Source: Corynebacterium glaucum (GTDB taxonomy: Bacteria; Actinomycetota; Actinomycetes; Mycobacteriales; Mycobacteriaceae). Taken from it: 64,000 nucleotides of DNA. The notes under the pieces are model-generated. The model did no database searches and was not told the DNA's origin. It worked only from the letters and a program-made list of their open reading frames with translations. This document shows positions 1 to 64,000 of the stretch, one piece after another; the stretch's first letter is position 1, and the number at the start of each line of letters is the position of its first letter. The position numbers were made by a program, and so were the translations under genes. The DNA lies in assembly GCF_030408855.1 (NCBI RefSeq), contig NZ_CP047358.1, forward strand, positions 1,240,001-1,304,000, in the 5' to 3' direction.

Positions 1-10
1 CGACCGCAGT

Positions 11-886
11 CTAGTCGCTCAACAGCTGATCCAGCAGGGCGACAAGCTGGGAACGCAGGGGAATTGCCTCCTCCGAGAGTTGCCGCTGCCGGGTGACATA
101 TTCAGCTTTACCCTCGTTTGTCTCAACCGCAACCACGTCGAAACCTAGGCTGCGGCAATCGTAGGGCGAAGCCTCCATATCGAGTTGTCGCGCCCGCGCA
201 GCAAGCTCAAAAGCATCAAGCAAGAGCTCCCCGGGCACCACCGGCCCAAGCTTTGCCGCCCACTTGTACAAGTCCATCGTCACATGCACGCAGCCGGGCT
301 GGTCCTGCGCAATCTGATCTTCGCGCTCAAGCACGGTGAGGTTGAGCGGGCGCGCGGCAGGAGCGAAGAAGCGGTAAGCGTCGAAATGGCTGCACTTAAG
401 CTGGTGCGACTCCACCACAGCGTCGGTGCCGGCGGCGCCGAGGCGGAGTGGCAGATCGTGGCGCGGACGCTCCGTGCGATACACCATTGCCCACTCATGC
501 ATGCCAAAGCAGTCAAAGTGGGCGGGCCGGTCCTGCGTGGCCCGAAGCAGCTCGCGGATGCGCACCATTTCGGCGCGCCGTTTTGCGAGGAAAGACTCGG
601 GGTTGAACCGCACAGTGCCATCCTCCAGCGTTTCGTAGTGGGGATAGCGCGCGTGCGGTGTGGCGGAGGCGTCGACAAGCAAAGCCCCAAGCCCCGGGTG
701 CCAGGTGCGCAACTGGCTTGCTCTAAAAGGGTAGTAGTCAAAGAGGAAATCCCACACGGGGTGCGCGATCCCGCGGGTGCGCCGCTCGAGGTGCGGCTCA
801 GTGAAGGCTCGTGCCCGGAGCTCGTGCTTATCGACGGCCTCTTTATACGCCGTCGGTGTATACACCCTCTCGCTATTCCTCTTCAT
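11..886 (-). CDS. Predicted 3-methyladenine DNA glycosylase family protein
   Basis: The 291-residue protein matches an actinobacterial family usually annotated as 3-methyladenine DNA glycosylase. Family-like stretches are HPVWDFLFDYYPFRASQLRTW (about residues 42-62, quoted here only in part as HPVWDFLFDYY) and the Trp/His/Cys-rich block HFDCFGMHEWAMVYR (about 122-136). If the annotation is right it would excise alkylated bases in the cytoplasm, but I see no helix-hairpin-helix or AlkA/Tag signature, so the role is only a family-level guess. The ATG start overlaps the 3' end of the upstream CNNM/CBS gene by 14 bases, so it is probably the last gene of that operon. Confidence 0.6.
   Translation of the reverse strand: MKRNSERVYTPTAYKEAVDKHELRARAFTEPHLERRTRGIAHPVWDFLFDYYPFRASQLRTWHPGLGALLVDASATPHARYPHYETLEDGTVRFNPESFLAKRRAEMVRIRELLRATQDRPAHFDCFGMHEWAMVYRTERPRHDLPLRLGAAGTDAVVESHQLKCSHFDAYRFFAPAARPLNLTVLEREDQIAQDQPGCVHVTMDLYKWAAKLGPVVPGELLLDAFELAARARQLDMEASPYDCRSLGFDVVAVETNEGKAEYVTRQRQLSEEAIPLRSQLVALLDQLLSD
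826..836 (-). repeat. CGTCGATAAGC copy 1
   Basis: Exact copy near the 5' end of the glycosylase gene, read there as Val-Asp-Lys. Confidence 0.8.
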
Positions 887-1925
887 GTGTCCAGTCCGAC
901 ACGGTGCCCACGTACTCCTCGATGATGTCTTCGAGCGCGGCCACCCCGACCAGCTCGCCGTTGTCGCGCACCTGCGCCATGTGCGCAGAACGGCGGTGCA
1001 TGGCGGTCAGAGCGTCGTCGAGGGACTGCGCGCCGTCGACAATGCTCAGTGCACGAATGCGGGAGACCGGCATGACCGGGTCCTCTTCCTCGGACTCCAT
1101 GAGGTCGAGGCAGTCCTTCACGTGGATGTAGCCGACAAGGACGCCCGGCGCGCGCTCCACGGGGAAGCGTGAGTAGCCGGTTTCGCGCACCGCCTGCTCA
1201 ATCTCGGAAAGGCGGGTGCCGCGTGGACGGTAGGGAAGGGTCACCAGGTCCCCGAGCGGGATCATGATCTCGCTGAGGCTGCGCGACTCCGTGCGCAGCG
1301 CGTTGGCGAGGCGGCGAGTTTCCTCTGCGTCTAGCAGACCTTCTTCGCTCGATTCCTTGATCATGGTGGCCAGCTGCTCCTGGTCCACGGTGGATTCGAG
1401 CTCATCGCGCTGTTCTATGCCAAAGGCGCGCAGCGTGCGGCGGGCGACCCAGTTTAGGCCTTCAATGATCGGGCGGGTGGCCCGCATCCAGACGGTGAAC
1501 GCCGGAGTGAGCAGCATCGCGGTGGTTTCGGGGCCCGCGATGGCGATGTTCTTGGGCACCATTTCACCCAGCAGAATGTGCAGGTAGGAAATGATGATGA
1601 GCGCGATGACGAAGGAGATCGGGTGAAGCAGCTCCCCAGGCAACCCCAACGCCTCGAAGGGGACTTCGATGTAGTGGGCGATAGCGGGTTCTGCGACCTT
1701 TCCCAGGATGAGCGAGGCCACGGTGATGCCAAACTGAGCACCGGCCAGGTAGATCGACAGGTGCTCGATTGCGTGGATAACACCTTTGGCTTCGCTCTTG
1801 CCCTGAGCAAGCAGCGACTCGAGGCGGTCGCGACGCGAGGACACTAGCGCGAACTCGGTGGCGACGAAAAAGGCGTTGACGGCGAGCAACACCGCGATGA
1901 GCAGAATGGCGGCAAAGATGTTCAT
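873..1925 (-). CDS. CNNM/CBS-domain membrane protein (HlyC/CorC-like), short form
   Basis: The 350-residue protein has the CNNM (DUF21) architecture. Hydrophobic segments fill about residues 1-185, including the conserved ATEFALVSSRRDRLE stretch after TM1 and GEMVPKNIAIAGPE near 125. Two CBS repeats follow (about 205-330). It stops soon after the CBS pair, so it lacks the CorC_HlyC domain of its upstream partner. CNNM/CorC proteins are linked to Mg2+ and Co2+ efflux or homeostasis at the cytoplasmic membrane; the substrate here is inferred. Its start overlaps the stop of the longer paralogue by 4 bases, indicating translational coupling and perhaps a hetero-oligomer. Confidence 0.85.
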   Translation of the reverse strand: MNIFAAILLIAVLLAVNAFFVATEFALVSSRRDRLESLLAQGKSEAKGVIHAIEHLSIYLAGAQFGITVASLILGKVAEPAIAHYIEVPFEALGLPGELLHPISFVIALIIISYLHILLGEMVPKNIAIAGPETTAMLLTPAFTVWMRATRPIIEGLNWVARRTLRAFGIEQRDELESTVDQEQLATMIKESSEEGLLDAEETRRLANALRTESRSLSEIMIPLGDLVTLPYRPRGTRLSEIEQAVRETGYSRFPVERAPGVLVGYIHVKDCLDLMESEEEDPVMPVSRIRALSIVDGAQSLDDALTAMHRRSAHMAQVRDNGELVGVAALEDIIEEYVGTVSDWTHEEE

Positions 1926-3346
1926 CGAGCACCTCCGTTCGAGGCTTGTCGAGACTCCTGCGCCTGCTTCGCCTGTTCAGCTTGCTCCGGGGTGATGGGA
2001 CTCAAGATTGTGCGGTCCACACGACGCTCATCCATCACCGTCACCCGAGCGAGCCAGTGCCCCTCGGCACCGGACTCCAGTTCCTCCTGGAAGCTGGTCA
2101 CTGCGTTCCGTGGCAGTACGATGCGGTCACCGACCCGCGGAACCCGTCCGAGCGTGGCCATGATCAGCCCGCCTAAAGTCTCATATGGCCCATCCGGGGC
2201 GGTATACCCAGTCTTTTCTTCCAGCTCGTCGAGGCGGACAAGGCCGGCGACCTCCCAGGAAGTGCCGAATCGTTGGAAATCGCGCATCGACTCCCTGTCG
2301 TCGTACTCGTCGTAAACCTCGCCGAGAATCTCCTCAACGACATCTTCGATAGTCACCAAGCCCTGGGTGCCGCCGTATTCGTCTGCGATAAGCACCACTT
2401 GGGAGCCGGCGGAGCGCACGCGGTTGAGCACTGCGTCGCCGTCGAGCGTGCCCGGCACGAACGGCACTGGGCGGGCGAGGGGGGCGAGCTTGGTGGTGGC
2501 GCGATCCTCCCTTGGAACGGAGAATGCGTCCTTGATGTGCACAAAGCCAATCGTGTCGTCGAGGTCGCCGCGCCGCACCGGGAAGCGGGAATGGCCCGAC
2601 TCGCGAGCCAGCGAGATGAGATCCGCAACCGTGTCTTCGGCATCCAGCGAGTCAATGGTGGAGCGCGGAGTCATCACCTCTTCTGCCGTGGTTTCACCGA
2701 AGCGCAGCGAGCGATCGATCACCGCCGCGGTTTCCGCATCCAGACCGCCAGCTTCCGCGGAGTTTCGCACCATGGCGCCGAGTTCCTGTCCGGAGCGCGC
2801 CGAGGCAAGCTCGTCGGCCGGCTCGATGCCCATGCGCCGCACAATCCAGTTCGCGGATCGGTTCAGCGACTTGATGAACCAGGCGAACACCGTATTGAAC
2901 GCGTTGACCGGCGGCACCACGAAGCGCGCGGTGGCCAACGGCTCCGTAATCGCAATGTTCTTCGGTACCAGCTCGCCGAACACCATGGAGAGGAACGTCG
3001 CAACGATAAGCGCGATTATCAGTGCGACAGCCCTGGACGCCGATGCGTCGAGCCCCGCCAATTCCAGCAAAGGCGTGAAGTACTGGCCCAACACCGGCTC
3101 GGCCAAAAAGCCCGCTGCCAGGGTGGTCACGGTGATGCCGAGTTGCGCGCCCGAGAGCACAAAGGAGAGGTTCGCGTGATCGCGTGCAACTGCGCGAGCG
3201 GCAGCATCGCCTTTGTCGCGGACATGCGCCTCGATGGTGGAGCGTTCAAGTCCCGTCATCGCGAACTCAATGGCCACGAACAGGCCTGTCGAGGCGGTGA
3301 GCAGGATGAACCCGAGGAGCGAAAGGATGGAGATGAATATGTCCAT
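1922..3346 (-). CDS. CNNM/CBS/CorC_HlyC-domain membrane protein, long form
   Basis: The 474-residue protein has an N-terminal CNNM transmembrane domain (about 1-195, with FVAIEFAMTGLERS and GELVPKNIAITEP), a CBS pair (about 215-335, with EEVMTPRSTIDSLD and DEYGGTQGLVTIEDVVEEIL) and a C-terminal CorC_HlyC domain (about 350-440). This is the full-length version of the family linked to divalent cation extrusion. It lies 12 bases after the helicase gene and is coupled to the shorter paralogue. Pairs of CNNM proteins are common in actinobacteria. The C-terminal tail is Gln/Ala-rich and probably disordered. Confidence 0.88.
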   Translation of the reverse strand: MDIFISILSLLGFILLTASTGLFVAIEFAMTGLERSTIEAHVRDKGDAAARAVARDHANLSFVLSGAQLGITVTTLAAGFLAEPVLGQYFTPLLELAGLDASASRAVALIIALIVATFLSMVFGELVPKNIAITEPLATARFVVPPVNAFNTVFAWFIKSLNRSANWIVRRMGIEPADELASARSGQELGAMVRNSAEAGGLDAETAAVIDRSLRFGETTAEEVMTPRSTIDSLDAEDTVADLISLARESGHSRFPVRRGDLDDTIGFVHIKDAFSVPREDRATTKLAPLARPVPFVPGTLDGDAVLNRVRSAGSQVVLIADEYGGTQGLVTIEDVVEEILGEVYDEYDDRESMRDFQRFGTSWEVAGLVRLDELEEKTGYTAPDGPYETLGGLIMATLGRVPRVGDRIVLPRNAVTSFQEELESGAEGHWLARVTVMDERRVDRTILSPITPEQAEQAKQAQESRQASNGGAR

Positions 3347-3358
3347 GTGCGTGGTGCG

Positions 3359-4639
3359 TTAGTGCCTTTGCTTGCCGCCTCCGCCTCGCCGGCGGCGCGA
3401 GCGCGGTTGCTGCCCTCCGGACGCCCTAGCGGACGAGGATTTCGCCGGTTGCTGACCCGGGGGCGGCAGCGGTGCTCCCTCGGGTTTTCGTGCGCCAGTA
3501 ATGTTAACCAATTCTTCCGACATCGGGGTAACACGCACCGTGGTCGCGTCCACGCCAGCCTTCCTCAACAGCTGGTCGACTTCCTTGCGTTGCTCATCCA
3601 TCACCAGCGTCACCACCGTGCCGGAGGTTCCGGCGCGTGCGGTGCGCCCCGCCCGGTGCAGGTACGCCTTGTGTTCGGCCGGAGGATCGACGTGGACGAC
3701 GAGGGAGACGTCGTGAATGTCGATCCCGCGCGCCGCAATGTCAGTCGCCACCAGCACGGGAGTGGAGCCGTCGGCAAACCCTTCGATTGCACGTGTGCGG
3801 GCACCCTGGCCTTTATCCCCGTGCAGGCCCATCGCGTCAATACCGACACGACGAAGCTTCTTCACCTGGCGATCCACGCCGTGCTTGGTGCGCATGAACA
3901 TGATCGTCTTGCCGTCGCGCGCACCGATCTGCAGCACAATCTCGTTGCGGGTATCGCGGTCGCCCACCAGCAGCTGGTAGTGCTCCATCGTGTCCACCGC
4001 AGCCTCAACAGGAGCAGTCGAGTGGGTCACCGGATCGTGCATGTAGCGAGCAATGAGCTTTTCGACGTCACCGTCAAGCGTCGCAGAGAACAGCAGCCGT
4101 TGACCGTCTGGCGGCGTCCGGTCGAGCAGTTTGCGTACCTGCGGCAAAAAACCCATATCGGCCATCTGATCGGCCTCGTCGATGGCGGTAACGCGCACGT
4201 CGTCAAGCGAAAGCTTGCCCTGGTTGATGAGGTCCTCGGCGCGACCTGGAGTGGCAATGAGCAGGTCAACCGGAGCTGCGAGCGCCCGGATGTGGTGGTT
4301 GATGTTCACACCGCCGACCACATCGAGGACGCGGAGCCCAAGCGCTGCCGCGGGATCCTCGAGCCGCTCGCGGATCTGCGCTGCGAGCTCGCGCGTGGGG
4401 GCGAGCACGAGACCGCGCGGGCGACCAGGCTTGGACGGTGCTCCTGCCAACCGGGCGAGCATCGGAAGACCAAAGGTGAACGTCTTGCCGGAGCCGGTGG
4501 GTCCACGGCCGAGGACGTCGAGACCCGCCAGTCCGTCCGGAATCGCCGCCTCCTGGATGGGGAACGGTGTATCGATGCCCTGCTTGTTCAGTACGGAAAT
4601 GATCTCGCGGGGCAGCCCTAGGTCGGCGAAAGAAGTCAT
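3359..4639 (-). CDS. DEAD/DEAH-box ATP-dependent RNA helicase
   Basis: The 426-residue protein has the DEAD-box motifs in order: an F-x-x-x-G-[LI]-P Q-motif region (residues 5-30), Walker A GPTGSGKT (about 46-53), PTRELA (about 81-86), ATPGR (about 128-132), a DEAD-type motif II read as AIDEADQMADMGF (about 152-164), SAT (about 183-185), and HRAGRTARAG for motif VI (about 330-339). A basic Arg/Gly-rich tail (RSRRRRGGGGKQRH) suits RNA binding. It probably remodels RNA in the cytoplasm. A TAAGAT hexamer (4647-4652) 7 bases before the ATG overlaps the gnd stop codon and suggests an internal leaderless promoter. Confidence 0.92.
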   Translation of the reverse strand: MTSFADLGLPREIISVLNKQGIDTPFPIQEAAIPDGLAGLDVLGRGPTGSGKTFTFGLPMLARLAGAPSKPGRPRGLVLAPTRELAAQIRERLEDPAAALGLRVLDVVGGVNINHHIRALAAPVDLLIATPGRAEDLINQGKLSLDDVRVTAIDEADQMADMGFLPQVRKLLDRTPPDGQRLLFSATLDGDVEKLIARYMHDPVTHSTAPVEAAVDTMEHYQLLVGDRDTRNEIVLQIGARDGKTIMFMRTKHGVDRQVKKLRRVGIDAMGLHGDKGQGARTRAIEGFADGSTPVLVATDIAARGIDIHDVSLVVHVDPPAEHKAYLHRAGRTARAGTSGTVVTLVMDEQRKEVDQLLRKAGVDATTVRVTPMSEELVNITGARKPEGAPLPPPGQQPAKSSSARASGGQQPRSRRRRGGGGKQRH

Positions 4640-4649
4640 TCGTGCGATC

Positions 4650-6146
4650 TTAGTAGCTCAGCTCCTCACGATCGCCCGACCAGGCGGTGTGGAAGGTGCC
4701 CTCCATGTCGACGCGGCGGTACGTGTGCGCGCCGAAGAAGTCGCGCTGGCCCTGAATCAGGGCTGCCGGCAGGCGCTTCGCGCGTAGCGAGTCGTAGTAG
4801 GAGAGCGAGGAAGCGAACACCGGCACCGGCAGGCCCAGCTGCGTTGCGGTGACCACGACGCGACGCCACGAATTCACGAGCCCCTTTTCCAGCTCTGCCT
4901 TGAAGTACGGGTCCAGGAGCAGCGAAGGCAGCTCCGGATCGCGCTCGTAGGCCTCGGTGATGCGATTGAGGAACTTCGCGCGGATGATGCAGCCGCCGCG
5001 CCAGATGCGGGCGAGGTCACCCGGCTGCACGCCCCAGCCGTACTCCTGCGAACCTGCGTTGATCTCGTCGAAGCCCTGCGCGTACGCGACCAGTTTGGAT
5101 GCGTAGAGTGCGCGGCGGACGTCTTCGACGAACGCGTCCCGCTCGATGCCCAGAGCCTCAAGTGTGGTGGTGTCGCCCGCCGGCAAACCGATCTTTTGCG
5201 CTGCTTCGCGCTGCGCCAGCGCCGAGGACAACGCTCGCGCAAAAACAGCCTCGCCAATGCCGGTGACCGGCACGCCGAGGTCGAGCGCTTCCTTCACCGT
5301 CCAACGGCCGGTGCCCTTCTGCCCAGCAGCGTCCACGATGATGTCGATGAACGGCTGCCCTGTGCGCGCATCCTTCTGGCGCAGGACATCCGCGGTGATC
5401 TCGATGAGGTACGAATCCAGGTCGCCTTCGTTCCACTCGCTGAAGATGTCCGCAAGCTCAGCAGGTTCGATCCCTGCGGCGTATCGCAGCAGATGGTACG
5501 CCTCGCCGATGACCTGCATGTCGGCGTACTCGATGCCGTTGTGCACCATCTTCACAAAGTGGCCGGCACCGTCAGGACCAATGTGGGTCACGCACGGCTT
5601 CCCGTCGACCTTCGCCGAAATATCCTCCAGGAGAGGCCCCAAGGTTTCCCAAGACTCGGCGGGGCCACCAGGCATTATCGACGGCCCGTTGAGCGCGCCT
5701 TCCTCGCCACCGGAAATGCCTGCGCCGACAAAGTGGCGTCCCCGAGCAGCCACGTCGCGCTCGCGGCGAATGGTGTCGTTGAACAGGGCGTTGCCGCCGT
5801 CGATAATAATGTCCCCTTCATCCATCGCGGCCGCGAGCTGATCGATGACCGCATCTGTGGCGGGGCCCGCCTGAACCATGATGATGGCCTTGCGGGGGCG
5901 TTCCAGCGATGCCACGAAATCTTCGATGGTTTCCGATGGAATGAACGCGCCTTCGTGGCCGTGCTGCTCCATGACCGCCCGGGTCTTTTCGGGTGAGCGG
6001 TTGTAAATGGCCACGGTGTGGCCCTTTGACACGAAGTTGCGCGCGAGGTTCGAGCCCATGACCGCCATACCGACGACGCCGATCTGGGCGAGGCTGTCTG
6101 CGTGCTCTGCGGAGGAGGTTTCGGAAGAGGTCGCGGGTTGAGTCAT
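4650..6146 (-). CDS. gnd: 6-phosphogluconate dehydrogenase, decarboxylating
   Basis: Oxidises 6-phosphogluconate to ribulose 5-phosphate and CO2 with NADP+ in the oxidative pentose phosphate pathway. From the chosen start the protein has 498 residues. It shows the Rossmann motif GVVGMAVMGSNLARN, the substrate loop GISGGEEGA, the H-NGIEY catalytic lysine/histidine region (HFVKMVHNGIEYADMQ), and the C-terminal GQRDFFGAHTYRR block. I chose the ATG at 6146 over an in-frame ATG 18 codons upstream because TAGAAT (6154-6159) lies 7 bases before it and the upstream extension is unlike the family. The neighbouring CNNM genes and helicase match the gnd surroundings in other corynebacteria. Confidence 0.97.
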   Translation of the reverse strand: MTQPATSSETSSAEHADSLAQIGVVGMAVMGSNLARNFVSKGHTVAIYNRSPEKTRAVMEQHGHEGAFIPSETIEDFVASLERPRKAIIMVQAGPATDAVIDQLAAAMDEGDIIIDGGNALFNDTIRRERDVAARGRHFVGAGISGGEEGALNGPSIMPGGPAESWETLGPLLEDISAKVDGKPCVTHIGPDGAGHFVKMVHNGIEYADMQVIGEAYHLLRYAAGIEPAELADIFSEWNEGDLDSYLIEITADVLRQKDARTGQPFIDIIVDAAGQKGTGRWTVKEALDLGVPVTGIGEAVFARALSSALAQREAAQKIGLPAGDTTTLEALGIERDAFVEDVRRALYASKLVAYAQGFDEINAGSQEYGWGVQPGDLARIWRGGCIIRAKFLNRITEAYERDPELPSLLLDPYFKAELEKGLVNSWRRVVVTATQLGLPVPVFASSLSYYDSLRAKRLPAALIQGQRDFFGAHTYRRVDMEGTFHTAWSGDREELSY

Positions 6147-6153
6147 AGTGGAA

Positions 6154-6192
6154 ATTCTACGCCGGACACGTGGCGCTCGAGCGCCGTAGAGT
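6154..6192. promoter_or_regulatory. Divergent -10 elements for gnd and the thioesterase gene
   Basis: TAGAAT (6154-6159, minus strand) sits 7 bases before the gnd ATG, and TAGAGT (6187-6192, plus strand) sits 7 bases before the thioesterase ATG. That spacing puts the transcription start at or next to the start codon in both directions. No Shine-Dalgarno is visible for either. Confidence 0.6.
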
Positions 6193-6199
6193 GGGTTCA

Positions 6200-6634
6200 A
6201 TGGTACAGCGCTACTTGAATCGGCCGGTGGGACCCGAGCCGCTCGGCGAAGCGGAGCTCGCGGCTTTGAACGCGGCGAATACCGGATTTGCGCAGCACAT
6301 CGGCATGGTGATCACGTATTGCTCCAGCGAGAGGCTGGAGAGTTATGTAGATGTTGAGCCGCACCACCTTCAGGCCGCAGGCATTGTCAACGGCGGCGTT
6401 TACGGCTCGATCGGTGAAACGCTCGGCTCTGCTGCTGCAATAGTGACCAGCGGGAAGCTGGTGGTGGGAATGAGCAACTACACCGATTTGCTCGGCAGCG
6501 TGACGCAGGGGCGGATTGAGGCGGTGGCCGCGCCGGTGCATATCGGTCGCAGCACCCACCTCTGGCGCATTGAGATGCGAAGCGGTGACAAGCTCGTCGC
6601 CGCGACAAACCTCAAGCTTATGATCCTGAGCTAG
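6200..6634 (+). CDS. PaaI-type hotdog-fold thioesterase
   Basis: The 144-residue protein carries the hotdog-fold thioesterase pattern HHLQAAGIVNGGVYGSIGET (about 51-70), in which the HG..NGG segment is the usual CoA-thioester site, followed by a second strand block ending in TNLKLMIL. The substrate is probably an acyl- or aroyl-CoA, which cannot be specified from sequence. The ATG at 6200 is preferred to one 10 codons upstream because a -10 hexamer lies exactly 7 bases before it. A thioesterase divergent from gnd is also the arrangement in C. glutamicum. Its stop lies 9 bases from the convergent corA stop, with no obvious terminator. Confidence 0.85.
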   Translation: MVQRYLNRPVGPEPLGEAELAALNAANTGFAQHIGMVITYCSSERLESYVDVEPHHLQAAGIVNGGVYGSIGETLGSAAAIVTSGKLVVGMSNYTDLLGSVTQGRIEAVAAPVHIGRSTHLWRIEMRSGDKLVAATNLKLMILS

Positions 6635-6643
6635 CTTTGCGTT

Positions 6644-7717
6644 TTAGAGCCAGTGGTTACGGCGAAACCACCAGAACATCGCCACTGTGACCCCAAACAT
6701 GATGAGCAGGACAACCGGGTATCCGTACTTCCACCCCAGCTCGGGCATGTACTCAAAGTTCATGCCGTAGATTCCGGCGATCATGGTTGGCGCGGCCGCC
6801 ATGCCGACCACGGCCGAGATGGTGCGCATGTCAGCGTTCTGCTGCATGCTCACCTTGGCCACAGATGCGTCGAGCAGCGAAGACAGGCGCTCATCGAAGC
6901 CGGAAATACGATCCGAAGCAATCGTGGCGTTGTCTTGCACGTCACGGAAATAGGACCGCAGAGGTTTGCGCAGGAGATCTTTGTGGTTGATCATCCCTGA
7001 GCGCAGTGCTGGGCTGAGCGGGTCGATGGCGTGGCGCATCTCCAAGATCTCTCGCTTGTAGTTGTAGATCTTGTCGATGTTGATCTGTCGTTTCGGGGTG
7101 AAGACCTCATTTTCCAGTTCATCAACGTCCTGGCTCAGATACTCCGCGACTCGAAGATAGGCATCCACCAGGTGGTTTGCGACGACCCAGGACACAGCCA
7201 CGGGGCCAACCTGTGCGACCTCTTCTTCCTCCTCCAGAGATGCGGTGAGATCCGGCATGGGTGCGTTGTGGCGAATCGTGATCGCGAACTTCGGTCCGGT
7301 GACAACCTGCACCTCACCGGTGGAAATGATCTCGCGAGCGTCAGCCACTTCCTCGTCGTCGCGGTAGTGGACGGAGCGCACCACCATGAAAAGCTGCTCG
7401 TCGTAGCGCTCGATCTTGGGACGCTGGTGTGCGTCCACGATGTCATCGACGATCAGGTCGTGGATGTCGAAAAGCCCTGCGAGTCGCTCCATCTGCTCGA
7501 TATTTGGGGCTTTGAGCGACAGCCACACAAATGCGTTCTCGCGCTGGTTCACCAATTCAATGGCTTCCGCGACGCGGAAGTTCTGCGGCAACCGGGTGCC
7601 GTCGACGAAGACCCGGCAAAAATCGATCGAGCGTTCAATCGGCACCGGAATGGGCTTGCGGGCCGGGGGCTGAGACTTTTTTGGCCGTGGGCGGGTGAGT
7701 GGGATGCGTGGTGGCAT
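6644..7717 (-). CDS. corA: CorA-family magnesium/cobalt transporter
   Basis: The 357-residue protein has the CorA layout: a long acidic cytoplasmic domain, a long helix, and two C-terminal membrane segments with the signature YGMN at about residues 317-320, just after the first segment (MAAAPTMIAGIYGMN). The second segment is followed by the basic end FRRNHWL. It should form a homopentameric Mg2+ uptake channel in the cytoplasmic membrane. The N-terminus (PPRIPLTRPRPKK) is Pro/Arg-rich. An AAAGGGGG Shine-Dalgarno lies about 10 bases before the ATG. It is in the same orientation as the PFL operon but 127 bases downstream of it. Confidence 0.92.
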   Translation of the reverse strand: MPPRIPLTRPRPKKSQPPARKPIPVPIERSIDFCRVFVDGTRLPQNFRVAEAIELVNQRENAFVWLSLKAPNIEQMERLAGLFDIHDLIVDDIVDAHQRPKIERYDEQLFMVVRSVHYRDDEEVADAREIISTGEVQVVTGPKFAITIRHNAPMPDLTASLEEEEEVAQVGPVAVSWVVANHLVDAYLRVAEYLSQDVDELENEVFTPKRQINIDKIYNYKREILEMRHAIDPLSPALRSGMINHKDLLRKPLRSYFRDVQDNATIASDRISGFDERLSSLLDASVAKVSMQQNADMRTISAVVGMAAAPTMIAGIYGMNFEYMPELGWKYGYPVVLLIMFGVTVAMFWWFRRNHWL

Positions 7718-7844
7718 GGGCGTTCAGCCCCCTTTCACTCGTGCGAGGGGCGTGTGTGGCCCTTACGGCGCGGGCCCCTGTGCGGCTTAAGATTGCGCAC
7801 CCGGGGCGCGCTCGACGTAGGAGATACTACGCGCTAGGTGCGGG

Positions 7845-8732
7845 TTAGAAAACCGTCAGGCCACGGGAACGAAAGACCGAACGCACATGATCGACAGACT
7901 CCTGAGATGGGGGAGTCACGTCCTTCAGTTCGTAGTCCAGCCCGATTTTCTCCCACTTGTCCGCGCCCATGTTGTGGAACGGCAGCACCTCGACGCGTTC
8001 CACGGTGTCTTTCCACCGCGCGACAATGTCGGCTACCCGCTGCACGTTGTCCTCAGCATCGGTCAAACCCGGTACAAGGACAAAACGAACCCACACCTTC
8101 TTGCCCTTAGCGTGAAGACGGTCGCCAAAGTCGATCGTCGGCTGCAGCTGACGCGCGGTGACGTGCTCGTAGGTGTCCGGGTCGCCGGATTTCACATCGA
8201 GCAGAAATAGGTCGATGTTGTCCAGATCATCATCCGTTAGTCGGGATCCGAGGAACCCTGAGGTATCAACGGTGGTGTGCACGCCCGCGTCGTGGACAGC
8301 TTTCAGAAGCCGACGCGTGAACGCAATCTGAAACAGCGGCTCGCCTCCAGACAGGGTGATCCCTCCGCCTGAAGCGTTGAACACCGGCTTGTAGCGCAGG
8401 ATCCGCTTCACCACGTCGTCGATGTGTTCGAGCGTGCCTTCCTTCATTTCCATGGTGTCCGGGTTGTGGCAGAACTTGCACCGCAGCGGGCAACCAGAAA
8501 GAAAGAGGGTCATGCGGGTGCCTGGGCCGTCGACAGCAGTGACCAGCTCCCAGGAGTGGATGAGACCAATGTCGCCAGTCCGCCGAGCGTCGAGAAGCTC
8601 TGGACGGGTGATCTCGAGATCATCGGTAGAAAGTCCGCCTAAACCGGCGGCGACGCCGCGCACGCGTTCACCCTGTTCAGGCTGAAGCGTGACGACGCCG
8701 CTCGTTCCGTCGTTCGCCATAGGCTTAGGCAC
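7845..8732 (-). CDS. pflA: Pyruvate formate-lyase activating enzyme (radical SAM)
   Basis: Installs the glycyl radical on pyruvate formate-lyase using S-adenosylmethionine and a [4Fe-4S] cluster. The cluster cysteines are C81, C85 and C88 in [26 protein letters not shown] (about 119-132) is the radical-SAM glycine motif, and the C-terminal [14 protein letters not shown] is typical of PflA. The protein has 295 residues against about 246 in E. coli; the extra is an N-terminal extension of about 45 residues. The gene overlaps the glycyl-radical gene by 8 bases at this start. An alternative ATG at 8720 would leave a 4-base gap. Confidence 0.96.
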
Positions 8733-8976
8733 CCTGGTGGAAGGTACGGGAAATGACGTCGCGCTGCTGCTCCTTCGTCAGCTTGACAAAGTTCACGGCG
8801 TAGCCGGACACGCGCACGGTCAGGTTCGGGTAGTTTTCCGGATGCTCCATAGCGTCTTCGAGCGTGGACTCATCCAGCACGTTGATGTTGGCGTGGTAGA
8901 GGCCGGACTCCATGTTGTTGGCCGCGCGGGATGCGCGCATGCTCTCGAGACGCTGGTCAAAGGTAGGGGTGGACAT
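8725..8976 (-). CDS. Stand-alone glycyl-radical subunit of pyruvate formate-lyase (GrcA-like)
   Basis: This 83-residue protein is the C-terminal glycyl-radical domain of PFL. It contains [20 protein letters not shown] and then RVSGYAVNF, in which G58 is the expected radical residue, and ends in [16 protein letters not shown], very like the end of E. coli PflB. The first 25 or so residues match neither PflB nor E. coli GrcA (127 residues). It has its own strong Shine-Dalgarno (AGAAGGAGT) and lies 48 bases after the pflB stop and against pflA. Unlike E. coli GrcA, which backs up a complete PFL, this looks like the only source of the radical domain, because the large subunit lacks it. Confidence 0.93.
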
Positions 8977-9024
8977 GTTGGGTGTACTCCTTCTTGAGTG
9001 GGTAGGTGGATGGGAAAACTTGGG

Positions 9025-11205
9025 TTAGGCCGGCTGGATGGTGGTGTCAGCGTTCTCCATGATGAAGCCCGCGTCGAGGACACCGACCAGGTTAGCTACC
9101 TGCTCGTCCTTGTTGCGGCCAAGGCCAGCCGGGGTGATGGTGTTGGTCAGCGAAATGCCGTCGAGCGCGTCGTTGTAGTCGAGCTTGCCCACAGACAGCA
9201 TCGATGCGACCATGCCGTGGTTGTCGGCGCCGTTCTCCGGGTTCGCACCAGGTGCGAACGGGGTGCCGGCCTTGTGCCCAGAGGGGAACGAGCCGGTGGC
9301 CTTGCCGTAGACCACGTTGGACGTAATCGTCAGCACCGACTGCGTCGGGATCGCGTCGCGGTACATCGGGATGGACTTGATCTTCTGCATCACCGTGTGC
9401 ACCACGGTTGCAGCGATGTCGTCCGCGCGGTCGTCGTCGTTGCCGTAGAACGGGAAGTCGCCTTCGGTGACGTAGTCGACCACCAGGCCCGTTTCATCGC
9501 GCACTGGGAAGACCTTCGCGTGCTTGATGGCGCTGAGCGAGTCGGCCACGATCGAAAGACCTGCGATGCCACAGCCCATGGTGCGGATGATGTCGGAATC
9601 ATGCAGCGCCATCTCGATGGACTCGTAGGCGTAGCGGTCGTGGCAGTAGTGGATGATGTTCAACGCTTCAACGTAGGTGCCAACGACCCAGTCGAGCATC
9701 TCCTCATACTTCTGCCAGACCTCGTCGAAGTCCAGTGGGCCGTCGCCCTCGATCGGGGTGTGGTTGCCGTCGGTAATCTGCTTGCCACTGACTTCGTCGC
9801 GGCCACCGTTAATGGCGTACAGCAGCGCCTTCGCGGCGTTCACACGAGCGCCGAAGAACTGCATCTGCTTGCCCACCTTCATCGGCGAGACACAGCAGGC
9901 GATCGCGGCATCGTCGCCCCACATGTCGCGAATCTGCTTGTCAGACTCGTACTGCAGCGACGAGGTTTCAATCGAGATCGCGGCGCAGAACTCCTTGTAG
10001 CCCTCCGGAAGGGACGGATCCCAGAAGATGGTGATGTTCGGTTCCGGAGCCGGACCCAGGTTGCGCAGGGTCTGGAGCAGGCGGAACGACGTCTTGGTCA
10101 CCTGGTGGCGTCCGTCTTCGGAGAAGCCAGCATCGGACCAGGTTGCCCAGTATGGGTCGCCGGAGAAGATCTGGTCGTAGTCTTCGGTGCGCAGGAAGCG
10201 CACTATGCGCAGCTTGATCACCAGGGCATCGATGATCTCCTGGGCCTTAACCTCAGTGAGCGTGCCGTTCGCAAGGTCGCGCTCGAAGTACGCGTCCAGG
10301 AAAGGGGAGAGGCGGCCGATGGACATTGCCGCGCCGTCCTGGCTCTTGACCGACGCGAGGTAGCCGAAGTAGGTCCACTGGACGGCTTCCTTGGCGTTGG
10401 TCGCAGGCCCCGAGATGTCGAAGCCGTAGTCTGCGGCCATCTTCTTGAGCTTCTTTAGCGCCTTGATTTGCTCGGAGTGCTCCTCGCGGTAGCGCGCCCA
10501 GTGCTCGGAGAAGCCGTTCTGCATGGAAGCATCCTTGGCACGGAGCTTGTCCTCGATGAGCTTGTCGACGCCGTAGAGCGCCACCCGTCGGTAGTCGCCA
10601 ATGATGCGGCCGCGGCCGTATGCATCCGGCAAGCCGGTCACGATGTGCGAGGAACGCGCGGCACGGATGCGCGGAGTGTAAATGTCGAAGACCGCGTCGT
10701 TGTGGGTCTTGCGGTACTGGGTGAAGATCTTCTTCACATCCGGGTTGACCTCTTTGCCGGCCTCGTTGATAGCCTGCTCGACCATGCGCCAGCCACCGTT
10801 CGGCATCATGGCGCGCTTGGTCGGGGTGTCCGTCTGCAGGCCGACGATGACATCGTCGTCCTCGGAGATGTAGCCGGGCTCGAACGCGTCAATGTCAGCC
10901 GGGGTCTCGGTGTCTACGTCGTATACACGTCGCTCGCGCTCGACGGCCAGGTAGTTCTTGTCCAGGTGGTCCCAGAGGCGCAGCGTTTTTTCAGTTGCGC
11001 CTTCGAGGAACGAAGCATCCCCATCGTAGGGGGTGTAGTTGCGTTGGATGAAATCGCGAACGTCAATCTCTTCCATCCACGGACCAGGTGTGAAGCCTTC
11101 CCACGCCTGGTTCTGAGTTTGCGGCTCTGTAGCGATAGTCACAGTTGCACGGTCCTTCACGTTGTTGATCTTGTGTGCTCCGGCGGCTGCGCTTACCCTC
11201 ACCAT
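9025..11205 (-). CDS. pflB: Pyruvate formate-lyase large subunit lacking the glycyl-radical domain
   Basis: Cleaves pyruvate with CoA to acetyl-CoA and formate under anoxia. The 726-residue reading contains the catalytic pair C437-C438 in AIACCVSPM, the GRGRIIGDYRRVALYG block (about 198-212) and the SVLTITSNVVYGKATG region. It ends at ENADTTIQPA, where E. coli PflB would continue into about 70 residues carrying RVSGYAV. The radical glycine is therefore encoded by the next gene. A GTG at 11142 (AAGGA ten bases upstream) would give 705 residues and put the cysteines at 416-417, close to E. coli 418-419, so it may be the true start. Confidence 0.95.
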   Translation of the reverse strand: MVRVSAAAGAHKINNVKDRATVTIATEPQTQNQAWEGFTPGPWMEEIDVRDFIQRNYTPYDGDASFLEGATEKTLRLWDHLDKNYLAVERERRVYDVDTETPADIDAFEPGYISEDDDVIVGLQTDTPTKRAMMPNGGWRMVEQAINEAGKEVNPDVKKIFTQYRKTHNDAVFDIYTPRIRAARSSHIVTGLPDAYGRGRIIGDYRRVALYGVDKLIEDKLRAKDASMQNGFSEHWARYREEHSEQIKALKKLKKMAADYGFDISGPATNAKEAVQWTYFGYLASVKSQDGAAMSIGRLSPFLDAYFERDLANGTLTEVKAQEIIDALVIKLRIVRFLRTEDYDQIFSGDPYWATWSDAGFSEDGRHQVTKTSFRLLQTLRNLGPAPEPNITIFWDPSLPEGYKEFCAAISIETSSLQYESDKQIRDMWGDDAAIACCVSPMKVGKQMQFFGARVNAAKALLYAINGGRDEVSGKQITDGNHTPIEGDGPLDFDEVWQKYEEMLDWVVGTYVEALNIIHYCHDRYAYESIEMALHDSDIIRTMGCGIAGLSIVADSLSAIKHAKVFPVRDETGLVVDYVTEGDFPFYGNDDDRADDIAATVVHTVMQKIKSIPMYRDAIPTQSVLTITSNVVYGKATGSFPSGHKAGTPFAPGANPENGADNHGMVASMLSVGKLDYNDALDGISLTNTITPAGLGRNKDEQVANLVGVLDAGFIMENADTTIQPA

Positions 11206-11238
11206 TTCTGTTTTTAAAGCGCCCGCCGCTTATGAATC

Positions 11239-11280
11239 AGTGTAGGTGAGTGACATTCTCTTTGGTGCTACTTAACAAGT
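11239..11280 (-). promoter_or_regulatory. Possible pfl operon promoter region
   Basis: A TACACT hexamer (11239-11244, minus strand) lies about 34 bases upstream of the pflB ATG. Further upstream is a short palindrome, ACTTAACAAGT (11270-11280), that could bind a regulator. The arms are only 4 bases, so this is weak evidence. No FNR-type TTGAT-N4-ATCAA box is visible. Confidence 0.3.
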
Positions 11281-11290
11281 GACTTTAGGC

Positions 11291-11338
11291 ACACAAGAAA
11301 CCGCCCGGTGTCAGGCTCTGGGCCGGTCACCGGGCGGT
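11291..11338 (-). terminator. Rho-independent-like terminator of ndh
   Basis: An 11-bp perfect stem (ACCGCCCGGTG at 11300-11310 with CACCGGGCGGT at 11328-11338) is followed on the minus strand by TTTCTTGTG. It lies 15 bases past the ndh stop and separates ndh from the pfl promoter region. Confidence 0.75.
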
Positions 11339-11353
11339 CAGTGGGGAAAGGAG

Positions 11354-12706
11354 CTATTGCTTATCGACGCTTGCGTTGCCCCGCGCTAGGCGCTGCTCCA
11401 ACTGGCCGGTGGTGGTGACCAGGTTGTAGCGCCGCGGGTTGATCGCGTTGAGCAGCCACGTAAACGAGGTGACAACGCGGTTTCGCAGGCTCTGGAGGAA
11501 CTGGACGTGGACGAACAGCCACATCAGCCAACCGATGAAGCCGGTGAACTCGACCTTGCCCATCTTCACCACAGCATTGAAGCGGGAGATAATCGCCATC
11601 GAGCCCTTGTCGAAGTAGGAGAACGGATCGCGATCCTCCGGAGCAACATCGTGCTCGACCTGCTCCTTGATGATGCGCCCTGCGTACTCACCGGACTGGA
11701 TCGCCACCTGAGCCACACCCGGCAGCTTGTTCAGTTCCATCATGTCGCCGACAACGAAAACGTTGCGCAGCTCGCCCACGGTGCAGTCCGGGTTCACCGG
11801 TACCTTGCCGTTACGCGGCACCTCAACGCCAGCCTGCTCCGCGATGACGCGGCCGAGCGGGGAGGCCTCGACACCGGCGGACCAGATCTTGGTCTCGGCC
11901 TCGACAGTCGTCTCTTCCTCGGTCTTCGTGTTCTTGTAGGTGACGGACTTCTCGTCGACGTTGGTGACCATCGAGTTGAGCACGATGGTCACGCCCTCGC
12001 GTTCGAGCTGGCGCTGTGCCTTTTTGCCGAGGCGCTTGCCGAACGGCGGCAGAACCTGCGCCATGCCGTCGATGAGGACGATCTTCGCGGAATCGGGGCT
12101 GAACGAGTACTCACCCTTCTTGAACGAGCGGTGGGCAAGCTCCGCAATCTGGCCAGCCATCTCGACACCGGTCGGGCCGGCGCCGACGATGACGAAGGTG
12201 AGCAACCGCTCGCGCTCTTCCGCGGAGTCGGTGAGCTCGGCACGCTCTAACGCGTCCATGATGCGGGCACGGATCTCAAACGCGTCATCGAGCGTCTTCA
12301 AACCCGGCGCGAACTCGGCGAAGTGGTCGTTGCCAAAGTAGGACTGCCCGGCACCAGCGGCGATGATCAGAGAGTCGTACTCGTAGCGGTACTCATTATC
12401 CTCATCCACAGCGACGACGACCTGTGCCGAAGAGTCGATGTCCTGCACATCGCCGCGCACCACTCGGAAATTCTTCTGACCGCGAGTGAGCTGGCGAAGC
12501 GACACACCGATCTCGCCGGAGGAAAGCAGGCCGGTGGCCACCTGGTAGAGCAAAGGCGGGAACAGGTGGTGGTCGGTGCGGTTGATCAACGTGATGTCCA
12601 CGTCTGCGTCCGCGAGCTCGCGAGCAGCGTAGAGGCCGCCGAAGCCGGCACCGACAATCACAACGTGGTGGCGGTTACCAGCAGGGCGAAATGGCTTGTC
12701 TGCCAT
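11354..12706 (-). CDS. ndh: Type II NADH dehydrogenase (NDH-2)
   Basis: A single-subunit, non-proton-pumping NADH:menaquinone oxidoreductase on the inner face of the membrane. The 450-residue protein has an N-terminal FAD motif VIVGAGFGGLYAAREL (about residues 15-30), a second dinucleotide fold FVIVGAGPTGVEMAGQIAEL (about 170-189) for NADH, and the FAD-contact block VFVVGDMMEL followed by AIQSGEYAGRIIKEQ for quinone and FAD. A hydrophobic amphipathic tail (FTGFIGWLMWLFVHVQFL) anchors it to the membrane. I chose the ATG at 12706 because AGGAG lies 8 bases upstream; a longer frame of 35 codons has no support. Confidence 0.95.
   Translation of the reverse strand: MADKPFRPAGNRHHVVIVGAGFGGLYAARELADADVDITLINRTDHHLFPPLLYQVATGLLSSGEIGVSLRQLTRGQKNFRVVRGDVQDIDSSAQVVVAVDEDNEYRYEYDSLIIAAGAGQSYFGNDHFAEFAPGLKTLDDAFEIRARIMDALERAELTDSAEERERLLTFVIVGAGPTGVEMAGQIAELAHRSFKKGEYSFSPDSAKIVLIDGMAQVLPPFGKRLGKKAQRQLEREGVTIVLNSMVTNVDEKSVTYKNTKTEEETTVEAETKIWSAGVEASPLGRVIAEQAGVEVPRNGKVPVNPDCTVGELRNVFVVGDMMELNKLPGVAQVAIQSGEYAGRIIKEQVEHDVAPEDRDPFSYFDKGSMAIISRFNAVVKMGKVEFTGFIGWLMWLFVHVQFLQSLRNRVVTSFTWLLNAINPRRYNLVTTTGQLEQRLARGNASVDKQ
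11359..11369 (-). repeat. CGTCGATAAGC copy 2
   Basis: Exact copy in the last codons of ndh (Val-Asp-Lys-Gln before the stop). Confidence 0.8.
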
Positions 12707-12837
12707 GGTTTTGGATCTCCTTGGAAACAACGAATCAAAATACCCTCGTCGATAGTACGCCCCTGAGTGGGATTCGCCACAGGCGCCCTCGACGTGGCTA
12801 AACGGTGTCACCGTGCGTGGGCGCTAGCATGAGCCGC

Positions 12838-14142
12838 GTGACAGGCAGAGCGCGACCGGGAGATCATCTAGCTACCATCGACCCCGATCGATGGCCTGGG
12901 ATTGCCACTCTTCCGGACGTTGCGACGACCACAATGCGCGCGCGGCGGGCCGAGTCGACGTTCGCGCGGGCGGTCAGCGCCGCGGGCCTCACCTTCGACG
13001 GGAACAATGCCGATCTCATCGTCGACTATGCGGAGCTCTTCTCCCGCATTGCGGTTAACGGTTGGGTCGGGCTTGCGGAAGGCTACCTGGCAGGAGAGTG
13101 GCGCACCGCCTCCTCGCATAAGCTTGTCGACGTCTTGGCAGCGCTCATTACCGCCAACTACCGCCCTAAAACCATCCGTCTCAAACCGTCGAGTGGGGCC
13201 AGTAGCGGGGAGCCTCCAGCGTCGCTCGTCGCGCACTACTCGGGTGACGGCATGAGTCCGTTCCAGGGGCATTTCGCCACCGGTGTCCCGACCACTGAGC
13301 GCGTCATAGTGAAATCGTGGGCGCGCGGGGCAGGCAAGCGGAGTGAACCCGCGCGCCACTACGTGGACATCACTGAGTTCGGCGCCCCGCTGAATACGAT
13401 GCGGCAGGACCTTGCTGACGCCCAGACAAGAAGTGCGGAAATGCTCCTGGAGGCGGCTCATACGCAGTCAGGCACGCATCTGCTTGTGTCTCCTGTACCG
13501 GGTGGAGCGCTACCACTCGCCGCAATACGGCTCGGTGCCACCGTTGATTGCGTGGTGTCCGAGACAGGCGACGCACGGACGCTAAAGGAGTTACTCGTAT
13601 TTGCCGGCGCAGCCGACGCGGTGCGAGTCATGAGCCCGGATGAACTCAACTCGACCGTTGGCGCATTCGATGCGATCATCTCGGCCGAGTATCTGGAGAC
13701 GTTGTCGCCCCGGAGCAAGGCCAGCTACTTGGCCGGTATCGACGCTGTGCTCGCACCCGGTGGGCGAGTGGCCATGCAAACCATTGTCCGCACCGAAACA
13801 ATGACCCCGGCGGCGAACGCCGCCCTTGAAAGCCTGCGCGCGTACATCTGGCCCGGCTTAAGCTTCGCCACGCCGGAGGAGTTGGCGAGGCTCGTCGACC
13901 GCCATACTGGTTTGCGTGTGATCTCCGAGACGCGCGCGCCCGAGCACCTCGTGGCGTCGCTGTCGCTGCAGCGCACGACCTTCGACGGCAGAGCTCGTGA
14001 TGCCGCCGCCGACGGCTTCGACCCCGTGTACCGCAGGCTGTGGACCTGGCAGTTCGCGCTGCGCGAAGCGCTGGCACGCCTTGGCATGCTCAACCTCACG
14101 CAGCTGACATTGGTCCCGCGGAGTCGAAGGGGCCGTCGATAA
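12838..14142 (+). CDS. Cyclopropane-fatty-acid-synthase-like protein with degenerate SAM site
   Basis: The family is recognisable from FDAIISAEYLETLSP, VLAPGGRVAMQTIV, AYIWPGLSF, TPEELARLV and the end NLTQLTLV, all matching the Cfa fold. However, the glycine-rich SAM motif I (usually VLEIGCGWGG) is replaced by LLVSPVPGGALPLAA, and I see no clear catalytic cysteine block. It may be a non-catalytic or altered-substrate paralogue acting on membrane lipids. The GTG at 12838 (434 residues) is preferred because TAGCAT (12825-12830) lies 7 bases before it; an ATG 11 codons upstream is possible. It is divergent from ndh, and its stop codon lies inside a copy of the 11-mer repeat. Confidence 0.72.
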   Translation: MTGRARPGDHLATIDPDRWPGIATLPDVATTTMRARRAESTFARAVSAAGLTFDGNNADLIVDYAELFSRIAVNGWVGLAEGYLAGEWRTASSHKLVDVLAALITANYRPKTIRLKPSSGASSGEPPASLVAHYSGDGMSPFQGHFATGVPTTERVIVKSWARGAGKRSEPARHYVDITEFGAPLNTMRQDLADAQTRSAEMLLEAAHTQSGTHLLVSPVPGGALPLAAIRLGATVDCVVSETGDARTLKELLVFAGAADAVRVMSPDELNSTVGAFDAIISAEYLETLSPRSKASYLAGIDAVLAPGGRVAMQTIVRTETMTPAANAALESLRAYIWPGLSFATPEELARLVDRHTGLRVISETRAPEHLVASLSLQRTTFDGRARDAAADGFDPVYRRLWTWQFALREALARLGMLNLTQLTLVPRSRRGRR

Positions 14143-14144
14143 GC
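14134..14144 (+). repeat. CGTCGATAAGC copy 3
   Basis: Exact copy that contains the TAA stop of the Cfa-like gene (CGT-CGA-TAA), a different reading frame from copies 1 and 2. Confidence 0.8.
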
Positions 14145-14235
14145 AATTGCTGGCTAGGCGAGAGAGGTTTGCGGACGCGACGCGCGCTCGAGCACGGCGG
14201 CGATGGACTCGGAGGCAGGCCACCCTCCGAGTTAG

Positions 14236-14254
14236 TTGACATAATGTACATTAT
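14236..14254 (+). promoter_or_regulatory. TTGACA plus 14-bp palindrome
   Basis: A consensus-like TTGACA (14236-14241) runs into the perfect palindrome ATAATGTACATTAT (14241-14254). It lies between two convergent genes where no promoter is needed for either. It could be an operator-controlled promoter for an RNA antisense to yceI, but no good -10 follows at standard spacing. Confidence 0.35.
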
Positions 14255-14311
14255 CGGACAAATATCCGTATTGAACCATGTGCCGGCATGGCCCGCAGTA
14301 AGGCTGTAATT

Positions 14312-14325
14312 ACGTCAAGTGACGT
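14312..14325. repeat. Short palindrome ACGTCA-AG-TGACGT
   Basis: Two perfect 6-bp arms separated by 2 bases, 10 bases from the yceI stop. There is no T-tract on either side, so it does not read as a classical terminator. Confidence 0.4.
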
Positions 14326-14335
14326 TAATAGAGAT

Positions 14336-15046
14336 TTATTTACCCATGTTGATGCGGATGTTGATCTCGCCTTCCTCGGCGATGGTCGCCGCGACGAAAT
14401 CCGGCGTTTCCACCCCGTAGTCCAGGCGGTTGACGTGAATGTCGCCGGCTACGAGCAACCGATCGCCGGAACGAGCCACATCAAACGTCTCGGTGATCTC
14501 GTTCGTCTCGTCCATGATCGTGAGATCTCCGGTGAGCTCAACCTGTGCGACTGAGCCATCCGCAGGCACGCCCGAGAGATCCGCCGGCTCGGACACCTGG
14601 AACGTTGCGTTCGGATACTGGTCCGTAAGAAAGATCTTGCGGCGCACGTTGTTATCGCGCACATCGCTATCTGAGGTGATCGTCGTCATGTCCACCTCGA
14701 TTTCGCCTGCGGTAAGCGTTCCGCCCTCGATAGTCACCGTGCCGCTGACGCCCTTCGTCGACCCCGATGTCGTGCGTCGCTCGCCGGGCAGCACTTCGTC
14801 GAAGGTAAATCCAGCCGATGAGTGATTCGTTCCCGGTCGGTTGGTTACTGTCCACTCGCCGTCGATGTCTGTGCTCGCGGGCTTCACGGATTGGGCATCA
14901 ATCCCTTCGGTCTTCACGCCGCCGCCTCCGAACAGGTTGAGCATCAATGGCACCATTGCGACGAGCACGGCGACCACGATGAAGATTGAACCGGCGACCA
15001 CAAGTGCCGTGGTTTTTCGTGACCGTGCATTCGGCTTCGCTGCCAT
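14336..15046 (-). CDS. Membrane-anchored YceI-family protein
   Basis: The 236-residue protein has a basic N-terminus (AAKPNARSRKT), one membrane segment (about 13-38) and an extracellular YceI-like lipocalin domain (about 60-234). The domain has GEWTVTNRPGTNHSSAGFTFDE at its start, DNNVRRKIFLTDQYPNATF in the middle and DRLLVAGDIHVNRLDYGV near the end. YceI proteins bind polyisoprenoids or similar lipids; the ligand here is unknown. It is followed by a 7-base gap from the upstream zinc-finger gene, so the two are probably co-transcribed. Confidence 0.85.
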   Translation of the reverse strand: MAAKPNARSRKTTALVVAGSIFIVVAVLVAMVPLMLNLFGGGGVKTEGIDAQSVKPASTDIDGEWTVTNRPGTNHSSAGFTFDEVLPGERRTTSGSTKGVSGTVTIEGGTLTAGEIEVDMTTITSDSDVRDNNVRRKIFLTDQYPNATFQVSEPADLSGVPADGSVAQVELTGDLTIMDETNEITETFDVARSGDRLLVAGDIHVNRLDYGVETPDFVAATIAEEGEINIRINMGK

Positions 15047-15053
15047 GAACCAT

Positions 15054-15401
15054 CTACCTCAGTTTCTCGATCTGGAGTGCCATTTCGACTAATTCGTCAC
15101 ACAAGTGACGAATTTCAGCGGCATCCGCGTCCTCTTCCGCTGCCGTGCGGACATCTTCTGCAGCGCACCGGAGTTCATACAACTCATCACGCAGTGCCGC
15201 AACGCGCTCGGGCCGCAAGATTACGGATCCCTCCGCAACACCGGTACCCGCAATGTTGTGGCGCTGCTCGTAGGCGCGCTGCTTGCAGGAAGGCCCGCAA
15301 AACTTTCGGCGTCGACCTCTCCCCTGCTGTTCAGCAAGTTCTTTGCCGCACCACTGGCACACTGGAGCGGGCCGACCAGAAGTATTCGCGTAACCCGCCA
15401 T
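15054..15401 (-). CDS. Small zinc-finger protein with coiled-coil tail
   Basis: The 115-residue protein has two paired-cysteine motifs, CQWC at about 15-18 and KFCGPSCKQRAYEQR at about 33-47, which should bind one zinc. A Glu/Ala/Leu-rich helical tail (about 63-115) probably forms a coiled coil. Proteins with this RKFC-x-x-SC-x-QRAYEQR pattern are widespread and uncharacterised in mycolic-acid bacteria. The basic finger suggests nucleic acid binding, which is inference. It is divergent from rbpA, sharing a 122-base intergenic region. Confidence 0.7.
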   Translation of the reverse strand: MAGYANTSGRPAPVCQWCGKELAEQQGRGRRRKFCGPSCKQRAYEQRHNIAGTGVAEGSVILRPERVAALRDELYELRCAAEDVRTAAEEDADAAEIRHLCDELVEMALQIEKLR

Positions 15402-15444
15402 GCCCGAGAAGTCTAATACACCGTTTCAGAAAAGCCCCATCTCA

Positions 15445-15476
15445 GGGAACAAAGCCGGACCGAGCATCGTTATACT
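15445..15476 (+). promoter_or_regulatory. SigH/SigR-type promoter of rbpA
   Basis: GGGAAC (15445-15450) is followed, 18 bases after its GGAAC core, by GTTA (15469-15472), fitting the actinobacterial SigR/SigH pattern GGAAY-N18-19-GTT. TATACT (15471-15476) overlaps and could serve the housekeeping sigma factor. The rbpA start is about 45 bases downstream. Confidence 0.6.
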
Positions 15477-15523
15477 GTATCGACCGCACTTTTCGTGTAC
15501 CGAGGGAAGGAAGAGCAGACAGC

Positions 15524-15916
15524 ATGGCTGATCGGGTTTTGCGCGGAAGCCGCATGGGCGCAGTGAGCTACGAGACGGACCGCGACCACGACCTCGCACC
15601 GCGCCAGATGGCGAAGTACCGGACCCCCAACGGCGAGGTGTTCGAGGTACCTTTCGCAGACGACGCGGAGATTCCCGAGGAGTGGATGTGCAAGAACGGC
15701 CAGGTTGGCACCCTCATGGAGGGTGAAGGCGTTGAAGCAAAACCAGCCAAGCCGCCGCGGACCCACTGGGACATGTTGCGCGAGCGCCGCACCATCGAGG
15801 AACTCGACGTCCTTCTCGAAGAGCGCCTCGAGCAGCTTCGCAAGCGCCGCCGCAACGCTGCGCGCATTGCCAAGGAGCAGCAAGAACAGCAGGCTGCAGA
15901 AGGTTCGAACGCCTAG
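15524..15916 (+). CDS. rbpA: RNA polymerase-binding protein RbpA
   Basis: RbpA binds the sigma subunit and RNA polymerase and stabilises the open promoter complex in actinobacteria. The 130-residue protein shows the expected order: N-terminal tail and ADRVLRGSRMGAVSYETD (core entry), the central RbpA core domain with TPNGEVFEVPFADDAEIPEEWMC, then a basic linker and the C-terminal sigma-interaction domain THWDMLRERRTIEELDVLLEERLEQLR. The ATG at 15524 is preceded by GGGAAGGAAG. The same frame is open far upstream, but the homology begins exactly at this ATG. A SigH-type promoter precedes it and a strong terminator follows. Confidence 0.97.
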   Translation: MADRVLRGSRMGAVSYETDRDHDLAPRQMAKYRTPNGEVFEVPFADDAEIPEEWMCKNGQVGTLMEGEGVEAKPAKPPRTHWDMLRERRTIEELDVLLEERLEQLRKRRRNAARIAKEQQEQQAAEGSNA

Positions 15917-15939
15917 TACGCACCCTGAGCACCGAGAGA

Positions 15940-15970
15940 AGCCGGCGCCCGGTAAAGGCGCTGGCTTTTT
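15940..15970 (+). terminator. rbpA terminator
   Basis: A 9-bp stem with one G-U pair (GCCGGCGCC at 15941-15949 with GGCGCTGGC at 15957-15965) is followed by TTTTT. It lies 24 bases after the rbpA stop and just before the convergent ppm stop. Confidence 0.85.
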
Positions 15971-15985
15971 GTATGCGGCGTTCTG

Positions 15986-16882
15986 CTAGCGCCTCTTGCC
16001 GAATAGTCGGGAGTTCTGCATCTCGTGCTTCGCCAGCTTCGAGAACTCGGAAACCATGCCCACCACAGCCTCCGGCACCTCGTTGATTCGCTGTCCTAGC
16101 TTTGGCAGGCCGGAGTGGTCGTACTCGTACCGAGCGAGACCGCTCATCTGCTTCGCCATCTCGGCAATCTTGCTCGCCTTGTCTGCGACGCCCCACTTGG
16201 TGACCTCCGTGAGTGAGGCAACGGCGAAGCTCGCGTCCAGCTTGGACTTGCCCAGCTTGCGATCCTCAAAAGTGACGGGAACTTCACGCACATCGAAGCC
16301 CGCATTGATCGCCCGGTACGCCAGTTCGGCCTGGAAGATGTAGCCCTTGGATGACAGCGCGTCGAGGTCAATCCCTTCAAGCACCTCCCGGCGCATCGCG
16401 CGGTACCCGGCGGTCATATCCAGCACATCCTCACCCAGCGCCAAAGCAATGTAGCGGTTGCCGAACTTGGACAGCAGGAGGCGGCGCTGCGGCCAGTTCT
16501 TCACTTCCCCACCCTCGACGTAGCGGGAGCCGATGACCAGGTCGGCGCCGGCCGCGATTTCGTCGAGAAGCAACTCGAGCTCCTCTGGCGCGTGCGAGCC
16601 GTCCGCATCCATCTGGCAGATCACTTCGTACTCGCGCTCCAGACCCCAGCGGAAGCCAGCGCGGTACGCGGCCAGGAGACCCTCCTTTCCGCCGCGGTGC
16701 AGCACGTGCACTTCCGGGTGGGCGTTCGCAAGCTCGTCCGCCTTCTCGCCCGTACCGTCCGGGGAGTTGTCGTCCACAACGAGCACGTCAACTTCGGGGG
16801 TGGCATCCAGAACACGGCCGACGATCAGGGGCAGGTTCTCGACCTCGTTGTACGTCGGAATGATTACCAGGGTCGTCGACAC
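15986..16882 (-). CDS. ppm: Polyprenol monophosphomannose synthase
   Basis: Transfers mannose from GDP-mannose to polyprenyl phosphate, supplying lipid-linked mannose for lipomannan and protein O-mannosylation. The 298-residue GT2 enzyme has IIPTYNEVENL at the start, DDNSPDGTG (about 38-46), the metal-binding DAD at 92-94, and the family block GGEVKNWPQRRLLLSKFGN. It corresponds to the catalytic domain D2 of mycobacterial Ppm1. Here, as in other corynebacteria, it is separate from Lnt, which lies 34 bases upstream in the same operon. The extra C-terminal 50 residues are helical and basic. Confidence 0.94.
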   Translation of the reverse strand: MSTTLVIIPTYNEVENLPLIVGRVLDATPEVDVLVVDDNSPDGTGEKADELANAHPEVHVLHRGGKEGLLAAYRAGFRWGLEREYEVICQMDADGSHAPEELELLLDEIAAGADLVIGSRYVEGGEVKNWPQRRLLLSKFGNRYIALALGEDVLDMTAGYRAMRREVLEGIDLDALSSKGYIFQAELAYRAINAGFDVREVPVTFEDRKLGKSKLDASFAVASLTEVTKWGVADKASKIAEMAKQMSGLARYEYDHSGLPKLGQRINEVPEAVVGMVSEFSKLAKHEMQNSRLFGKRR

Positions 16883-16916
16883 GGTGTGGACTCCTTATTG
16901 TTCTTCGACTTAGCCT

Positions 16917-18458
16917 TCAAGCAGCATACCCGCGACGGGAAACAATGATCGCCCCAACCATGGTTGCAATGCCGAGCGCGACAAGCACCCATTCAAGGGG
17001 CGCGCCGATTTTGACTGCGGGTGTGATGCGATCCCGCAGTGGCAGGTCCTCGACCAGACGCGCTGGTTGAAAGATTTCCGAGTGTTGGGACACCGTGCCG
17101 TCTGGGTGCACGATGGCGGAGACACCGGAGGTTGCCGCGACGATAACGGCGCGATCCAGTTCAATCGCGCGCATCCGGCTCATCGCCAACTGTTGGTAGG
17201 TCATGTCCGTGAACCCGAAGGTGGCGTTGTTGGTCGGGGTTGCCAGCAGTTGCGCACCGTTTCGCACGGCCAGGCGGTAGGCGGGGTCCTCCGCAACTTC
17301 GTAGCAAGTGGCAACGCCCACCATGACATTGCCCATGCGCACCACTCCCGGACCATCGCCAGGTTTGAAATCGCCGGCAAGGTCAACGAGATCCGAGAAG
17401 TTGCGGAAGAAATCGCGCATCGGCATGTATTCGCCGAACGGCTGCAAGAAGCGCTTGTAGTGGTAGTCCCCTGGCCCGGTCTCCGGGTCGAAAACGACCA
17501 TAGTGTTGCGGGCGCCGACCTCATCGCGGGTCAGGGTGCCGACGAGCAGCGGTGCGTCGATAGCGCTCACTGCTTCGTCGATAAGCGCTGCGGCGTCGGA
17601 ATCCATGAAGGGGTTGACATCCGAGGCGTTCTCCGGCCAGATCACGAGATCTAGCGGTGTCCCCGCTGCGCGAGCTTCCTCGCCCAGCTGGATGGTCTGA
17701 TTGACGTGGTTTGCCAGCACGGCGCGGCGCTGCGCGTTAAAGTCCAGGCCCATTCGCGGGACATTGCCCTGCACCGCTGCGGCGCGAACCTCGCCCGTGG
17801 TGCGCGAATCAAGGTTCACACCGGCTCCTGCAGCAAGGCCGAGAAGCAGAGGGAGCGCAACGCACGCCGCGGCAGTCAGGCGCTGCGCTCCGCGAGTGGC
17901 GACAAGCGCTACCGCGCCCACCCCGACAAGCACCGCCGCCAAGGTAACCAACACTGGCCCACCCCAGGCCGCAAGATTGGCCAGTGGGCCGTTGATCTGG
18001 CCCCACGCCAACCGCACCCACGAAAATCCGCCAAACGGGAACGACGAACGGAGGAACTCAACTGCGACGTACACCAACGAGAACGCAACGAATCCGTAGC
18101 GCCACCTGGCCACCAGCACGCCGAAGACACCGGTGATGATCCCGTAGAGCGCCAGCGTGATCGAGAGCGCGACATAGGGCATCGCCCCGACAAACTCACC
18201 GATCCACGGCAGCAGGAACAGGTAGCAAAACACGGTGTGCGTGAACCCGAGCAGCGCGCCGAAGCGGTCGGTGGGACGCTCCTGGGCCTCGCCCGCCATA
18301 CCAAGCGCACGGGTCGCCGAGCGCGGCCACGGCATGAGCACGAGATACAACAGCGCGATGCCGAGCAGCGCTGCCCACCAATAGCCAATCGGCTCGTACG
18401 AGAGGTACACCAGCCAGCCGGAAATGGCGGCGAGTCCGAAGCGTAGAAACGCGGTCAT
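16917..18458 (-). CDS. lnt: Apolipoprotein N-acyltransferase
   Basis: Adds the third acyl chain to the N-terminal cysteine of lipoproteins at the outer face of the membrane. In the 513-residue protein an N-terminal block of six or so membrane segments (to about residue 205) precedes a nitrilase-type domain. The catalytic Glu is in VIWPENASD (about 271), the Lys in YHYKRFLQPFGEYMP (about 335) and the Cys in VGVATCYEVAEDP (about 390). A last membrane segment follows. Together with ppm it matches domain D1 plus D2 of Mycobacterium Ppm1. It starts 3 bases after the fxsA stop. Confidence 0.95.
   Translation of the reverse strand: MTAFLRFGLAAISGWLVYLSYEPIGYWWAALLGIALLYLVLMPWPRSATRALGMAGEAQERPTDRFGALLGFTHTVFCYLFLLPWIGEFVGAMPYVALSITLALYGIITGVFGVLVARWRYGFVAFSLVYVAVEFLRSSFPFGGFSWVRLAWGQINGPLANLAAWGGPVLVTLAAVLVGVGAVALVATRGAQRLTAAACVALPLLLGLAAGAGVNLDSRTTGEVRAAAVQGNVPRMGLDFNAQRRAVLANHVNQTIQLGEEARAAGTPLDLVIWPENASDVNPFMDSDAAALIDEAVSAIDAPLLVGTLTRDEVGARNTMVVFDPETGPGDYHYKRFLQPFGEYMPMRDFFRNFSDLVDLAGDFKPGDGPGVVRMGNVMVGVATCYEVAEDPAYRLAVRNGAQLLATPTNNATFGFTDMTYQQLAMSRMRAIELDRAVIVAATSGVSAIVHPDGTVSQHSEIFQPARLVEDLPLRDRITPAVKIGAPLEWVLVALGIATMVGAIIVSRRGYAA
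17576..17586 (+). repeat. CGTCGATAAGC copy 4
   Basis: Exact copy lying antisense inside lnt. Confidence 0.8.
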
Positions 18459-18461
18459 GCT

Positions 18462-19037
18462 CTAACCCTCGCGGTGCCCATTACGTGGGTCGTCGTTTGG
18501 CTTCGGACGCTCGTTGCTCTCCATGCGGTACCAGCGCTCGAGTTCGTCCGCGTCGATCACCTCGTGGTCGGGCTGCGATTCGCGCTGTGCGGCACCGGAC
18601 GGCTCGCCGGCGGTGTTGCCGGGCTGGGTGAACGTCCCGTAGCTCGTGCGCCGCTGCGACATTGGCGAGGATTCGTAGAGACGGACGCTGAAGTTCTCCA
18701 TAGATTGCTGGACGCTGGCGTTCAAACTGCGCCGCATCAGCGCACGAGTGGGTGGGAAGATCATGAGCAGACCAATTGCCGTGCTGACGAAACCGGGCAG
18801 CACACACAACACCCATCCCACCAGCAGGATCGCTGAGTCCCCCGCAAGCTTGCCGACGGATGACCGCCCACGCGCCGCAGAGGCAAACGTGGAGCGCAGC
18901 GAAAGGTTCGCAGCCAAGATCCCGAACACCATCAGGGCGAATAGCGCGAGAAAGGCCCACCCGACGCCGATGAGTTTGGCCACACCGATGAACGCTAGGA
19001 CTTCAACGGCAAAGTACGCGAAGAGAAGCAGCGGCAT
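18462..19037 (-). CDS. fxsA: FxsA-family membrane protein
   Basis: The 191-residue protein begins PLLLFAYFAVEVLAFIGVAKLIGVGWAFLALF, the typical first two membrane segments of FxsA, and has a later hairpin (AILLVGWVLCVLPGFVSTAIGLLMIFPPTR). The C-terminal 70 residues are polar and probably cytoplasmic. In E. coli FxsA relieves phage F exclusion; its normal role is unknown. The ATG at 19037 gives homology from residue 1, and the 25-codon longer frame does not. The fxsA-lnt-ppm neighbourhood is conserved in mycobacteria. Confidence 0.88.
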   Translation of the reverse strand: MPLLLFAYFAVEVLAFIGVAKLIGVGWAFLALFALMVFGILAANLSLRSTFASAARGRSSVGKLAGDSAILLVGWVLCVLPGFVSTAIGLLMIFPPTRALMRRSLNASVQQSMENFSVRLYESSPMSQRRTSYGTFTQPGNTAGEPSGAAQRESQPDHEVIDADELERWYRMESNERPKPNDDPRNGHREG

Positions 19038-19047
19038 GCGGCTCAGA

Positions 19048-20250
19048 CTACCCGGCGAGGTGACGCACAAGCCATTTCGCATCACCCGCGAGGTGCGTGA
19101 AGTACGGCCCAAAATGGCTCAACCCGGTGCGGCCCAGCACCCGCGGGAAGTTCCTGGCCTGCAGCGGCACATTCCAGGCGCGAGCCAAATCCTGCACGGT
19201 GGAAAACGGCACAAGGTCGTCGTGCTTTGACGCCCACAGCCGGATCGGAATTCGCAGCGGAGCGCGCAGCCCCAGCGTTGCAGCGTCGAGGTAGGCGGAG
19301 GTGGCCGGCAGGTCGTCGAGAAGCTCGGCCATCGGCACCCCGCTGGTCGTCCAATCGCTAGTCGACGCCCAGGGGCGGTGCAGAACCGCTCCGACAGCGC
19401 ACATGCTCGCCTCGGCGAGCACCGCTTCCACGCCCTTAGCGCTCAGGTGCGGCGCAAGCTCAGCCGCAATGCGAGAATCCGCAGCCATCATTCCGGCGAC
19501 CGCATACAAGATCACCACAGAGGCCAACGCGCCGTCGACGTGCTTGAGCATGGCCGTCAGATCGGCTGGTGGGGCACCAACCACCGCGGCTAGCGGCTGC
19601 AGTTCGGGGGCGTACTCCGGCTCCTCCAGCCACGCACCGACCGCCCCGCCACCCTGGGAGAAGCCCCACATGCCGAGGTTGTCCGTGCCAATCCCCAACT
19701 CACGGGCCGCAAGCACCGCGTCCGCCAGCGCACGCGCAGAGGAGACATGGTCGCAATACATCTGCACGTTGCCCTCCGGATCGCGCGGGTGATCGCTCAC
19801 GACCACGTTGGCACCCGAGGCCAACAGCAGATTGATTGCCGGTTGCTCGTAGGCGGCGATGAGATCTACCGGGCGGCTGCGCACCGCAACCCCCACGGTG
19901 CAGGTGTAGGAGGGATCGCAGCGCGGCGCCACACCTTGGGTCGAGGGGGCGAACGCCACCGTCGGCCGCGGCCCGGCCCCTTTCCACGGCGTGCGCGACC
20001 GCAACACGACACCGGTCGCGGTAAGGATGCGGCTGCGCCGATCGGAAGTGGCGTAAGAAATCCGCCACGCGTCTGCAGGATTCACCCGCGTCCTCAACCC
20101 AACTGGCTCCACCCGAGTCGAATCAAGCAGCGTGCCCGGTCGCAGGCCAGTAAGCCACGTCGCCACCTCGAACTCGGGATCGGTTACGGGACGCTCATGC
20201 ACAAGCCCCAGCACGAATCCGGCGCATGTCCGCGCCACTGGTCCAAACAT
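19048..20250 (-). CDS. Secretory-lipase-family alpha/beta hydrolase
   Basis: The protein (400 residues from the ATG at 20250) fits the LIP lipase family. It has the nucleophile elbow MWGFSQGGGA with the catalytic Ser, the oxyanion block ANVVVSDHPRD, an Asp candidate in WASKHDDLVPF and a late His in GLSHFGPYF. Substrates should be short- or long-chain lipid esters. The start is uncertain: a frame open to 20337 would overlap the SDR gene by 82 bases, whereas 20250 lies just past the SDR stop. Neither start gives a convincing Sec signal peptide, which is unusual for a family that is normally exported. Confidence 0.78.
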   Translation of the reverse strand: MFGPVARTCAGFVLGLVHERPVTDPEFEVATWLTGLRPGTLLDSTRVEPVGLRTRVNPADAWRISYATSDRRSRILTATGVVLRSRTPWKGAGPRPTVAFAPSTQGVAPRCDPSYTCTVGVAVRSRPVDLIAAYEQPAINLLLASGANVVVSDHPRDPEGNVQMYCDHVSSARALADAVLAARELGIGTDNLGMWGFSQGGGAVGAWLEEPEYAPELQPLAAVVGAPPADLTAMLKHVDGALASVVILYAVAGMMAADSRIAAELAPHLSAKGVEAVLAEASMCAVGAVLHRPWASTSDWTTSGVPMAELLDDLPATSAYLDAATLGLRAPLRIPIRLWASKHDDLVPFSTVQDLARAWNVPLQARNFPRVLGRTGLSHFGPYFTHLAGDAKWLVRHLAG

Positions 20251-20255
20251 CGCAA

Positions 20256-20990
20256 CTACCGCGGCATGTGCCGCCAGATCGGACGCGGCACAAGCCGCAT
20301 CACCATCGCCAGCACTGCTAACGGGCGTGGGATCCACACGGTTACACTTCGACCGCGCGCCGTGGCTCGCCCGGCGGCCTCCACTACCGAGTCAGCGAGC
20401 TGGTCAGGGGCTACCGACATCACCGCCGGCTTCATGCCCGCGGTCATTGAACCAATGACAAACCCAGGTCGAGCCGTAATCAAATGCAGAGCGCTGCCGT
20501 GCAAGCGATCCGCCAACCCTTGGCAGAACGCGTCGAGGCCAGCCTTCGTCGATCCGTAGACATAGTTCGCGCGCCTGGCCCGCCACCCAGCGATGGACGA
20601 GAAGGCGAAAATCTCACCGTGTTCCATGGCGTCGGCAAGCACTGTGAGCATCGAGACCTGCGCGAGGTAGTCCACCTCGGCGATGCGCACCGCCTCACCC
20701 TCGTTCTGCTCCGCACGGGCCTGGTCGCCCAAAATCCCGAACGCCACGATCGCAGTGGTCAGGTACTCTACGGACTCTACGAGCGCACGGTGTGAGGCGA
20801 GGTCGGTCGCCTCAAACTCCACCACCCGCACGGATCGGGCTCCAGCATCGAGCAATCGCTTTTCGACGGCACCTTGAACCGCCACATTCCGCAGCGCGGC
20901 GACCACATCCCGGCCAGCGCACAGGCGCGTGGCCACTTCCCCGCCGATGTCGCTTGTCGCACCCAGCAGCAGGATGGTGCCGTCGCTCAT
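20256..20990 (-). CDS. Short-chain dehydrogenase similar to DprE2
   Basis: The 244-residue SDR has the cofactor motif LLGATSDIGGEVATRL, an active-site triad of Ser in FAFSSIAGWRARRAN with YVYGSTK, and the C-terminal end MVMRLVPRPIWRHMPR. Both the SSVAG-x-R-x-RR-x-N-x-VYGSTKAG core and the closing RxxPRxIxRxxP resemble DprE2, the second half of the decaprenyl-phosphoryl-ribose epimerase used for arabinogalactan. No DprE1 partner lies nearby, so it may be a paralogue acting on another lipid-linked sugar. The ATG at 20990 follows the M24 peptidase stop by 13 bases. Confidence 0.8.
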   Translation of the reverse strand: MSDGTILLLGATSDIGGEVATRLCAGRDVVAALRNVAVQGAVEKRLLDAGARSVRVVEFEATDLASHRALVESVEYLTTAIVAFGILGDQARAEQNEGEAVRIAEVDYLAQVSMLTVLADAMEHGEIFAFSSIAGWRARRANYVYGSTKAGLDAFCQGLADRLHGSALHLITARPGFVIGSMTAGMKPAVMSVAPDQLADSVVEAAGRATARGRSVTVWIPRPLAVLAMVMRLVPRPIWRHMPR

Positions 20991-21003
20991 TTCGCGCCGA
21001 GCC

Positions 21004-22131
21004 CTACCCATGCGCAACCTCCCTCGGCTGGTGGTTCAGCGGGACCGCTGCAGCGGCGCCAAGCTGGACGATGTCCTCGATGCGCATACCCCACCTACCA
21101 GGGACGTAGATGCCCGGCTCGATCGAGAAGACCATGCCTTCTTCGAGCACTACGTCGCTGCCGTCGATGATGAATGGTGCCTCGTGCACCGCAAGCCCAA
21201 TGCCGTGACCGAGACGGTGGGTGAAAAACCTGCCGTAACCACCCTGCGTGATGATGTCGCGAGCAACCGCATCGAGTTCACCGGCGGTCATCCCCGGCCG
21301 GGCTGCCTCCACCGCGGCCTGCTGGGCGCGGTGCAGCACCTCGTACGCGGTGAGGAACTCTGGATCCACCTCGCCACCTGCCCCATCGCCATCTGTCCCC
21401 TCGGTGCCACGCACCACGTACGTGCGGGTGCAGTCAGAGTGATAGCCCGAATCGAGCGTGCCGCCAATATCCACCACCACCGGATCGCCGGGCTCTAGAA
21501 CCCGATCCGAAAAGTCGTGGTGCGGGTTCGCCCCGTTGGGCCCGGAGCCCACAATGACGAAGTCAGCGCGAACATGCTGAGCTTTGATGAGTTCACGGAG
21601 CTGGTCTGCTACTGCGATCTCAGTCGCGCCGGGCACGAGCAGCTCTGGCACGCGGGCGTGCACCGCGTCGATTGCCTCGCCCGCACGCGTCAATTCGGCG
21701 ACCTCACCGGCGTCCTTCACCAAGAAGCAGGAACGCACTCCGGGAGAAAGCGCACGAGTTGGCACCCGCGCCTGGAGTTCGAAAACGTGGTCCGCAGTCA
21801 GCGACGCACCGAGCTCGACGACACCGTCGCCCACCCACGACTGCACCAAGGCGTACGGGTTGTTCCCATCGCGCCACCCAACGACTTCAACCCCATCCAG
21901 CGCGGCCTCATGGCACAGCGTCGCCACGTCCGTCATCGGTGCCACCACCCGGAATCCGCCCGGTCCCGCCACAAACGCGGTCAGCCGCTCGTGCGAGTGC
22001 ATCGCCGAGCCGGTCAGGTACTCGAACTCCGCGCCGGTGCCCAACACCACTCCGCCAATCCCTGCGGCTGCAACTGCTTCGGCAAGCGCTCGGCGGCGTG
22101 TCTCATATACGCCATTGTCGAAATACGGCAT
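21004..22131 (-). CDS. M24-family Xaa-Pro dipeptidase/aminopeptidase
   Basis: The 375-residue protein has a creatinase-type N-terminal domain (1-150) and a pita-bread metallopeptidase domain. The five metal ligands are visible: Asp in VVDIGGTLDSGYHSDCTRTY (two Asp), His in THRLGHGIGLAVHEAPF, Glu in FSIEPGIYV, and Glu in RIEDIV. It should cleave dipeptides or peptides with proline in second position, in the cytoplasm with two Mn2+ or Co2+. It lies beside helY as PepE does in M. tuberculosis. TACGAT (22138-22143) is 6 bases before the ATG, suggesting a leaderless mRNA that heads the operon leading to ppm. Confidence 0.92.
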   Translation of the reverse strand: MPYFDNGVYETRRRALAEAVAAAGIGGVVLGTGAEFEYLTGSAMHSHERLTAFVAGPGGFRVVAPMTDVATLCHEAALDGVEVVGWRDGNNPYALVQSWVGDGVVELGASLTADHVFELQARVPTRALSPGVRSCFLVKDAGEVAELTRAGEAIDAVHARVPELLVPGATEIAVADQLRELIKAQHVRADFVIVGSGPNGANPHHDFSDRVLEPGDPVVVDIGGTLDSGYHSDCTRTYVVRGTEGTDGDGAGGEVDPEFLTAYEVLHRAQQAAVEAARPGMTAGELDAVARDIITQGGYGRFFTHRLGHGIGLAVHEAPFIIDGSDVVLEEGMVFSIEPGIYVPGRWGMRIEDIVQLGAAAAVPLNHQPREVAHG

Positions 22132-22137
22132 GGATTC

Positions 22138-22155
22138 ATCGTAGGTGGATAGACT
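22138..22155. promoter_or_regulatory. Divergent -10 elements for the M24 peptidase and the trypsin-like protease
   Basis: TACGAT (22138-22143, minus) and TAGACT (22150-22155, plus) are back to back. They lie 6 and 7 bases before the two start codons, consistent with leaderless transcription in both directions. Confidence 0.55.
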
Positions 22156-22162
22156 GCTCTCC

Positions 22163-22741
22163 GTGCTCCTCTCCCCCGCTCACATCGCCAAGCTCGCCGG
22201 CTCCGGCGGATACTGCACTGGCACCTTGATCGGGCCCCAATCAGTGCTCACCTGCGCACACTACTTCCGGTCCAGGGAAGACACCCTCTCGTCCGTCACG
22301 TGCCACGTCGCAGGCCAACGCCGCCGAATTGCGCAGCTCGACCGCCTTCCCGGCACCGACATCGCCGTCGTGAAGCTCAGCAAACCTATTCGCGGCATCG
22401 ACGACTTCCCCACCTTCGGGCCGCCTCCGGGCCCGCTCGCCCCGACTGTCACCCTCGGTTTCGGCGGAGCCGCAGCGCAGCCCGCGGGCCGCGTAGGTCG
22501 CTACATCACCTCACTGCCGATCGCCGCGTCGCGCTCGCTCGCCACCATCGTGCGCCCGGCAGGGATCATCCTCAACGCTCCGCGGGCAGTCAAGGGAGAC
22601 TCAGGGGGCCCAGTGCTTGTCGACGGCCACGTCGTCGCCGTCCAATCACTCATCCTGGAACTCTTCGGCGTGAACCTCGGGATGGCAACGGTTTCGTTGG
22701 TGGATGCTGAGGCGGTGCAACGGATCGTCGATAAGCATTGA
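22163..22741 (+). CDS. Trypsin-like serine protease (S1 family), short
   Basis: The 192-residue protein has the full S1 triad: H33 in VLTCAHY, D66 in GTDIAVVKL and S147 in KGDSGGPVL. It is a compact domain with no PDZ and, from this start, no signal peptide or membrane anchor, so its location is puzzling. I chose the GTG at 22163 because TAGACT lies 7 bases before it; a GTG six codons upstream (22145) would sit on that hexamer. One cysteine pair could form a disulfide (C18 and C31), the classic pair around the catalytic His. The gene ends in a repeat copy just before its stop. Confidence 0.88.
   Translation: MLLSPAHIAKLAGSGGYCTGTLIGPQSVLTCAHYFRSREDTLSSVTCHVAGQRRRIAQLDRLPGTDIAVVKLSKPIRGIDDFPTFGPPPGPLAPTVTLGFGGAAAQPAGRVGRYITSLPIAASRSLATIVRPAGIILNAPRAVKGDSGGPVLVDGHVVAVQSLILELFGVNLGMATVSLVDAEAVQRIVDKH
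22726..22736 (+). repeat. CGTCGATAAGC copy 5
   Basis: Exact copy in the last codons of the protease gene (Val-Asp-Lys-His before the stop). Confidence 0.8.
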
Positions 22742-22754
22742 GCTCTAGCGAACT

Positions 22755-25520
22755 CTAGTTGCCGATGGCGACGACACCGCGGCGAATCGCGTCGATGGCG
22801 CGGTTCGCGTTGCGGCGGATCTCATCCGAGTAGCCCGTGTTGTGCACCTGCTCGAGCAAGTCGATGACCTGACGGCACCAGCGCACAAAGTCGCCAGCGG
22901 TGAGTTCGGCGCCCGACTCCGCTGCGGCTGCGAGAGCGTAGCCCAGCGGCGCGCCGGCCGTCCACTGGTGGATGGAGAGCGCGAATCCGGCATCCGGCAT
23001 GCGGGTGATCGGCAGCTGGTGGCGCTGCTCGTCGGAGACCAGCTCGTTGTAGATGCGCATGGTCTCATTCATGGCGTCCGCCATCGCCTCGGTAGCGACC
23101 TCCGGGGAGCCGCCTGTGGCCTTGCGGTTCTCAAACACCACCATGGAGGCAACCCCGGCGAGCTCGGCGGGGTCGAGATCATCCCAGATACCCCGCTTGA
23201 GACATTGCGCGACGAGCAGGTCGGAGACGTTGTGGATGCGTGCAAGGCGTTCGCCCTCGTCGGTCACCTGCGGCTCGCCGTCGATGACCTCGACGTAGTC
23301 CATCTCGGTGAGCAGGCCGATGATGCGCTCGAAGGTACGACCCAACGTGTCGGTCGACGCGTCGACGCGGCGCGAGAGCTTTGCCAGCTTGCGCTCCTCG
23401 CGCACCAGCTCCTCGCCGACGCGGGCGAGCATCTCGCGGTCCGTGGCTGGCCAGTGGTGCACGGGGTGGTTGCGGATCGCCTCACGCAGCGCGAGCACCT
23501 GCTTGTTCGGGCGAGTGCGGGCCTGCGTGCGCATTTTCTTCGGGGCTTTGAAGTTGCCTCGGCGCAGCATGTCGACCACCTTGCGGGTGTGGCGGCGCGG
23601 CTGGTCTTGCATGTGTCGAGGCACCTTGATGCGGCCGACCGGGATCGGCGGGTTCTTGAACGCGTCGGCGCTGATGCGGCCCGACCAGCCCCGCTCCGTG
23701 GTCACCCACGGGCGCGGGTCCTCGGGTTTGCCCGCCGGTTGGACGACGGCGGCGAGCTCCGGATACTTCTTGCCCGGAATGGCGATGACTTCGCCGACCT
23801 GCAGGCGCGCAAGAATCTTTCGAGTCTCTACCTGGCGGTCTTCGACGGACTCGCGCCGGGATTCCTTTTCCGCTTCGGTGAGATCGCGGCGGAGTTCGAG
23901 GTACTCCACCAGCTCGTCGGCGGGGTTCTCGCCCGGGCTTGAAGGCGGTGCGAAGGAAGCGATGTCACGCTCGAGCTGCGTGCGAAGCTTTGCCACCTTT
24001 GATTCAAGACGTTCGATGTCGCGCACCTCGCCGACCACAGAGCGGTCGGTTTGGAACTGCGCGAAGGACTGCTCAATGAGGCGGATTGAATCGTCGAAGC
24101 CATTCATGCCCAGCATGTTGATGGCCATGTTGTATCCCGGCGTGAACGGTGAAATCAGCGGGTACGTGCGGGTGGAGGCAAGACCCGCAACTTCGCGCGG
24201 ATCCATTGCTGGCGCCCACTGCACTACGGCGTTGCCTATGGTGTCGATGCCGCGTCTGCCCGCGCGTCCGGTCAGTTGGGTGTATTGCCCTGGTGTGAGG
24301 TCGACGTGGGCTTCGCCGTTGAACTTGATCAACTTCTCCAGCACCACGGTGCGTGCCGGCATGTTGATGCCCAGCGCCAACGTTTCGGTGGCGAAGACCA
24401 CCTTCACCAGGCCGCGGACAAACAGCTCCTCCACGATGTGCTTGAATGCTGGCAACATACCTGCGTGGTGGGCGGCAAAACCCCGGGTCCACGCGGTGCG
24501 TAGCTGGCGGTAGTTGAGCACATCGAGATCCTCGGCGGGGATGTCGGCCACGCCGTCGTCGATAATGTTCTTGATCTCTTCTTGCTCTTCGGGTGTGGTG
24601 AGCTCCTTGCGAGAGCGCAGGCATTGGAACAGCGCTCCGTCGCAGCCGGCGCGCGAAAAGATGAAGATGATGGCGGGCAGCATGTCGCGCGATTGCAGGG
24701 CTTGCACCACCTCGGGGCGACCGACAGGGCGGATCCGGTCCTGGCCGCGCTCGTGACCGGAGCGGCGCCCGGCGGCACGGGAACGGAAACCCCTGCCTTC
24801 CTCAAAGTCGCGGCGCCCCTCGTCGGCGCTACCGGCTTCGATGCGCGCGATTGCGTGCTCGAGTTCGCGGTTGACGCGCCCATCGGTGCCCGGCTCGAAG
24901 AGCGGGAACACCTTGCGCCCGACCATCATGTACTGGCTTAAAGGCACCGGACGGTGGTCGGAGACTATCACCGCCGTGTCGCCGCGCACCGTAGCCAACC
25001 ACTCGCCGAATTCTTCCGAGTTGGACACCGTTGCGGACAGTCCGATCATGTTCACCGAGTCGTCCAGGTTGAGGATGATCTCTTCCCACACCGCGCCGCG
25101 GTCGAGGTCCGCGAGGTAGTGGATCTCATCCATCACCACATGGCTGAGCCTGTCGAGCTGGCGGGACTCGGCGTAAATCATGTTGCGCAAGACCTCGGTG
25201 GTCATCACAACGATCTCGGCGGAGCCATTGATGCTCACATCCCCGGTGAGCAGCCCAACTGCGTCCTCGCCGTGCGCGGCAACGAGGTCGTGGTACTTCT
25301 GGTTGCTCAGCGCCTTAATCGGCGTGGTGTAGAAGCACTTTGTGCCGCGAGAGAGTGCGAGTGCGACCGCGAACTCCCCCACCACGGTCTTGCCGGAACC
25401 GGTCGGTGCGCACACCAGCACGCCCCGATCCGCCTCCACGGCCTCGCAGGCTTCAATCTGAAACTGATCGAGCTGAAAGCTTTTCGACGCCGCGTATTCT
25501 GCCAAGAAGGGAGCTGACAT
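22755..25520 (-). CDS. helY: Ski2/Mtr4-like DEAD/DEAH helicase HelY
   Basis: The 921-residue protein is a superfamily 2 RNA helicase. It shows Walker A APTGSGKTVVGEFA (about 39-52), TTPIKALSNQKY, the DEIH box MDEIHYLADLDRG (about 130-142), SATVSN, the motif IV-VI region with FVRGLVKVVFATETLALGINMPA and QLTGRAGRRGID, and a C-terminal DSHCT-type helical domain (about 760-921). It is expected to unwind structured RNA in turnover. TACTCT (25528-25533) 7 bases before the ATG at 25520 suggests its own leaderless promoter inside the tatC 3' end. An 18-codon longer frame overlaps tatC and lacks homology. helY-tatC-tatA order is conserved with Mycobacterium. Confidence 0.94.
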   Translation of the reverse strand: MSAPFLAEYAASKSFQLDQFQIEACEAVEADRGVLVCAPTGSGKTVVGEFAVALALSRGTKCFYTTPIKALSNQKYHDLVAAHGEDAVGLLTGDVSINGSAEIVVMTTEVLRNMIYAESRQLDRLSHVVMDEIHYLADLDRGAVWEEIILNLDDSVNMIGLSATVSNSEEFGEWLATVRGDTAVIVSDHRPVPLSQYMMVGRKVFPLFEPGTDGRVNRELEHAIARIEAGSADEGRRDFEEGRGFRSRAAGRRSGHERGQDRIRPVGRPEVVQALQSRDMLPAIIFIFSRAGCDGALFQCLRSRKELTTPEEQEEIKNIIDDGVADIPAEDLDVLNYRQLRTAWTRGFAAHHAGMLPAFKHIVEELFVRGLVKVVFATETLALGINMPARTVVLEKLIKFNGEAHVDLTPGQYTQLTGRAGRRGIDTIGNAVVQWAPAMDPREVAGLASTRTYPLISPFTPGYNMAINMLGMNGFDDSIRLIEQSFAQFQTDRSVVGEVRDIERLESKVAKLRTQLERDIASFAPPSSPGENPADELVEYLELRRDLTEAEKESRRESVEDRQVETRKILARLQVGEVIAIPGKKYPELAAVVQPAGKPEDPRPWVTTERGWSGRISADAFKNPPIPVGRIKVPRHMQDQPRRHTRKVVDMLRRGNFKAPKKMRTQARTRPNKQVLALREAIRNHPVHHWPATDREMLARVGEELVREERKLAKLSRRVDASTDTLGRTFERIIGLLTEMDYVEVIDGEPQVTDEGERLARIHNVSDLLVAQCLKRGIWDDLDPAELAGVASMVVFENRKATGGSPEVATEAMADAMNETMRIYNELVSDEQRHQLPITRMPDAGFALSIHQWTAGAPLGYALAAAAESGAELTAGDFVRWCRQVIDLLEQVHNTGYSDEIRRNANRAIDAIRRGVVAIGN

Positions 25521-25525
25521 GCTCC

Positions 25526-26638
25526 CTAGAGTACGTCGTCGAATTGGCCGCCGTACTTGGAGGCGGTGCGCCACTCATCCGCCGGACGCTTGGATGCGCT
25601 GACTGGCTGCGGAGCAGACACTGGCTCAACGCTCACCTTCGACGATGGGCCAAGGTCGGCCGCAGAGGACGCCCCAATGGGCGCCGCGGGCTCAATGGAG
25701 CCGGATGCGCCGATCGGTCCGGAGGCGGTGACTGGACCGGACGCCTCCTCGTCGTCCAAGTCCATCCAGTCCGGGCGTTCACGATTCCGGCGTTTGTCGT
25801 TGAAACGGCAGAACTGGAAAGCGATCTCGACCAGCAGGCACATGGACGCGCCGAGCACCACCATTGAGAACGGCTCCTGGCCCGGCGTCATGAACGCTGC
25901 GAACACGAAGAGCCCCACGCAGATGAGGCGGCGCTTGCCCCGTACATGCTCATATTGGAGAAGGCCCGCGATGTTGAGCATGATGATGATCAGCGGCAGC
26001 TCGAAGCTCACCCCGAACACGATGATCAGGCCCAACAAGAAGTTGTAGTAGCTCTGACCCGTCAAGGCGCTCACCTGCACCTCAGAACCCATGGTCATGA
26101 GGACGTATAGGCCCTGGTCCAGGATGAAGTAAGCCAGTATCGCTCCGGCCACAAACAGAAACACGGCGAAGAACACGAACGAGAATGTGTAGCGCTTCTC
26201 GTTCTCGTGCAGGCCCGGGGTGATGAAGTTCCAGATCTGCAGCAGCCAAACGGGCGACGACAGGACGAGGCCTGCCAACGCGCCCACTTTGAGGCGCAGC
26301 ATGAACATCTCGAACGGGCCGGTTGCGAGAAGGCGGCATTTCTCGTCGCCAGTGAAATCGGCGCGGAGCTCCTGCGGCAAGTTGCAGTACGGTCGGCGGA
26401 TGATTTCGCCCAGCGGCATCATGCCCGGCGGGGAGGTCTGGTACCAGATGAAGCCGATGATGGTGCCGATGACCACCGCAATGAGCGAGATAACAACGCG
26501 CCGCCGCAACTCTTGGAGGTGCTCAACGAGCGTCATCTCCCCTTGCGGGTTCTTCTTACGCTTGCGCTGCTTTTTAATGCGGCCCGGCTTTCCAGGTGTG
26601 GCAGCGCGCGCTGTGGTGGGAGCGTCCTGGCGCGCCAT
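25526..26638 (-). CDS. tatC: Sec-independent translocase subunit TatC with long C-terminal tail
   Basis: TatC forms the twin-arginine substrate receptor in the membrane. The 370-residue protein has EMTLVEHLQELRRRVVISL at about 34-52, then six membrane segments to about residue 275, with the conserved FVFFAVFLFVAGAILAYF and FGVSFELPLII stretches. A cytoplasmic tail of about 85 residues follows, rich in Ala, Ser, Pro and Gly with GPVTASGPIGASG-type repeats. The N-terminal 25 residues are very basic. It begins 3 bases after tatA, so both are made from one message. Confidence 0.96.
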   Translation of the reverse strand: MARQDAPTTARAATPGKPGRIKKQRKRKKNPQGEMTLVEHLQELRRRVVISLIAVVIGTIIGFIWYQTSPPGMMPLGEIIRRPYCNLPQELRADFTGDEKCRLLATGPFEMFMLRLKVGALAGLVLSSPVWLLQIWNFITPGLHENEKRYTFSFVFFAVFLFVAGAILAYFILDQGLYVLMTMGSEVQVSALTGQSYYNFLLGLIIVFGVSFELPLIIIMLNIAGLLQYEHVRGKRRLICVGLFVFAAFMTPGQEPFSMVVLGASMCLLVEIAFQFCRFNDKRRNRERPDWMDLDDEEASGPVTASGPIGASGSIEPAAPIGASSAADLGPSSKVSVEPVSAPQPVSASKRPADEWRTASKYGGQFDDVL

Positions 26639-26641
26639 GAA

Positions 26642-26962
26642 TTATCGCCGCGGCTGGTTTTCAGGGCGATCCCAGAAGTCCTGCTGAACCGGGTTCTGAG
26701 GGGAGTTCTGCACAGTGCTGCGGGTCTCCTGCGAGTACGAAGCCGGCGGCAGCTCAGACGGGCGAACCGGCTCCGGACGCACGCCGTCAGCACCCATTGC
26801 AGTGTCCTCCATGTCTTCCTTGCGCATCTCCTTCACTTCAGACTTGAAGATGCGGGCGGAACGGCCCATCGATCGCGCGAGTTCCGGCAGCTTGTTCGCA
26901 CCGAAAAGCAGCAGCACAATCGCAAGAATGATGAGAATTTCAGTAGGCCCGAGATTCGGCAT
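26642..26962 (-). CDS. tatA: Sec-independent translocase subunit TatA
   Basis: The 106-residue protein begins PNLGPTEILIILAIVLLLFGANKLPELARSMGRS, the single membrane helix, FG hinge and amphipathic helix of TatA. A polar tail with many Pro and Gln residues follows. TatA forms the pore-like assembly for folded twin-arginine substrates with TatC. A good GGAAGGGAAG Shine-Dalgarno lies just before the ATG. The gene is 36 bases downstream of pafC. Confidence 0.95.
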   Translation of the reverse strand: MPNLGPTEILIILAIVLLLFGANKLPELARSMGRSARIFKSEVKEMRKEDMEDTAMGADGVRPEPVRPSELPPASYSQETRSTVQNSPQNPVQQDFWDRPENQPRR

Positions 26963-26998
26963 TTGGCTTCCCTTCCTCAGCTTTGGATGCCGGTCGGA

Positions 26999-27955
26999 TT
27001 ATCCTAACACGCGCAAAGCGGCCCCTGCTCGGTGACGAAGAGCGTCCGCGAGCTCCTGCGGCTGATCTAGTACAACCCGGTCAGCTTGACCTAAGCAGAA
27101 CCGAATTAGCCAGTCCCCGTTGCCGTACGGCAGAGTTGCCCTTACCCACTGGACACTCGGGTCAGCCAACTCATCGGGATCGAGTTCCAAGTCCCAGTAG
27201 TCGGCCAGCCACGTTGCATCGCGCCGGACCCTTAATTGGGCGAGCTGGCTATCGAAGCCGCCGAATGGGTCAGCTTGATCGAGCGCTGGCGCCTGCGGGT
27301 GCTGCGTGGCCAAGGGGGCGTCGATAAGCAATGCTTGCCTGATTCGATCAAACCGGTAGCTCTTGAGGGTGCCGTCGTCCCAGGCGCGGAGATACGTCTG
27401 GCCGTCGTGGTGGAACGTGTCCACCGGGTCGACCTCGAGCGTGCGCGTCTGGTCGGAGGTCAGCGAGTAGTAAGTGAGCTCGAGCTGCTTGCGTTTGGTG
27501 ATTGCTTCTTTGATCAGTGCGGCGGTGGCCGCATCGCCGGTGTGGCGGGCATCGCCGACGGCTCCACCGGTAGTCACGGCACGAATTTTCCGCGCGGCGG
27601 AAGCGACGGTCGCCGGGTCGACGAGTCCAGGCATGGTTTCCAGCGACTCCAGCAGGAGGAGCAGCGCGTTGGCCTCGGTCGGTGTGAGGCGAAGCGGCTT
27701 GTCCAACCCCTGGTTGTCGATGATCTGGACATTCGTCCAGTCGTGGTTGAGGTCAATCATCTGGCCACCGTGCTTGCCCACGCCGGAGAGGTGCAGCATG
27801 TTCAAGTCGTCGCGAATCTGGCCGGGTTCAAGTCCAAGGTCGACGGCCATCTCCATGATTGTGGATTCGGGGTGCTTTTCCACGTAGGCCAGCAGGTTGA
27901 GCAGCCGAACCACGCGCTCGCGGCGCTGCTGCTTGGCGGGTGGGGTCTGCGTCAT
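26999..27955 (-). CDS. pafC: WYL-domain transcription regulator PafC
   Basis: The 318-residue protein has an N-terminal winged HTH (about 10-75, RVVRLLNLLAYVEKHPESTIMEMAVDLGL) and a WYL domain (about 150-225), plus a WCX-like end. With PafB it forms the PafBC activator of the LexA-independent mycobacterial DNA-damage response, which senses ssDNA through the WYL domains. Its ATG overlaps the pafB stop by 4 bases. In this family it is not part of the ligation chemistry despite its name. Confidence 0.92.
   Translation of the reverse strand: MTQTPPAKQQRRERVVRLLNLLAYVEKHPESTIMEMAVDLGLEPGQIRDDLNMLHLSGVGKHGGQMIDLNHDWTNVQIIDNQGLDKPLRLTPTEANALLLLLESLETMPGLVDPATVASAARKIRAVTTGGAVGDARHTGDAATAALIKEAITKRKQLELTYYSLTSDQTRTLEVDPVDTFHHDGQTYLRAWDDGTLKSYRFDRIRQALLIDAPLATQHPQAPALDQADPFGGFDSQLAQLRVRRDATWLADYWDLELDPDELADPSVQWVRATLPYGNGDWLIRFCLGQADRVVLDQPQELADALRHRAGAALRVLG
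27319..27329 (+). repeat. CGTCGATAAGC copy 6
   Basis: Exact copy lying antisense inside pafC (Leu-Ile-Asp on the coding strand). Confidence 0.8.
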
Positions 27956-28875
27956 CGTTCTTCCTCCCCTGCGGCGCGTTTGAGCAAGCCGATCACATCT
28001 GCGCGCACATCTTCTGGTTCGATCGCGCGCACGTCCGCGGCGAGGCTCGCAACGGTGCGCACCAGCCAGTCCCGCTCCGCACCCTCGAGGCGGATCACGT
28101 CGCCGTTTCGCGTCCCGCGGGCCGCGAGTTCATCGCCCGTACCGTTGGCCATCGTGACCTCAGCATCCACCACAGCACCGCGCAATTGCTTTTCGACGAT
28201 CTCCTGCAGGTCCCCGGTCGGCGCATGGAAGTCACTTGCCGCGATCTTGGCCACATCTTCAATGCGGCTGACCCGAAACACGCGCTCGGCAGCTCGATCC
28301 ACATCCCAGCCAACGAGGTAGGCGCGGTTGTTCAGTGGCACGATCCCCCACGGGTCAATGGTCCGGCGCTGCGTCTCCGCGCCTGGTCCGCGCTGGTAGG
28401 TGAAGCTGAGCCGGACGGATTGGCGCACTCCCAGAAGCAGCCTGCGAAGGGTCTCTGGGTTCAGGCGAGTGATGTCGTTGGACACTGCCGCGATCGGTGG
28501 GCCGTCAAACGTACGCGTCGCGCCGGAGGCGGCGAGTTTCGTCCACCCCGAGCGGGCCAACGCACCAAGGTTCGCGCCCTGAGTCAGGTCAACGGCAAGC
28601 CCGATGACCGACGCCTCCGCCTCCGTGAGCTCTACGGGTTCGAGCGTGTAGTGCTCCTTGTTCAGGCGCACTTCTCCGTTGGTGAAGTGAATCGGGACCC
28701 ACATCGAACGCAGCTCATCGACGTCTCGCTTGATCGCTAAGTGCAGAGCGTCGGGCGAGCGTCCCTCGTAGCCGTCCACGTTGGCGCCGACCCATTCCGC
28801 ACTGCGGGGCGTATCAGAGCCCAGCAGCGCGAAGGTCAGGTTGACTTGGCGGCGCACGGCATCAGCATCAGCCAC
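27952..28875 (-). CDS. pafB: WYL-domain transcription regulator PafB
   Basis: The 307-residue protein has an N-terminal HTH region, a WYL domain with SVRLSFTYQRGPGAETQRRTIDPWGIVPLNNRAYLVGWD (shortened here to YLVGWD as the signature), and a C-terminal WCX-like part. It pairs with PafC. I chose the GTG at 28875 because CAGGAGA lies 7-12 bases upstream; the frame is open 15 codons further with no SD. The start overlaps the pafA stop by 8 bases, so pafA, pafB and pafC are translationally coupled. Confidence 0.9.
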   Translation of the reverse strand: MADADAVRRQVNLTFALLGSDTPRSAEWVGANVDGYEGRSPDALHLAIKRDVDELRSMWVPIHFTNGEVRLNKEHYTLEPVELTEAEASVIGLAVDLTQGANLGALARSGWTKLAASGATRTFDGPPIAAVSNDITRLNPETLRRLLLGVRQSVRLSFTYQRGPGAETQRRTIDPWGIVPLNNRAYLVGWDVDRAAERVFRVSRIEDVAKIAASDFHAPTGDLQEIVEKQLRGAVVDAEVTMANGTGDELAARGTRNGDVIRLEGAERDWLVRTVASLAADVRAIEPEDVRADVIGLLKRAAGEEER

Positions 28876-30313
28876 GGTCGTTGTCTCCTGTGGGGCTCGC
28901 CTGGTCAGTCTGCAAAGCATCCTCGGATTCGGTGTGTTCCCAGATTGCGGTGATGAGCGCGTCGAGTTCCTCGCTGTCGGTGCTGAACGGATCCGGCAGT
29001 TTCAGATGATCCGAGATGGGCTTGCTCACGCGCATGCCGTCCCAGGTAACGCTAAAGTCAGCTCCTGCAGCGCGAGCCTGTTCCAGGAAGCGGCCCCGCA
29101 GCGCAGCTCGAGTAGTCTGCGGCGGGAGTTTCGTGGCCTCGCGGATCGCCTCGTCGGTGGTCCAGCGTGCGGCCAAACCCTTGCGCTCCAGCAAATAGAA
29201 CAGCCCGCGATTGCGGTCGATGTCGTGGTAAGTCAGGTCAATCTGCGCGAGCTTCGGGTGGTCCCAATCCGCGCCGAGCCTGTCTTTGACCTGGCCGAGC
29301 AGTTTGCGCTTGATCACCCAGTCGATTTCGGTGTCGATGCTGGAGAAGTCTTGCGCAGCGATTGCGTCAAGCACCCGCTGCCACAGTTCGACGATGCGAG
29401 CCATCTCCTCGTTCGGGGTGCCCTCGTCTGGCCGGGATTCCAGCCACTGTTTCGCCGCGTCCAAGGTGGCGCGCTGCACCTCGAGGGCCGTAGTGGTGCC
29501 ACCGTTCTTCAGTGCCAGCTCAGCCTGTCCGGTTGGGTCCACTGCGATATCCCGGATGGAGGCAATCGGGTCCTCCAGCTCGAAGTCGGGCAAAGCGATT
29601 CCCGCTTCCAGCACCTCGAGCACAAGCAGCGTCGCGCCGATCTTTAGCGCGAACGTTGGCTCGGACATGTTCGAGTCGCCCACGATCACGTGCATGCGAC
29701 GGAACCGGTTGGAGTCGGCGTGTGCCTCATCGCGGGTGTTGATAATCGGCCGCGTCCGCGTCGTCGCTGATGACACCGCTTCCCAAACTTGGTCGGCGCG
29801 CTGGGAAATCACGAACTGCCCGTCCCTAATCAGGCCGGCACCGCAGATCAACTGCCGCGTCACCATAAACGGCAGGAGCTGCTTCGCAAACGGTTTGAGC
29901 ACCAGCTCGCGGCTGATCAGGTAATTTTCGTGAGCGCCGTAGGAGTTGCCACGCGAATCTACGTTGTTCTTGAACAGGTAAACCGTGCCGCCGATGCGAT
30001 CGCCGGCCAACGCAGCGTTCGCCTCCTCCACCAACTCCTGGTAAATCACCTCGCCCGACTTGTCGTAGTTGAGCAGCTGGGTGACCGAGTCGCACTCCGC
30101 GGTGGCGAACTCTGGGTGCGCCCCGACGTCCAAATACAGCCGCGACCCATTGTCAGTGAACACGTTCGAGCTGCGGTACTTCGCCGCGATCGGCCGGAAC
30201 AGGTAACGCGAGATGTGGTCGGGTGAAAGCACCGCTTCGCCGTCGCGGAACGCAGCGACAGCGAATTCCGTCTCCACACCCATGATGCGGCGCGGGTACA
30301 CGGGGGCCGCCAT
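28868..30313 (-). CDS. pafA: Pup-protein ligase PafA
   Basis: PafA joins the C-terminal glutamate of Pup to substrate lysines using ATP, in a glutamine-synthetase-like fold. The 481-residue protein has the N-terminal GVETEFAVAAF with the catalytic Glu-x-Glu strand, FTDNGSRLYLDVGAHPEFATAECDS (with the base Asp and metal Glu residues), NNVDSRGNSYGAHENYL and RRMHVIVGDSNMSE. These are the family hallmarks shared with Dop. It lacks the extra Dop loop, supporting ligase rather than deamidase. It starts 5 bases after pup. Confidence 0.97.
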   Translation of the reverse strand: MAAPVYPRRIMGVETEFAVAAFRDGEAVLSPDHISRYLFRPIAAKYRSSNVFTDNGSRLYLDVGAHPEFATAECDSVTQLLNYDKSGEVIYQELVEEANAALAGDRIGGTVYLFKNNVDSRGNSYGAHENYLISRELVLKPFAKQLLPFMVTRQLICGAGLIRDGQFVISQRADQVWEAVSSATTRTRPIINTRDEAHADSNRFRRMHVIVGDSNMSEPTFALKIGATLLVLEVLEAGIALPDFELEDPIASIRDIAVDPTGQAELALKNGGTTTALEVQRATLDAAKQWLESRPDEGTPNEEMARIVELWQRVLDAIAAQDFSSIDTEIDWVIKRKLLGQVKDRLGADWDHPKLAQIDLTYHDIDRNRGLFYLLERKGLAARWTTDEAIREATKLPPQTTRAALRGRFLEQARAAGADFSVTWDGMRVSKPISDHLKLPDPFSTDSEELDALITAIWEHTESEDALQTDQASPTGDNDRG

Positions 30314-30318
30314 CGCGC

Positions 30319-30510
30319 CTACTGCCCGCCTTTTTGCACGAAGGAGCGGACGAACTCTTCCGCGTTGGAGTCCAGCAGCGCATCGATCTCATCGAGCAGA
30401 CCATCGGTGTCTGTTGCATCGATCTGCGCCTGACCTGCGTTGAAAGCCTCGTCGCCCAGGTTGTCTCCATCGCCTGCGCCGCCGCCTTGGAACTGTTGCT
30501 GCTTAGCCAT
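30319..30510 (-). CDS. pup: Prokaryotic ubiquitin-like protein Pup, Gln-terminated
   Basis: The 63-residue protein has a disordered Gly/Asp-rich N-terminus, a helical segment TDGLLDEIDALLDSNAEEFVRSFVQ and the C-terminal KGGQ. The terminal Gln must be deamidated to Glu by Dop before PafA can use it. It overlaps the dop stop by 8 bases. In mycobacteria prcB and prcA follow pup; here pafA follows directly, so no core proteasome is encoded at this locus. Confidence 0.97.
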   Translation of the reverse strand: MAKQQQFQGGGAGDGDNLGDEAFNAGQAQIDATDTDGLLDEIDALLDSNAEEFVRSFVQKGGQ

Positions 30511-32014
30511 GCTGCAAGCCTAACGCGCGAACCAGGTCGCGGGCGCTATCTGCCGCATCAATCACGGCTCCAACCTCCGCGCGCGTGAAGGAGTCGATCG
30601 TGTCCATCCGCACCATCACCGGCAGCTCATCAACAGTGAACAGCACCGACTGCCAGTTTGCGGCCGCGATCTCCTCGCCGAACTTCTCCGCAACCCTGCC
30701 GCGGAAGTACGCACGCGAATCCTCCGGCGGGATCTGCACCGCGCGCAGAATCTCCTCCTCGGAGACCATCGTGCGCATCCGCCCCTTGCGCACCAGGGCG
30801 TGATACAGCGACTTTGCCGGGTCGATATCTGCATACTGAATATCAATCAGCTGCAGCTTCGGGTCCCCGATTGCCACGCCACGGTCCACATATCCCTTGA
30901 CCAGGGCCCACTTCGCGCTCCAATCCAGGCGGTCAGCAGTCGAAAGCGGGTCGCGCTCGAGGTCATCAAGAATCTCGCCCCACAGCTCGAGCACTTGCTT
31001 ATCGACGGCCCTTTCCCCCGCGATTTCCGCACACCGCTCGCGATACACGCGCAGGATCTGGATGGCGGTGGCCAAGGTGCCGTCGATAAGCGAAAGCTTA
31101 TGGGTGCACGAGGGGTCGTGCGAGACTGCCTTGATCTCCCGGACCGGGTCGGCGAGGGTGAGGTCGGAGAAGTCGACGCCGGCTTCGATCGCGTCGATGA
31201 CCAGCGAGGTCATGCCGAGTTTGAGGAAGTTGGAGAACTGGCTCATGTTGGCATCGCCGACGATGACGTGGAGGCGGCGGAAGCGGTCGGCGTCGACGTG
31301 CGGCTCGTCGCGGGTGTTCATGATGCCGCGATTGAGCGTGGTTTCCAGCGAGATTTCCTGCTCGAAGAAGTCCGCGCGCTGCGAGATTTGGAAACCCTCG
31401 CGCTCCGATTTCTGTCCGATGCCCACGCGGCCCGCGCCGATGATGACTTGGCGGGTGACGAAGAACGGGATGAGCGCCTGGGTGAGGCGGCCAAAGTCGG
31501 TCTCGCGCGAGTACAGATAGTTTTCGTGGCTGCCGTAGGACTGCCCTTTGCCGTCAACGTTGTTCTTGTAGAACTTCACCGGCGGGCACGGCTCATGGTT
31601 GCGCAGCACGCTGACCTGCTCGTTCCACAGCTGTTGGATGTCGGCGGCGGCCTGGTTGAGGTAGTAGTCGCCCGCGGCGTCGTAGATCATCGCGTCGAGC
31701 GCGTTCGACGTCTCGGGGGCGGAGTACTCCGGGTGGCCGTGGTCGACGTAGAAGCGTGCGCCGTTGACGGTGACGACGTTGGCCACGCCGAGCGCGTTCG
31801 GGTCCACCACGGGCACCGTGCGGTAGCGCTGCAGGTCGAAGCCGCGAATGTCGTTCAGCGGCGCTTCCTCCGCGTAATCCCAGCGCGAGCGAGCCGCGGT
31901 GTGCATCGCGGCGTACGCCACCACCGCATGGGTGGAGGTGAGCAGAGGGCTTATCGACGGATCCTCCGGAGTCGTAATCCCGTACTCAGTCTCTGTACCC
32001 ATGAAGCGTGCCAT
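30503..32014 (-). CDS. dop: Pup deamidase/depupylase Dop
   Basis: Dop deamidates Gln-terminated Pup and removes Pup from conjugates. The 503-residue protein begins [13 protein letters not shown], carries the Dop-loop region around [26 protein letters not shown] (about 23-48), [41 protein letters not shown] and [14 protein letters not shown]. It is longer than PafA at the N-terminus, as expected. The ATG at 32014 has TACCAT (32023-32028) 8 bases upstream. The gene start lies inside the extended 3' end of pdxS. Three copies of the 11-mer repeat lie within this gene. Confidence 0.96.
30997..31007 (-). repeat. CGTCGATAAGC copy 7
   Basis: Exact copy inside dop, coding Val-Asp-Lys-Gln. Confidence 0.8.
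31081..31091 (+). repeat. CGTCGATAAGC copy 8
   Basis: Exact copy antisense inside dop, 84 bases from copy 7 in the opposite orientation. Confidence 0.8.
31949..31959 (-). repeat. CGTCGATAAGC copy 9
   Basis: Exact copy near the 5' end of dop, read as Ser-Ile-Ser, a third sense frame. Confidence 0.8.
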
Positions 32015-32918
32015 GAGCACCGATGGTAGCTGGTGGTGTGTGGCGGTTTACCAGCCGCGCTCCGCTAGGCGGTGCGGGCAAGTCGGCGACGTTGATGCCG
32101 ACCATCGCTTCGCCGAGACCGCGGGAAGCGTCAGTGACTGCCTCGATGTCTTGCCAGTTCTGGGTCGCCTTGACCACGGCCTTGGCGCGCGCCTCTGGGT
32201 TGCCGGACTTGAAGATGCCGGAGCCGACGAACACGCCGTCCGCACCGAGGAGCATCATCTGCGCGGCATCTGCCGGGGTGGAGACACCGCCGGCGACCAG
32301 CAGCGGTACCGGAAGCTTGCCGTCTTGGGCGACTTTCGCCACCAGGTCGTACGGCGCCTGCAGCTCCTTGGCGGCGACGTAAAGCTCATCGCGGTTGCCG
32401 TTGTAGATCGCCTGGAGGCCGGCGATCTCCGCGGTGATCTTGCGGATGTGCTTGGTTGCTTCAGAGACGTCGCCGGTGCCGGCTTCGCCCTTGGAGCGAA
32501 TCATGGCAGCACCCTCATTGATTCGGCGCAGCGCTTCGCCGAGGTTGGTGGCACCGCAAACGAACGGAACGCCGAATGCGCGCTTGTCGATGTGGTTGAC
32601 GTAGTCGGCTGGGCTTAGCACCTCGGACTCGTCGATGTAGTCGACCCCGAGGTGCTCAAGAATGCGCGCTTCCATGGTGTGGCCGATGCGCGCCTTCGCC
32701 ATCACTGGGATGTCGACTGCGTCGATGATGCCCTCGATCAGGTCCGGGTCGCTCATACGGGCAACGCCGCCCTGTGCGCGGATGTCCGCTGGCACGCGCT
32801 CGAGCGCCATCACCGCGACGGCACCTGCGTCCTCAGCAATCTTCGCCTGCTCAGGGGTGACAACGTCCATGATGACGCCGCCGAGGAATTTCTGGTTCAG
32901 CTGTTCTACATCAGACAT
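31986..32918 (-). CDS. pdxS: Pyridoxal 5'-phosphate synthase subunit PdxS with altered C-terminus
   Basis: PdxS condenses ribose 5-phosphate, glyceraldehyde 3-phosphate and ammonia into pyridoxal phosphate. The body is canonical: [32 protein letters not shown] with the catalytic Lys in VMAKARIGH, the second Lys in [11 protein letters not shown], and [13 protein letters not shown]. After GINVADLPA the sequence departs from the family and runs 22 residues further. The canonical ending [13 protein letters not shown] is present in the next frame (stop at 32048). One extra G in the GGG at 32076-32078 (plus strand) explains this. No pdxT glutaminase gene is in the window, although pdxS usually pairs with it. 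Confidence 0.9.
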
Positions 32919-32938
32919 ACCGCTTAGTCTGCCTATTC

Positions 32939-32987
32939 AACTGGTAGATTTGAAGGGCCAGTTCCATTTAGTTTCTTTGGACCAGTT
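32939..32987. promoter_or_regulatory. Candidate PdxR operator
   Basis: Three copies of a hexamer lie in the 70-base pdxS-pdxR intergenic region: AACTGG (32939-32944), and its complement CCAGTT at 32959-32964 and 32982-32987. Spacing is 20 and 23 bases, about two helical turns, which suits a dimeric MocR protein that autoregulates and activates pdxS. Confidence 0.45.
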
Positions 32988-32988
32988 G

Positions 32989-34359
32989 ATGCTGCTGCAC
33001 ATCTCCCGCGACCACCCCACGCCCATCCCCGCGCAGATAGCCGCGGGCATCCGCGACGCAGTTGCCACAGGCGCGCTTTCGCCTCACGACGCCATCCCGT
33101 CCACCCGCGTCCTCGCCGAGCAGCTTGGCGTCTCCCGCGGCAGCGTGGTGACCGCCTACGACCAGCTCGAGGGCGAAGGCTACCTTCTGACCAGCCAGGG
33201 CGCGCCGACACGGATCCACCCCGACCTCACCGTCGCAGCACCCCTGCCAGAACGCACCACCGGCTCGCCGCCGCGCAGAGCACCTAAGGCCCGGATCTCG
33301 CTAAAGCCCTCGCCTGGCAGCGCGGGCACCATCCGGCCTACCACCTGGCGAAAGGCGTGGCGCGAAGCCGCGGCGGAGCCCGGCAACGCCGTGGACAAGT
33401 CCGGTGAGCCGGAGCTGCGCCACGCTGTTGCCGAGCACCTCCGCCTCGCTCGCAGCATGCGCGTTTCCCCCGACCAGATCGTGGTCACCGGCGGCTCCCG
33501 CGAGGGGCTTATGTGCGTCCTGTTCGCGCTCGGACCCAGCTTGCGCGTCGGCGTGGAAGACCCCGGGCACCCGGGACTGCGGCGCGTGGTCCCGCTCGGT
33601 GGCCACGAGGTCGTGGAGTGCGCCACGGACGCCGACGGCATCGTGGTCGTCGCACTCCCCGACTCCCTCGACGCGCTGCTTGTCACCCCGTCGCACCTCT
33701 ACCCCTTCGGCGGCGCCATGCCCGCCGCCCGCCGCGTGGAGCTGCTCGAGTGGGCTGCGCGCACCAATACCGTGGTGATCGAGGACGACTTCAACACCGA
33801 GCTGCGCTACCGCATCTCCCCGCAACCGGCGCTGTCATCGCTGGCCACCCGAGCGGACGTGCTCACCCTTGGCACGTTTTCCACGCTGCTCTCGCGCGAA
33901 CTCGCCGCCGGCTACGTCGTGGCCTCACCAGCAACAGCCGAAGCGCTGCGCGAGGTCCGCAGCGTCCTGGGCATGCCGGTCTCATCCGTCACACAGCGGG
34001 CCATTGCGCACTTGCTTAACGACGGCGTCGCCCGCCGCTCATCCCGCGCCGTCCACCGTGGATTGGCGCAGCGACGCGAAGTTCTAAACGAGCGGCTTGC
34101 CCCGCTGTTCGAAGGCGCCCGACTCGCGCCCGGCGATGGCGCGGACCTCACGGTGCGCTTTGACACAAGCGAAGAGCGGGACGAGTTCGAATCGCGTCTG
34201 CTTGAGGCCGGTATTGAGTCGGGGCACGAATCCACTTTGTGGACGAACAGCGGCGACGGTTTGGTGCTGAGCTTTGCGCACCTGAGTGAGAACGATTTCG
34301 CGCAAGCCATCGACACGGTTGCCCAGGCAGCCGCTACCCTGGGCCGCGCCGAGAAGTGA
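32989..34359 (+). CDS. pdxR: MocR-type regulator PdxR
   Basis: The 456-residue protein has a GntR-type winged HTH (about 8-75, PTPIPAQIAAGIRDAV ... LGVSRGSVVTAYDQLEGEGYL) fused to a fold-type I aminotransferase-like domain (about 120-455). DDFNTELRY and LGTFSTLLS mark the PLP region; a Ser appears where many homologues keep the PLP Lys neighbourhood, so I cannot confirm Schiff-base chemistry. PdxR proteins activate pdxST when PLP is low. It is divergent from pdxS with shared operator-like repeats. The ATG at 32989 is preferred to a frame open upstream through pdxS. Confidence 0.9.
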   Translation: MLLHISRDHPTPIPAQIAAGIRDAVATGALSPHDAIPSTRVLAEQLGVSRGSVVTAYDQLEGEGYLLTSQGAPTRIHPDLTVAAPLPERTTGSPPRRAPKARISLKPSPGSAGTIRPTTWRKAWREAAAEPGNAVDKSGEPELRHAVAEHLRLARSMRVSPDQIVVTGGSREGLMCVLFALGPSLRVGVEDPGHPGLRRVVPLGGHEVVECATDADGIVVVALPDSLDALLVTPSHLYPFGGAMPAARRVELLEWAARTNTVVIEDDFNTELRYRISPQPALSSLATRADVLTLGTFSTLLSRELAAGYVVASPATAEALREVRSVLGMPVSSVTQRAIAHLLNDGVARRSSRAVHRGLAQRREVLNERLAPLFEGARLAPGDGADLTVRFDTSEERDEFESRLLEAGIESGHESTLWTNSGDGLVLSFAHLSENDFAQAIDTVAQAAATLGRAEK

Positions 34360-34378
34360 ACCGGAGGACGGAACGGAT

Positions 34379-35299
34379 ATGGACGAGACAACAAACTTCG
34401 CAAGGCAGCACTTCGACGTCGCCATCGCCGGAGGCGGATTCGCCGGAACCGCGGCAGCGATCAACCTCGCTCGGGCCAACCGGAAGGTGTGCCTCGTAGA
34501 TGCGGGTGCGCCACGCAACCGAAACAGCGAGCACATGCATGGCGTGATTGGTCTCGACGCAGTGAATCCTTCCGCGCTGCTTGCCCGCGGCCACGCCGAG
34601 TTCGTGTCTTACGGTGGGATCCTCATCGACGGTCGCGTAGACGCTCTGGAGCAAACGTCCGCGGGTGAATGGTCGGTGAAGCTTGCGTCGGGCGAAGCAT
34701 CCACGGCCTCGCAGGTGCTCGTTGCAACCGGAATCACGGATGTGCTCCCCGAAGTCCCCGGGTTGAGCGAGATGTGGGGCACCCGTGTCTTCCACTGTCC
34801 GTACTGCCACGGGTGCGAAGTCAACGGCACGAACCTCGGTGTCGTCGGCGGGAAGAACCCGGGGTTCACCACCAGGATCGCAACGCTACTGACCAAGTGG
34901 GCGGCCAGCGTCACGCTGCACGCAAACGGGATGAACCTGAGCCCAGAACAGCGTGAACGCCTTCAACAGCACGGAGTAACTCTCGTCGTCGATGACGTAG
35001 TGCAGGTGTCGCCAGCGACTGACGACGACCACGCCGTCGAGATCACCACAGGCTCCGGGGCGATTCGCTATGACGCCTGCTTCACCGGACCGGAATTCAA
35101 GCCGAACGATGAGCTCCTCCGAACGGCAGGCTGTACCGTTGCAAATGGCTGGGTCCAGGTTGACGGAGGCAAAACCTCAGAGCCTGGACTGTGGGCGGTT
35201 GGCAACGTTGTCAGCTCACCGGATCAGGTCTCTCAAGCGCTCGGCTCGGGTGCCGCCGTCGCGATCGCCATCGACCAGCATCTCTTCGACCAATGCTAG
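34379..35299 (+). CDS. Thioredoxin-reductase-like flavoprotein with atypical NAD(P)H site
   Basis: The 306-residue protein has an FAD motif VAIAGGGFAGTAAAINLA (about 13-30), the redox pair FHCPYCHGCE (about 138-147) and an FAD-binding end GLWAVGNVVSSPDQVSQALGSGA. The central dinucleotide site reads VVGGKNPGFTTRIATLL in place of GGGDSA-x-E, and the HRR motif for NADPH is absent. It could be a dithiol oxidase of the GliT/HlmI/DepH kind rather than a true thioredoxin reductase; this is inference. It follows pdxR by 19 bases with a GGAGGACGGAACGG leader, so the two are likely co-transcribed. Its stop overlaps the convergent BASS stop by 4 bases. Confidence 0.8.
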   Translation: MDETTNFARQHFDVAIAGGGFAGTAAAINLARANRKVCLVDAGAPRNRNSEHMHGVIGLDAVNPSALLARGHAEFVSYGGILIDGRVDALEQTSAGEWSVKLASGEASTASQVLVATGITDVLPEVPGLSEMWGTRVFHCPYCHGCEVNGTNLGVVGGKNPGFTTRIATLLTKWAASVTLHANGMNLSPEQRERLQQHGVTLVVDDVVQVSPATDDDHAVEITTGSGAIRYDACFTGPEFKPNDELLRTAGCTVANGWVQVDGGKTSEPGLWAVGNVVSSPDQVSQALGSGAAVAIAIDQHLFDQC

Positions 35300-36267
35300 C
35301 CCTCCATCGCGGTGGAGAGGCTGGAGGGCCTGACCAGCCAGGCGTAGACCGCACCCGTGATGTTGTGCAGCACCGCCGCCACGGCACCCGGGAGTGCAGC
35401 CTCGGGCGCGAAGAACTTGCCGGCCATGCCGCTCGACAGACCCGCGGATTGGGTGCCCACCTCGATGGCCACCGTGCGGCGGTAGCTCTCCGGCTGGCCG
35501 CAGAGCTTGGAGGTGTAGTAGCCCAAGACGTATCCAAGCACGTTGTGCGCGAGCACTGCGAGGAACACGATGAGACCAACTTCCAGCAGCGCATCTTTGT
35601 TCTTGGCCACCGTCGGGAACACCACGCCACCGATACCGATGATGGAGATCCACGGCAGGATGGGCGAGATCTTCTCCATCCACGCATCGAGAAGGTAACG
35701 CAGGAGAATGCCACCGATGACCGGGATTAGGACGGTCTGCGCGAGCGATTTCGCCATGCCTGCCGCGTCCACCTGGATCTCGGCACCGGCGAGCAGCAAC
35801 ATGAGCATCGGCGTCATGATCGGCGCGATCAGGGTGGAAACGCTGGTCATAGCGACGGAGAGCGCTACGTCGCCTTTAGACAGGTATGCGATGACGTTCG
35901 AGGAAGTGCCGCCCGGCACCGAGCCGAGCATGAGCAAACCAACCGCCAGCATCGGGTTGAGGTTGAAAAGCTTTGCGACGAGCACCGCTGCCAACGGCAT
36001 GATGAGGAACTGGGCAATCACACCGATCAGGACGGGGATCGGGCGGCGCGCGATCTCTTTGAAGTCCGGGATCGTCAGGGTCAGACCCATTCCGAACATG
36101 ATGATCATTAAGAAGTACGTGATGTACTGCGTGAGCGGAAGGAATGGGCCCGGTGCGAAGAACGCAATGGCCGAGCCGACAAGGATGAAAATAGGAAACG
36201 CGGTGACAGCAAAGGCGGCGGATCTATCCTTCGCTGAAGTGAATTCAGGTTCGATGGGTGCGCTCAT
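35296..36267 (-). CDS. BASS-family sodium/organic anion symporter
   Basis: The 323-residue protein has about ten hydrophobic segments and the BASS hallmarks VGLLMLGSVPGGTSSNVIAYLSKGDVALSVAMT (a sodium-site crossover, quoted in part as GSVPGGTSSN) and a later EVGTQSAGLSSGMAGKFF crossover. Relatives import bile acids, pyruvate or other organic anions with Na+. The substrate is unknown here; pantothenate or a keto acid are plausible. It is convergent with the flavoprotein and separated from arc by 104 bases that include a nested hairpin over its own leader. Confidence 0.88.
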   Translation of the reverse strand: MSAPIEPEFTSAKDRSAAFAVTAFPIFILVGSAIAFFAPGPFLPLTQYITYFLMIIMFGMGLTLTIPDFKEIARRPIPVLIGVIAQFLIMPLAAVLVAKLFNLNPMLAVGLLMLGSVPGGTSSNVIAYLSKGDVALSVAMTSVSTLIAPIMTPMLMLLLAGAEIQVDAAGMAKSLAQTVLIPVIGGILLRYLLDAWMEKISPILPWISIIGIGGVVFPTVAKNKDALLEVGLIVFLAVLAHNVLGYVLGYYTSKLCGQPESYRRTVAIEVGTQSAGLSSGMAGKFFAPEAALPGAVAAVLHNITGAVYAWLVRPSSLSTAMEG

Positions 36268-36275
36268 AAGCCTTC

Positions 36276-36317
36276 CTATCCAAAGCGTGGAACGGTGAGT
36301 TCCGTTTCATAGGATAG
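36276..36317 (-). promoter_or_regulatory. Nested inverted repeat in the BASS gene leader
   Basis: Outer arms CTATCC (36276-36281) and GGATAG (36312-36317) enclose inner arms GGAAC (36289-36293) and GTTCC (36299-36303). On the minus strand the 3' arm abuts the AGGAAGG Shine-Dalgarno before the ATG at 36267. The structure could be an RNA hairpin affecting translation or a DNA operator. Confidence 0.4.
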
Positions 36318-36371
36318 AGGGCACTGTACGCTACGTCACATTGAAGGGCGCGATGACGCCTCCCTCACCGT

Positions 36372-37910
36372 TTAGACCGTGGCGGTGCGGGCCTCTGCGG
36401 CGAGCGCCTCGGCAGCCACGATGCGCTTGCCTTGGCGGCCGGAGATGCGCGCCCACTCGTCCGGGTTCGTAGTGTTCGGCATGTCCTCGCTCTCGTCCTG
36501 CTCAGTGCGCACGGCCTCCCGCAGGTGCGCTGCAGTGACGCCACCTGTGTTTGTACCCGCAATCTGGTCCTTAATTGCCAGTTTCTTGGCCCGGTCCACC
36601 ACGTTGGCGATCATCGCGCCGGAGACAAAGTCGTGGTAGTGAAGCGTTTCAACGGTGCCGTCGACAAGCTGCAAGCGCACGAACGGGCGAGGGGCGAACA
36701 ACTCCTCGACCGCTGCCTCGATGAGTGCTTCCGGCGACTCGGCGAGCGGGATGTCCGCGGTGATGTAGCGGGCGAAGATGTCCGCTGCCTCCTTGCGGTT
36801 CGGCCGCGATACGCGGATCTTGATGTCCAGGCGGCCCGGGCGCAGTATCGCCGGGTCGATGAGCTCTTCACGGTTGGTCGCGCCGATCACGATGACGTTC
36901 GCGATGTCTTCGACACCGTCGATCTCGGTGAGCAGCTGCGGCACGACGGTGGTCTCCATGTCATTTGAGACACCGGAGCCGCGGGTGCGGAAGATAGACT
37001 CCATCTCGTCGAAGAACACGATGACGGGGCGGCCGTCGGAGGCGAGTTCGCGGGCGCGCTCGAAGATGAGGCGGATGCGGCGCTCCGTCTCGCCGACGAA
37101 CTTATTCAGCAGCTCGGGACCCTTGACGTTGATGAAGCGCGCCTGTGCCCCATCACCGATGCGCTGCGACAGCGAATTCGCTACCGCCTTGGCGATCAGG
37201 GTTTTGCCGCAGCCCGGAGGGCCGTACAGCAGCAGGCCCTTCGGCGGTGCGAGGCGGTATTGCCGGTAGAGCTCCGGGTAGGCGAACGGCAGCTCGACGG
37301 AATCCTTGATCGTCTCGATCTGGCTCGAAAGACCACCGATGTCGGCGTAGGTCACGTTGGGCACTTCTTCGAGCGAAAGCTGGTTGACCTCGGTCTTGGG
37401 AATGCGCTCGTAGGCGTAACCGGCCTTCGGATCAATTAAGACCGTGTCGCCAGCGCGAGCGGCATCCTTGAGCGGTTCGGCCAGGTGGACAAGGTGCTCC
37501 GTGCCCTGCTGATCAGCCACCAAAGCGCGGTTGCCGCCGATCTTTTCCACCAGCGTCGCAAGCTGACCGGTGGATTCGTAACCGCAGGCCTCGACGATCA
37601 CGGTGCCGTCGCCAAGCCGGACGAGCGTGCCTGGAGTGAGTGCTGTGGGCTCGACCGTCGGTGCGACTTTGACTCGCATCCTGCGTCCGGAGGTGAAGAC
37701 CTCTGCTTCCATGCCGCGCGGCGAATCCTCGAGGAAGATGCCGTAGGTCGAGGCGGGCTCACCGAGCGCCTCAACCTGGGCGTAGAGCAGGTTGAGCTTG
37801 TCGCGGCTCGACTTGAGCAGTTCCGCAAGCTTGGTGTTGCGCTCGCTCATCGCGCGGTTCTCGCGCTTTAGCTCTCGCAGTTCGGGCCCGAAAGCATCGT
37901 CTTCAATCAT
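36372..37910 (-). CDS. arc: ARC/Mpa AAA+ ATPase (proteasome-type, without docking tail)
   Basis: The 512-residue protein has the Mpa layout: an N-terminal coiled coil (about 5-50, [28 protein letters not shown]) that binds Pup, OB-fold domains (about 65-195), and an AAA+ domain with [17 protein letters not shown] (Walker A, about 228-244) and [12 protein letters not shown] (Walker B, about 297-308). M. tuberculosis Mpa ends in a GQYL tail that opens the proteasome gate. This protein ends in AEARTATV, so docking to a 20S core is not expected, matching the missing prcBA. TAAGCT (37918-37923) lies 7 bases before the ATG. Confidence 0.94.
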
Positions 37911-37933
37911 GCTGTCTAGCTTAACGGCCTAGC

Positions 37934-38767
37934 TTAACGACGAGCCCTGCGCTGCGGCCTCGGCGGCACCACCCCGTCGGCGAGGCGGCGGGTCCAGACC
38001 AGAAACGCAGTGTGCGCGTTCATGCGGTGCTCCGGACGGGTGGCAAGCCCTTCGACCTTCCACTCGCGCAGCAGCGTTTCCCAGGCGCGAGGTTCGGTGA
38101 AGCACTTCGCCTCCCGGATGGCCTCCATGATGTTCATCAACTGCGGCACGGTGGCAACGTAGGTCATGAACACGCCGCCGGGAATGAGTACGTCTTTCAC
38201 CGTGTCGATGAAGTGCCACGGCTCGACCATGTCCAAGATCACGCGGTCGACGGGACCGTCGAGATCCTCGGGGGTGATCTCGCCGAAATCACCGAGACGC
38301 GGCGTCCACCACTCGGGGTGCGAGCCGAAGTAATCGGCGACGTTGTCTTTCGCGAACGCGAGGTGGTCGTCGCGGATCTCGTAGGAGAACACGCGACCCT
38401 CCGGGCCGACAGCGCGCAGCAGCGACATGGTGAGCGCGCCGGAGCCGGCGCCGGCTTCCAACACGCGCGCCCCCATGAAGATGTCGCCTTCCACGAGGAT
38501 CTGCGCGGCGTCCTTCGGGTAGATCACCGCCGCGCCGCGCGGCATCGACAGGACGTGGTCCACCAGCAGGTGGCGGAAGCACAGGTAGTCCGCCCCAAGG
38601 GTCGACTCCACCACGGACCCCTCGTCGGCACCGATGATGTCGTCGTGCTCAACAATGCCTTTGTGCGAGTGAAACTGCCCGCCCGGCACCAGCTCAATGG
38701 TGAAGTGCCGGCGCTTGGCGTCGGTGAGCTGAACTTTGTCGCCGGGCTGAAACGGGCCTGAATACAT
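37934..38767 (-). CDS. trmI: tRNA (adenine-58-N1)-methyltransferase TrmI
   Basis: Methylates A58 in the tRNA T-loop with SAM. The 277-residue protein has an N-terminal FLTD-type beta domain (about 1-65) and a SAM domain with VLEAGAGSGALTMSLLRAVG (about 100-119), a conserved DMVEPWHF (about 180) and TYVATVPQLMNIMEAI. The ATG at 38767 is preferred because AGAGGAAG lies just upstream and homology starts at MYSGPFQPGD. An upstream ATG seven codons earlier is possible. The trmI-arc-dop-pup neighbourhood is conserved in actinobacteria. Confidence 0.94.
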   Translation of the reverse strand: MYSGPFQPGDKVQLTDAKRRHFTIELVPGGQFHSHKGIVEHDDIIGADEGSVVESTLGADYLCFRHLLVDHVLSMPRGAAVIYPKDAAQILVEGDIFMGARVLEAGAGSGALTMSLLRAVGPEGRVFSYEIRDDHLAFAKDNVADYFGSHPEWWTPRLGDFGEITPEDLDGPVDRVILDMVEPWHFIDTVKDVLIPGGVFMTYVATVPQLMNIMEAIREAKCFTEPRAWETLLREWKVEGLATRPEHRMNAHTAFLVWTRRLADGVVPPRPQRRARR

Positions 38768-38799
38768 GGACTTCCTCTGGTTTTTCAATGAGCGGGGTG

Positions 38800-40008
38800 T
38801 TATGCGCCGCTCAAGTATGCCGTAAGCGCCTGCTCAAACCACAGCTGGTCCTTAACACCGGCCAGCTCCCGCGCCGAGTGCATGGACAGCAGCGGGATGC
38901 CGACATCAACGGTTGGGATGCCCAGCCGCGTTGAAGCGATCGGCCCGATCGTGGAGCCGCACGGCACCTCGTTGTGGCCAACAAAAAACTGCACGGGCAC
39001 ACCCGCAGAGTCGGCAGCACGTCGCCAGATCGCCTGCGTCTCCGCGTTCGACGCGTAACGCTGGTTAGCGTTGATTTTCAGCACCGGGCCGCGGTTCATC
39101 ATCGGACGATGCGTCGGGTCGTGCTTGTGGGCATAGTTCGGGTGCACCGCGTGCGCCGCGTCGGCAGAGATCATTGACGACGCCGCGTACACATCCAGCG
39201 GGTCGCCCATCCCAGGCACTTCCGCAAGCAGCTTGGCAAGCACGCGCTCCAAAAGCGGCCCGCCGGCTCCTTCGGTGGTCGAGGAGCCAATTTCCTCGTG
39301 GTTGAACGCGGCGAGTACGAGCACGTCACCGGACTCCCGGCCGTTGTCTACCGCCGCAAGCATCGCGTTGAGCGAGGCGTGCACGCTGGACAGATTGTCC
39401 AACCGCCCCGCCGCCACTAAGTCTCCGAATACCTCTGGGCGTTGTGCGTCAGCAGAAATCAGCTCGTGGGCGACGATGCGCTGCGCATCCACACACGCGG
39501 CTTCCGCCACGATCTCTCGCAGCGGCCGATCCTCAGCCAGCACCGGCTGCAGGTGCGTTTGCCGGTTCATCTCCGGCTGGTTGCCGCGGTAGAGGTGAAT
39601 AGCCAAATGCGGCACGCGGGCGACTGGGCCGGTGGAAACCAGGCGCACCGAGCCGTCGTCAAGCGAGATGCGTCCTGCGAAAGTGAGCTCTCGATCGAAC
39701 CATGTCTCGACCACTGCCCCTCCATAGACCTCGACAGCGACCTGGCGGAAACCTTCTCCCTCGAAGTCCATGCTTGGCTTGACCACAAGCCCCGGCGAGT
39801 CGGTGTGCGATCCGATGATGCGAAAGCGTGGCTGCGGGTTTTCGGGCACCCACCAGGCCACGACCGCCCCGCCTCGCACCATCACGTGCCCGCCCGGTGT
39901 GGTTGCGGTGTCCTCCGTGAACCCGGCAGCAACGAGCGCGTCGCGGACGTTCGCAGCTGCGTGATATGCGCTAGGGGAATCAGCAATGAACTCAGCGAGA
40001 TGCGTCAT
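38800..40008 (-). CDS. M18-family metalloaminopeptidase
   Basis: The 402-residue protein has the aspartyl aminopeptidase pattern: the first zinc His in IGSHTDSPGLVVKP (about 72-85), Asp in LDNLSSVHA (about 238), AAFNHEEIGSSTTEGAGG (about 262-279, with the catalytic Glu pair), and the late His in GIPLLSMHSARELAG. It should remove acidic or other residues from peptide N-termini in the cytoplasm. TAGGGT (40016-40021) lies 7 bases before the ATG at 40008. A longer frame of three codons exists. Confidence 0.93.
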   Translation of the reverse strand: MTHLAEFIADSPSAYHAAANVRDALVAAGFTEDTATTPGGHVMVRGGAVVAWWVPENPQPRFRIIGSHTDSPGLVVKPSMDFEGEGFRQVAVEVYGGAVVETWFDRELTFAGRISLDDGSVRLVSTGPVARVPHLAIHLYRGNQPEMNRQTHLQPVLAEDRPLREIVAEAACVDAQRIVAHELISADAQRPEVFGDLVAAGRLDNLSSVHASLNAMLAAVDNGRESGDVLVLAAFNHEEIGSSTTEGAGGPLLERVLAKLLAEVPGMGDPLDVYAASSMISADAAHAVHPNYAHKHDPTHRPMMNRGPVLKINANQRYASNAETQAIWRRAADSAGVPVQFFVGHNEVPCGSTIGPIASTRLGIPTVDVGIPLLSMHSARELAGVKDQLWFEQALTAYLSGA

Positions 40009-40015
40009 GCAACCC

Positions 40016-40031
40016 ACCCTAGCGATACCCT
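40016..40031. promoter_or_regulatory. Divergent -10 elements for M18 peptidase and RecB-like gene
   Basis: TAGGGT (40016-40021, minus) and TACCCT (40026-40031, plus) lie 7 and 9 bases before the two starts. A 32-base intergenic region therefore serves both genes. Confidence 0.5.
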
Positions 40032-40040
40032 GTGATAACG

Positions 40041-40877
40041 ATGACTACACCCAAACCGCTCGCGCTCTCCCCGTCGCGCGCCAGTGACTACCGGCAATGC
40101 CCGCTGCTGTACCGCCTGCGCACCATCGATCGGCTGCCCGAGCCGAAGACCATCCAACAGGTTCGCGGCACGCTCGTACACGCGGTGTTGGAGGAGATGT
40201 TCGACTGGCCGCGCGAGGAGCGCACCTACCCGGCCGCCGTCAAGCGGCTCAAGCCGGCGTGGGCGCGCATGCAGGAGAAGGAGCCTGATTGCGCCGCGGC
40301 AGTCGAGGATGAGCTTCAGTTGCTTATCGACGCCCGCGCCCTGCTCAAAGGCTACTTCCACATGGAATCACCGCTTGGGTTTGATCCGCAGGCCCAAGAG
40401 ATGTTCGTGGACGCGGTGTTACCGAACGGGGTGCCGGTGCGCGGGTTCATCGACCGGGTGGATGTGGCGCCCAGCGGCGAAGTCCGCGTGGTGGACTACA
40501 AGACGGGCAAGATGCCATCTGCGCGGTTTGCCGACGGCGCGCTTGCGCAGATGCGGTTCTACGGCCTGGTGTACTGGCGCTTGTTCGGCGTGATTCCAAC
40601 CCAGCTCAAGCTGATGTATCTGGGCGTGATGGATTCGCTGATGATCTCGCCGTCGCGCGAGGAGCTGGAGTACTTCGAGCGGGACCTCGGCGACCTTTGG
40701 GCGAAGATTGTCGCCGACGGTGTTGAGGGGCGGTTCCGCCCGCGAAAGACAGCCCTGTGCCCGTGGTGCCCGCACCAGGCGCTGTGCCCGGAGTTCGGTG
40801 GCACTCCCCCGCCGTATCCTGGGTGGCCCGGTTCGGCGGCGGATGCCACAGAGGACACCACGGAACAGGCGGATTAA
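40041..40877 (+). CDS. RecB-family PD-(D/E)XK nuclease
   Basis: The 278-residue protein begins LSPSRASDYRQCPLLYRLRTIDRLPE, the usual start of the Cas4/RecB-like nuclease domain, with a metal Asp-x-Lys core GEVRVVDYKTGKMP (about 150-163) and a C-terminal cysteine cluster (CPWCPHQALCPEF). With an N-terminal Cys this suggests an iron-sulfur cluster as in Cas4/AddB. It should be a DNA exonuclease; the pathway is unknown, and no CRISPR is nearby. It corresponds to mycobacterial Rv2119 in gene order. The stop overlaps the convergent fhs stop by 4 bases. Confidence 0.88.
   Translation: MTTPKPLALSPSRASDYRQCPLLYRLRTIDRLPEPKTIQQVRGTLVHAVLEEMFDWPREERTYPAAVKRLKPAWARMQEKEPDCAAAVEDELQLLIDARALLKGYFHMESPLGFDPQAQEMFVDAVLPNGVPVRGFIDRVDVAPSGEVRVVDYKTGKMPSARFADGALAQMRFYGLVYWRLFGVIPTQLKLMYLGVMDSLMISPSREELEYFERDLGDLWAKIVADGVEGRFRPRKTALCPWCPHQALCPEFGGTPPPYPGWPGSAADATEDTTEQAD
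40322..40332 (-). repeat. CGTCGATAAGC copy 10
   Basis: Exact copy antisense inside the RecB-like gene (Leu-Ile-Asp-Ala on the coding strand). Confidence 0.8.
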
Positions 40878-42559
40878 AACAAGCCGGTGATCCTGCCGTC
40901 GTCATCGATGTCGATGGTGTTCGCGGCCGGAGTTTTCGGCAGGCCAGGCATGGTCATGACGTCGCCGGTCAGCGCAACAACGAATCCGGCACCGGTGCGT
41001 GGGATCAGCTTGCGCACGTGCAGGGTATGGCCGGCCGGTGCGCCCAGCTGCGCTGGGTCGTCCGAGAACGAGTACTGCGTCTTCGAGATGCACACGGGCA
41101 GCTTGTCGAAGCTGTTGTCTTTGAGCATCTTCAGGTCACGCTCTGCGTTCACGGAGTACTGCACGTTGTCCGCGCGGTAGATCTCGCGGGCAATCGTTTC
41201 AATGGCGTTCTCGATTCCGTCCGCTGGGTCGTAGAGCGGTGCCGACGTGTTCTCGGCGAGGCTGTCCAGCAAGAGCTGCGCCAGATCCTCGGCGCCTTCG
41301 CCGCCGCGCGCCCAGACATCGGCCTCCGCGAGTGCGACGCCGAGCAGGTCCGCCCATTCGCGGACGAACGCGCGCTCTGCCTCGGTGTCCGTTGCGAAGA
41401 GGTTCAGCGCCACAATGGGAGCCACTCCGAACTTTCGCACGTTTTCGACGTGGCGCTCGAGGTTCACGATGCCGTCGCGCAGCGCGTCGAGGTTCTCAGT
41501 CTTCAGGTCTTCCTTTGCGACGCCCGCGTTGTGCTTGATGGAGCGGATCGTCACCACGATGACCGCTGCGGCGACATCCAACTCACCGGCCCGGGCCTTG
41601 ATGTCGAAGAACTTCTCCGCCCCCAGATCTGAGCCGAAGCCGGCCTCGGTGAGCACGATGTCGGCGTAGCTCAAGGCGGTTCGCGTGGCGATCAAGGTGT
41701 TGCAGCCGTGCGCGATGTTGGCGAACGGGCCGCCGTGGATGAACGCCGGGGTTCCGCCCAGAGTCTGCACGAGGTTCGGGCTAATCGCTTCCTTGAGCAG
41801 CGCGGCCATCGCACCTTCCGCGTGAAGCTGGCCTGAAGTGACGGGGTTGCCGTCAAAGTCCAACCCGATGGTGATTGCCGCGAGGCGGCGCTTCAAGTCG
41901 CCGAGGTCGCTGGCGAGACCGAGGATCGCCATGATCTCAGAGGCGGCGGTAATAGTGAAACCGGTTTGGGCAGGCACACCGCTGGTAGGGCCACCCAAAC
42001 CGGTGACTACGTTGCGCAGCGCGCGATCGTTCACGTCCAAGCAGCGCTGCCAGGTCACGCGACGCGGGTCAATGCGCAGTTCGTTGCCCTGCTGGATGTG
42101 GTTGTCAATCATCGCGGCCAGCGTATTGTTTGCGCTGGTGATCGCGTGGAAGTCGCCGGTGAAGTGGAGGTTAATGCTCTCCATCGGCACCACCTGGGAG
42201 TAGCCACCGCCAGCGGCTCCACCCTTGATGCCCATGACGGGGCCGAGCGAGGGTTCCCGGAGCGCCACCATCGCTTTCTGTCCCAGGCGTGTCAGCGCGT
42301 CTGTGAGCCCGATTAGCACGGTGGATTTCCCCTCGCCTGCGGGAGTCGGCGAAACACCGGTGACCAGCACGAGCTTTCCCGGTTCCGAATCCGGCACCTG
42401 GGTGATATCCACCTTGGCCATGTACTTGCCGTAGGGCACCAGCGCCTCATCCGCAACCCCGGCGCGGGCGGCGATCTCGGTGATCGGCTTGAGCTCGTGG
42501 GCCTGCGCGATCTCTACGTCGGTCTTGGGCTGGGTCTCCTGCGTGTGCTGGGCTGTCAT
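40874..42559 (-). CDS. fhs: Formate-tetrahydrofolate ligase
   Basis: Makes 10-formyl-tetrahydrofolate from formate, THF and ATP. The 561-residue protein shows TPAGEGKSTVLIGLTDAL (P-loop, about 71-88), REPSLGPVMGIKGGAAGGGYSQV (about 100-122), NIAHGCNTLIATR (about 285) and a C-terminal GDVMTMPGLPKTPAA. With PFL in the same window it gives the cell a way to capture formate into one-carbon metabolism. TACTCT (42567-42572) lies 7 bases before the ATG, so it may have its own promoter despite lying 5 bases after the Dcu gene. Confidence 0.96.
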   Translation of the reverse strand: MTAQHTQETQPKTDVEIAQAHELKPITEIAARAGVADEALVPYGKYMAKVDITQVPDSEPGKLVLVTGVSPTPAGEGKSTVLIGLTDALTRLGQKAMVALREPSLGPVMGIKGGAAGGGYSQVVPMESINLHFTGDFHAITSANNTLAAMIDNHIQQGNELRIDPRRVTWQRCLDVNDRALRNVVTGLGGPTSGVPAQTGFTITAASEIMAILGLASDLGDLKRRLAAITIGLDFDGNPVTSGQLHAEGAMAALLKEAISPNLVQTLGGTPAFIHGGPFANIAHGCNTLIATRTALSYADIVLTEAGFGSDLGAEKFFDIKARAGELDVAAAVIVVTIRSIKHNAGVAKEDLKTENLDALRDGIVNLERHVENVRKFGVAPIVALNLFATDTEAERAFVREWADLLGVALAEADVWARGGEGAEDLAQLLLDSLAENTSAPLYDPADGIENAIETIAREIYRADNVQYSVNAERDLKMLKDNSFDKLPVCISKTQYSFSDDPAQLGAPAGHTLHVRKLIPRTGAGFVVALTGDVMTMPGLPKTPAANTIDIDDDGRITGLF

Positions 42560-42564
42560 AGGCC

Positions 42565-43875
42565 TCAGAGTACCGCAGCGCCGATCGCGTACCCGAGGGC
42601 TACAGCGACCGCGATGCAGATCACCCCAGGGATGAGGAATGGGTGGTCAAAGACGTACTTTCCGATGCGTGTCGAGCCCGTGTCGTCCATTTCCACCGCC
42701 GCGAGCAACGTCGGATAGGTCGGGAGCACGAACAGGGCGGATACTGCCGGGAAGGCGGCCACTGCGGTCAGCGGGCTGACCCCAATCGCCAGGGCAGCTG
42801 GCATGAGCGCCTTTGCGGTCGCCGCTTGCGAGTACAACAGGCATGCCGCGAAGAACAGCACGACAGCGAGCAACCACGGTTGCGCTTGCAGCACGCCGCC
42901 GGCGATGCCCTGGATGTCCTCGAGGTAGTGGTTGATGAACGTCGTGCCCAGCCACGCGACGCCCAACACGCACACGCTGGCGGACATGCCGGACTTGAAC
43001 ACTTGGGTGTTCAGCACCTCGGCCGCTTGGGACCGGCTGGTGAGCAGGATGATCGCGGCGGCAGCGAGCATGATAGCCATGATGGCCTCGTTCCGCGGAA
43101 TTGCGGGATCCTGAATTAAACCGATCTGGTCCGAAATGAGCGTCGCGTAGACCATCACAAGCACAATGGCGGTGAGGAAGATCGCCACGGAAGATTTCGC
43201 ACCCGGCTTGACGACGGCCGACGAACGCCGGTTCGGCGGGGCGACGAGCCCGTCCCGGAGGCGCTGCTGGTAAACGAGGTCGTCGTCAAGCTCTTTGCCC
43301 ATTCTGTTTGCCACCCATGCTGTGGGGAAGATTGCGAGGAATGTTGCTGGAAGCATGACCGCGAGCAGCTGCAGATACCCCACACCGAGCGGCTCCAGGA
43401 TGGATGCCATGAACACCACGGCCGCTGAGATTGGCGACGCGACGATGGCCATCTGCGATGCGATGACCGCGACCGACAATGGGCGCGACGGGCGCACTTT
43501 GCCTTCCTTGGCAACCTCGACGATCACCGGAAGGGTGGAGAATGCGGTGTGTCCGGTGCCGGCGAGCACCGTCATCAGCCACGTCACGATCGGCGCGTAG
43601 AGAGTAATGCGCTTCGGATTGCTGCGCAGAAACCGCTCGGCGAGTTGGACGAGGTAGTCCATACCTCCGGCGAGCTGCATCGCCGCAATGGCGGCGATGA
43701 CGCACATAATGATGCCGATTACGTCGAACGGGATGGCGTCTGCGCTGACTGGGACGCCGGTCAGACCAAGCAAAAGGACTCCGAGACCACCGGCGAAGCC
43801 GATAGCTACGGAGCCCATGCGCGCACCGAGGACGATGGCACCGAAAAGAATAATGAGCCGCACGAGGAGGAGCAC
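42565..43875 (-). CDS. Dcu-type anaerobic C4-dicarboxylate transporter
   Basis: The 436-residue protein has about 10-12 membrane segments and DcuA/DcuB-family sequence (GGMDYLVQLAERFLRSNPKRI, APIVTWLMTVLAGTGHTAFSTLPVI, EVAKEGKVRPSRPLSVAVIASQM, quoted here in pieces). Dcu carriers exchange fumarate, malate or aspartate for succinate. It lies downstream of aspA, whose product is fumarate, supporting aspartate/fumarate-succinate exchange under oxygen limitation. Start is GTG at 43875 with AAGGATC 8 bases upstream. The leader contains a strong inverted repeat. Confidence 0.9.
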   Translation of the reverse strand: MLLLVRLIILFGAIVLGARMGSVAIGFAGGLGVLLLGLTGVPVSADAIPFDVIGIIMCVIAAIAAMQLAGGMDYLVQLAERFLRSNPKRITLYAPIVTWLMTVLAGTGHTAFSTLPVIVEVAKEGKVRPSRPLSVAVIASQMAIVASPISAAVVFMASILEPLGVGYLQLLAVMLPATFLAIFPTAWVANRMGKELDDDLVYQQRLRDGLVAPPNRRSSAVVKPGAKSSVAIFLTAIVLVMVYATLISDQIGLIQDPAIPRNEAIMAIMLAAAAIILLTSRSQAAEVLNTQVFKSGMSASVCVLGVAWLGTTFINHYLEDIQGIAGGVLQAQPWLLAVVLFFAACLLYSQAATAKALMPAALAIGVSPLTAVAAFPAVSALFVLPTYPTLLAAVEMDDTGSTRIGKYVFDHPFLIPGVICIAVAVALGYAIGAAVL

Positions 43876-43926
43876 TTTTTGGGATCCTTCAATACAAGTG
43901 TTCAGATACCCCTATTATCTGCCTGA

Positions 43927-43970
43927 AGGTAGTACCTAAGTGGTGTAAAACACTGTGATGTGTACTACCT
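43927..43970. repeat. 9-bp inverted repeat upstream of the Dcu gene
   Basis: AGGTAGTAC (43927-43935) and GTACTACCT (43962-43970) are perfect complements separated by 26 bases. The interior contains GTGTAAAACAC, itself symmetric, and a TGTGA half-site like those of GlxR/CRP. It lies 52-95 bases upstream of the Dcu start, so an operator or leader hairpin is likely. Confidence 0.5.
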
Positions 43971-43984
43971 GCCCCGCGCGGTGC

Positions 43985-44023
43985 GTGGGCTAACCCCGTG
44001 GGCTAACCCCGTGGGTTAATCCT
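43985..44023. repeat. 13-bp tandem repeat at the 3' end of aspA
   Basis: GTGGGCTAACCCC occurs twice exactly (43985-43997 and 43998-44010), followed by a third unit with three changes (44011-44023) that contains the aspA stop codon. The unit is partly self-complementary (GGG-CTAA-CCC). Confidence 0.75.
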
Positions 44024-45440
44024 CGTCGATGTAGAGCTTGCCGCGGTACTCCGGGTGCATAAGGTTTTCTTTGCTCAGTGCCTTATCCAGCTCATCTTGG
44101 GTCATGAGCTCCTTCTCCAGCACCAGGTCGTACACGCTGCGGCCGGTCTCCGCTGCTTCGCGGCCGATGACGTCGCCGGCATGGTGGCCGATCACGGGGT
44201 TGAGGTAAGTGATGATGCCGATCGAGCGGGTGACGTAGGACTCGCAGATCTCCTTGTTCGCGGTGATGCCGGTGACGCACTTCTCGCGCAGGGTGTGGGC
44301 AGCGTTGGTGAGCAGGCGGATCGATTCGAACAGGGACTGCGCAATCACTGGCTCCATCACGTTGAGCTGGAGCTGACCGGCCTCAGCGGCCATGGAGACC
44401 GTGACATCGTTGCCGAACACCTTGAAGCAAACCTGGTTGACCACCTCAGGGATCACCGGATTGACCTTTGCCGGCATGATCGAGGAGCCGGCCTGGCGCT
44501 CGGGCAAGTTGATCTCGTTCAGGCCCGCGCGCGGACCGGAGGAGAGTAAACGGAGGTCGTTACAGGTCTTGGAGAGCTTCATCGCGGCGCGCTTGATCGC
44601 GGAGTGCATCATTACATAGGCGCCGGTATCGGAGGTGGCCTCGATCAGATCCGGCGATGCCTGGATGTCCAGACCTGTGACCTCGCGCAGGGCCGCGACG
44701 ACCTGATCGCGGTAGCCGGTCGGGGTGTTGATGCCGGTGCCGATCGCGGTCGCGCCCAGGTTGACCTCGAGCAGAGACTCGGCTGAGTTGCACAGAGTGC
44801 GCTGCTCCTCAGCCAAGTTGGCACCGAAAGCGGAAAACTCCTGCCCCAGGGTCATCGGGACCGCGTCCTGGAGCTGGGTGCGGCCCATCTTCAAGATGTC
44901 GGCGAACTCGTCGCCCTTGGCGCGAAACGCCTTTTGCAGGTGGTCGAACTCCTCGATCAGGCTCTGCACCGCGTAGTACACGCCGAGGCGGAACCCGGTC
45001 GGGTACGCGTCGTTGGTGGACTGGGACATATTGACATCGTCATTCGGGTTGATCACGTCGTAAGAACCCTTGTCGTGCCCCATGAGCTCCAGCGCCACGT
45101 TCGCTACAACCTCGTTGGTGTTCATGTTCACCGAGGTGCCGGCGCCGCCCTGGAATACATCGGAGGGCCACTGGTCCATGCAGTAGCCCTCGTCAAGAAT
45201 CTTGTCGCACGCAGCGACGATCGCCTCAGCCTTATCTTTCGGCAGGGTGTGCAGACGGCGATTGGCAATTGCGGTGGCTTTCTTCACCTGCACCATGCCG
45301 CGGATGAACTCCGGGAATTCATTGATGGTGGTGCGAGAAATCTGGAAATTGTCCACCGCGCGCAGCGTGTGGATGCCGTAGTACACGTCCCCCGGCACTT
45401 CCATGGTGCCGAGCAGGTCTTCTTCAATGCGTTGGTTCAT
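44016..45440 (-). CDS. aspA: Aspartate ammonia-lyase
   Basis: Deaminates aspartate to fumarate. The 474-residue protein has the fumarase/aspartase signature [11 protein letters not shown] (about 314-324), [17 protein letters not shown] (about 101-117), the catalytic Ser loop within GSSIMPAK, and [13 protein letters not shown]. It is similar in length to the E. coli enzyme. I chose the ATG at 45440; a GTG three codons upstream sits on the hisG stop and is also possible. Dcu downstream and hisG upstream are the same neighbours as in other corynebacteria for the his side. Confidence 0.96.
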
Positions 45441-45448
45441 GCCCGCCA

Positions 45449-46297
45449 CTATAGGCGGGCAATGCGCAGCTCGGTGGCTAGAATGCCCTCCGCTCCGATC
45501 TCTGCAAGCTGGTCCATGACCTGGTTGGCATGCGATTTCCGCACCATCGCACGCACTGCGACCCAGCCGTCGCGTGACAACGGGGACACCGTCGGTCCGG
45601 TGATGCCAGGGGTGAGCGCAGCGGCCCGATCAAGGTGATCGCGGCTGACGTTGTAGTCAATCATCAGGTAGTTGTGGGCGGTCAAAATACCGGTGATGCG
45701 GTTGAGCACGCGGGTGTGTTCCTCGCCCAGCTCAAAGCCCTGCCGCTTCACGACGACAGCCTCGCTGGTCAAGATCGGGTCCCCAAACGGGGCCAGGCCC
45801 TGTTGGCGCAGCGTCGCGCCTGTGGAAACCACATCTGCAATCACATCGGCCACGCCGAGTTTGATCGAGATCTCGACCGCACCGTCAAGGCGGATCACCG
45901 CACCCGGGGCGATACCGCGCTCTGCGAGGTAGTCCTCCACCAGGTGCGGATACGAGGTAGCGATCCGCTTGCCCTCGAGTGCGTCCACGGTCCACGTTTC
46001 ACCTTGCGGTGCGGCGAAGCGAAAAGTCGAGGCGCCGAAACCCAACTGGAGCACCTCATCGACATCGGCACGGGAATCCGCAGCCAGGTCGCGACCGGTG
46101 ATGCCCAAATCAAGGTGGCCCTGCGCGACGTAGATCGCAATGTCTTTTGGACGCAGGAAGAAGAACTCGACGCCGTTGTCTTCATCGACAACGTTGAGCG
46201 CCTTCGTCATGCCACGGCCCTTGTATCCCGCCTCCTTCAGCACACCGAGGGCGTGTTCGGAGAGAGCACCTTTGTTCGGGACAGCGATCTTGATCAT
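45449..46297 (-). CDS. hisG: ATP phosphoribosyltransferase, long form
   Basis: First step of histidine synthesis: ATP plus PRPP to phosphoribosyl-ATP. The 282-residue protein begins [24 protein letters not shown], has the PRPP loop [14 protein letters not shown] (about 155-168, with the preceding [10 protein letters not shown]), and a C-terminal ACT-like domain (about 210-282, [18 protein letters not shown]) that carries histidine feedback. Long-form HisG needs no HisZ. It lies 36 bases downstream of hisE. Confidence 0.96.
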
Positions 46298-46333
46298 GGC
46301 CTAGGTTTCCTTCGGTGCAGGTGCGAATGCGGT

Positions 46334-46597
46334 TTAGAGGTACTTGTACACGTCGTCCGGGGTGAGTCCGCGCTTGAGCATCATCACCTGGGTCCAGTAC
46401 AGAAGCTGGCTCATCTCCTCGGCGAGCTCAGCATCCGACTGGTACTCGGCGGCGATCCAAACTTCCCCGGCTTCCTCGATGATCTTCTTGCCAATGAAAT
46501 GCTCGCCGTTATCCAGCGCCTCCACCGTCCCCGAGCCGGACGGGCGTTCAGCGGCCTTGGCGGACAGTTCAGCGAAGAGCTCGTCGAAGGTTTTCAC
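46334..46597 (-). CDS. hisE: Phosphoribosyl-ATP pyrophosphatase
   Basis: Second step of histidine synthesis. The 87-residue protein has the MazG-like helical core with [32 protein letters not shown], which supplies the metal-binding Glu residues. The start is GTG with TAGACT (46606-46611) 8 bases upstream and no Shine-Dalgarno, so hisE-hisG is probably read from a leaderless message. Confidence 0.95.
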
Positions 46598-46621
46598 GGT
46601 GAGAAAGTCTAACCCACGTCC

Positions 46622-47293
46622 TCAGACAGACGCTGCTTGCGTAAACCACGCATCGACGTCGCTCGCATCCGCTCCAACAAACTGCGCTGGGTCAAACACG
46701 GTAACACCTTCCGGCACCTCAGTTGCCAGGCCGAGCACGACACACCCGGCGGCGGCTCCAGCGCTCATTCCGCTCCAAGAATCCTCAACAACCAGGCAAT
46801 CCGCGGGGTCTACGCCCACCCGGCGGGCCGCCTCCAGGTACATCTCCGCGTGCGGTTTCGCACGCGCCACCTCATCTGCGGTGATTGTGTCCACGAAGAA
46901 CTCCCGCCCAACCACGTCGATGCAGGCATCCGCCAACTCGCGTTCAGTGTTGGTGCACACCAGCATCGGGGTGCCACGCTGCTTCAGCGCTACAAGCAAC
47001 TCCCCGACTCCAGGGTTGACCTCTACGCCCTCGGAAAGCAGCTCCCGCATCCGGGCGTACATCCATGCCTTGTAGCGTTCGACATCGCCGTCGACAAGCG
47101 AATGCCCCGCCCACTCCGCGACTATCCGCAAGGTGGTGTCGAAGTTGACTCCGACGGTCCGCTCGCGCACCTCGGCGGTCAGCGGACGGCCGAGGAGCTC
47201 GCCGAGTTCGTAGGTGGCGATGCCCCAGAGGGGTTCGGTGTCGATGAGGGTGCCGTCCATGTCCCAAAACACTGCGGCGGGCGCACTACTCAA
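46622..47293 (-). CDS. HAD-superfamily phosphatase (beta-PGM/Gph-like)
   Basis: The 223-residue protein has motif I FWDMDGTLIDTEP (about 9-21), motif II LVCTNTE (about 112), motif III Lys in ARAKPHAEMY and motif IV VVEDSWSGMSAG (about 165-176). These define a cap-type C1 HAD hydrolase acting on a small sugar or other phosphate. The start appears to be TTG at 47293, since AGGAG lies 10 bases before it and motif I follows nine residues in; a longer frame overlaps the upstream gene. The overlap with that gene is then 8 bases. Confidence 0.85.
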   Translation of the reverse strand: MSSAPAAVFWDMDGTLIDTEPLWGIATYELGELLGRPLTAEVRERTVGVNFDTTLRIVAEWAGHSLVDGDVERYKAWMYARMRELLSEGVEVNPGVGELLVALKQRGTPMLVCTNTERELADACIDVVGREFFVDTITADEVARAKPHAEMYLEAARRVGVDPADCLVVEDSWSGMSAGAAAGCVVLGLATEVPEGVTVFDPAQFVGADASDVDAWFTQAASV

Positions 47294-47690
47294 TTTCGGG
47301 CAGCTCCTGCAGCGCCTCGTCGGTCGCTCCGGTCGCTGCGGCCGCGCGGAACACCAGCGACTCAATGTCGGCCTTCTCCTCCGGCTCCAGCACCGCGTTG
47401 GCGTATTTGGTGTTGAAGTCGTTCAGGTTCTCGTAGAACGGCTTAGTCGCCTGCGCGAGCTGCCGGCCTTCCGGGTCGTCGCCGAGTAGATCGAGCGCGT
47501 CGAGGTACATCTCGATCAGGGCCTTGAGCTCCGGCAATGCCTCCGGATCGAAGGGCTCGTCCCACAGCTCTTTGTCATCGTCGTTGAGGTAGGAACCCGT
47601 GGCAAAAGTGCGCAGGTCATCGATGAATTCGTCTACATCATCCTGGAACTGTGCGCGGATGGACATCTCCGGAGCGGTCATAGCGTTCAT
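47286..47690 (-). CDS. Conserved acidic protein of unknown function
   Basis: I do not recognise this 134-residue protein. It is rich in Asp, Glu and Leu, appears all-helical, and has no cysteine, signal peptide or membrane segment. Notable stretches are FIDDLRTFATGSYLNDDDKELW and LIEMYLDALDLLGDDPEGRQL. It lies between mshC (gap 9 bases) and the HAD hydrolase gene (overlap), so it is probably co-expressed with mycothiol ligase. An alternative ATG lies three codons in. Confidence 0.7.
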   Translation of the reverse strand: MNAMTAPEMSIRAQFQDDVDEFIDDLRTFATGSYLNDDDKELWDEPFDPEALPELKALIEMYLDALDLLGDDPEGRQLAQATKPFYENLNDFNTKYANAVLEPEEKADIESLVFRAAAATGATDEALQELPEIE

Positions 47691-47699
47691 CTTCGCGGA

Positions 47700-48935
47700 T
47701 TATGCGCCAACACGCACGCCGAGCAGACCCTCGATTGCCGCAGCAAGCTTGCTGTCATGGTCGCCCGGGGCTTCGTCGAGAAGCTTCAGGGCAGCAGGAG
47801 TGTTCAGATCGTTCGCAAGAGCCTCACGAAGCTTATCGACGACCCCTTGCACCCGCTCTTCCTCCACCTCCTGTGAGAGGTTCGTACGCCAAAGCTCGAG
47901 TCGGCGCTCGGCGTCGTCGAGGATGTCCTGGGAGAAATCCCGGTCCTCGCGGTAGTGCCCGGCGAACACCGCGAGACGGATCGCGGACGGGTTGTGGCCC
48001 GCCTCGGTGAGCTTGTGCACGAAAACGAGGTTGCCCAGCGACTTCGACATCTTGACACCGTCGAGCGCAATCATGCCGGCGTGCACGTAGTGGCCCGCCA
48101 TGCGCGGGGTGCCGTAAGCCGCTTCGGCATGTGCCGCGGAGAACTCGTGGTGTGGGAAAGCGAGGTCGGAGCCGCCGCCCTGGATAGCAAACTGCGCGCC
48201 GAGGCGGTTCGTCGCAATTGCCGAGCATTCGATGTGCCAACCCGGCCGTCCGGCGCCGAACGGAGACTCCCATGCTGGTTCGCCGTCGCGGTGGCCACGC
48301 CACAGCAACGCGTCGAGCGGGTCGTGCTTGCCGGGCCGTTCCGGATCGCCACCACGCTCTGCAAAATATGCCTCCATGGTGGCGCGATCCAGGTTGGATT
48401 CGTAGCCGAACTGCGTTGTGGCATCGATGGGAGCGTAAATATCGGTCACGCCAGACTCCGGGTCGGTGAGCTCATACGCGGCGCCGTTGTCAAGGAGGCG
48501 CTGCACCATCGTGATGACTTCATCGATGGCCTCCATGGCGCCGATGTAGTCCCGCGGCGGGATGACACTGAGCTCTTCCATGTCGCTGCGGAAGAGGTCG
48601 ATCTGGCTGTTGCCGAGTTCGCGCCAGTCGACGCCATCGCGCTCCGCGCGCTCGAACAGCGGGTCGTCCACGTCGGTGACGTTTTGTACGTACCGCACCT
48701 GATGACCGTTGGCGAGAAGCTGCCGATAAACCAGGTCGAAAGTTAAGTAGGTAGCTGCGTGGCCGAGGTGGGTTGAGTCGTACGGGGTGATGCCGCAGAC
48801 ATACATGCCCACTTCACCGTTCGAGTCCGGAGTGACATCGACGGGTTTGACGCGTTGATCAGCGGTGTCGTGTAGCTGCAACGGGACTGGATCGCCGGCG
48901 ACGGCGGGTACGGACGGAGTCGGCCAAGCATGCAT
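47700..48935 (-). CDS. mshC: Mycothiol cysteine ligase
   Basis: MshC joins cysteine to GlcN-myo-inositol in mycothiol synthesis, using ATP and a class I synthetase fold derived from CysRS. The 411-residue protein has [21 protein letters not shown] with the HIGH-type HLGH (about 50-70), zinc ligand Cys in that first block and in WHIECSAIA (about 228), and KMSKSLGN (about 290). The ATG at 48935 has TAGTCT (48943-48948) 7 bases upstream, and a 12-codon longer frame lacks support. It starts near uppP in the order known from M. tuberculosis. Confidence 0.96.
47831..47841 (-). repeat. CGTCGATAAGC copy 11
   Basis: Exact copy inside mshC, coding Val-Asp-Lys-Leu near the C-terminus. Confidence 0.8.
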
Positions 48936-48987
48936 GCGCACCAGACTACTCGCGACTGCGACATACCCCACAGGCGCGACGAATCCC

Positions 48988-49827
48988 CTAGTAGGGCTGC
49001 ATGACTCCGGTTGCCAGGAGGATCATAACGATGATTCCAAGCGGGATGCGGTACGCCGCAAACCAGGCGAACGAGTGGTGTGAAACGAACTTCAGCAACC
49101 ATGCAATCGAGATGTAGCCGAGCACGAAGCCGATGCCCGATCCGACCAGAAGCTGCAGCCCGGACGCGGATTGGCCGGCCTGCGGGTCGAAGGCGTCGGG
49201 AAGCGAGAACAAGCCCGACGCGAGCACCGCGGGGATGGCCAGCAGGAAGGAGAACCTGGTAGCCACCTCGCGGTCGAGGTTCAGGAACAAACCGCCAGAG
49301 ATGGTGCCGCCGGAACGGGACACACCCGGAATCAGCGCGAGGCACTGCCACAGACCCATGAGGATCGCGTCCTTCATGGTCAGTTCCTCGAACCCACGGG
49401 TCTTGCGTCCCTTGCGCTCGGCGAGGATGAAGACGAAGGAGAAGAGGATCAGCACCGTGGCGGTGATCCAGAGGTTGCGGAAGTTCTCGCGGATCAGATC
49501 CTTAAGCAGCACACCCGCAAGGCCGACCGGGATCGTACCCGCGATGACCATCCAGCCCATTCGGTAGTCGAATCCGCGCTTGGACTTGTCCAGCACCCCG
49601 GCAACCCATGCCGTGAGGATGCGCCAGATGTCCTTGGCAAAGAAGACCAGCACCGCGAGCTCGGTGCCCAGTTGGATCACGGCGGTGAAGCTCGCGCCCG
49701 CGTCCTGGCCCCAGAACAGCTCGGACACGATGCGGAGGTGGCCCGATGAGGACACAGGGAGAAACTCGGTCAATCCCTGCACAACGGACAACACGATAAC
49801 TTGGAGCCAAGTCATTGATTCGGTCAT
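48988..49827 (-). CDS. uppP: Undecaprenyl-diphosphatase
   Basis: Recycles undecaprenyl diphosphate for cell-wall synthesis. The 279-residue membrane protein begins with [29 protein letters not shown] (E-x-x-P-V-S-S-S-G-H motif, about 21-31) and has the second motif [14 protein letters not shown] (about 172-185). Both loops carry catalytic residues. About eight membrane segments are visible. I chose the ATG at 49827; the frame is open 57 codons further upstream across the lppL start and has no homology there. Confidence 0.95.
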
Positions 49828-49915
49828 GGTGGCAGCTTCGGCTTGAATCACGCTGTGCAACCCTACTCCAACGCAGCTGAAGATCCATGAAGGCCGATTG
49901 CTAGTGTGGAGGGCT

Positions 49916-50974
49916 GTGAAGAAACTCCGCGCATTCGAGGCCGCCGTGGCAGTTCTTGGCATTGCGCTTGGCACTGCGTTTAGCACTGTGGCACTCACCG
50001 CGTGCAGCAGCCCGACCGAACTCGCCGACGAGCTCGCGGTGAATATGGGCGACGCCTCCCCTATCGAATCTCCCCCGGCAACGGACCCAGCGGGCGAGGT
50101 TCATGAGTACGAACCGGTGCTAGATCTTGACACCACCGATGGGCTCATCGCGGTGCGCACCGCCGACGCGATCACGGTAGGCACCCTCGACGAGATCCTC
50201 GGCAACACCGCCGAATCCTGGCCGCTAGAGGCGGAGTGCGGCGACGTCTCTGCCAACGCCGGCGTGTTCGCAGTCGGCTGCGGCACGACGGTACGCACGT
50301 TCACAACCTCCGGCGCTGATGAGCACGCGGTTGAACACCCGGCCACAACCGCAACGGTGACCACGAGCGGCGAGATCCTCGCTGCCAGCAACGAAGAGCG
50401 CAACGTGTGGGTGTACCGCGACGGCGAGTTGATCAAGACGATTTCCGTCGCACGCGAGACCGACTCCATCCAGGCAGTGCCCGTAGATGGGAAGCCGGAC
50501 ACGGTAGTGCGCACCAACAGCTTCGACACCACCATCCAGGACCTCGATTGGACGGGCGGGCGCCAAGGCGGCACGCTGCGCGTCGGCCTCGGCGTAGGAA
50601 AGGTCGCTGGTGGCCAGCATGGGTTGGTTCTCGCCGCGGACACCACTGGCAGCCAGCTCTTGGTCTACACCTCCGACGACATCATCCGCCTCCACCAAAT
50701 GGCACCCGTGCCCGAAAGCCCGTGGGATGTCGCGTGGGATCCGGCGGATCGCCTCGCTTGGGTCGCTTCCACTTCCTCGAACTTGGTCACCGGGTACGAC
50801 ATCTCGCGCGGCGTGCCGCTCGAGCGGGCACAGCTCCGAACCGTCGCCAATGCGCGGAGCATTGTTTCGCTTGACGACGGCACGCTGGTCCTCGCCTCCG
50901 CCACCGGCGACGGCATCCAAATCATCACCCCAGCGCAACAAGACCTGCGGGACCTCCCGACCTCCGATCGTTAA
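49916..50974 (+). CDS. lppL: Lipoprotein LppL-like, beta-propeller-type
   Basis: The 352-residue protein has a lipoprotein signal ([31 protein letters not shown]) with the lipobox Cys at about residue 29. The mature part has repeated blades (for example [48 protein letters not shown]) typical of a beta propeller. It should be anchored in the outer face of the membrane. It sits between uppP and pyrD, as LppL does in M. tuberculosis; the function is unknown. The GTG start at 49916 has TAGTGT (49902-49907) 8 bases before it. Confidence 0.8.
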
Positions 50975-50997
50975 ACACAACGCAAAGGAACGCACTG

Positions 50998-52083
50998 ATG
51001 AAGCTCTACGACGCCGCACTCAAAGCCATGTTCCTTCTTCCGCCGGAGCGCATTCACGGTGTCATGAGCACCGCGCTGCACTTGCTGCATGTCGCACGGC
51101 CCGTGAACCGCGCCATGGAGCGCGTGGTGCGGGTCCACGATCCGGCACTGGAGCAGGAACTCTTCGGCGTGCGCTTCCCGGCACCCTTGGGTTTGGCTGC
51201 TGGTTTCGATAAGAACGCCACCGCCGTTGACGCGTGGGGCGCCATCGGATTTGGCTACGCCGAGCTGGGCACCGTAACCCCGAAACCGCAGCCCGGCAAC
51301 CCCGCGCCGCGCCTGTTCCGCCTGCCGAAGGACAAGGCGATCTTGAACCGCATGGGATTCAACAACGAGGGCGCACTCGATGCGGCGCAGCGTCTCAAAG
51401 CCAAGCGCTCGAATGACGTCATCGGCATCAACATCGGCAAGAACAAGACTCAACAGGACGCAGTGACCGATTACCGCGCCGGCGCGACGGTGCTGGGTCC
51501 GCTCGCTGACTACTTGGTGGTCAACGTTTCCTCCCCGAACACACCGGGGCTTCGAGACCTCCAAGCAGTCGAGGAACTGCGGCCAATTCTGCAAGTTGTT
51601 GTTGAGGCGACGGACACGCCTGTACTGGTGAAAATCGCACCAGATCTCTCCGACGAGGATGTCGATGCCGTGGCAGACCTCGCCCTAGATCTCGGACTCG
51701 CCGGCATCGTCGCAACCAACACCACCATTTCCCGCGACGGCCTCTCCACGCCTGCTGGAGACGTCGAGGCGATGGGAGCCGGCGGCATTTCCGGCGCGCC
51801 GCTCGCGGACCGCGCGCTTGAGGTGCTTACCCGCCTGTACAACCGCGTGGGCGATCAGCTGGTGCTCATCAGCGTCGGCGGCATCATGACGCCCGAGCAG
51901 GCGTGGGAACGAATCACCGCGGGGGCAAGCCTGCTGCAGGGCTACACGCCGTTCATCTACGGCGGTCCGGGGTGGATCCGGGGCGTGCACCAGGGCGTCG
52001 TTAAGCAATTGAAGCTCCATGGCCTCAGCCATATCTCTGAGGCTGTAGGCAGCGGCCTTACATGGAAAGACGGCGCAGAATAA
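50998..52083 (+). CDS. pyrD: Quinone-dependent dihydroorotate dehydrogenase (class 2)
   Basis: Oxidises dihydroorotate to orotate, passing electrons to menaquinone. The 361-residue protein has an N-terminal membrane-associated helical domain (about 1-45), then [17 protein letters not shown] (about 63-79), the catalytic Ser in [14 protein letters not shown] (about 176-189) and FMN-phosphate loops [14 protein letters not shown] and [24 protein letters not shown] precedes the ATG. Gene order lppL-pyrD is conserved with mycobacteria. The 3' end overlaps the next, opposite gene by 26 bases. Confidence 0.97.
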
Positions 52084-52405
52084 GCGCGCAGAGCAGCGCG
52101 CCGACACCCCACATCGCGAGCCAGAACGTCGGGGTGAGGGCGAGCACGGTGTTCGGCGCGATGATGCCAACGCCGATCAAGATGACCGCGACCGCGAGCA
52201 AGATGACTTGTTTGCGGGAACCTGCCTGAGTCTTGTCCGTGGTGGCGAACGCGCCGACGATAATCGCGGCGACCACCGTGAGCAGAAACTGCGGCGTGAG
52301 CGCGTACACCTGCTCACCACGCATGAAGGCGAGGAAAGCGAAAATAAACAGCACGGCGGCGAGAGCGAGGAACGCTCCGCCGGCGCGCAGTTGAATGGGG
52401 ACCAT
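52058..52405 (-). CDS. Small four-helix membrane protein
   Basis: I do not recognise a named family. The 115-residue protein has four hydrophobic segments (about 8-25, 34-52, 62-80, 90-110) separated by short polar loops, such as [10 protein letters not shown] and [12 protein letters not shown]. The two halves look alike ([18 protein letters not shown] and [17 protein letters not shown]), suggesting internal duplication. The ATG at 52405 is supported by a preceding GG-rich leader, and a longer frame of 14 codons is possible. Confidence 0.7.
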
Positions 52406-52428
52406 GGGCCGGATGTTACCGGGCCGGA

Positions 52429-52962
52429 CTACTTGTTCTCGTACCAACCCCAGAGGATGGCGCGTCCAAGGGTGTGAAAGAAGAGGTTGAAACCAAGCTG
52501 CGTCGGATTCGCGATCTCTTCCGGGTCGAACTCCGTGTCCACCGCGTGGACGGCGAAGAGGTAGCGGTGCGGGCCGTGCCCCTGCGGCGGGTTAGCGCCG
52601 TAATAGCCCTGGACGCCGGAGTCGCCGGTCAACACCGTAGCTCCTACGCCCAGCCCAGCTTCTGAACCGGCGCCTGCGGGAAGTTCGGTGACACTGGCCG
52701 GAATGTTGAATGCAGACCAGTGCCAGAACCCGGAGGCGGTCGGCGCGTCTGGGTCGAAGCATGTCACGGCGATGGACTTGGTGCCCTCGGGCAGACCAGA
52801 CCAGGCGAGCTGCGGGCTAACCGCGTCGCCACCAGCATGCTTGTCGGGCAGCTCTTCGCCGTCCTGGAAGTCGGCCGAGGAGAGTTCGAAACTAAGCACG
52901 TCCTTCAGCGGAGCGTACGGATCTGGGCCAGGGAATCGATCAGAAATATAAGAAGCAGTCAT
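52429..52962 (-). CDS. PEBP-family (YbhB/YbcL) protein
   Basis: The 177-residue protein has the phosphatidylethanolamine-binding fold: FDPDAPTASGFWHW (about 76-89, the D-P-D-A-P motif of the ligand site) and GPHRYLFAVHAVDTEF (about 136-151). Homologous TB18.6 of M. tuberculosis (Rv2140c) is in the same place after pyrD. The ligand is unknown and bacterial members are cytoplasmic. TACGAA lies 7 bases before the ATG, a poorer -10. Confidence 0.92.
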   Translation of the reverse strand: MTASYISDRFPGPDPYAPLKDVLSFELSSADFQDGEELPDKHAGGDAVSPQLAWSGLPEGTKSIAVTCFDPDAPTASGFWHWSAFNIPASVTELPAGAGSEAGLGVGATVLTGDSGVQGYYGANPPQGHGPHRYLFAVHAVDTEFDPEEIANPTQLGFNLFFHTLGRAILWGWYENK

Positions 52963-53070
52963 GGCTCCATTCGTACCGACTTCCGGTGACCTCTGCTACC
53001 CAATTTCGCCGAGAAGAACACCCCGCAAAGGTAACAAATCTGGGTTCGACACCGGCAGTGCGCTGGCGAT

Positions 53071-53099
53071 TTGGCGATGTCCGACCCCCGCCCTATAGT
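53071..53099 (+). promoter_or_regulatory. Promoter of tRNA-Leu
   Basis: TTGGCG (53071-53076), a 17-base spacer and TATAGT (53094-53099) fit a housekeeping promoter about 40 bases before the tRNA. Confidence 0.7.
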
Positions 53100-53139
53100 T
53101 ATCGAAGTGCCCAGCCGAGAGGCTGAACAAACACCCTAT

Positions 53140-53225
53140 GCCCGGGTGGCGGAATGGCAGACGCGCTAGCTTGAGGTGCTAGTGTCCTATTAACGGACGT
53201 GGGGGTTCAAGTCCCCCCTCGGGCA
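53140..53225 (+). tRNA. tRNA-Leu (anticodon GAG)
   Basis: A complete 86-base class II tRNA. It has a 7-bp acceptor stem (GCCCGGG with CTCGGGC), anticodon arm CTAGC-TTGAGGT-GCTAG giving anticodon GAG for CUC codons, a long variable arm with a TGTCC/GGACG stem, and a GGGGG-TTCAAGT-CCCCC T-arm. The 3' CCA is not encoded. Confidence 0.97.
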
Positions 53226-53232
53226 CAAACAC

Positions 53233-53277
53233 ACCGGCCCTGTGAACAGCAGAAACACTGTCCAGAGCCGGTTTTTC
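53233..53277 (+). terminator. Terminator after tRNA-Leu
   Basis: ACCGGC (53233-53238) pairs with GCCGGT (53267-53272), followed by a T run. It lies 7 bases past the tRNA and before the VTT gene, which then has a GGGAGG Shine-Dalgarno of its own. Confidence 0.7.
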
Positions 53278-53300
53278 TTGCGATAGCGACGGGAGGGATC

Positions 53301-53987
53301 GTGCCGAAGCTCTCCGCACGCCGCATCTTCCTTCTCATCCTCGCAGCTGCCGTGTTCATTGCCGCGTGGGCAGTGCTCGATGTCCCCCCGCTCGCAGTGC
53401 TGCGCCAATGGGCGGATGAGACCGGCCCGTGGTTCCCTGTGCTGTTCTGGCTGCTCTACATTGCGGTCACCCAGTTCCCGATTCCCCGCACCATCATGAC
53501 GGTGTCTTCCGGCATCCTGCTCGGCAGCGCGCTGGGCATCACCGTCGCTGTGACCGCCACCATGGTCTCCGCGGTGGTTTCGTTGCTCATCGTGCGCTTT
53601 CTGCTGCGGGACTTTGTGGCGCCGCGGCTCACGCACCCGTCAATCGAGACCATTAACCAGCGACTCGAAGCCCGCGGATGGCTCGCCGTCGCCAGCCTGC
53701 GCATGATCGCATTCGTCCCCTTCTCCATCCTCAACTACACGGCGGCACTCACTCGTGTGCCGGTTCTGCCGTTTGCAATCGGGACCTTCGTGGGCTCGCT
53801 GCCAGGCACTATCGTCACGGTTCTCTTCGGAGATACCCTCACAGGAGAAGCCTCGCCAGTGGTCGTCGTCGCCACCGTCATACTGAGTCTTGCAGGTTTC
53901 GCAGGATTGCTTGCCGACGCCCTCTTACCCGCCTCGGTCAAACCTGACGCGACAAGAACGCGGCCGGGAGTAAAGCCTCAGAGGTAG
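53301..53987 (+). CDS. VTT/TVP38-family membrane protein
   Basis: The 228-residue protein has a first membrane segment (about 8-27) and the VTT (SNARE-associated Golgi) domain with FWLLYIAVTQFPIPRTIMTVSSGILLGSALGI (about 55-86) and the Phe-x-Pro-x-x motif in LRMIAFVPFSILNYTAALT (about 133-150). Relatives are DedA/TMEM41-type lipid scramblases or transporters; the substrate is unknown. The GTG start at 53301 has GGGAGG 5 bases before it. An open frame begins inside the tRNA and should be ignored. Confidence 0.85.
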   Translation: MPKLSARRIFLLILAAAVFIAAWAVLDVPPLAVLRQWADETGPWFPVLFWLLYIAVTQFPIPRTIMTVSSGILLGSALGITVAVTATMVSAVVSLLIVRFLLRDFVAPRLTHPSIETINQRLEARGWLAVASLRMIAFVPFSILNYTAALTRVPVLPFAIGTFVGSLPGTIVTVLFGDTLTGEASPVVVVATVILSLAGFAGLLADALLPASVKPDATRTRPGVKPQR

Positions 53988-54006
53988 ACGCGTAGACTTA
54001 GCCACC

Positions 54007-54603
54007 ATGATTGGCGTCCATGCACGGTACCGAGGCCGCGACAAGCGGCGCGCTGACGTGGTTGCCCGATCCGCCGAGGTGCTGGCGACTCTGCCGGGAG
54101 TCTCGCCGTTTGAGATGGTGAGCGTGGAGGACATCCGCACCGACGTAGATTCGCCGGAAGCCGCACTGAACCTAGTAATGGCCCTGCTCTCCGACGGCAA
54201 TTGGGCAATCGGGCTTGGTATCACGCACAACGGGCGCGGCGTCTACGCAGCATCCGACGCGGTTGGTACGCGCCCCGCGCAGGTGAAGGTCGGAGTGGAT
54301 ACCCGCCACCCCGGCACGGCAGCGGAGGATATCGCAGCGATATTCACCCTCATCGGCCACGTACTGCACAAGCGAACCTTAGAGGGCCGCGAAGCGACCT
54401 CACTCGTGCGCAGCGGAATGAACCAAAACGAAGCGGCCCGCGAGCTGGGCATCTCCAAACAGGCGATGAGCCAGCGTCTGCAGGCCGCTGGGTGGCAGGC
54501 GGAACAATCCGGGTGGAAGCTCGCTCTGCACCTAATCACCCGGGCCGAGGCTGATCAGGCCACTGGATCTACTGGTTCTACTGACCCGGTTGCGGGGGCA
54601 TAG
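54007..54603 (+). CDS. HTH protein, possibly SatD-like
   Basis: The 198-residue protein has a C-terminal helix-turn-helix (about 136-165, SGMNQNEAARELGISKQAMSQRLQAAGW). The N-terminal 120 residues resemble, distantly, the nucleotidyl-cyclase-like fold of SatD proteins (IGVHARYRGRDKRRAD, then DGNWAIGLGI). I am not sure of the family. It could be a DNA-binding regulator whose target is nearby. TAGACT (53993-53998) lies 8 bases before the ATG. The 3' end overlaps the convergent SPFH gene by 26 bases. Confidence 0.68.
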   Translation: MIGVHARYRGRDKRRADVVARSAEVLATLPGVSPFEMVSVEDIRTDVDSPEAALNLVMALLSDGNWAIGLGITHNGRGVYAASDAVGTRPAQVKVGVDTRHPGTAAEDIAAIFTLIGHVLHKRTLEGREATSLVRSGMNQNEAARELGISKQAMSQRLQAAGWQAEQSGWKLALHLITRAEADQATGSTGSTDPVAGA

Positions 54604-55921
54604 GCGGGCGCTGGAACTGGCCGTAATCTTCGGGCCGCAGCTCAGAGGGCTGCACCGGCTCGCGCTGCGCCTCTTGGCGCGGCTGCGACTCCACCGCCGG
54701 GCTCACTGGCTCACCCGCACGAACTCGCGACACGATGCCACTGCCGGATTCAATCTCCCGCTGGGACGACTCCCGCGGAGCTTCCTCGCGCGGGCTAGCT
54801 GGAGCCGGATGCTGCGTCGGGTCCGGCTCGTCGACGTGCTTATTGGCCACTGCGCGGGCTTCGGCAAGTGCCTTAGCTAGCTCCGGGTCGGTAGAGGTGT
54901 CGAACCATTTGTCCGTGTCGTCCTGGCCGGCCATCTCGCGGGTCGCATCGTCGACGCGCTCCGCCTCGTAGCGGAACACACCGTCGTCGTCCTTATCCGC
55001 GAAGGCACGGGCGAACTGCTCCAGCGAGTTTCCGAACTGCGACGGGATCATCCACATCGTCGCCGCCTCGTTATTCGCTATCTTGGGCAGCTTGTCCAGG
55101 TACTGGTACGCAAGGAGTTCAGGCGTGACACCCGCCGACTTGATGGCTGCGTTAACCTTTTGGATCGCGCGCGCCTCACCCTGAGCCTCGAGGAACTTGG
55201 CCGCTCGCTCACCCTCTGCTCGCAGGATGACCGCCTGGCGTTCTGCCTCGGCGTTCAAGATTGCAGCGTGCTTTTCGCCTTCCGCAGAAAGGATTCGCGC
55301 CTGCTTCTCACCCTCGGCCGTCTTGATGTCGGATTCGCGCTTACCTTCCGCGGTGAGGATCATCGCGCGCTTCTCGCGGTCCGCCTTCATCTGCATTTCC
55401 ATCGATTGCTGGATCGATGGCGGCGGATCAATTGCCTTGAGCTCAACTCGGCTGATGCGCAGCCCCCACTTCGCGGTCGCCGCATCGAGCTCGCCACGCA
55501 GACGGCGGTTGATGGTCTCGCGGGAGGTCAGCGTCTCTTCCAGAGTCATGCCGCCGACAACATCGCGCAGGGTCGCCACCGAGATTTGCTCAACACCAAC
55601 GAGGTAGTTGTCCACGCCGTAGATGGCCTTCGCCGGGTCGTTGATCTGGAAGGTCACCACTGTGTCAATCGCAACGGTCAGGTTGTCTTGGGTAATTACC
55701 GCCTGCGGCGGGAACGACACGACGCGTTCACGGGTGTCGACGCGTGCGCGGACGCGATCTACGTACGGAACCAGCAGCGTGAGACCACCGGACACCGTGC
55801 GGGTGTAGCGGCCGAGGCGCTCGATCACAGCGGCCTCACCCTGGGGGATCAACTTCACAGATGCGAACAGCAGTGACGCCACCAGGACAATGATGACGGT
55901 AAAAGCGATAAGCGCTCCCAT
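54578..55921 (-). CDS. SPFH/Band 7 (stomatin-like) membrane protein
   Basis: The 447-residue protein has an N-terminal membrane segment (about 3-22), an SPFH domain with VIERLGRYTRTVSGGLTLLVPYVDRV (about 33-58), a heptad-rich Ala/Glu coiled coil (about 170-265, with repeated ILSAEGEKHAAILNAEAERQAV units) and a Pro/Glu-rich tail. It should form ring-like assemblies in the membrane. The NfeD gene (gap 7 bases) is the typical partner. AAGGAG precedes the ATG. This block is also found in mycobacteria near hemH. Confidence 0.92.
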   Translation of the reverse strand: MGALIAFTVIIVLVASLLFASVKLIPQGEAAVIERLGRYTRTVSGGLTLLVPYVDRVRARVDTRERVVSFPPQAVITQDNLTVAIDTVVTFQINDPAKAIYGVDNYLVGVEQISVATLRDVVGGMTLEETLTSRETINRRLRGELDAATAKWGLRISRVELKAIDPPPSIQQSMEMQMKADREKRAMILTAEGKRESDIKTAEGEKQARILSAEGEKHAAILNAEAERQAVILRAEGERAAKFLEAQGEARAIQKVNAAIKSAGVTPELLAYQYLDKLPKIANNEAATMWMIPSQFGNSLEQFARAFADKDDDGVFRYEAERVDDATREMAGQDDTDKWFDTSTDPELAKALAEARAVANKHVDEPDPTQHPAPASPREEAPRESSQREIESGSGIVSRVRAGEPVSPAVESQPRQEAQREPVQPSELRPEDYGQFQRPPMPPQPGQ

Positions 55922-55928
55922 TTACGCA

Positions 55929-56354
55929 CTACTCCTTCCAGACGACCGCCACGGGGCCGTCGATTGCGGAAACGGTCACGAGCTGGCCGGCAGGAATCTT
56001 CTCCGCCGGATCCAGAGCCCGGGCAGACCAGATAGAACCATCGAAACGCACTTGCCCCGTAGTCGGAGTGATCGCTTCTACGACTTCCGCACGTGAGCCC
56101 ACCAGGGCGCGCGGAGATTCGTCGTAAAGCATTGGTGTGTCAAGGCGCTTGCGCAGGTATGGGCGCAAAAAGAACCAGAACCCCGCGGAGGAGACGGCGA
56201 ACATGGCCACCTCCGCCCACAACGGGACACCGAGCAGCGAAATGCCAGCGGTTGCCAACGCTCCAGCTGCAAGCATGAGCAGCGTCATTTCCCCGACCAG
56301 AAGCTCAAGTCCTGCGAGGATGCCAGCTGCTATGAACCAGATCAAAGCACCCAT
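55929..56354 (-). CDS. NfeD-like membrane protein
   Basis: The 141-residue protein has three or so membrane segments (about 4-70) and a C-terminal OB-fold domain (about 80-141, VGSRAEVVEAITPTTGQVRFDGSIWSARA). NfeD-short proteins partner SPFH proteins in the membrane. TAGTCT (56362-56367) lies 7 bases before the ATG, suggesting that the NfeD-SPFH pair is transcribed without a leader. Confidence 0.9.
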   Translation of the reverse strand: MGALIWFIAAGILAGLELLVGEMTLLMLAAGALATAGISLLGVPLWAEVAMFAVSSAGFWFFLRPYLRKRLDTPMLYDESPRALVGSRAEVVEAITPTTGQVRFDGSIWSARALDPAEKIPAGQLVTVSAIDGPVAVVWKE

Positions 56355-56381
56355 GGACTTGAGACTACACGGCAGGCACAG

Positions 56382-57236
56382 CTACACGTCGGCCTTAGAA
56401 AGCTCCGGATTGGTCACGAAATCCACCAGACGCTCCACCGCGCCGATCAGCGTGTGGTCGAGGTCGCGGAATGTGGAAACCGAATCGTAGACGCGATGCC
56501 AACCGTCCTTCGGGTCCGACCACCCGAGCCGCTGGCACACGCCCGTCTTCCAGTCCTCGCCGCGCGGGACGTCCGGCCACGCGCGAATGCCCACGCTGGC
56601 GGGTTTCACCGCAGCCCAGATGTCGATGTAGGGGTGGCCGGTTACCAGCACGTGTTCGCCGACATTCTCCACGAGGCGGGACTCCTTCGTGCCTTCGATC
56701 AAGTGGTCCGCGAGCACGCCGATACGTCGACCGGGCCCCGGCTGGAACTCGGCGAGACGCTCCGGCAGGTTGTCCAAGCCTTCGAGGTATTCGACCACCA
56801 CGCCCTCGACGCGCAGGTCGTGGCCCCACACCCTCTCCACAATCGCCGCATCGTGGATGCCCTCCACCCAGATGCGGCTCGGCATGGCCACTTTCGCCTT
56901 GACTCCCTGCACCTTGCGCGAGCCGGAGTTCGAATGCGTGGGTGCGCTTTGCTGCGGCGCCACGTAGCGCGTCAACGTCACCCGCTGCCCCTCGAGCAGA
57001 AACGCGCCAGGGAGCAGCTTGAACAGGCGCTGCGTGCCGCGGCGGTCTTCCAGTCGCACAAAGTCACCGTCGTAGGTGCGCTCGGATCCGACCACGGCAC
57101 CGACGAAGTCGTCGCCAACCACCTCGACCACCATCCCCGGCTCGGCCGGCACCTGCGGATACGTCGGTTTCCGCGTCCGTGCATGGCCTTTGAGGATGTC
57201 GCCCCCGTAACGGTCATCGTGCCTCGAAGTGCTCAT
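56382..57236 (-). CDS. DUF3097-family protein
   Basis: The 284-residue protein matches the actinobacterial DUF3097 family: VVEVVGDDFVGAVVGSERTYDGDFVRLEDRRG (quoted in part), then SRIWVEGIHDAAIVERVWGHDLRVEGVVVEYLEG (in part as IWVEGIHDA), VLVTGHPYIDIWAAVKP and PDVPRGEDWKTGVC. The E-G-x-H-D-A and DHLI acidic motifs recall a TOPRIM-like metal site, so a nuclease or primase-like role is possible but unproven. It is divergent from the next gene; TACAAT lies 10 bases before the ATG. Confidence 0.85.
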   Translation of the reverse strand: MSTSRHDDRYGGDILKGHARTRKPTYPQVPAEPGMVVEVVGDDFVGAVVGSERTYDGDFVRLEDRRGTQRLFKLLPGAFLLEGQRVTLTRYVAPQQSAPTHSNSGSRKVQGVKAKVAMPSRIWVEGIHDAAIVERVWGHDLRVEGVVVEYLEGLDNLPERLAEFQPGPGRRIGVLADHLIEGTKESRLVENVGEHVLVTGHPYIDIWAAVKPASVGIRAWPDVPRGEDWKTGVCQRLGWSDPKDGWHRVYDSVSTFRDLDHTLIGAVERLVDFVTNPELSKADV

Positions 57237-57257
57237 AGTGGCAGGGATTGTATCCGT

Positions 57258-57263
57258 TAAGAT
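57258..57263 (+). promoter_or_regulatory. -10 element for the gene at 57271
   Basis: TAAGAT lies 7 bases before the GTG, while TACAAT on the other strand serves DUF3097. The 34-base gap between the two genes therefore holds both promoters. Confidence 0.55.
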
Positions 57264-57270
57264 CGCTGCC

Positions 57271-58038
57271 GTGCATACCCGCGCCGAAGTCTATTCCCCG
57301 CTCCAAAACACCGCCGTCTGGCTCGCGGCCTGGCTCTACGGAGTCGAGTCCACCGACGACACCATCGATGCACTCACAGACCGCGGAGGCACCCACAGTT
57401 ACGGTGGTCAGGGGCTTTCGCAGTTGCTTGCCGACGCCCGGTTGGAAGCCGCCTTGGATTCCCCCGAACCCGTCATCCGCTTGGTGCTGTGGGGTCCAGG
57501 GCAGGCTCCTGGTCTTAGGGCCGGAACCCCTGCGATGCAGGCGCTGACCCCTGCCGGCGCGATCGTGATTCGCGGCGAGGGGCTCCGCTCCCACATTCTG
57601 GTACCGTCCTACGACTCCAGCGGCCCCCGGCCGGGCGTCTCCTGGCGCTGGTTCGAAGACGACGAGCGCCTTCCCGAACCGGAATGGCTCTCACCCGGCG
57701 AGGCCGACGCGCTGTTATCTCAGGCGACGAATGACGCAGCCGCGCTCATCGAAACCGCCGGCGGCACGCGCGCTGAGCTGCCGAATCCGCGGTTGGCCGT
57801 GGGCACGCTGGCCGATTTCTACGACACACCAGGGCTTCCCGCCGGAGTTACCCCGAGAGCGGCGAAACTCTTCGCCCGCGCGGATCGCGTCGCGGCGACC
57901 ATCGAGACCGTGACTGATCGGCTCGGCGACCACAGCTTTGACCCGCAGCTGTTCGCGCTCTGGCGACACATCCGCTCCGCGCGCATGGCAGGAGTTGCGG
58001 ATGCGGTGATGGACTATCGCCGCGAATGGGCGTCGTAA
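57271..58038 (+). CDS. Conserved protein of unknown function
   Basis: I do not recognise the family. The 255-residue protein is soluble, without a signal peptide. It has TRAEVYSPLQNTAVWLAAWLYGVESTDDTIDAL near the start and a regular GTHSYGGQGLSQLLADAR, and a helical end (ARMAGVADAVMDYRREWAS). It is divergent from DUF3097, which suggests a linked role. The GTG start at 57271 is chosen from the -10 spacing; a frame open 14 codons earlier crosses the promoter. Confidence 0.72.
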   Translation: MHTRAEVYSPLQNTAVWLAAWLYGVESTDDTIDALTDRGGTHSYGGQGLSQLLADARLEAALDSPEPVIRLVLWGPGQAPGLRAGTPAMQALTPAGAIVIRGEGLRSHILVPSYDSSGPRPGVSWRWFEDDERLPEPEWLSPGEADALLSQATNDAAALIETAGGTRAELPNPRLAVGTLADFYDTPGLPAGVTPRAAKLFARADRVAATIETVTDRLGDHSFDPQLFALWRHIRSARMAGVADAVMDYRREWAS

Positions 58039-58050
58039 AGCGAAATGCTC

Positions 58051-59085
58051 TTAACGACGAACCGGCGCGCAGCACTCAGGCGCACAGGGCGCACCGTTGA
58101 CTGTGCAACCCTGGACCGTGACTGTCGAGAGGGTCTGTGGCTCGATGCCCTGCGCGACGCACTCAGCGATGTCAACTACCATGTCCGCGAACTCCTGCTC
58201 GAGGCCGACGGTGGGAACGCGATCAAGCGTCATGCCGCGGGCCTCGCACGCCTCCTTGAGCTCGGTGTCCAGATCCCAGACAACCTCCATGTGGTCCGTG
58301 ATGAAACCGACCGGGACGGCGATGATGTGGGTGATGCCGGCAGTCTCGTTGAGCTCCTCGGCACGATCGACGATGTCCGGCTCGAGCCACGGGGTCGCAG
58401 GGTTGCCCGAGCGAGACTGCCACACGACCTCGTAATCATCGACGCCTGCGGCCTCAGCGATCAAGCGCGACGCTTCTGCCACCTGGCGGGAGTAGAGATT
58501 CGCGTCGCTCGGACCACCGGCAGCATCGTCGGCGGCGTTGGGCACACTGTGGGCGGTGAAGAGCACCTTGGTACCCGATTCCGGAGCTCGCTCGAGGGCT
58601 TCGCGGGTGTGCTGCGCCATGAGATCCACAAACGACGGGTTGCCGTAAAACTGCCAGAGCTTGGTGTATTTGATCTCCGGCGTAACTTCGCGGATGCGCT
58701 GGATATCCTCGTCGTACTGGCGGCAGGCGGAGTAGCCACCCCATGCGCTTGTGGCGAAGACCAGCACGTTCCGGTGCCCGTCTTCTGCAATCTGCTTTGC
58801 CGTTTCCTCTGCGAACGGGTGCCAGTTGCGGTTGCCGAAGTACACGGGAAGCGCGTGGTCACGTTCATCTAGGGCATGCTCGATGCGGCTGATGAGTTCG
58901 CGGTTCTGCCCGTTGATCGGGCTTACCCCTCCAAAGTGGAAGTAGTGCTCACCGACTTGAGCCAGCCGCTCGCGGGGAATGCCGCGGCCACGCGTGACAT
59001 TCTCCAGAAATGGAATGACCTCGTCCTCGCCTTCGGGACCACCGAAAGAAAGGACGAAGAGTGCATCGTAGTCAGAAAGCGCCAT
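58051..59085 (-). CDS. hemH: Coproporphyrin/protoporphyrin ferrochelatase
   Basis: Inserts Fe2+ into the porphyrin. The 344-residue protein has [26 protein letters not shown], the [11 protein letters not shown] block with the conserved catalytic His in [14 protein letters not shown] (about 180), and a Cys-rich C-terminus ([16 protein letters not shown]) that in actinobacterial enzymes binds a [2Fe-2S] cluster. In this phylum the enzyme normally works on coproporphyrin III (CpfC). TACGAT (59093-59098) lies 7 bases before the ATG at 59085; an ATG three codons upstream is possible. Confidence 0.94.
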
Positions 59086-59138
59086 GAGTTTCATCGTAGT
59101 GACACGTGACCACCCACCGGCGCATCTTGCTCTGGTTC

Positions 59139-60959
59139 CTAGAGGAGACGCACCGCGTACTCCGACATGTTCGACCAGCGCACCGGAACGATGGAGACAT
59201 TCTGGCCCGATTGCGGAGCCTCGATCATCATGCCGTCGCCGAGGTAGATGGCGACGTGCTGATTGCCACCCGGGCCCCAGAACAGCAGGTCGCCACGCTG
59301 CGCCTGGCTCGGGTCGATCTTTGTGCCGCGCTGGTACTGGTACCCGGTGTAGTGCGGAAGCGAGATGCCGGCTGCGGCGAAAGCGTAGAGCACGAGGCCG
59401 GAACAGTCGAAGCCCTTCACAGAACCGCCGTTAACACCAGTGGTTGGACCGTTGGCATCACCACCGCCCCAGACGTAGGGGGTGCCGACCATCGCTTCCG
59501 CGCGAGCGATGACGGTTTCGACCTGAGCGGAATTAGCGGTCGATGCAACCTTAGCGACCACTTCTTTGACGTCCTCCGTTTTCGATTCCGCAGTTTCAAC
59601 CTCGGGCAGGATCGACTCGACCGACGGAGACACTTCTGAGACCTCGGTTGATTCCTCTGCAGCCTCCGTGGTTGCAGAAGCAGCGGGGGTATCAGCACGC
59701 GATGGTGATGCATTCAACTGTGCTTGGACGTTTGCCACGACGTCGGAGGGCGATTCAGACGCGAGTCCCATGCCGTTTTGGAGACCGCCGGCGAAAGCGG
59801 TGACGATTTCACTCGCACTGTAATTCTCCGACACACCGCTTGAGGTGGCACCTGATCCTCCGCGGTTCGAAGAGCCAGCGCCGCTCAGCGGACTCGCATA
59901 CGGGTCTTCAAACGTCGCGTGCGGCAGCTGCGACGCGCCGACAAGCGCAGTGGCGGCGACAATACCTGCAGCTTGAGCAATGACATGCTCAGAGATGTCG
60001 AGGCCGGTGGGCTGGTCGGTGGCGGTAGCACCCTTTGCCGCATATGCAGTGGCGACCGCTTCCGCGACCGTGTTCTCGTCCGCGAGAGGTGCCTCAGGTG
60101 CCAGCTCCGCTACCCGGTTAGTCACTTCCTCGATGACGTCCTGATCAACGGATGCTGGATCAACCGTCACCGGAGCGGTCTCGGCATTCTCCTCCTCGGT
60201 GGTCTCTTCTTTCTCGGTGGTCTCCTCCTGGGGAACACTCTCAGGTCGCACTTCTGCGAGGCTCGTCTCTGCCTCCGCAAGTGCGGCCTCGGCGGCCGCG
60301 AGTTCAGTAGAGCGCTCTTCGAGCGTTGCCGACGAGCTGTCGAGCAGCGAACGTGCCTCAGTCTCTGCACGACCTGCCGCTTCTGCAGCCGCCTCCGCGA
60401 GCTTCAGCGCCTCGCGTGCAGTTGATTCCTCATTGGCGGCTTCGGTGCGGGCGCGCTCGACTGTTTCGAGGGCAGCGCGCTTCTCCGCCATCCCGCTGCG
60501 GATGAACTGGGCGCGGTCGAGCGCGTCCTTTTGCGTAGCGTCACCTGCAAGGGCAGAAATCCTCGCAGACCCTGACCCGCGGTACTGCGAGCGGGAGAAC
60601 GATTCGAGATCCGCACGAGCAGCATCGACCGCTTCTTGAGCGGCCTTCAGCCGTTCTTCGGCTGCATCGGCCCCGCGGCGAGCTTGCTCCGCGCGCGCCT
60701 GAGCATCGCGCAGATCCACGAATGCTCGATTGACCTGCTCTTGGAGGCTACCCATGTCGAGCTGCAGGGCATCAACATCGGCCTGAGCTTTGGCCACGGC
60801 AGACACTAGTGCGGCAGCAGACGGAGCGCCGGTTGCGTCATCGCCGCTCGCGACGGGCGCGAACAGCAACGAGGACAGAGCAATAGTTGTCGAGCAGGCG
60901 ACGGCGCCGGCCGTGAAGCGCAGCCGAGGGCGGCGCGCATCCCGAAACAGGTTGACCAC
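59139..60959 (-). CDS. RipA-like NlpC/P60 peptidoglycan hydrolase
   Basis: The protein has 606 residues from the GTG at 60959, which has GAGGAG about 8 bases upstream; an ATG at 60986 gives 615. It has a signal peptide ([25 protein letters not shown]), a coiled-coil segment rich in Ala/Glu (about 40-240) that blocks the active site in relatives, a Glu/Thr-rich linker, and the NlpC/P60 domain. In 615-residue numbering C528 of [11 protein letters not shown]577 of [11 protein letters not shown] and the following E/Q residues form the catalytic site. It cleaves peptide stems in the wall during cell separation. The adjacent Rv1476-like gene and acn match M. tuberculosis. Confidence 0.93.
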
Positions 60960-61464
60960 GGAGGTACTCCTCACACCGTGCACCACACCGCCGCAGAATC
61001 ATGCGTGCATGACTGGTGCACTGATCCTAGCGGCATGGCAAGCCTGAAGGCTTGACGCACGGCTATATCGATTGACTACTGATGCGGCGCGGGGATCAAC
61101 AGTGGCATGCATCCTCACTCGGTCTCATGCCCAGAACTTGGCGTGCTTCCCCACATGCCCGATCTGTCCACATCACCAACTTGACTAGGGCTGGCAACTC
61201 CGCGCAAGAGAACGTGAATGATTCATGCTTCTGTCAACTCACGAGCCGACACGAGAACCATACGACACGTAACTAGTCTGTTTCACAATCTTTACCAATA
61301 ATCACATTGGTCAAGTTTCCTCCCGTTACCACTCACCCGTTCCAAGCAGGTGTTATGACGCGGCGGGAATTCATGGTGATGTTCGTCACACCATGGATAG
61401 CAAACGGATAGCCTTCTTATCAGCCGGCCAGGTAAAGGTCTTGCTCTTGACCTAAGGGTGGTAG
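60960..61464. other. Non-coding interval upstream of the NlpC/P60 gene
   Basis: About 505 bases between the hydrolase start and the Rv1476-like stop, relatively A+T-rich from 61161 to 61330. It holds a hairpin CAAGCCT-GA-AGGCTTG (61039-61054) without a T tract and the inverted repeat ACCAAT-N6-ATTGGT (61294-61311). A 64-codon frame at 61082-61276 has no supporting features. The long leader suggests complex control of the hydrolase gene. Confidence 0.6.
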
Positions 61465-61980
61465 CTACACCGTGTCGGTTGTCGCCGACGATCGGGCGCC
61501 AAACACGGTTGCCGTAACAACCAGAACCACCACGAGAAAAGCGGCTACCGCAACGCCCATCCACGGCACTGACAGCCCGTCCGCTTCCGCAAAGAATGCG
61601 CGAACCCCATCCGCATAATCGGGTTGGCTCGCCATCGCGCGCTGCCCCTGCTCTATTTCGGCACGAGTCAAATCGTCGCTTACGCCTACCGCCGCGTGGG
61701 GAGTCCGGATAAGTACAGTCTCAGCCCCTGTTTCGATCTGAAGATCCTGCGCGAGATCTCGAAGCTGCGGCACGTGCTGGGGTGTGTGCTCAAGCACGAC
61801 AATATTCACTTGATCGGCAGCTGACCCACCGGAAGCACCAACGTCGGTAAGCGCCTCCTGCAGGTCCGCTTCCAGCGCGGGATTCACTGGGTTATCGGAG
61901 CCAAACGCGATGCCGTCTTCGCGGAGCTGCACAACAAGGTCAGCGAGATCGGTGCCTTCAGAGATGTGGGCGGATGACAT
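61465..61980 (-). CDS. Rv1476-like membrane protein
   Basis: The 171-residue protein has a soluble N-terminal part (about 1-130) and one C-terminal membrane segment (about 142-163, GVAVAAFLVVVLVVTATVFGA) followed by a short tail. It occupies the place of M. tuberculosis Rv1476, between acn and the RipA-like hydrolase. The soluble part resembles TPM-type domains (IVVLEHTPQHVPQLRDLAQDL), which in relatives act with wall or photosystem assembly. The exact role is unknown. Confidence 0.82.
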   Translation of the reverse strand: MSSAHISEGTDLADLVVQLREDGIAFGSDNPVNPALEADLQEALTDVGASGGSAADQVNIVVLEHTPQHVPQLRDLAQDLQIETGAETVLIRTPHAAVGVSDDLTRAEIEQGQRAMASQPDYADGVRAFFAEADGLSVPWMGVAVAAFLVVVLVVTATVFGARSSATTDTV

Positions 61981-62061
61981 GGTGGCCGGGTGCCAGACTT
62001 TCGCGCTAGTTAGTGACTAGGTAATGAATCGTTTGGATATGGGATGGCGCTTTCAAGATAC

Positions 62062-62072
62062 CGTCGATAAGC
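62062..62072 (+). repeat. CGTCGATAAGC copy 12
   Basis: Exact copy in non-coding DNA between the Rv1476-like gene and acn, the only copy wholly outside coding sequence. Confidence 0.8.
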
Positions 62073-62107
62073 GAAAGCTCCCGACAACTGGGCGGCAAAC
62101 CCAAAAA

Positions 62108-62130
62108 CATTACGGGCGTACTGTTAGTAT
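62108..62130 (+). promoter_or_regulatory. AcnR-like operator and -10 of acn
   Basis: CATTACGGGCGTACTG (62108-62123) matches the C. glutamicum AcnR pattern CAGNAC-N3-CGTACTG at all but one fixed position. TAGTAT (62125-62130) just after it is a likely -10, about 90 bases before the start codon. Confidence 0.55.
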
Positions 62131-62218
62131 CAACTCAGAACTGTGGCGGCTCGCTTAAGATTGAGGGTTGACCGCCATGGGTCACATACCCAAATAACGA
62201 TGAGAAATGGAGCTCACT

Positions 62219-64000
62219 GTGGCTGAAAGCAAGAACTCCTTCAACGCAAAGAAGACGCTCGAGGTCGGCGATAAGTCTTATGACTACTTCGCACTCGACG
62301 CTGTCGAAGGCATGGAGAAGCTTCCCTACTCCCTGAAGGTGCTTGGCGAGAACCTGCTGCGCACCGAGGACGGCAAGAACGTCACCGAAGACCACATCAA
62401 CGCGATCGCAAACTGGGATCCCTCGGCTGAGCCGTCGATCGAGATCCAGTTCACCCCGGCCCGCGTGCTGATGCAGGACTTCACCGGCGTTCCGTGTGTG
62501 GTTGACCTGGCCACCATGCGTGAGGCAGTGAGCGCTCTCGGCGGCTCCCCGGAGCAGGTCAACCCGCTGAACCCGGCAGAGATGGTCATCGACCACTCCG
62601 TGATCATCGAGGCATTCGGCTCCTCCGACGCTTTGGATAAGAACGTTGAGATCGAGTACGAGCGCAACGAGGAGCGCTACCAGTTCCTGCGCTGGGGTGC
62701 AGAGAACTTCTCCAACTTCCGCGTTGTGCCGCCGGGAACCGGCATCGTCCACCAGGTCAACATCGAATACCTCTCCCGCGTCGTGTTCGACAACGAGGGC
62801 GTTGCATACCCGGACACCTGCATCGGCACGGACTCCCACACCACCATGCAAAACGGCCTGGGCATCCTGGGCTGGGGCGTGGGCGGCATTGAGGCTGAGG
62901 CCGCGATGCTGGGCCAGCCGGTCTCCATGCTCATCCCGCGCGTGGTTGGCTTCAAGCTCACCGGCGAGATCCCTGCCGGCGTGACCGCGACCGACGTCGT
63001 GCTCACCATCACTGAGATGCTGCGCGAGCACGGTGTGGTGCAGAAGTTCGTCGAGTTCTACGGCAACGGCGTCAAGCAGATCCCGCTGGCAAACCGTGCC
63101 ACCATCGGCAACATGAGCCCGGAGTTCGGCTCCACCTGTGCGATCTTCCCGATCGACGAGGAGACCATTAACTACCTCCACCTCACCGGCCGCTCTCAGG
63201 AGGACATCGACCGCGTCGAGGCGTACGCCAAGGCGCAGGGCATGTGGCTGGAGCAGGACGCTGCCGAGGCCGAGTACTCCGAGTACCTCGAGCTGGACCT
63301 GTCCACCGTCGTGCCATCCATCGCTGGCCCGAAGCGCCCGCAGGACCGCATCCTGCTCTCCGATTCCAAGCAGACCTTCCGCAACCAGCTGCCGGAATAC
63401 AACACCGCAGGCGACGAGACCTTCGAGCCGGTGCGCGCTGAGAAGGTTGAGACCGTTTCCTACAACGAGTCCTGGCCGGGTAACGGCGAGTCCGCCGCCG
63501 AGGGCGCTGAGGGCCGCGCGTCCAAGCCGGTGATCGTAGAGTCCCCGCAGGGTGGCGAGTACACCCTCGACCACGGTGCTGTTGCGATTGCCGCCATCAC
63601 CTCCTGCACCAACACCTCCAACCCGTCCGTGATGGTCGGTGCGGCGCTGCTGGCACGCAAGGCTGCCGAGAAGGGCCTGAAGGCCAAGCCGTGGGTCAAG
63701 ACCATCATGGCCCCTGGTTCCCAGGTCGTGGACGGCTACTACGAGCGCGCCGACCTGTGGAAGGACCTGGAGGCCGTCGGTTTCTACCTTTCCGGCTTCG
63801 GTTGCGCATCCTGCATCGGTAACTCCGGCCCGCTGCCGAACGAGATCTCCGAGGCGATCAACGAGTACGACCTGACCGCCACCGCAGTGCTCTCCGGCAA
63901 CCGGAACTTCGAAGGCCGCATCTCCCCCGACGTGAAGATGAACTACCTCGCGTCGCCACTGCTGGTCATCGCTTACTCCATCGTCGGCACCATGGACTTC
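62219..64000 (+). CDS. acn: Aconitate hydratase (5' part, cut by the window end)
   Basis: Isomerises citrate to isocitrate in the TCA cycle. The 594 visible residues of about 930 include the first ligand Cys of the [4Fe-4S] cluster in [15 protein letters not shown] and the second pair in [18 protein letters not shown], as well as [24 protein letters not shown] and the N-terminal DHSVIIE. The start is GTG at 62219 with GGAG 7 bases upstream. The reading frame remains open to the last base. AcnR-type repression is suggested by the upstream operator. The RipA-like and Rv1476-like neighbours match M. tuberculosis and C. glutamicum. Confidence 0.96.

Follow-up and report, generated by a model that had tools for sequence, protein, structure and literature searches.

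CGTCG-NN-AAGC, a candidate genus-specific DNA uptake sequence of Corynebacterium

Why should one exact 11-mer, CGTCGATAAGC, occur 12 times, six times on each strand, in a 64-kb stretch from the chromosome of a Corynebacterium near C. glaucum (the window, meaning the whole stretch of DNA analysed)? A sequence-only reading of the window had placed these copies, called them a large excess over chance and proposed either an uptake-type sequence or a site for a nucleoid protein. All 12 copies were recovered with the same strand split, and the excess was borne out. A third-order Markov model predicts 0.05 exact copies in the window; when one mismatch was allowed we counted 31 matches, compared with a mean of 1.45 and a maximum of 5 in 100 dinucleotide shuffles. 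One exact copy lies at 826..836 (-). Three are at gene 3' ends: at the end of an NDH-2-like gene (11359..11369, -), overlapping the stop codon of a CMAS-domain gene (14134..14144, +) and at the end of a trypsin-like protease gene (22726..22736, +). Antisense copies fall in genes resembling apolipoprotein N-acyltransferase (17576..17586, +), PafC (27319..27329, +) and a PD-(D/E)XK nuclease (40322..40332, -). The Pup ligase gene, whose orthologs we compared, contains copies at 30997..31007 (-) and 31949..31959 (-) and an antisense copy at 31081..31091 (+). Of the last two, one is in a gene whose product has a class I (Cys-type) tRNA-synthetase domain (47831..47841, -) and the other, outside called genes (62062..62072, +), is followed by GAAAGCTC.

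The exact 11-mer turned out not to be the unit. Its positions 6 and 7 are loosely held, and CGTCGATAAGC belongs to a set of variants of a core, CGTCG-NN-AAGC, of which the window contains 46 copies. Those with C at position 7 had been read as four near copies, possibly decayed; there are six, CGTCGACAAGC at 670..680 (+), 10560..10570 (-), 13122..13132 (-), 22615..22625 (-), 36659..36669 (+) and 47089..47099 (+), and they are core copies like the rest. The other forms are CGTCGAAAAGC at 4057..4067, 20858..20868, 25479..25489 and 28188..28198 (all -); CGTCGTCAAGC at 4198..4208 (+), 39654..39664 (+), 43206..43216 (-), 43281..43291 (+) and 50869..50879 (-); CGTCGAGAAGC at 8588..8598, 16561..16571, 19314..19324 and 47774..47784 (all +); CGTCGGCAAGC at 18848..18858 (-), 20630..20640 (+), 53909..53919 (-) and 57426..57436 (-); CGTCGTGAAGC at 22366..22376 (+) and 45745..45755 (-); CGTCGTTAAGC at 34014..34024 (-, outside called genes), 37932..37942 (-) and 51996..52006 (+); CGTCGTAAAGC at 56120..56130 (+) and 58031..58041 (+); and, once each, CGTCGCAAAGC at 35970..35980 (-), CGTCGCCAAGC at 37607..37617 (+), CGTCGGGAAGC at 49194..49204 (+) and CGTCGGTAAGC at 61842..61852 (+).

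The excess extends to the whole 2.53-Mb genome. There, CGTCGATAAGC occurs 263 + 245 = 508 times, while a reversed-pattern control occurs once; the core occurs 1554 times (one per 1.6 kb), compared with 103 for its reversed control. The core strands are balanced (784/770), and a sample gave 146 leading-sense and 175 lagging-sense copies (p = 0.12, taking base 1 as the origin). Each of 22 sampled 20-kb stretches held 6-19 copies. Macrodomain-type sites such as parS or matS, which need confinement to one part of the chromosome, were rejected on this spread. The longest sampled stretch without the motif (14.7 kb) is a copper cluster, the emptiness of which therefore partly reflects how it was picked; the cluster is also present in C. 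glaucum.

Within genes, 270 core copies were counted, compared with 23.0 +/- 4.7 under synonymous-codon shuffles. The reversed control also exceeded the same shuffles (24 compared with 14.4 +/- 2.9), which shows that composition can produce a small excess; that of the core is far larger. One orientation is favoured inside reading frames, as 187 of 279 intragenic copies were antisense in a 504-kb sample, a trait also described for uptake signal sequences (USS) and DNA uptake sequences (DUS) (PMC2346458). The 3'-end location of three window copies, noticed earlier, was confirmed, but deciles of core position within genes were flat in the 504-kb sample and revealed no gene-end bias. Nor was non-coding DNA preferred in that sample, with 42 of 321 core sites intergenic (13%, 15% expected, on crude gene calls). 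Spacing showed no regularity beyond that of random placement (CV 0.955 compared with 0.988 +/- 0.053), and close pairs were not in excess (4 gaps shorter than 50 bases where 10.4 were expected).

The core is nearly all-or-none. In 504 kb we found 321 perfect copies (13.5 expected) and 346 single-mismatch copies (289 expected), so that perfect copies outnumber single mismatches only once chance matches are subtracted. Around it lies a graded consensus of some 40 bases, with a long G-rich flank upstream and a short A-run downstream. The preference for A after the motif, already remarked on, is real and belongs to this longer consensus. When 229 kb were compared with C. glaucum at 95.0% identity, 145/153 and 145/149 core sites were kept, compared with 270/369 for permuted patterns, controls matched in letters but not in reading frame. 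Sites that were not shared differed through substitutions, not insertions. The same was observed among Pup ligase orthologs, for which only rows on the window's strand were used because the loci were of mixed strand. At 70-75% identity, 30% of sites were still shared, compared with 6% of controls, indicating turnover (40 of 44 named loci; the pairwise counts reuse genomes and are not independent).

We then looked at the genus and its order. The core was abundant in 75 of 101 sampled Corynebacterium genomes (280-1891 copies, median 1091), with strand totals of 40260 forward and 40362 reverse. The remaining 26 carried 8-134 copies. In 120 genomes of the order from outside the genus, the core reached at most about 1.6 times its own reversed control. 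Three of the 26 motif-poor genomes carry a second dialect, CATCG-NN-AAGC, in 1021, 736 and 680 copies, likewise with G-rich upstream flanks. No other dialect stood out in a search of 10-80 kb per genome, a depth that could overlook a weak motif or one with different spacing, among motif-poor genomes other than G078, G096, G100, G103, G105 and G119. A weak CATCG label for G108 (159 copies) is doubtful, as the copies are no more numerous than in CGTCG-rich G011. On a Pup ligase tree, all motif labels together required 8 changes, compared with a shuffled mean of 19.3, and thus cluster. CATCG labels alone required 3 changes, a number as low in 32 of 500 shuffles, and are not clearly clustered. The tree was built quickly from a single gene and has long branches, and its joining of C. 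pelargi with G106 may be false. The tree has 53 rows and covers 20 of the 26 motif-poor genomes and 32 of the 44 named loci; a separate search also took in 32 of the 44, several of them from the same genomes as G-labelled entries; labels for C. phoceense and p3SID1145 come from one 21-kb locus each.

Depletion from foreign DNA is expected of USS and DUS, though not part of their definition, and was observed on plasmids. Seven Corynebacterium plasmids (224 kb) carried 9 core copies, where the density in C. aurimucosum would predict about 88. All nine copies fall in two short segments, the limits of the one on pTP10 (4566-14870) having been chosen after the sites were seen.

The sequence comparisons point to a DNA uptake sequence specific to the genus Corynebacterium as the best explanation, and a probable one; of the two earlier proposals, the uptake-type sequence is the better supported. 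The pattern is the signature of the USS of Pasteurellaceae and the DUS of Neisseriaceae, minus their non-coding preference and regular spacing. Shared with both are the copy number, the absence of genomic orientation bias, substitution in place and overrepresentation across the genus with dialects. Like the Pasteurellaceae USS, AAGTGCGGT and ACAAGCGGT, the motif has a rigid core with extended flanks, occurs about once per kb without orientation bias, does not arise by insertion and has lineage dialects (PMC1626085). It differs from the USS in its unrelated core, in its long G-rich upstream flank and short downstream A-run, and in showing no enrichment in intergenic DNA, near the ends of genes or as closely spaced pairs. 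The Neisseriaceae DUS, GCCGTCTGAA and its dialects, resembles it in having hundreds to thousands of copies on both strands, a strong consensus, restriction to one taxon, dialects and some genomes without it (PMC3630211, PMC1626085). In contrast to the DUS, the candidate motif has an unrelated core, is flanked and shows no preference for non-coding DNA. The hosts also differ, since Corynebacterium has a Tad-type locus and an outer membrane of its own, the mycomembrane.

We infer a role in DNA uptake with Tad as the uptake pilus. A cell-surface receptor would bind extracellular DNA bearing CGTCG-NN-AAGC and its extended flanks; the likeliest candidates for any such receptor are the pilin-like subunits of the conserved Tad/Flp-type pilus and proteins that work with it. 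Bound DNA would be handed to ComEA/ComEC. Because tagged fragments would be taken up and recombined more often, biased gene conversion would restore the tag and spread it over the chromosome, while foreign DNA without the tag would stay without it. Some lineages may have switched to CATCG-NN-AAGC or lack the bias.

The host genome encodes a Tad locus, ComEA, ComEC and DprA. This competence machinery agrees with USS and DUS hosts but does not discriminate. ComEC was found in 61 of 61 Corynebacterium genomes, DprA in 101 of 101 and T2SSE (TadA) above cut-off in 97 of 101; all three are equally common in motif-poor genomes, so the machinery does not predict the motif and was rejected as a predictor. 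No T2SSE match above cut-off was found in the motif-rich drafts G021, G099 and G116 (fragmented assemblies, 17 first-look candidates scored in each), which as it stands speaks against Tad. In G001, also motif-rich (1618 copies), ComEC appears as two pieces that overlap and lie in different frames, and is perhaps broken. Among Flp, TadE and TadE2 in 18 genomes (two proteins without a match), we found no receptor whose form tracks the motif; differences between Tad pilin-like proteins follow deep clade instead. The TadE of the motif clade differs from that of a deep motif-poor clade, yet motif-poor members of the motif clade keep the motif-clade form, which counts against TadE as the receptor. 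In G014, TadE2 seemed to be lost, but its frame is open and the search had missed it. Our literature search found no published natural transformation of a Corynebacterium. In Micrococcus luteus, another actinobacterium that has Tad-type genes together with ComEA and ComEC, natural transformation depends on Tad/Flp (PMC4322843, PMC6370729); the former paper does not use the term "uptake sequence".

The other earlier proposal, that the motif binds a chromosome-organising or nucleoid-associated Corynebacterium protein and is kept at many sites by selection, we regard as unlikely. It is compatible with the spread over the sampled genome, the balanced strands, the strong conservation, the flanking consensus and turnover, and foreign DNA would lack such a motif too. 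However, perfect copies dominate while single mismatches barely exceed chance, and a strong consensus is typical of USS and DUS, that of regulatory protein sites being relaxed (PMC1626085). A genome-wide switch of one position would also be hard to achieve via selection at about a thousand sites. The small single-mismatch excess, the turnover of sites and the near-absence from plasmids together make this reading less likely than an uptake sequence.

Still less probable is a motif like cyanobacterial HIP1 (GCGATCGC), or one linked to methylation, that would be marked by a methyltransferase or repair system and be abundant for self-recognition or repair. HIP1 is also short, very abundant and confined to one group, but it is a palindromic octamer, whereas CGTCG-NN-AAGC is not its own reverse complement, and it is not known to have the long flanks of the Corynebacterium motif. 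Nor would one expect a methylation site to carry a flanking consensus some 40 bases long. High copy number in one genus, the bipartite core and a function that is unknown, as for HIP1, speak for the comparison (PMC4390886).

A polar replication or recombination signal such as Chi or KOPS, which would also be short, abundant and chromosomal, is scarcely credible, since the strand balance, which the earlier reading had already used against it in the window, holds genome-wide and genus-wide too. Equally hard to credit are dispersed REP-like mobile repeats or a codon or peptide artefact: high copy number and three window copies within one gene would suit them, but the copies share graded flanks without a common duplicated body, orthologous sites differ by substitutions rather than insertions, and the synonymous shuffles rule out codon usage of a VDK peptide. 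That codon usage and a genome-wide count near background had been named beforehand as refuting outcomes; neither occurred.

A 2006 paper described USS and DUS as not known beyond Pasteurellaceae and Neisseriaceae (PMC1626085). Among open papers, we found no later work contradicting this restriction. We tentatively propose, at somewhat less than even confidence, that Corynebacterium evolved an uptake sequence independently of Neisseria and Haemophilus, that it is read by a subunit of a Tad/Flp-type pilus, and that dialects and losses set chromosomal exchange between species; with the same reserve, this may extend to skin commensals and opportunists, C. striatum among them. If true, sequence-gated uptake would have a third origin, unrelated to the other two, in an actinobacterium that has both a mycomembrane and a Tad locus, which would show that such uptake evolves repeatedly. 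It would predict natural competence in Corynebacterium, for which the two dialects, the many motif-rich species and their motif-poor relatives are a ready test system. It would also bear on gene spread among skin corynebacteria, because the plasmids examined are mostly without the tag.

The sequence-only reading had reported 12 copies of CGTCGATAAGC in the window, and all of them were recovered where it had placed them, six on each strand, with 0.05 expected. In the whole genome (2,529,320 bases, one contig) the 11-mer occurred 508 times (263 forward and 245 reverse), and the same sequence read backwards occurred once. Variants of the 11-mer were compared over 464 kb of this genome, where the exact form was present 107 times versus 1.2 expected, and variants at positions 6/7 were also well over expectation (CGTCGACAAGC, 40 versus 1.7; CGTCGAAAAGC, 21 versus 0.8; CGTCGTTAAGC, 10 versus 0.25), while most substitutions outside positions 6 and 7 were close to chance level. 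The core is therefore CGTCG-NN-AAGC, with AT preferred in the middle. Genome-wide this core occurred 1554 times (784/770 per strand) versus 103 for its reversed control, with 46 copies in the window, and it showed no strand preference in this genome or in the genus genomes. In a 504-kb sample, perfect cores were 24-fold enriched (321 versus 13.5 expected), and single-mismatch copies numbered 346 versus 289 expected. The clearest raised mismatch was A8 to G (52 versus 22 expected), perhaps a half-functional variant.

Protein coding does not account for the repeats, as the sequence-only reading had argued. Genes held 270 core copies and 96 copies of the exact 11-mer, versus 23.0 +/- 4.7 and 3.2 +/- 2.4 after synonymous-codon shuffling (20 shuffles). 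In the 504-kb sample, where 427 genes were crudely called, 187 of 279 intragenic core copies lay antisense. Copies showed no preference for non-coding DNA there, with 42 of 321 intergenic (13%, expected 15%), and in the sampled genome neither significant regular spacing nor an enrichment of close pairs was seen. The window itself encodes a PafC-like regulator, a mycolic-acid-synthase-domain protein, a class I (Cys-type) synthetase-domain gene and a Pup ligase (30503-32020, minus strand), which shares 96% identity with the Pup ligase of C. glaucum DSM 30827. The genome is thus that of a Corynebacterium close to C. glaucum. The Pup ligase gene holds three exact copies, two of them in opposite orientation 84 bases apart. 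An origin of the copies by insertion was rejected: orthologous sites differed by substitutions, both across the Pup ligase rows that lay on the window's strand and over the 229-kb alignment with C. glaucum.

The flanks of 105 exact copies shared a graded consensus: a G-rich stretch spanning roughly -29 to -11, then A at positions -7 and -6 and G at -2, and downstream a purine followed by an A-run from +11. Tested against the composition of each reading frame (classes of 171, 54 and 28 copies) and separately for 38 intergenic copies, A at -7, -6 and +12 was preferred by every one of the four classes, and G was preferred at several positions by two or three of them. The outer limits of the flanks are unsure, because significant positions scatter farther out in the coding classes. 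Intergenic copies often continue into GCTC, which is able to pair with AAGC. Downstream of these copies, RAAA(N)GCTC together with the core AAGC makes a possible very small hairpin of variable spacing.

Motif sites turn over, yet hundreds are kept per genome. In the 229 kb aligned to C. glaucum, 145/153 and 145/149 core copies were kept, compared with 270/369 for 60 permuted patterns with the same letters. At 70-75% identity among 40 named loci, 1118 of 3692 pairwise site comparisons (30%; the pairs are non-independent) were shared, versus 212 of 3801 (6%) for 40 permuted patterns.

We then counted the core in 101 genus genomes, an even draw from a larger group. With a boundary (134 to 280) chosen after the counts were known, 75 were motif-rich (280-1891 copies, median 1091) and 26 motif-poor (8-134); reversed controls ranged from 22 to 106. 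Among the 32 named loci searched, copies numbered 1891 in C. pilosum, 1553 in C. glaucum, 1196 in C. propinquum, 1179 in C. aurimucosum, 1154 in C. minutissimum, 1135 in C. striatum, 848 in C. riegelii, 69 in C. phoceense and 35 in C. spheniscorum. Outside the genus, the core did not exceed ~1.6x its reversed control in any of 120 genomes of the order, compared with 15x in the window's genome.

Three of the 26 motif-poor genomes instead carried 1021, 736 and 680 copies of a second dialect, CATCG-NN-AAGC, with few CGTCG copies (97, 35 and 28). One further genome had 213, and the remainder of the 101 at most 159; C. phoceense had six in 21 kb. Upstream flanks of this dialect were again G-rich, while its downstream flanks differed (37, 38 and 114 copies). 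Seven CGTCG-rich genomes (G004, G005, G011, G036, G075, G098 and G117) had 125-159 CATCG-NN-AAGC copies, above most genomes, as if they mixed dialects. A quickly built tree of 53 Pup ligases placed 13 of 16 motif-free rows together on one supported side, and all labels jointly required 8 changes on it versus a shuffled mean of 19.3. Clustering of the four CATCG rows alone was weak, since their 3 changes (shuffled mean 3.9) were reached in 32 of 500 shuffles.

Plasmids were nearly free of the motif. Across seven plasmids from C. striatum, C. aurimucosum and C. tuberculostearicum, the 223,666 bases fetched (G+C lower, 52-59%) held 9 core copies versus ~88 expected at C. aurimucosum chromosomal density, and the reversed control gave 4 versus 4.5 expected from its 61 occurrences in the 3.0 Mb of that chromosome. 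Leaving out the two C. tuberculostearicum plasmids, the 9 copies lay in 175 kb. Seven fell in one segment of pTP10 (fetched locus L186, 4566-14870) carrying tetAB and genes of chromosomal type, among them mshC and one for an undecaprenyl-diphosphate phosphatase; the remaining 39.7 kb of pTP10 fetched had none. The other two (starts 15376 and 15786) lay at 15376-15796 of NZ_CP069515 (L212), inside a predicted aac(3)-XI and a gene for a sensor kinase. Both tagged stretches look as if they derived from motif-rich chromosomes. The largest core-free gap of the sampled genome (14.7 kb; L011:2396-17113, equal to G000:C1:884396-899113 in the window's genome) is a copper-resistance cluster with a multicopper oxidase, a sensor kinase and a P-type ATPase. 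This ATPase is 96.6% identical to that of Rothia terrae plasmids, and the cluster is common to C. glaucum (~97-99%).

In the open literature the 11-mer or its reverse complement turned up in five papers, and judged by titles and abstract openings none of these concerned genome repeats. Nor did titles and abstract openings there show a report of uptake sequences or competence in Corynebacterium; subscription journals and preprints lie mostly outside it, and such an absence is no proof. The accessible part of a motif-discovery study covering C. aurimucosum, C. jeikeium and C. urealyticum gives CRISPR repeats for all three (PMC5217627). The traits found here match the portrait of uptake sequences in the consulted parts of PMC1626085 and PMC3630211, the former setting their strong consensus against the relaxed consensus of regulatory protein sites. 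Because high copy number, a strong consensus, balanced strands, sites arising in place, a second dialect, site turnover and the near lack of copies on plasmids together fit this portrait, we hold the motif to be a putative uptake tag, which would have spread through biased uptake and recombination. By its sequence traits it behaves like USS/DUS, the uptake sequences of Pasteurellaceae and Neisseriaceae. We file it as a putative, not a proven, member; two secondary traits, a preference for non-coding DNA and regular spacing with close pairs, were looked for and not seen.

The window's genome carries comEA-comEC-holA and a Tad locus encoding Ssd, TadA, two further proteins, a short Flp-like protein and two TadE-like proteins, the first of which scores below its curated cut-off; the locus adjoins a large opposite-strand gene. 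Its TadB, TadC, Flp and helicase are presumed from position and sequence, with no family match. Motif-rich and motif-poor genomes alike had ComEC (61/61 genus genomes), DprA (101/101) and T2SSE above cut-off (97/101). The four with no T2SSE/TadA match above cut-off, motif-poor G024 and motif-rich G021, G099 and G116, are all drafts; in the three motif-rich ones either true loss or a gap in the assembly may account for this. In motif-rich G001 (1618 core copies), the ComEC match is split between frames into a pair of overlapping pieces (G001:C4:524862-525658), perhaps by a frameshift. When three pilin-like proteins were compared across 18 genomes, none stood out as the receptor. The sources consulted describe a minor pilin as the receptor in Neisseria (PMC6370729), and propose one in Pasteurellaceae (PMC12616744). 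Since transformation of the actinobacterium M. luteus is described there as requiring tad/Flp genes (PMC4322843, PMC6370729), the Tad pilus is by analogy our first choice as candidate reader. The Tad pilus would read the tag, and tagged DNA would be preferentially taken up and recombined, so that the tag would spread in the chromosome.
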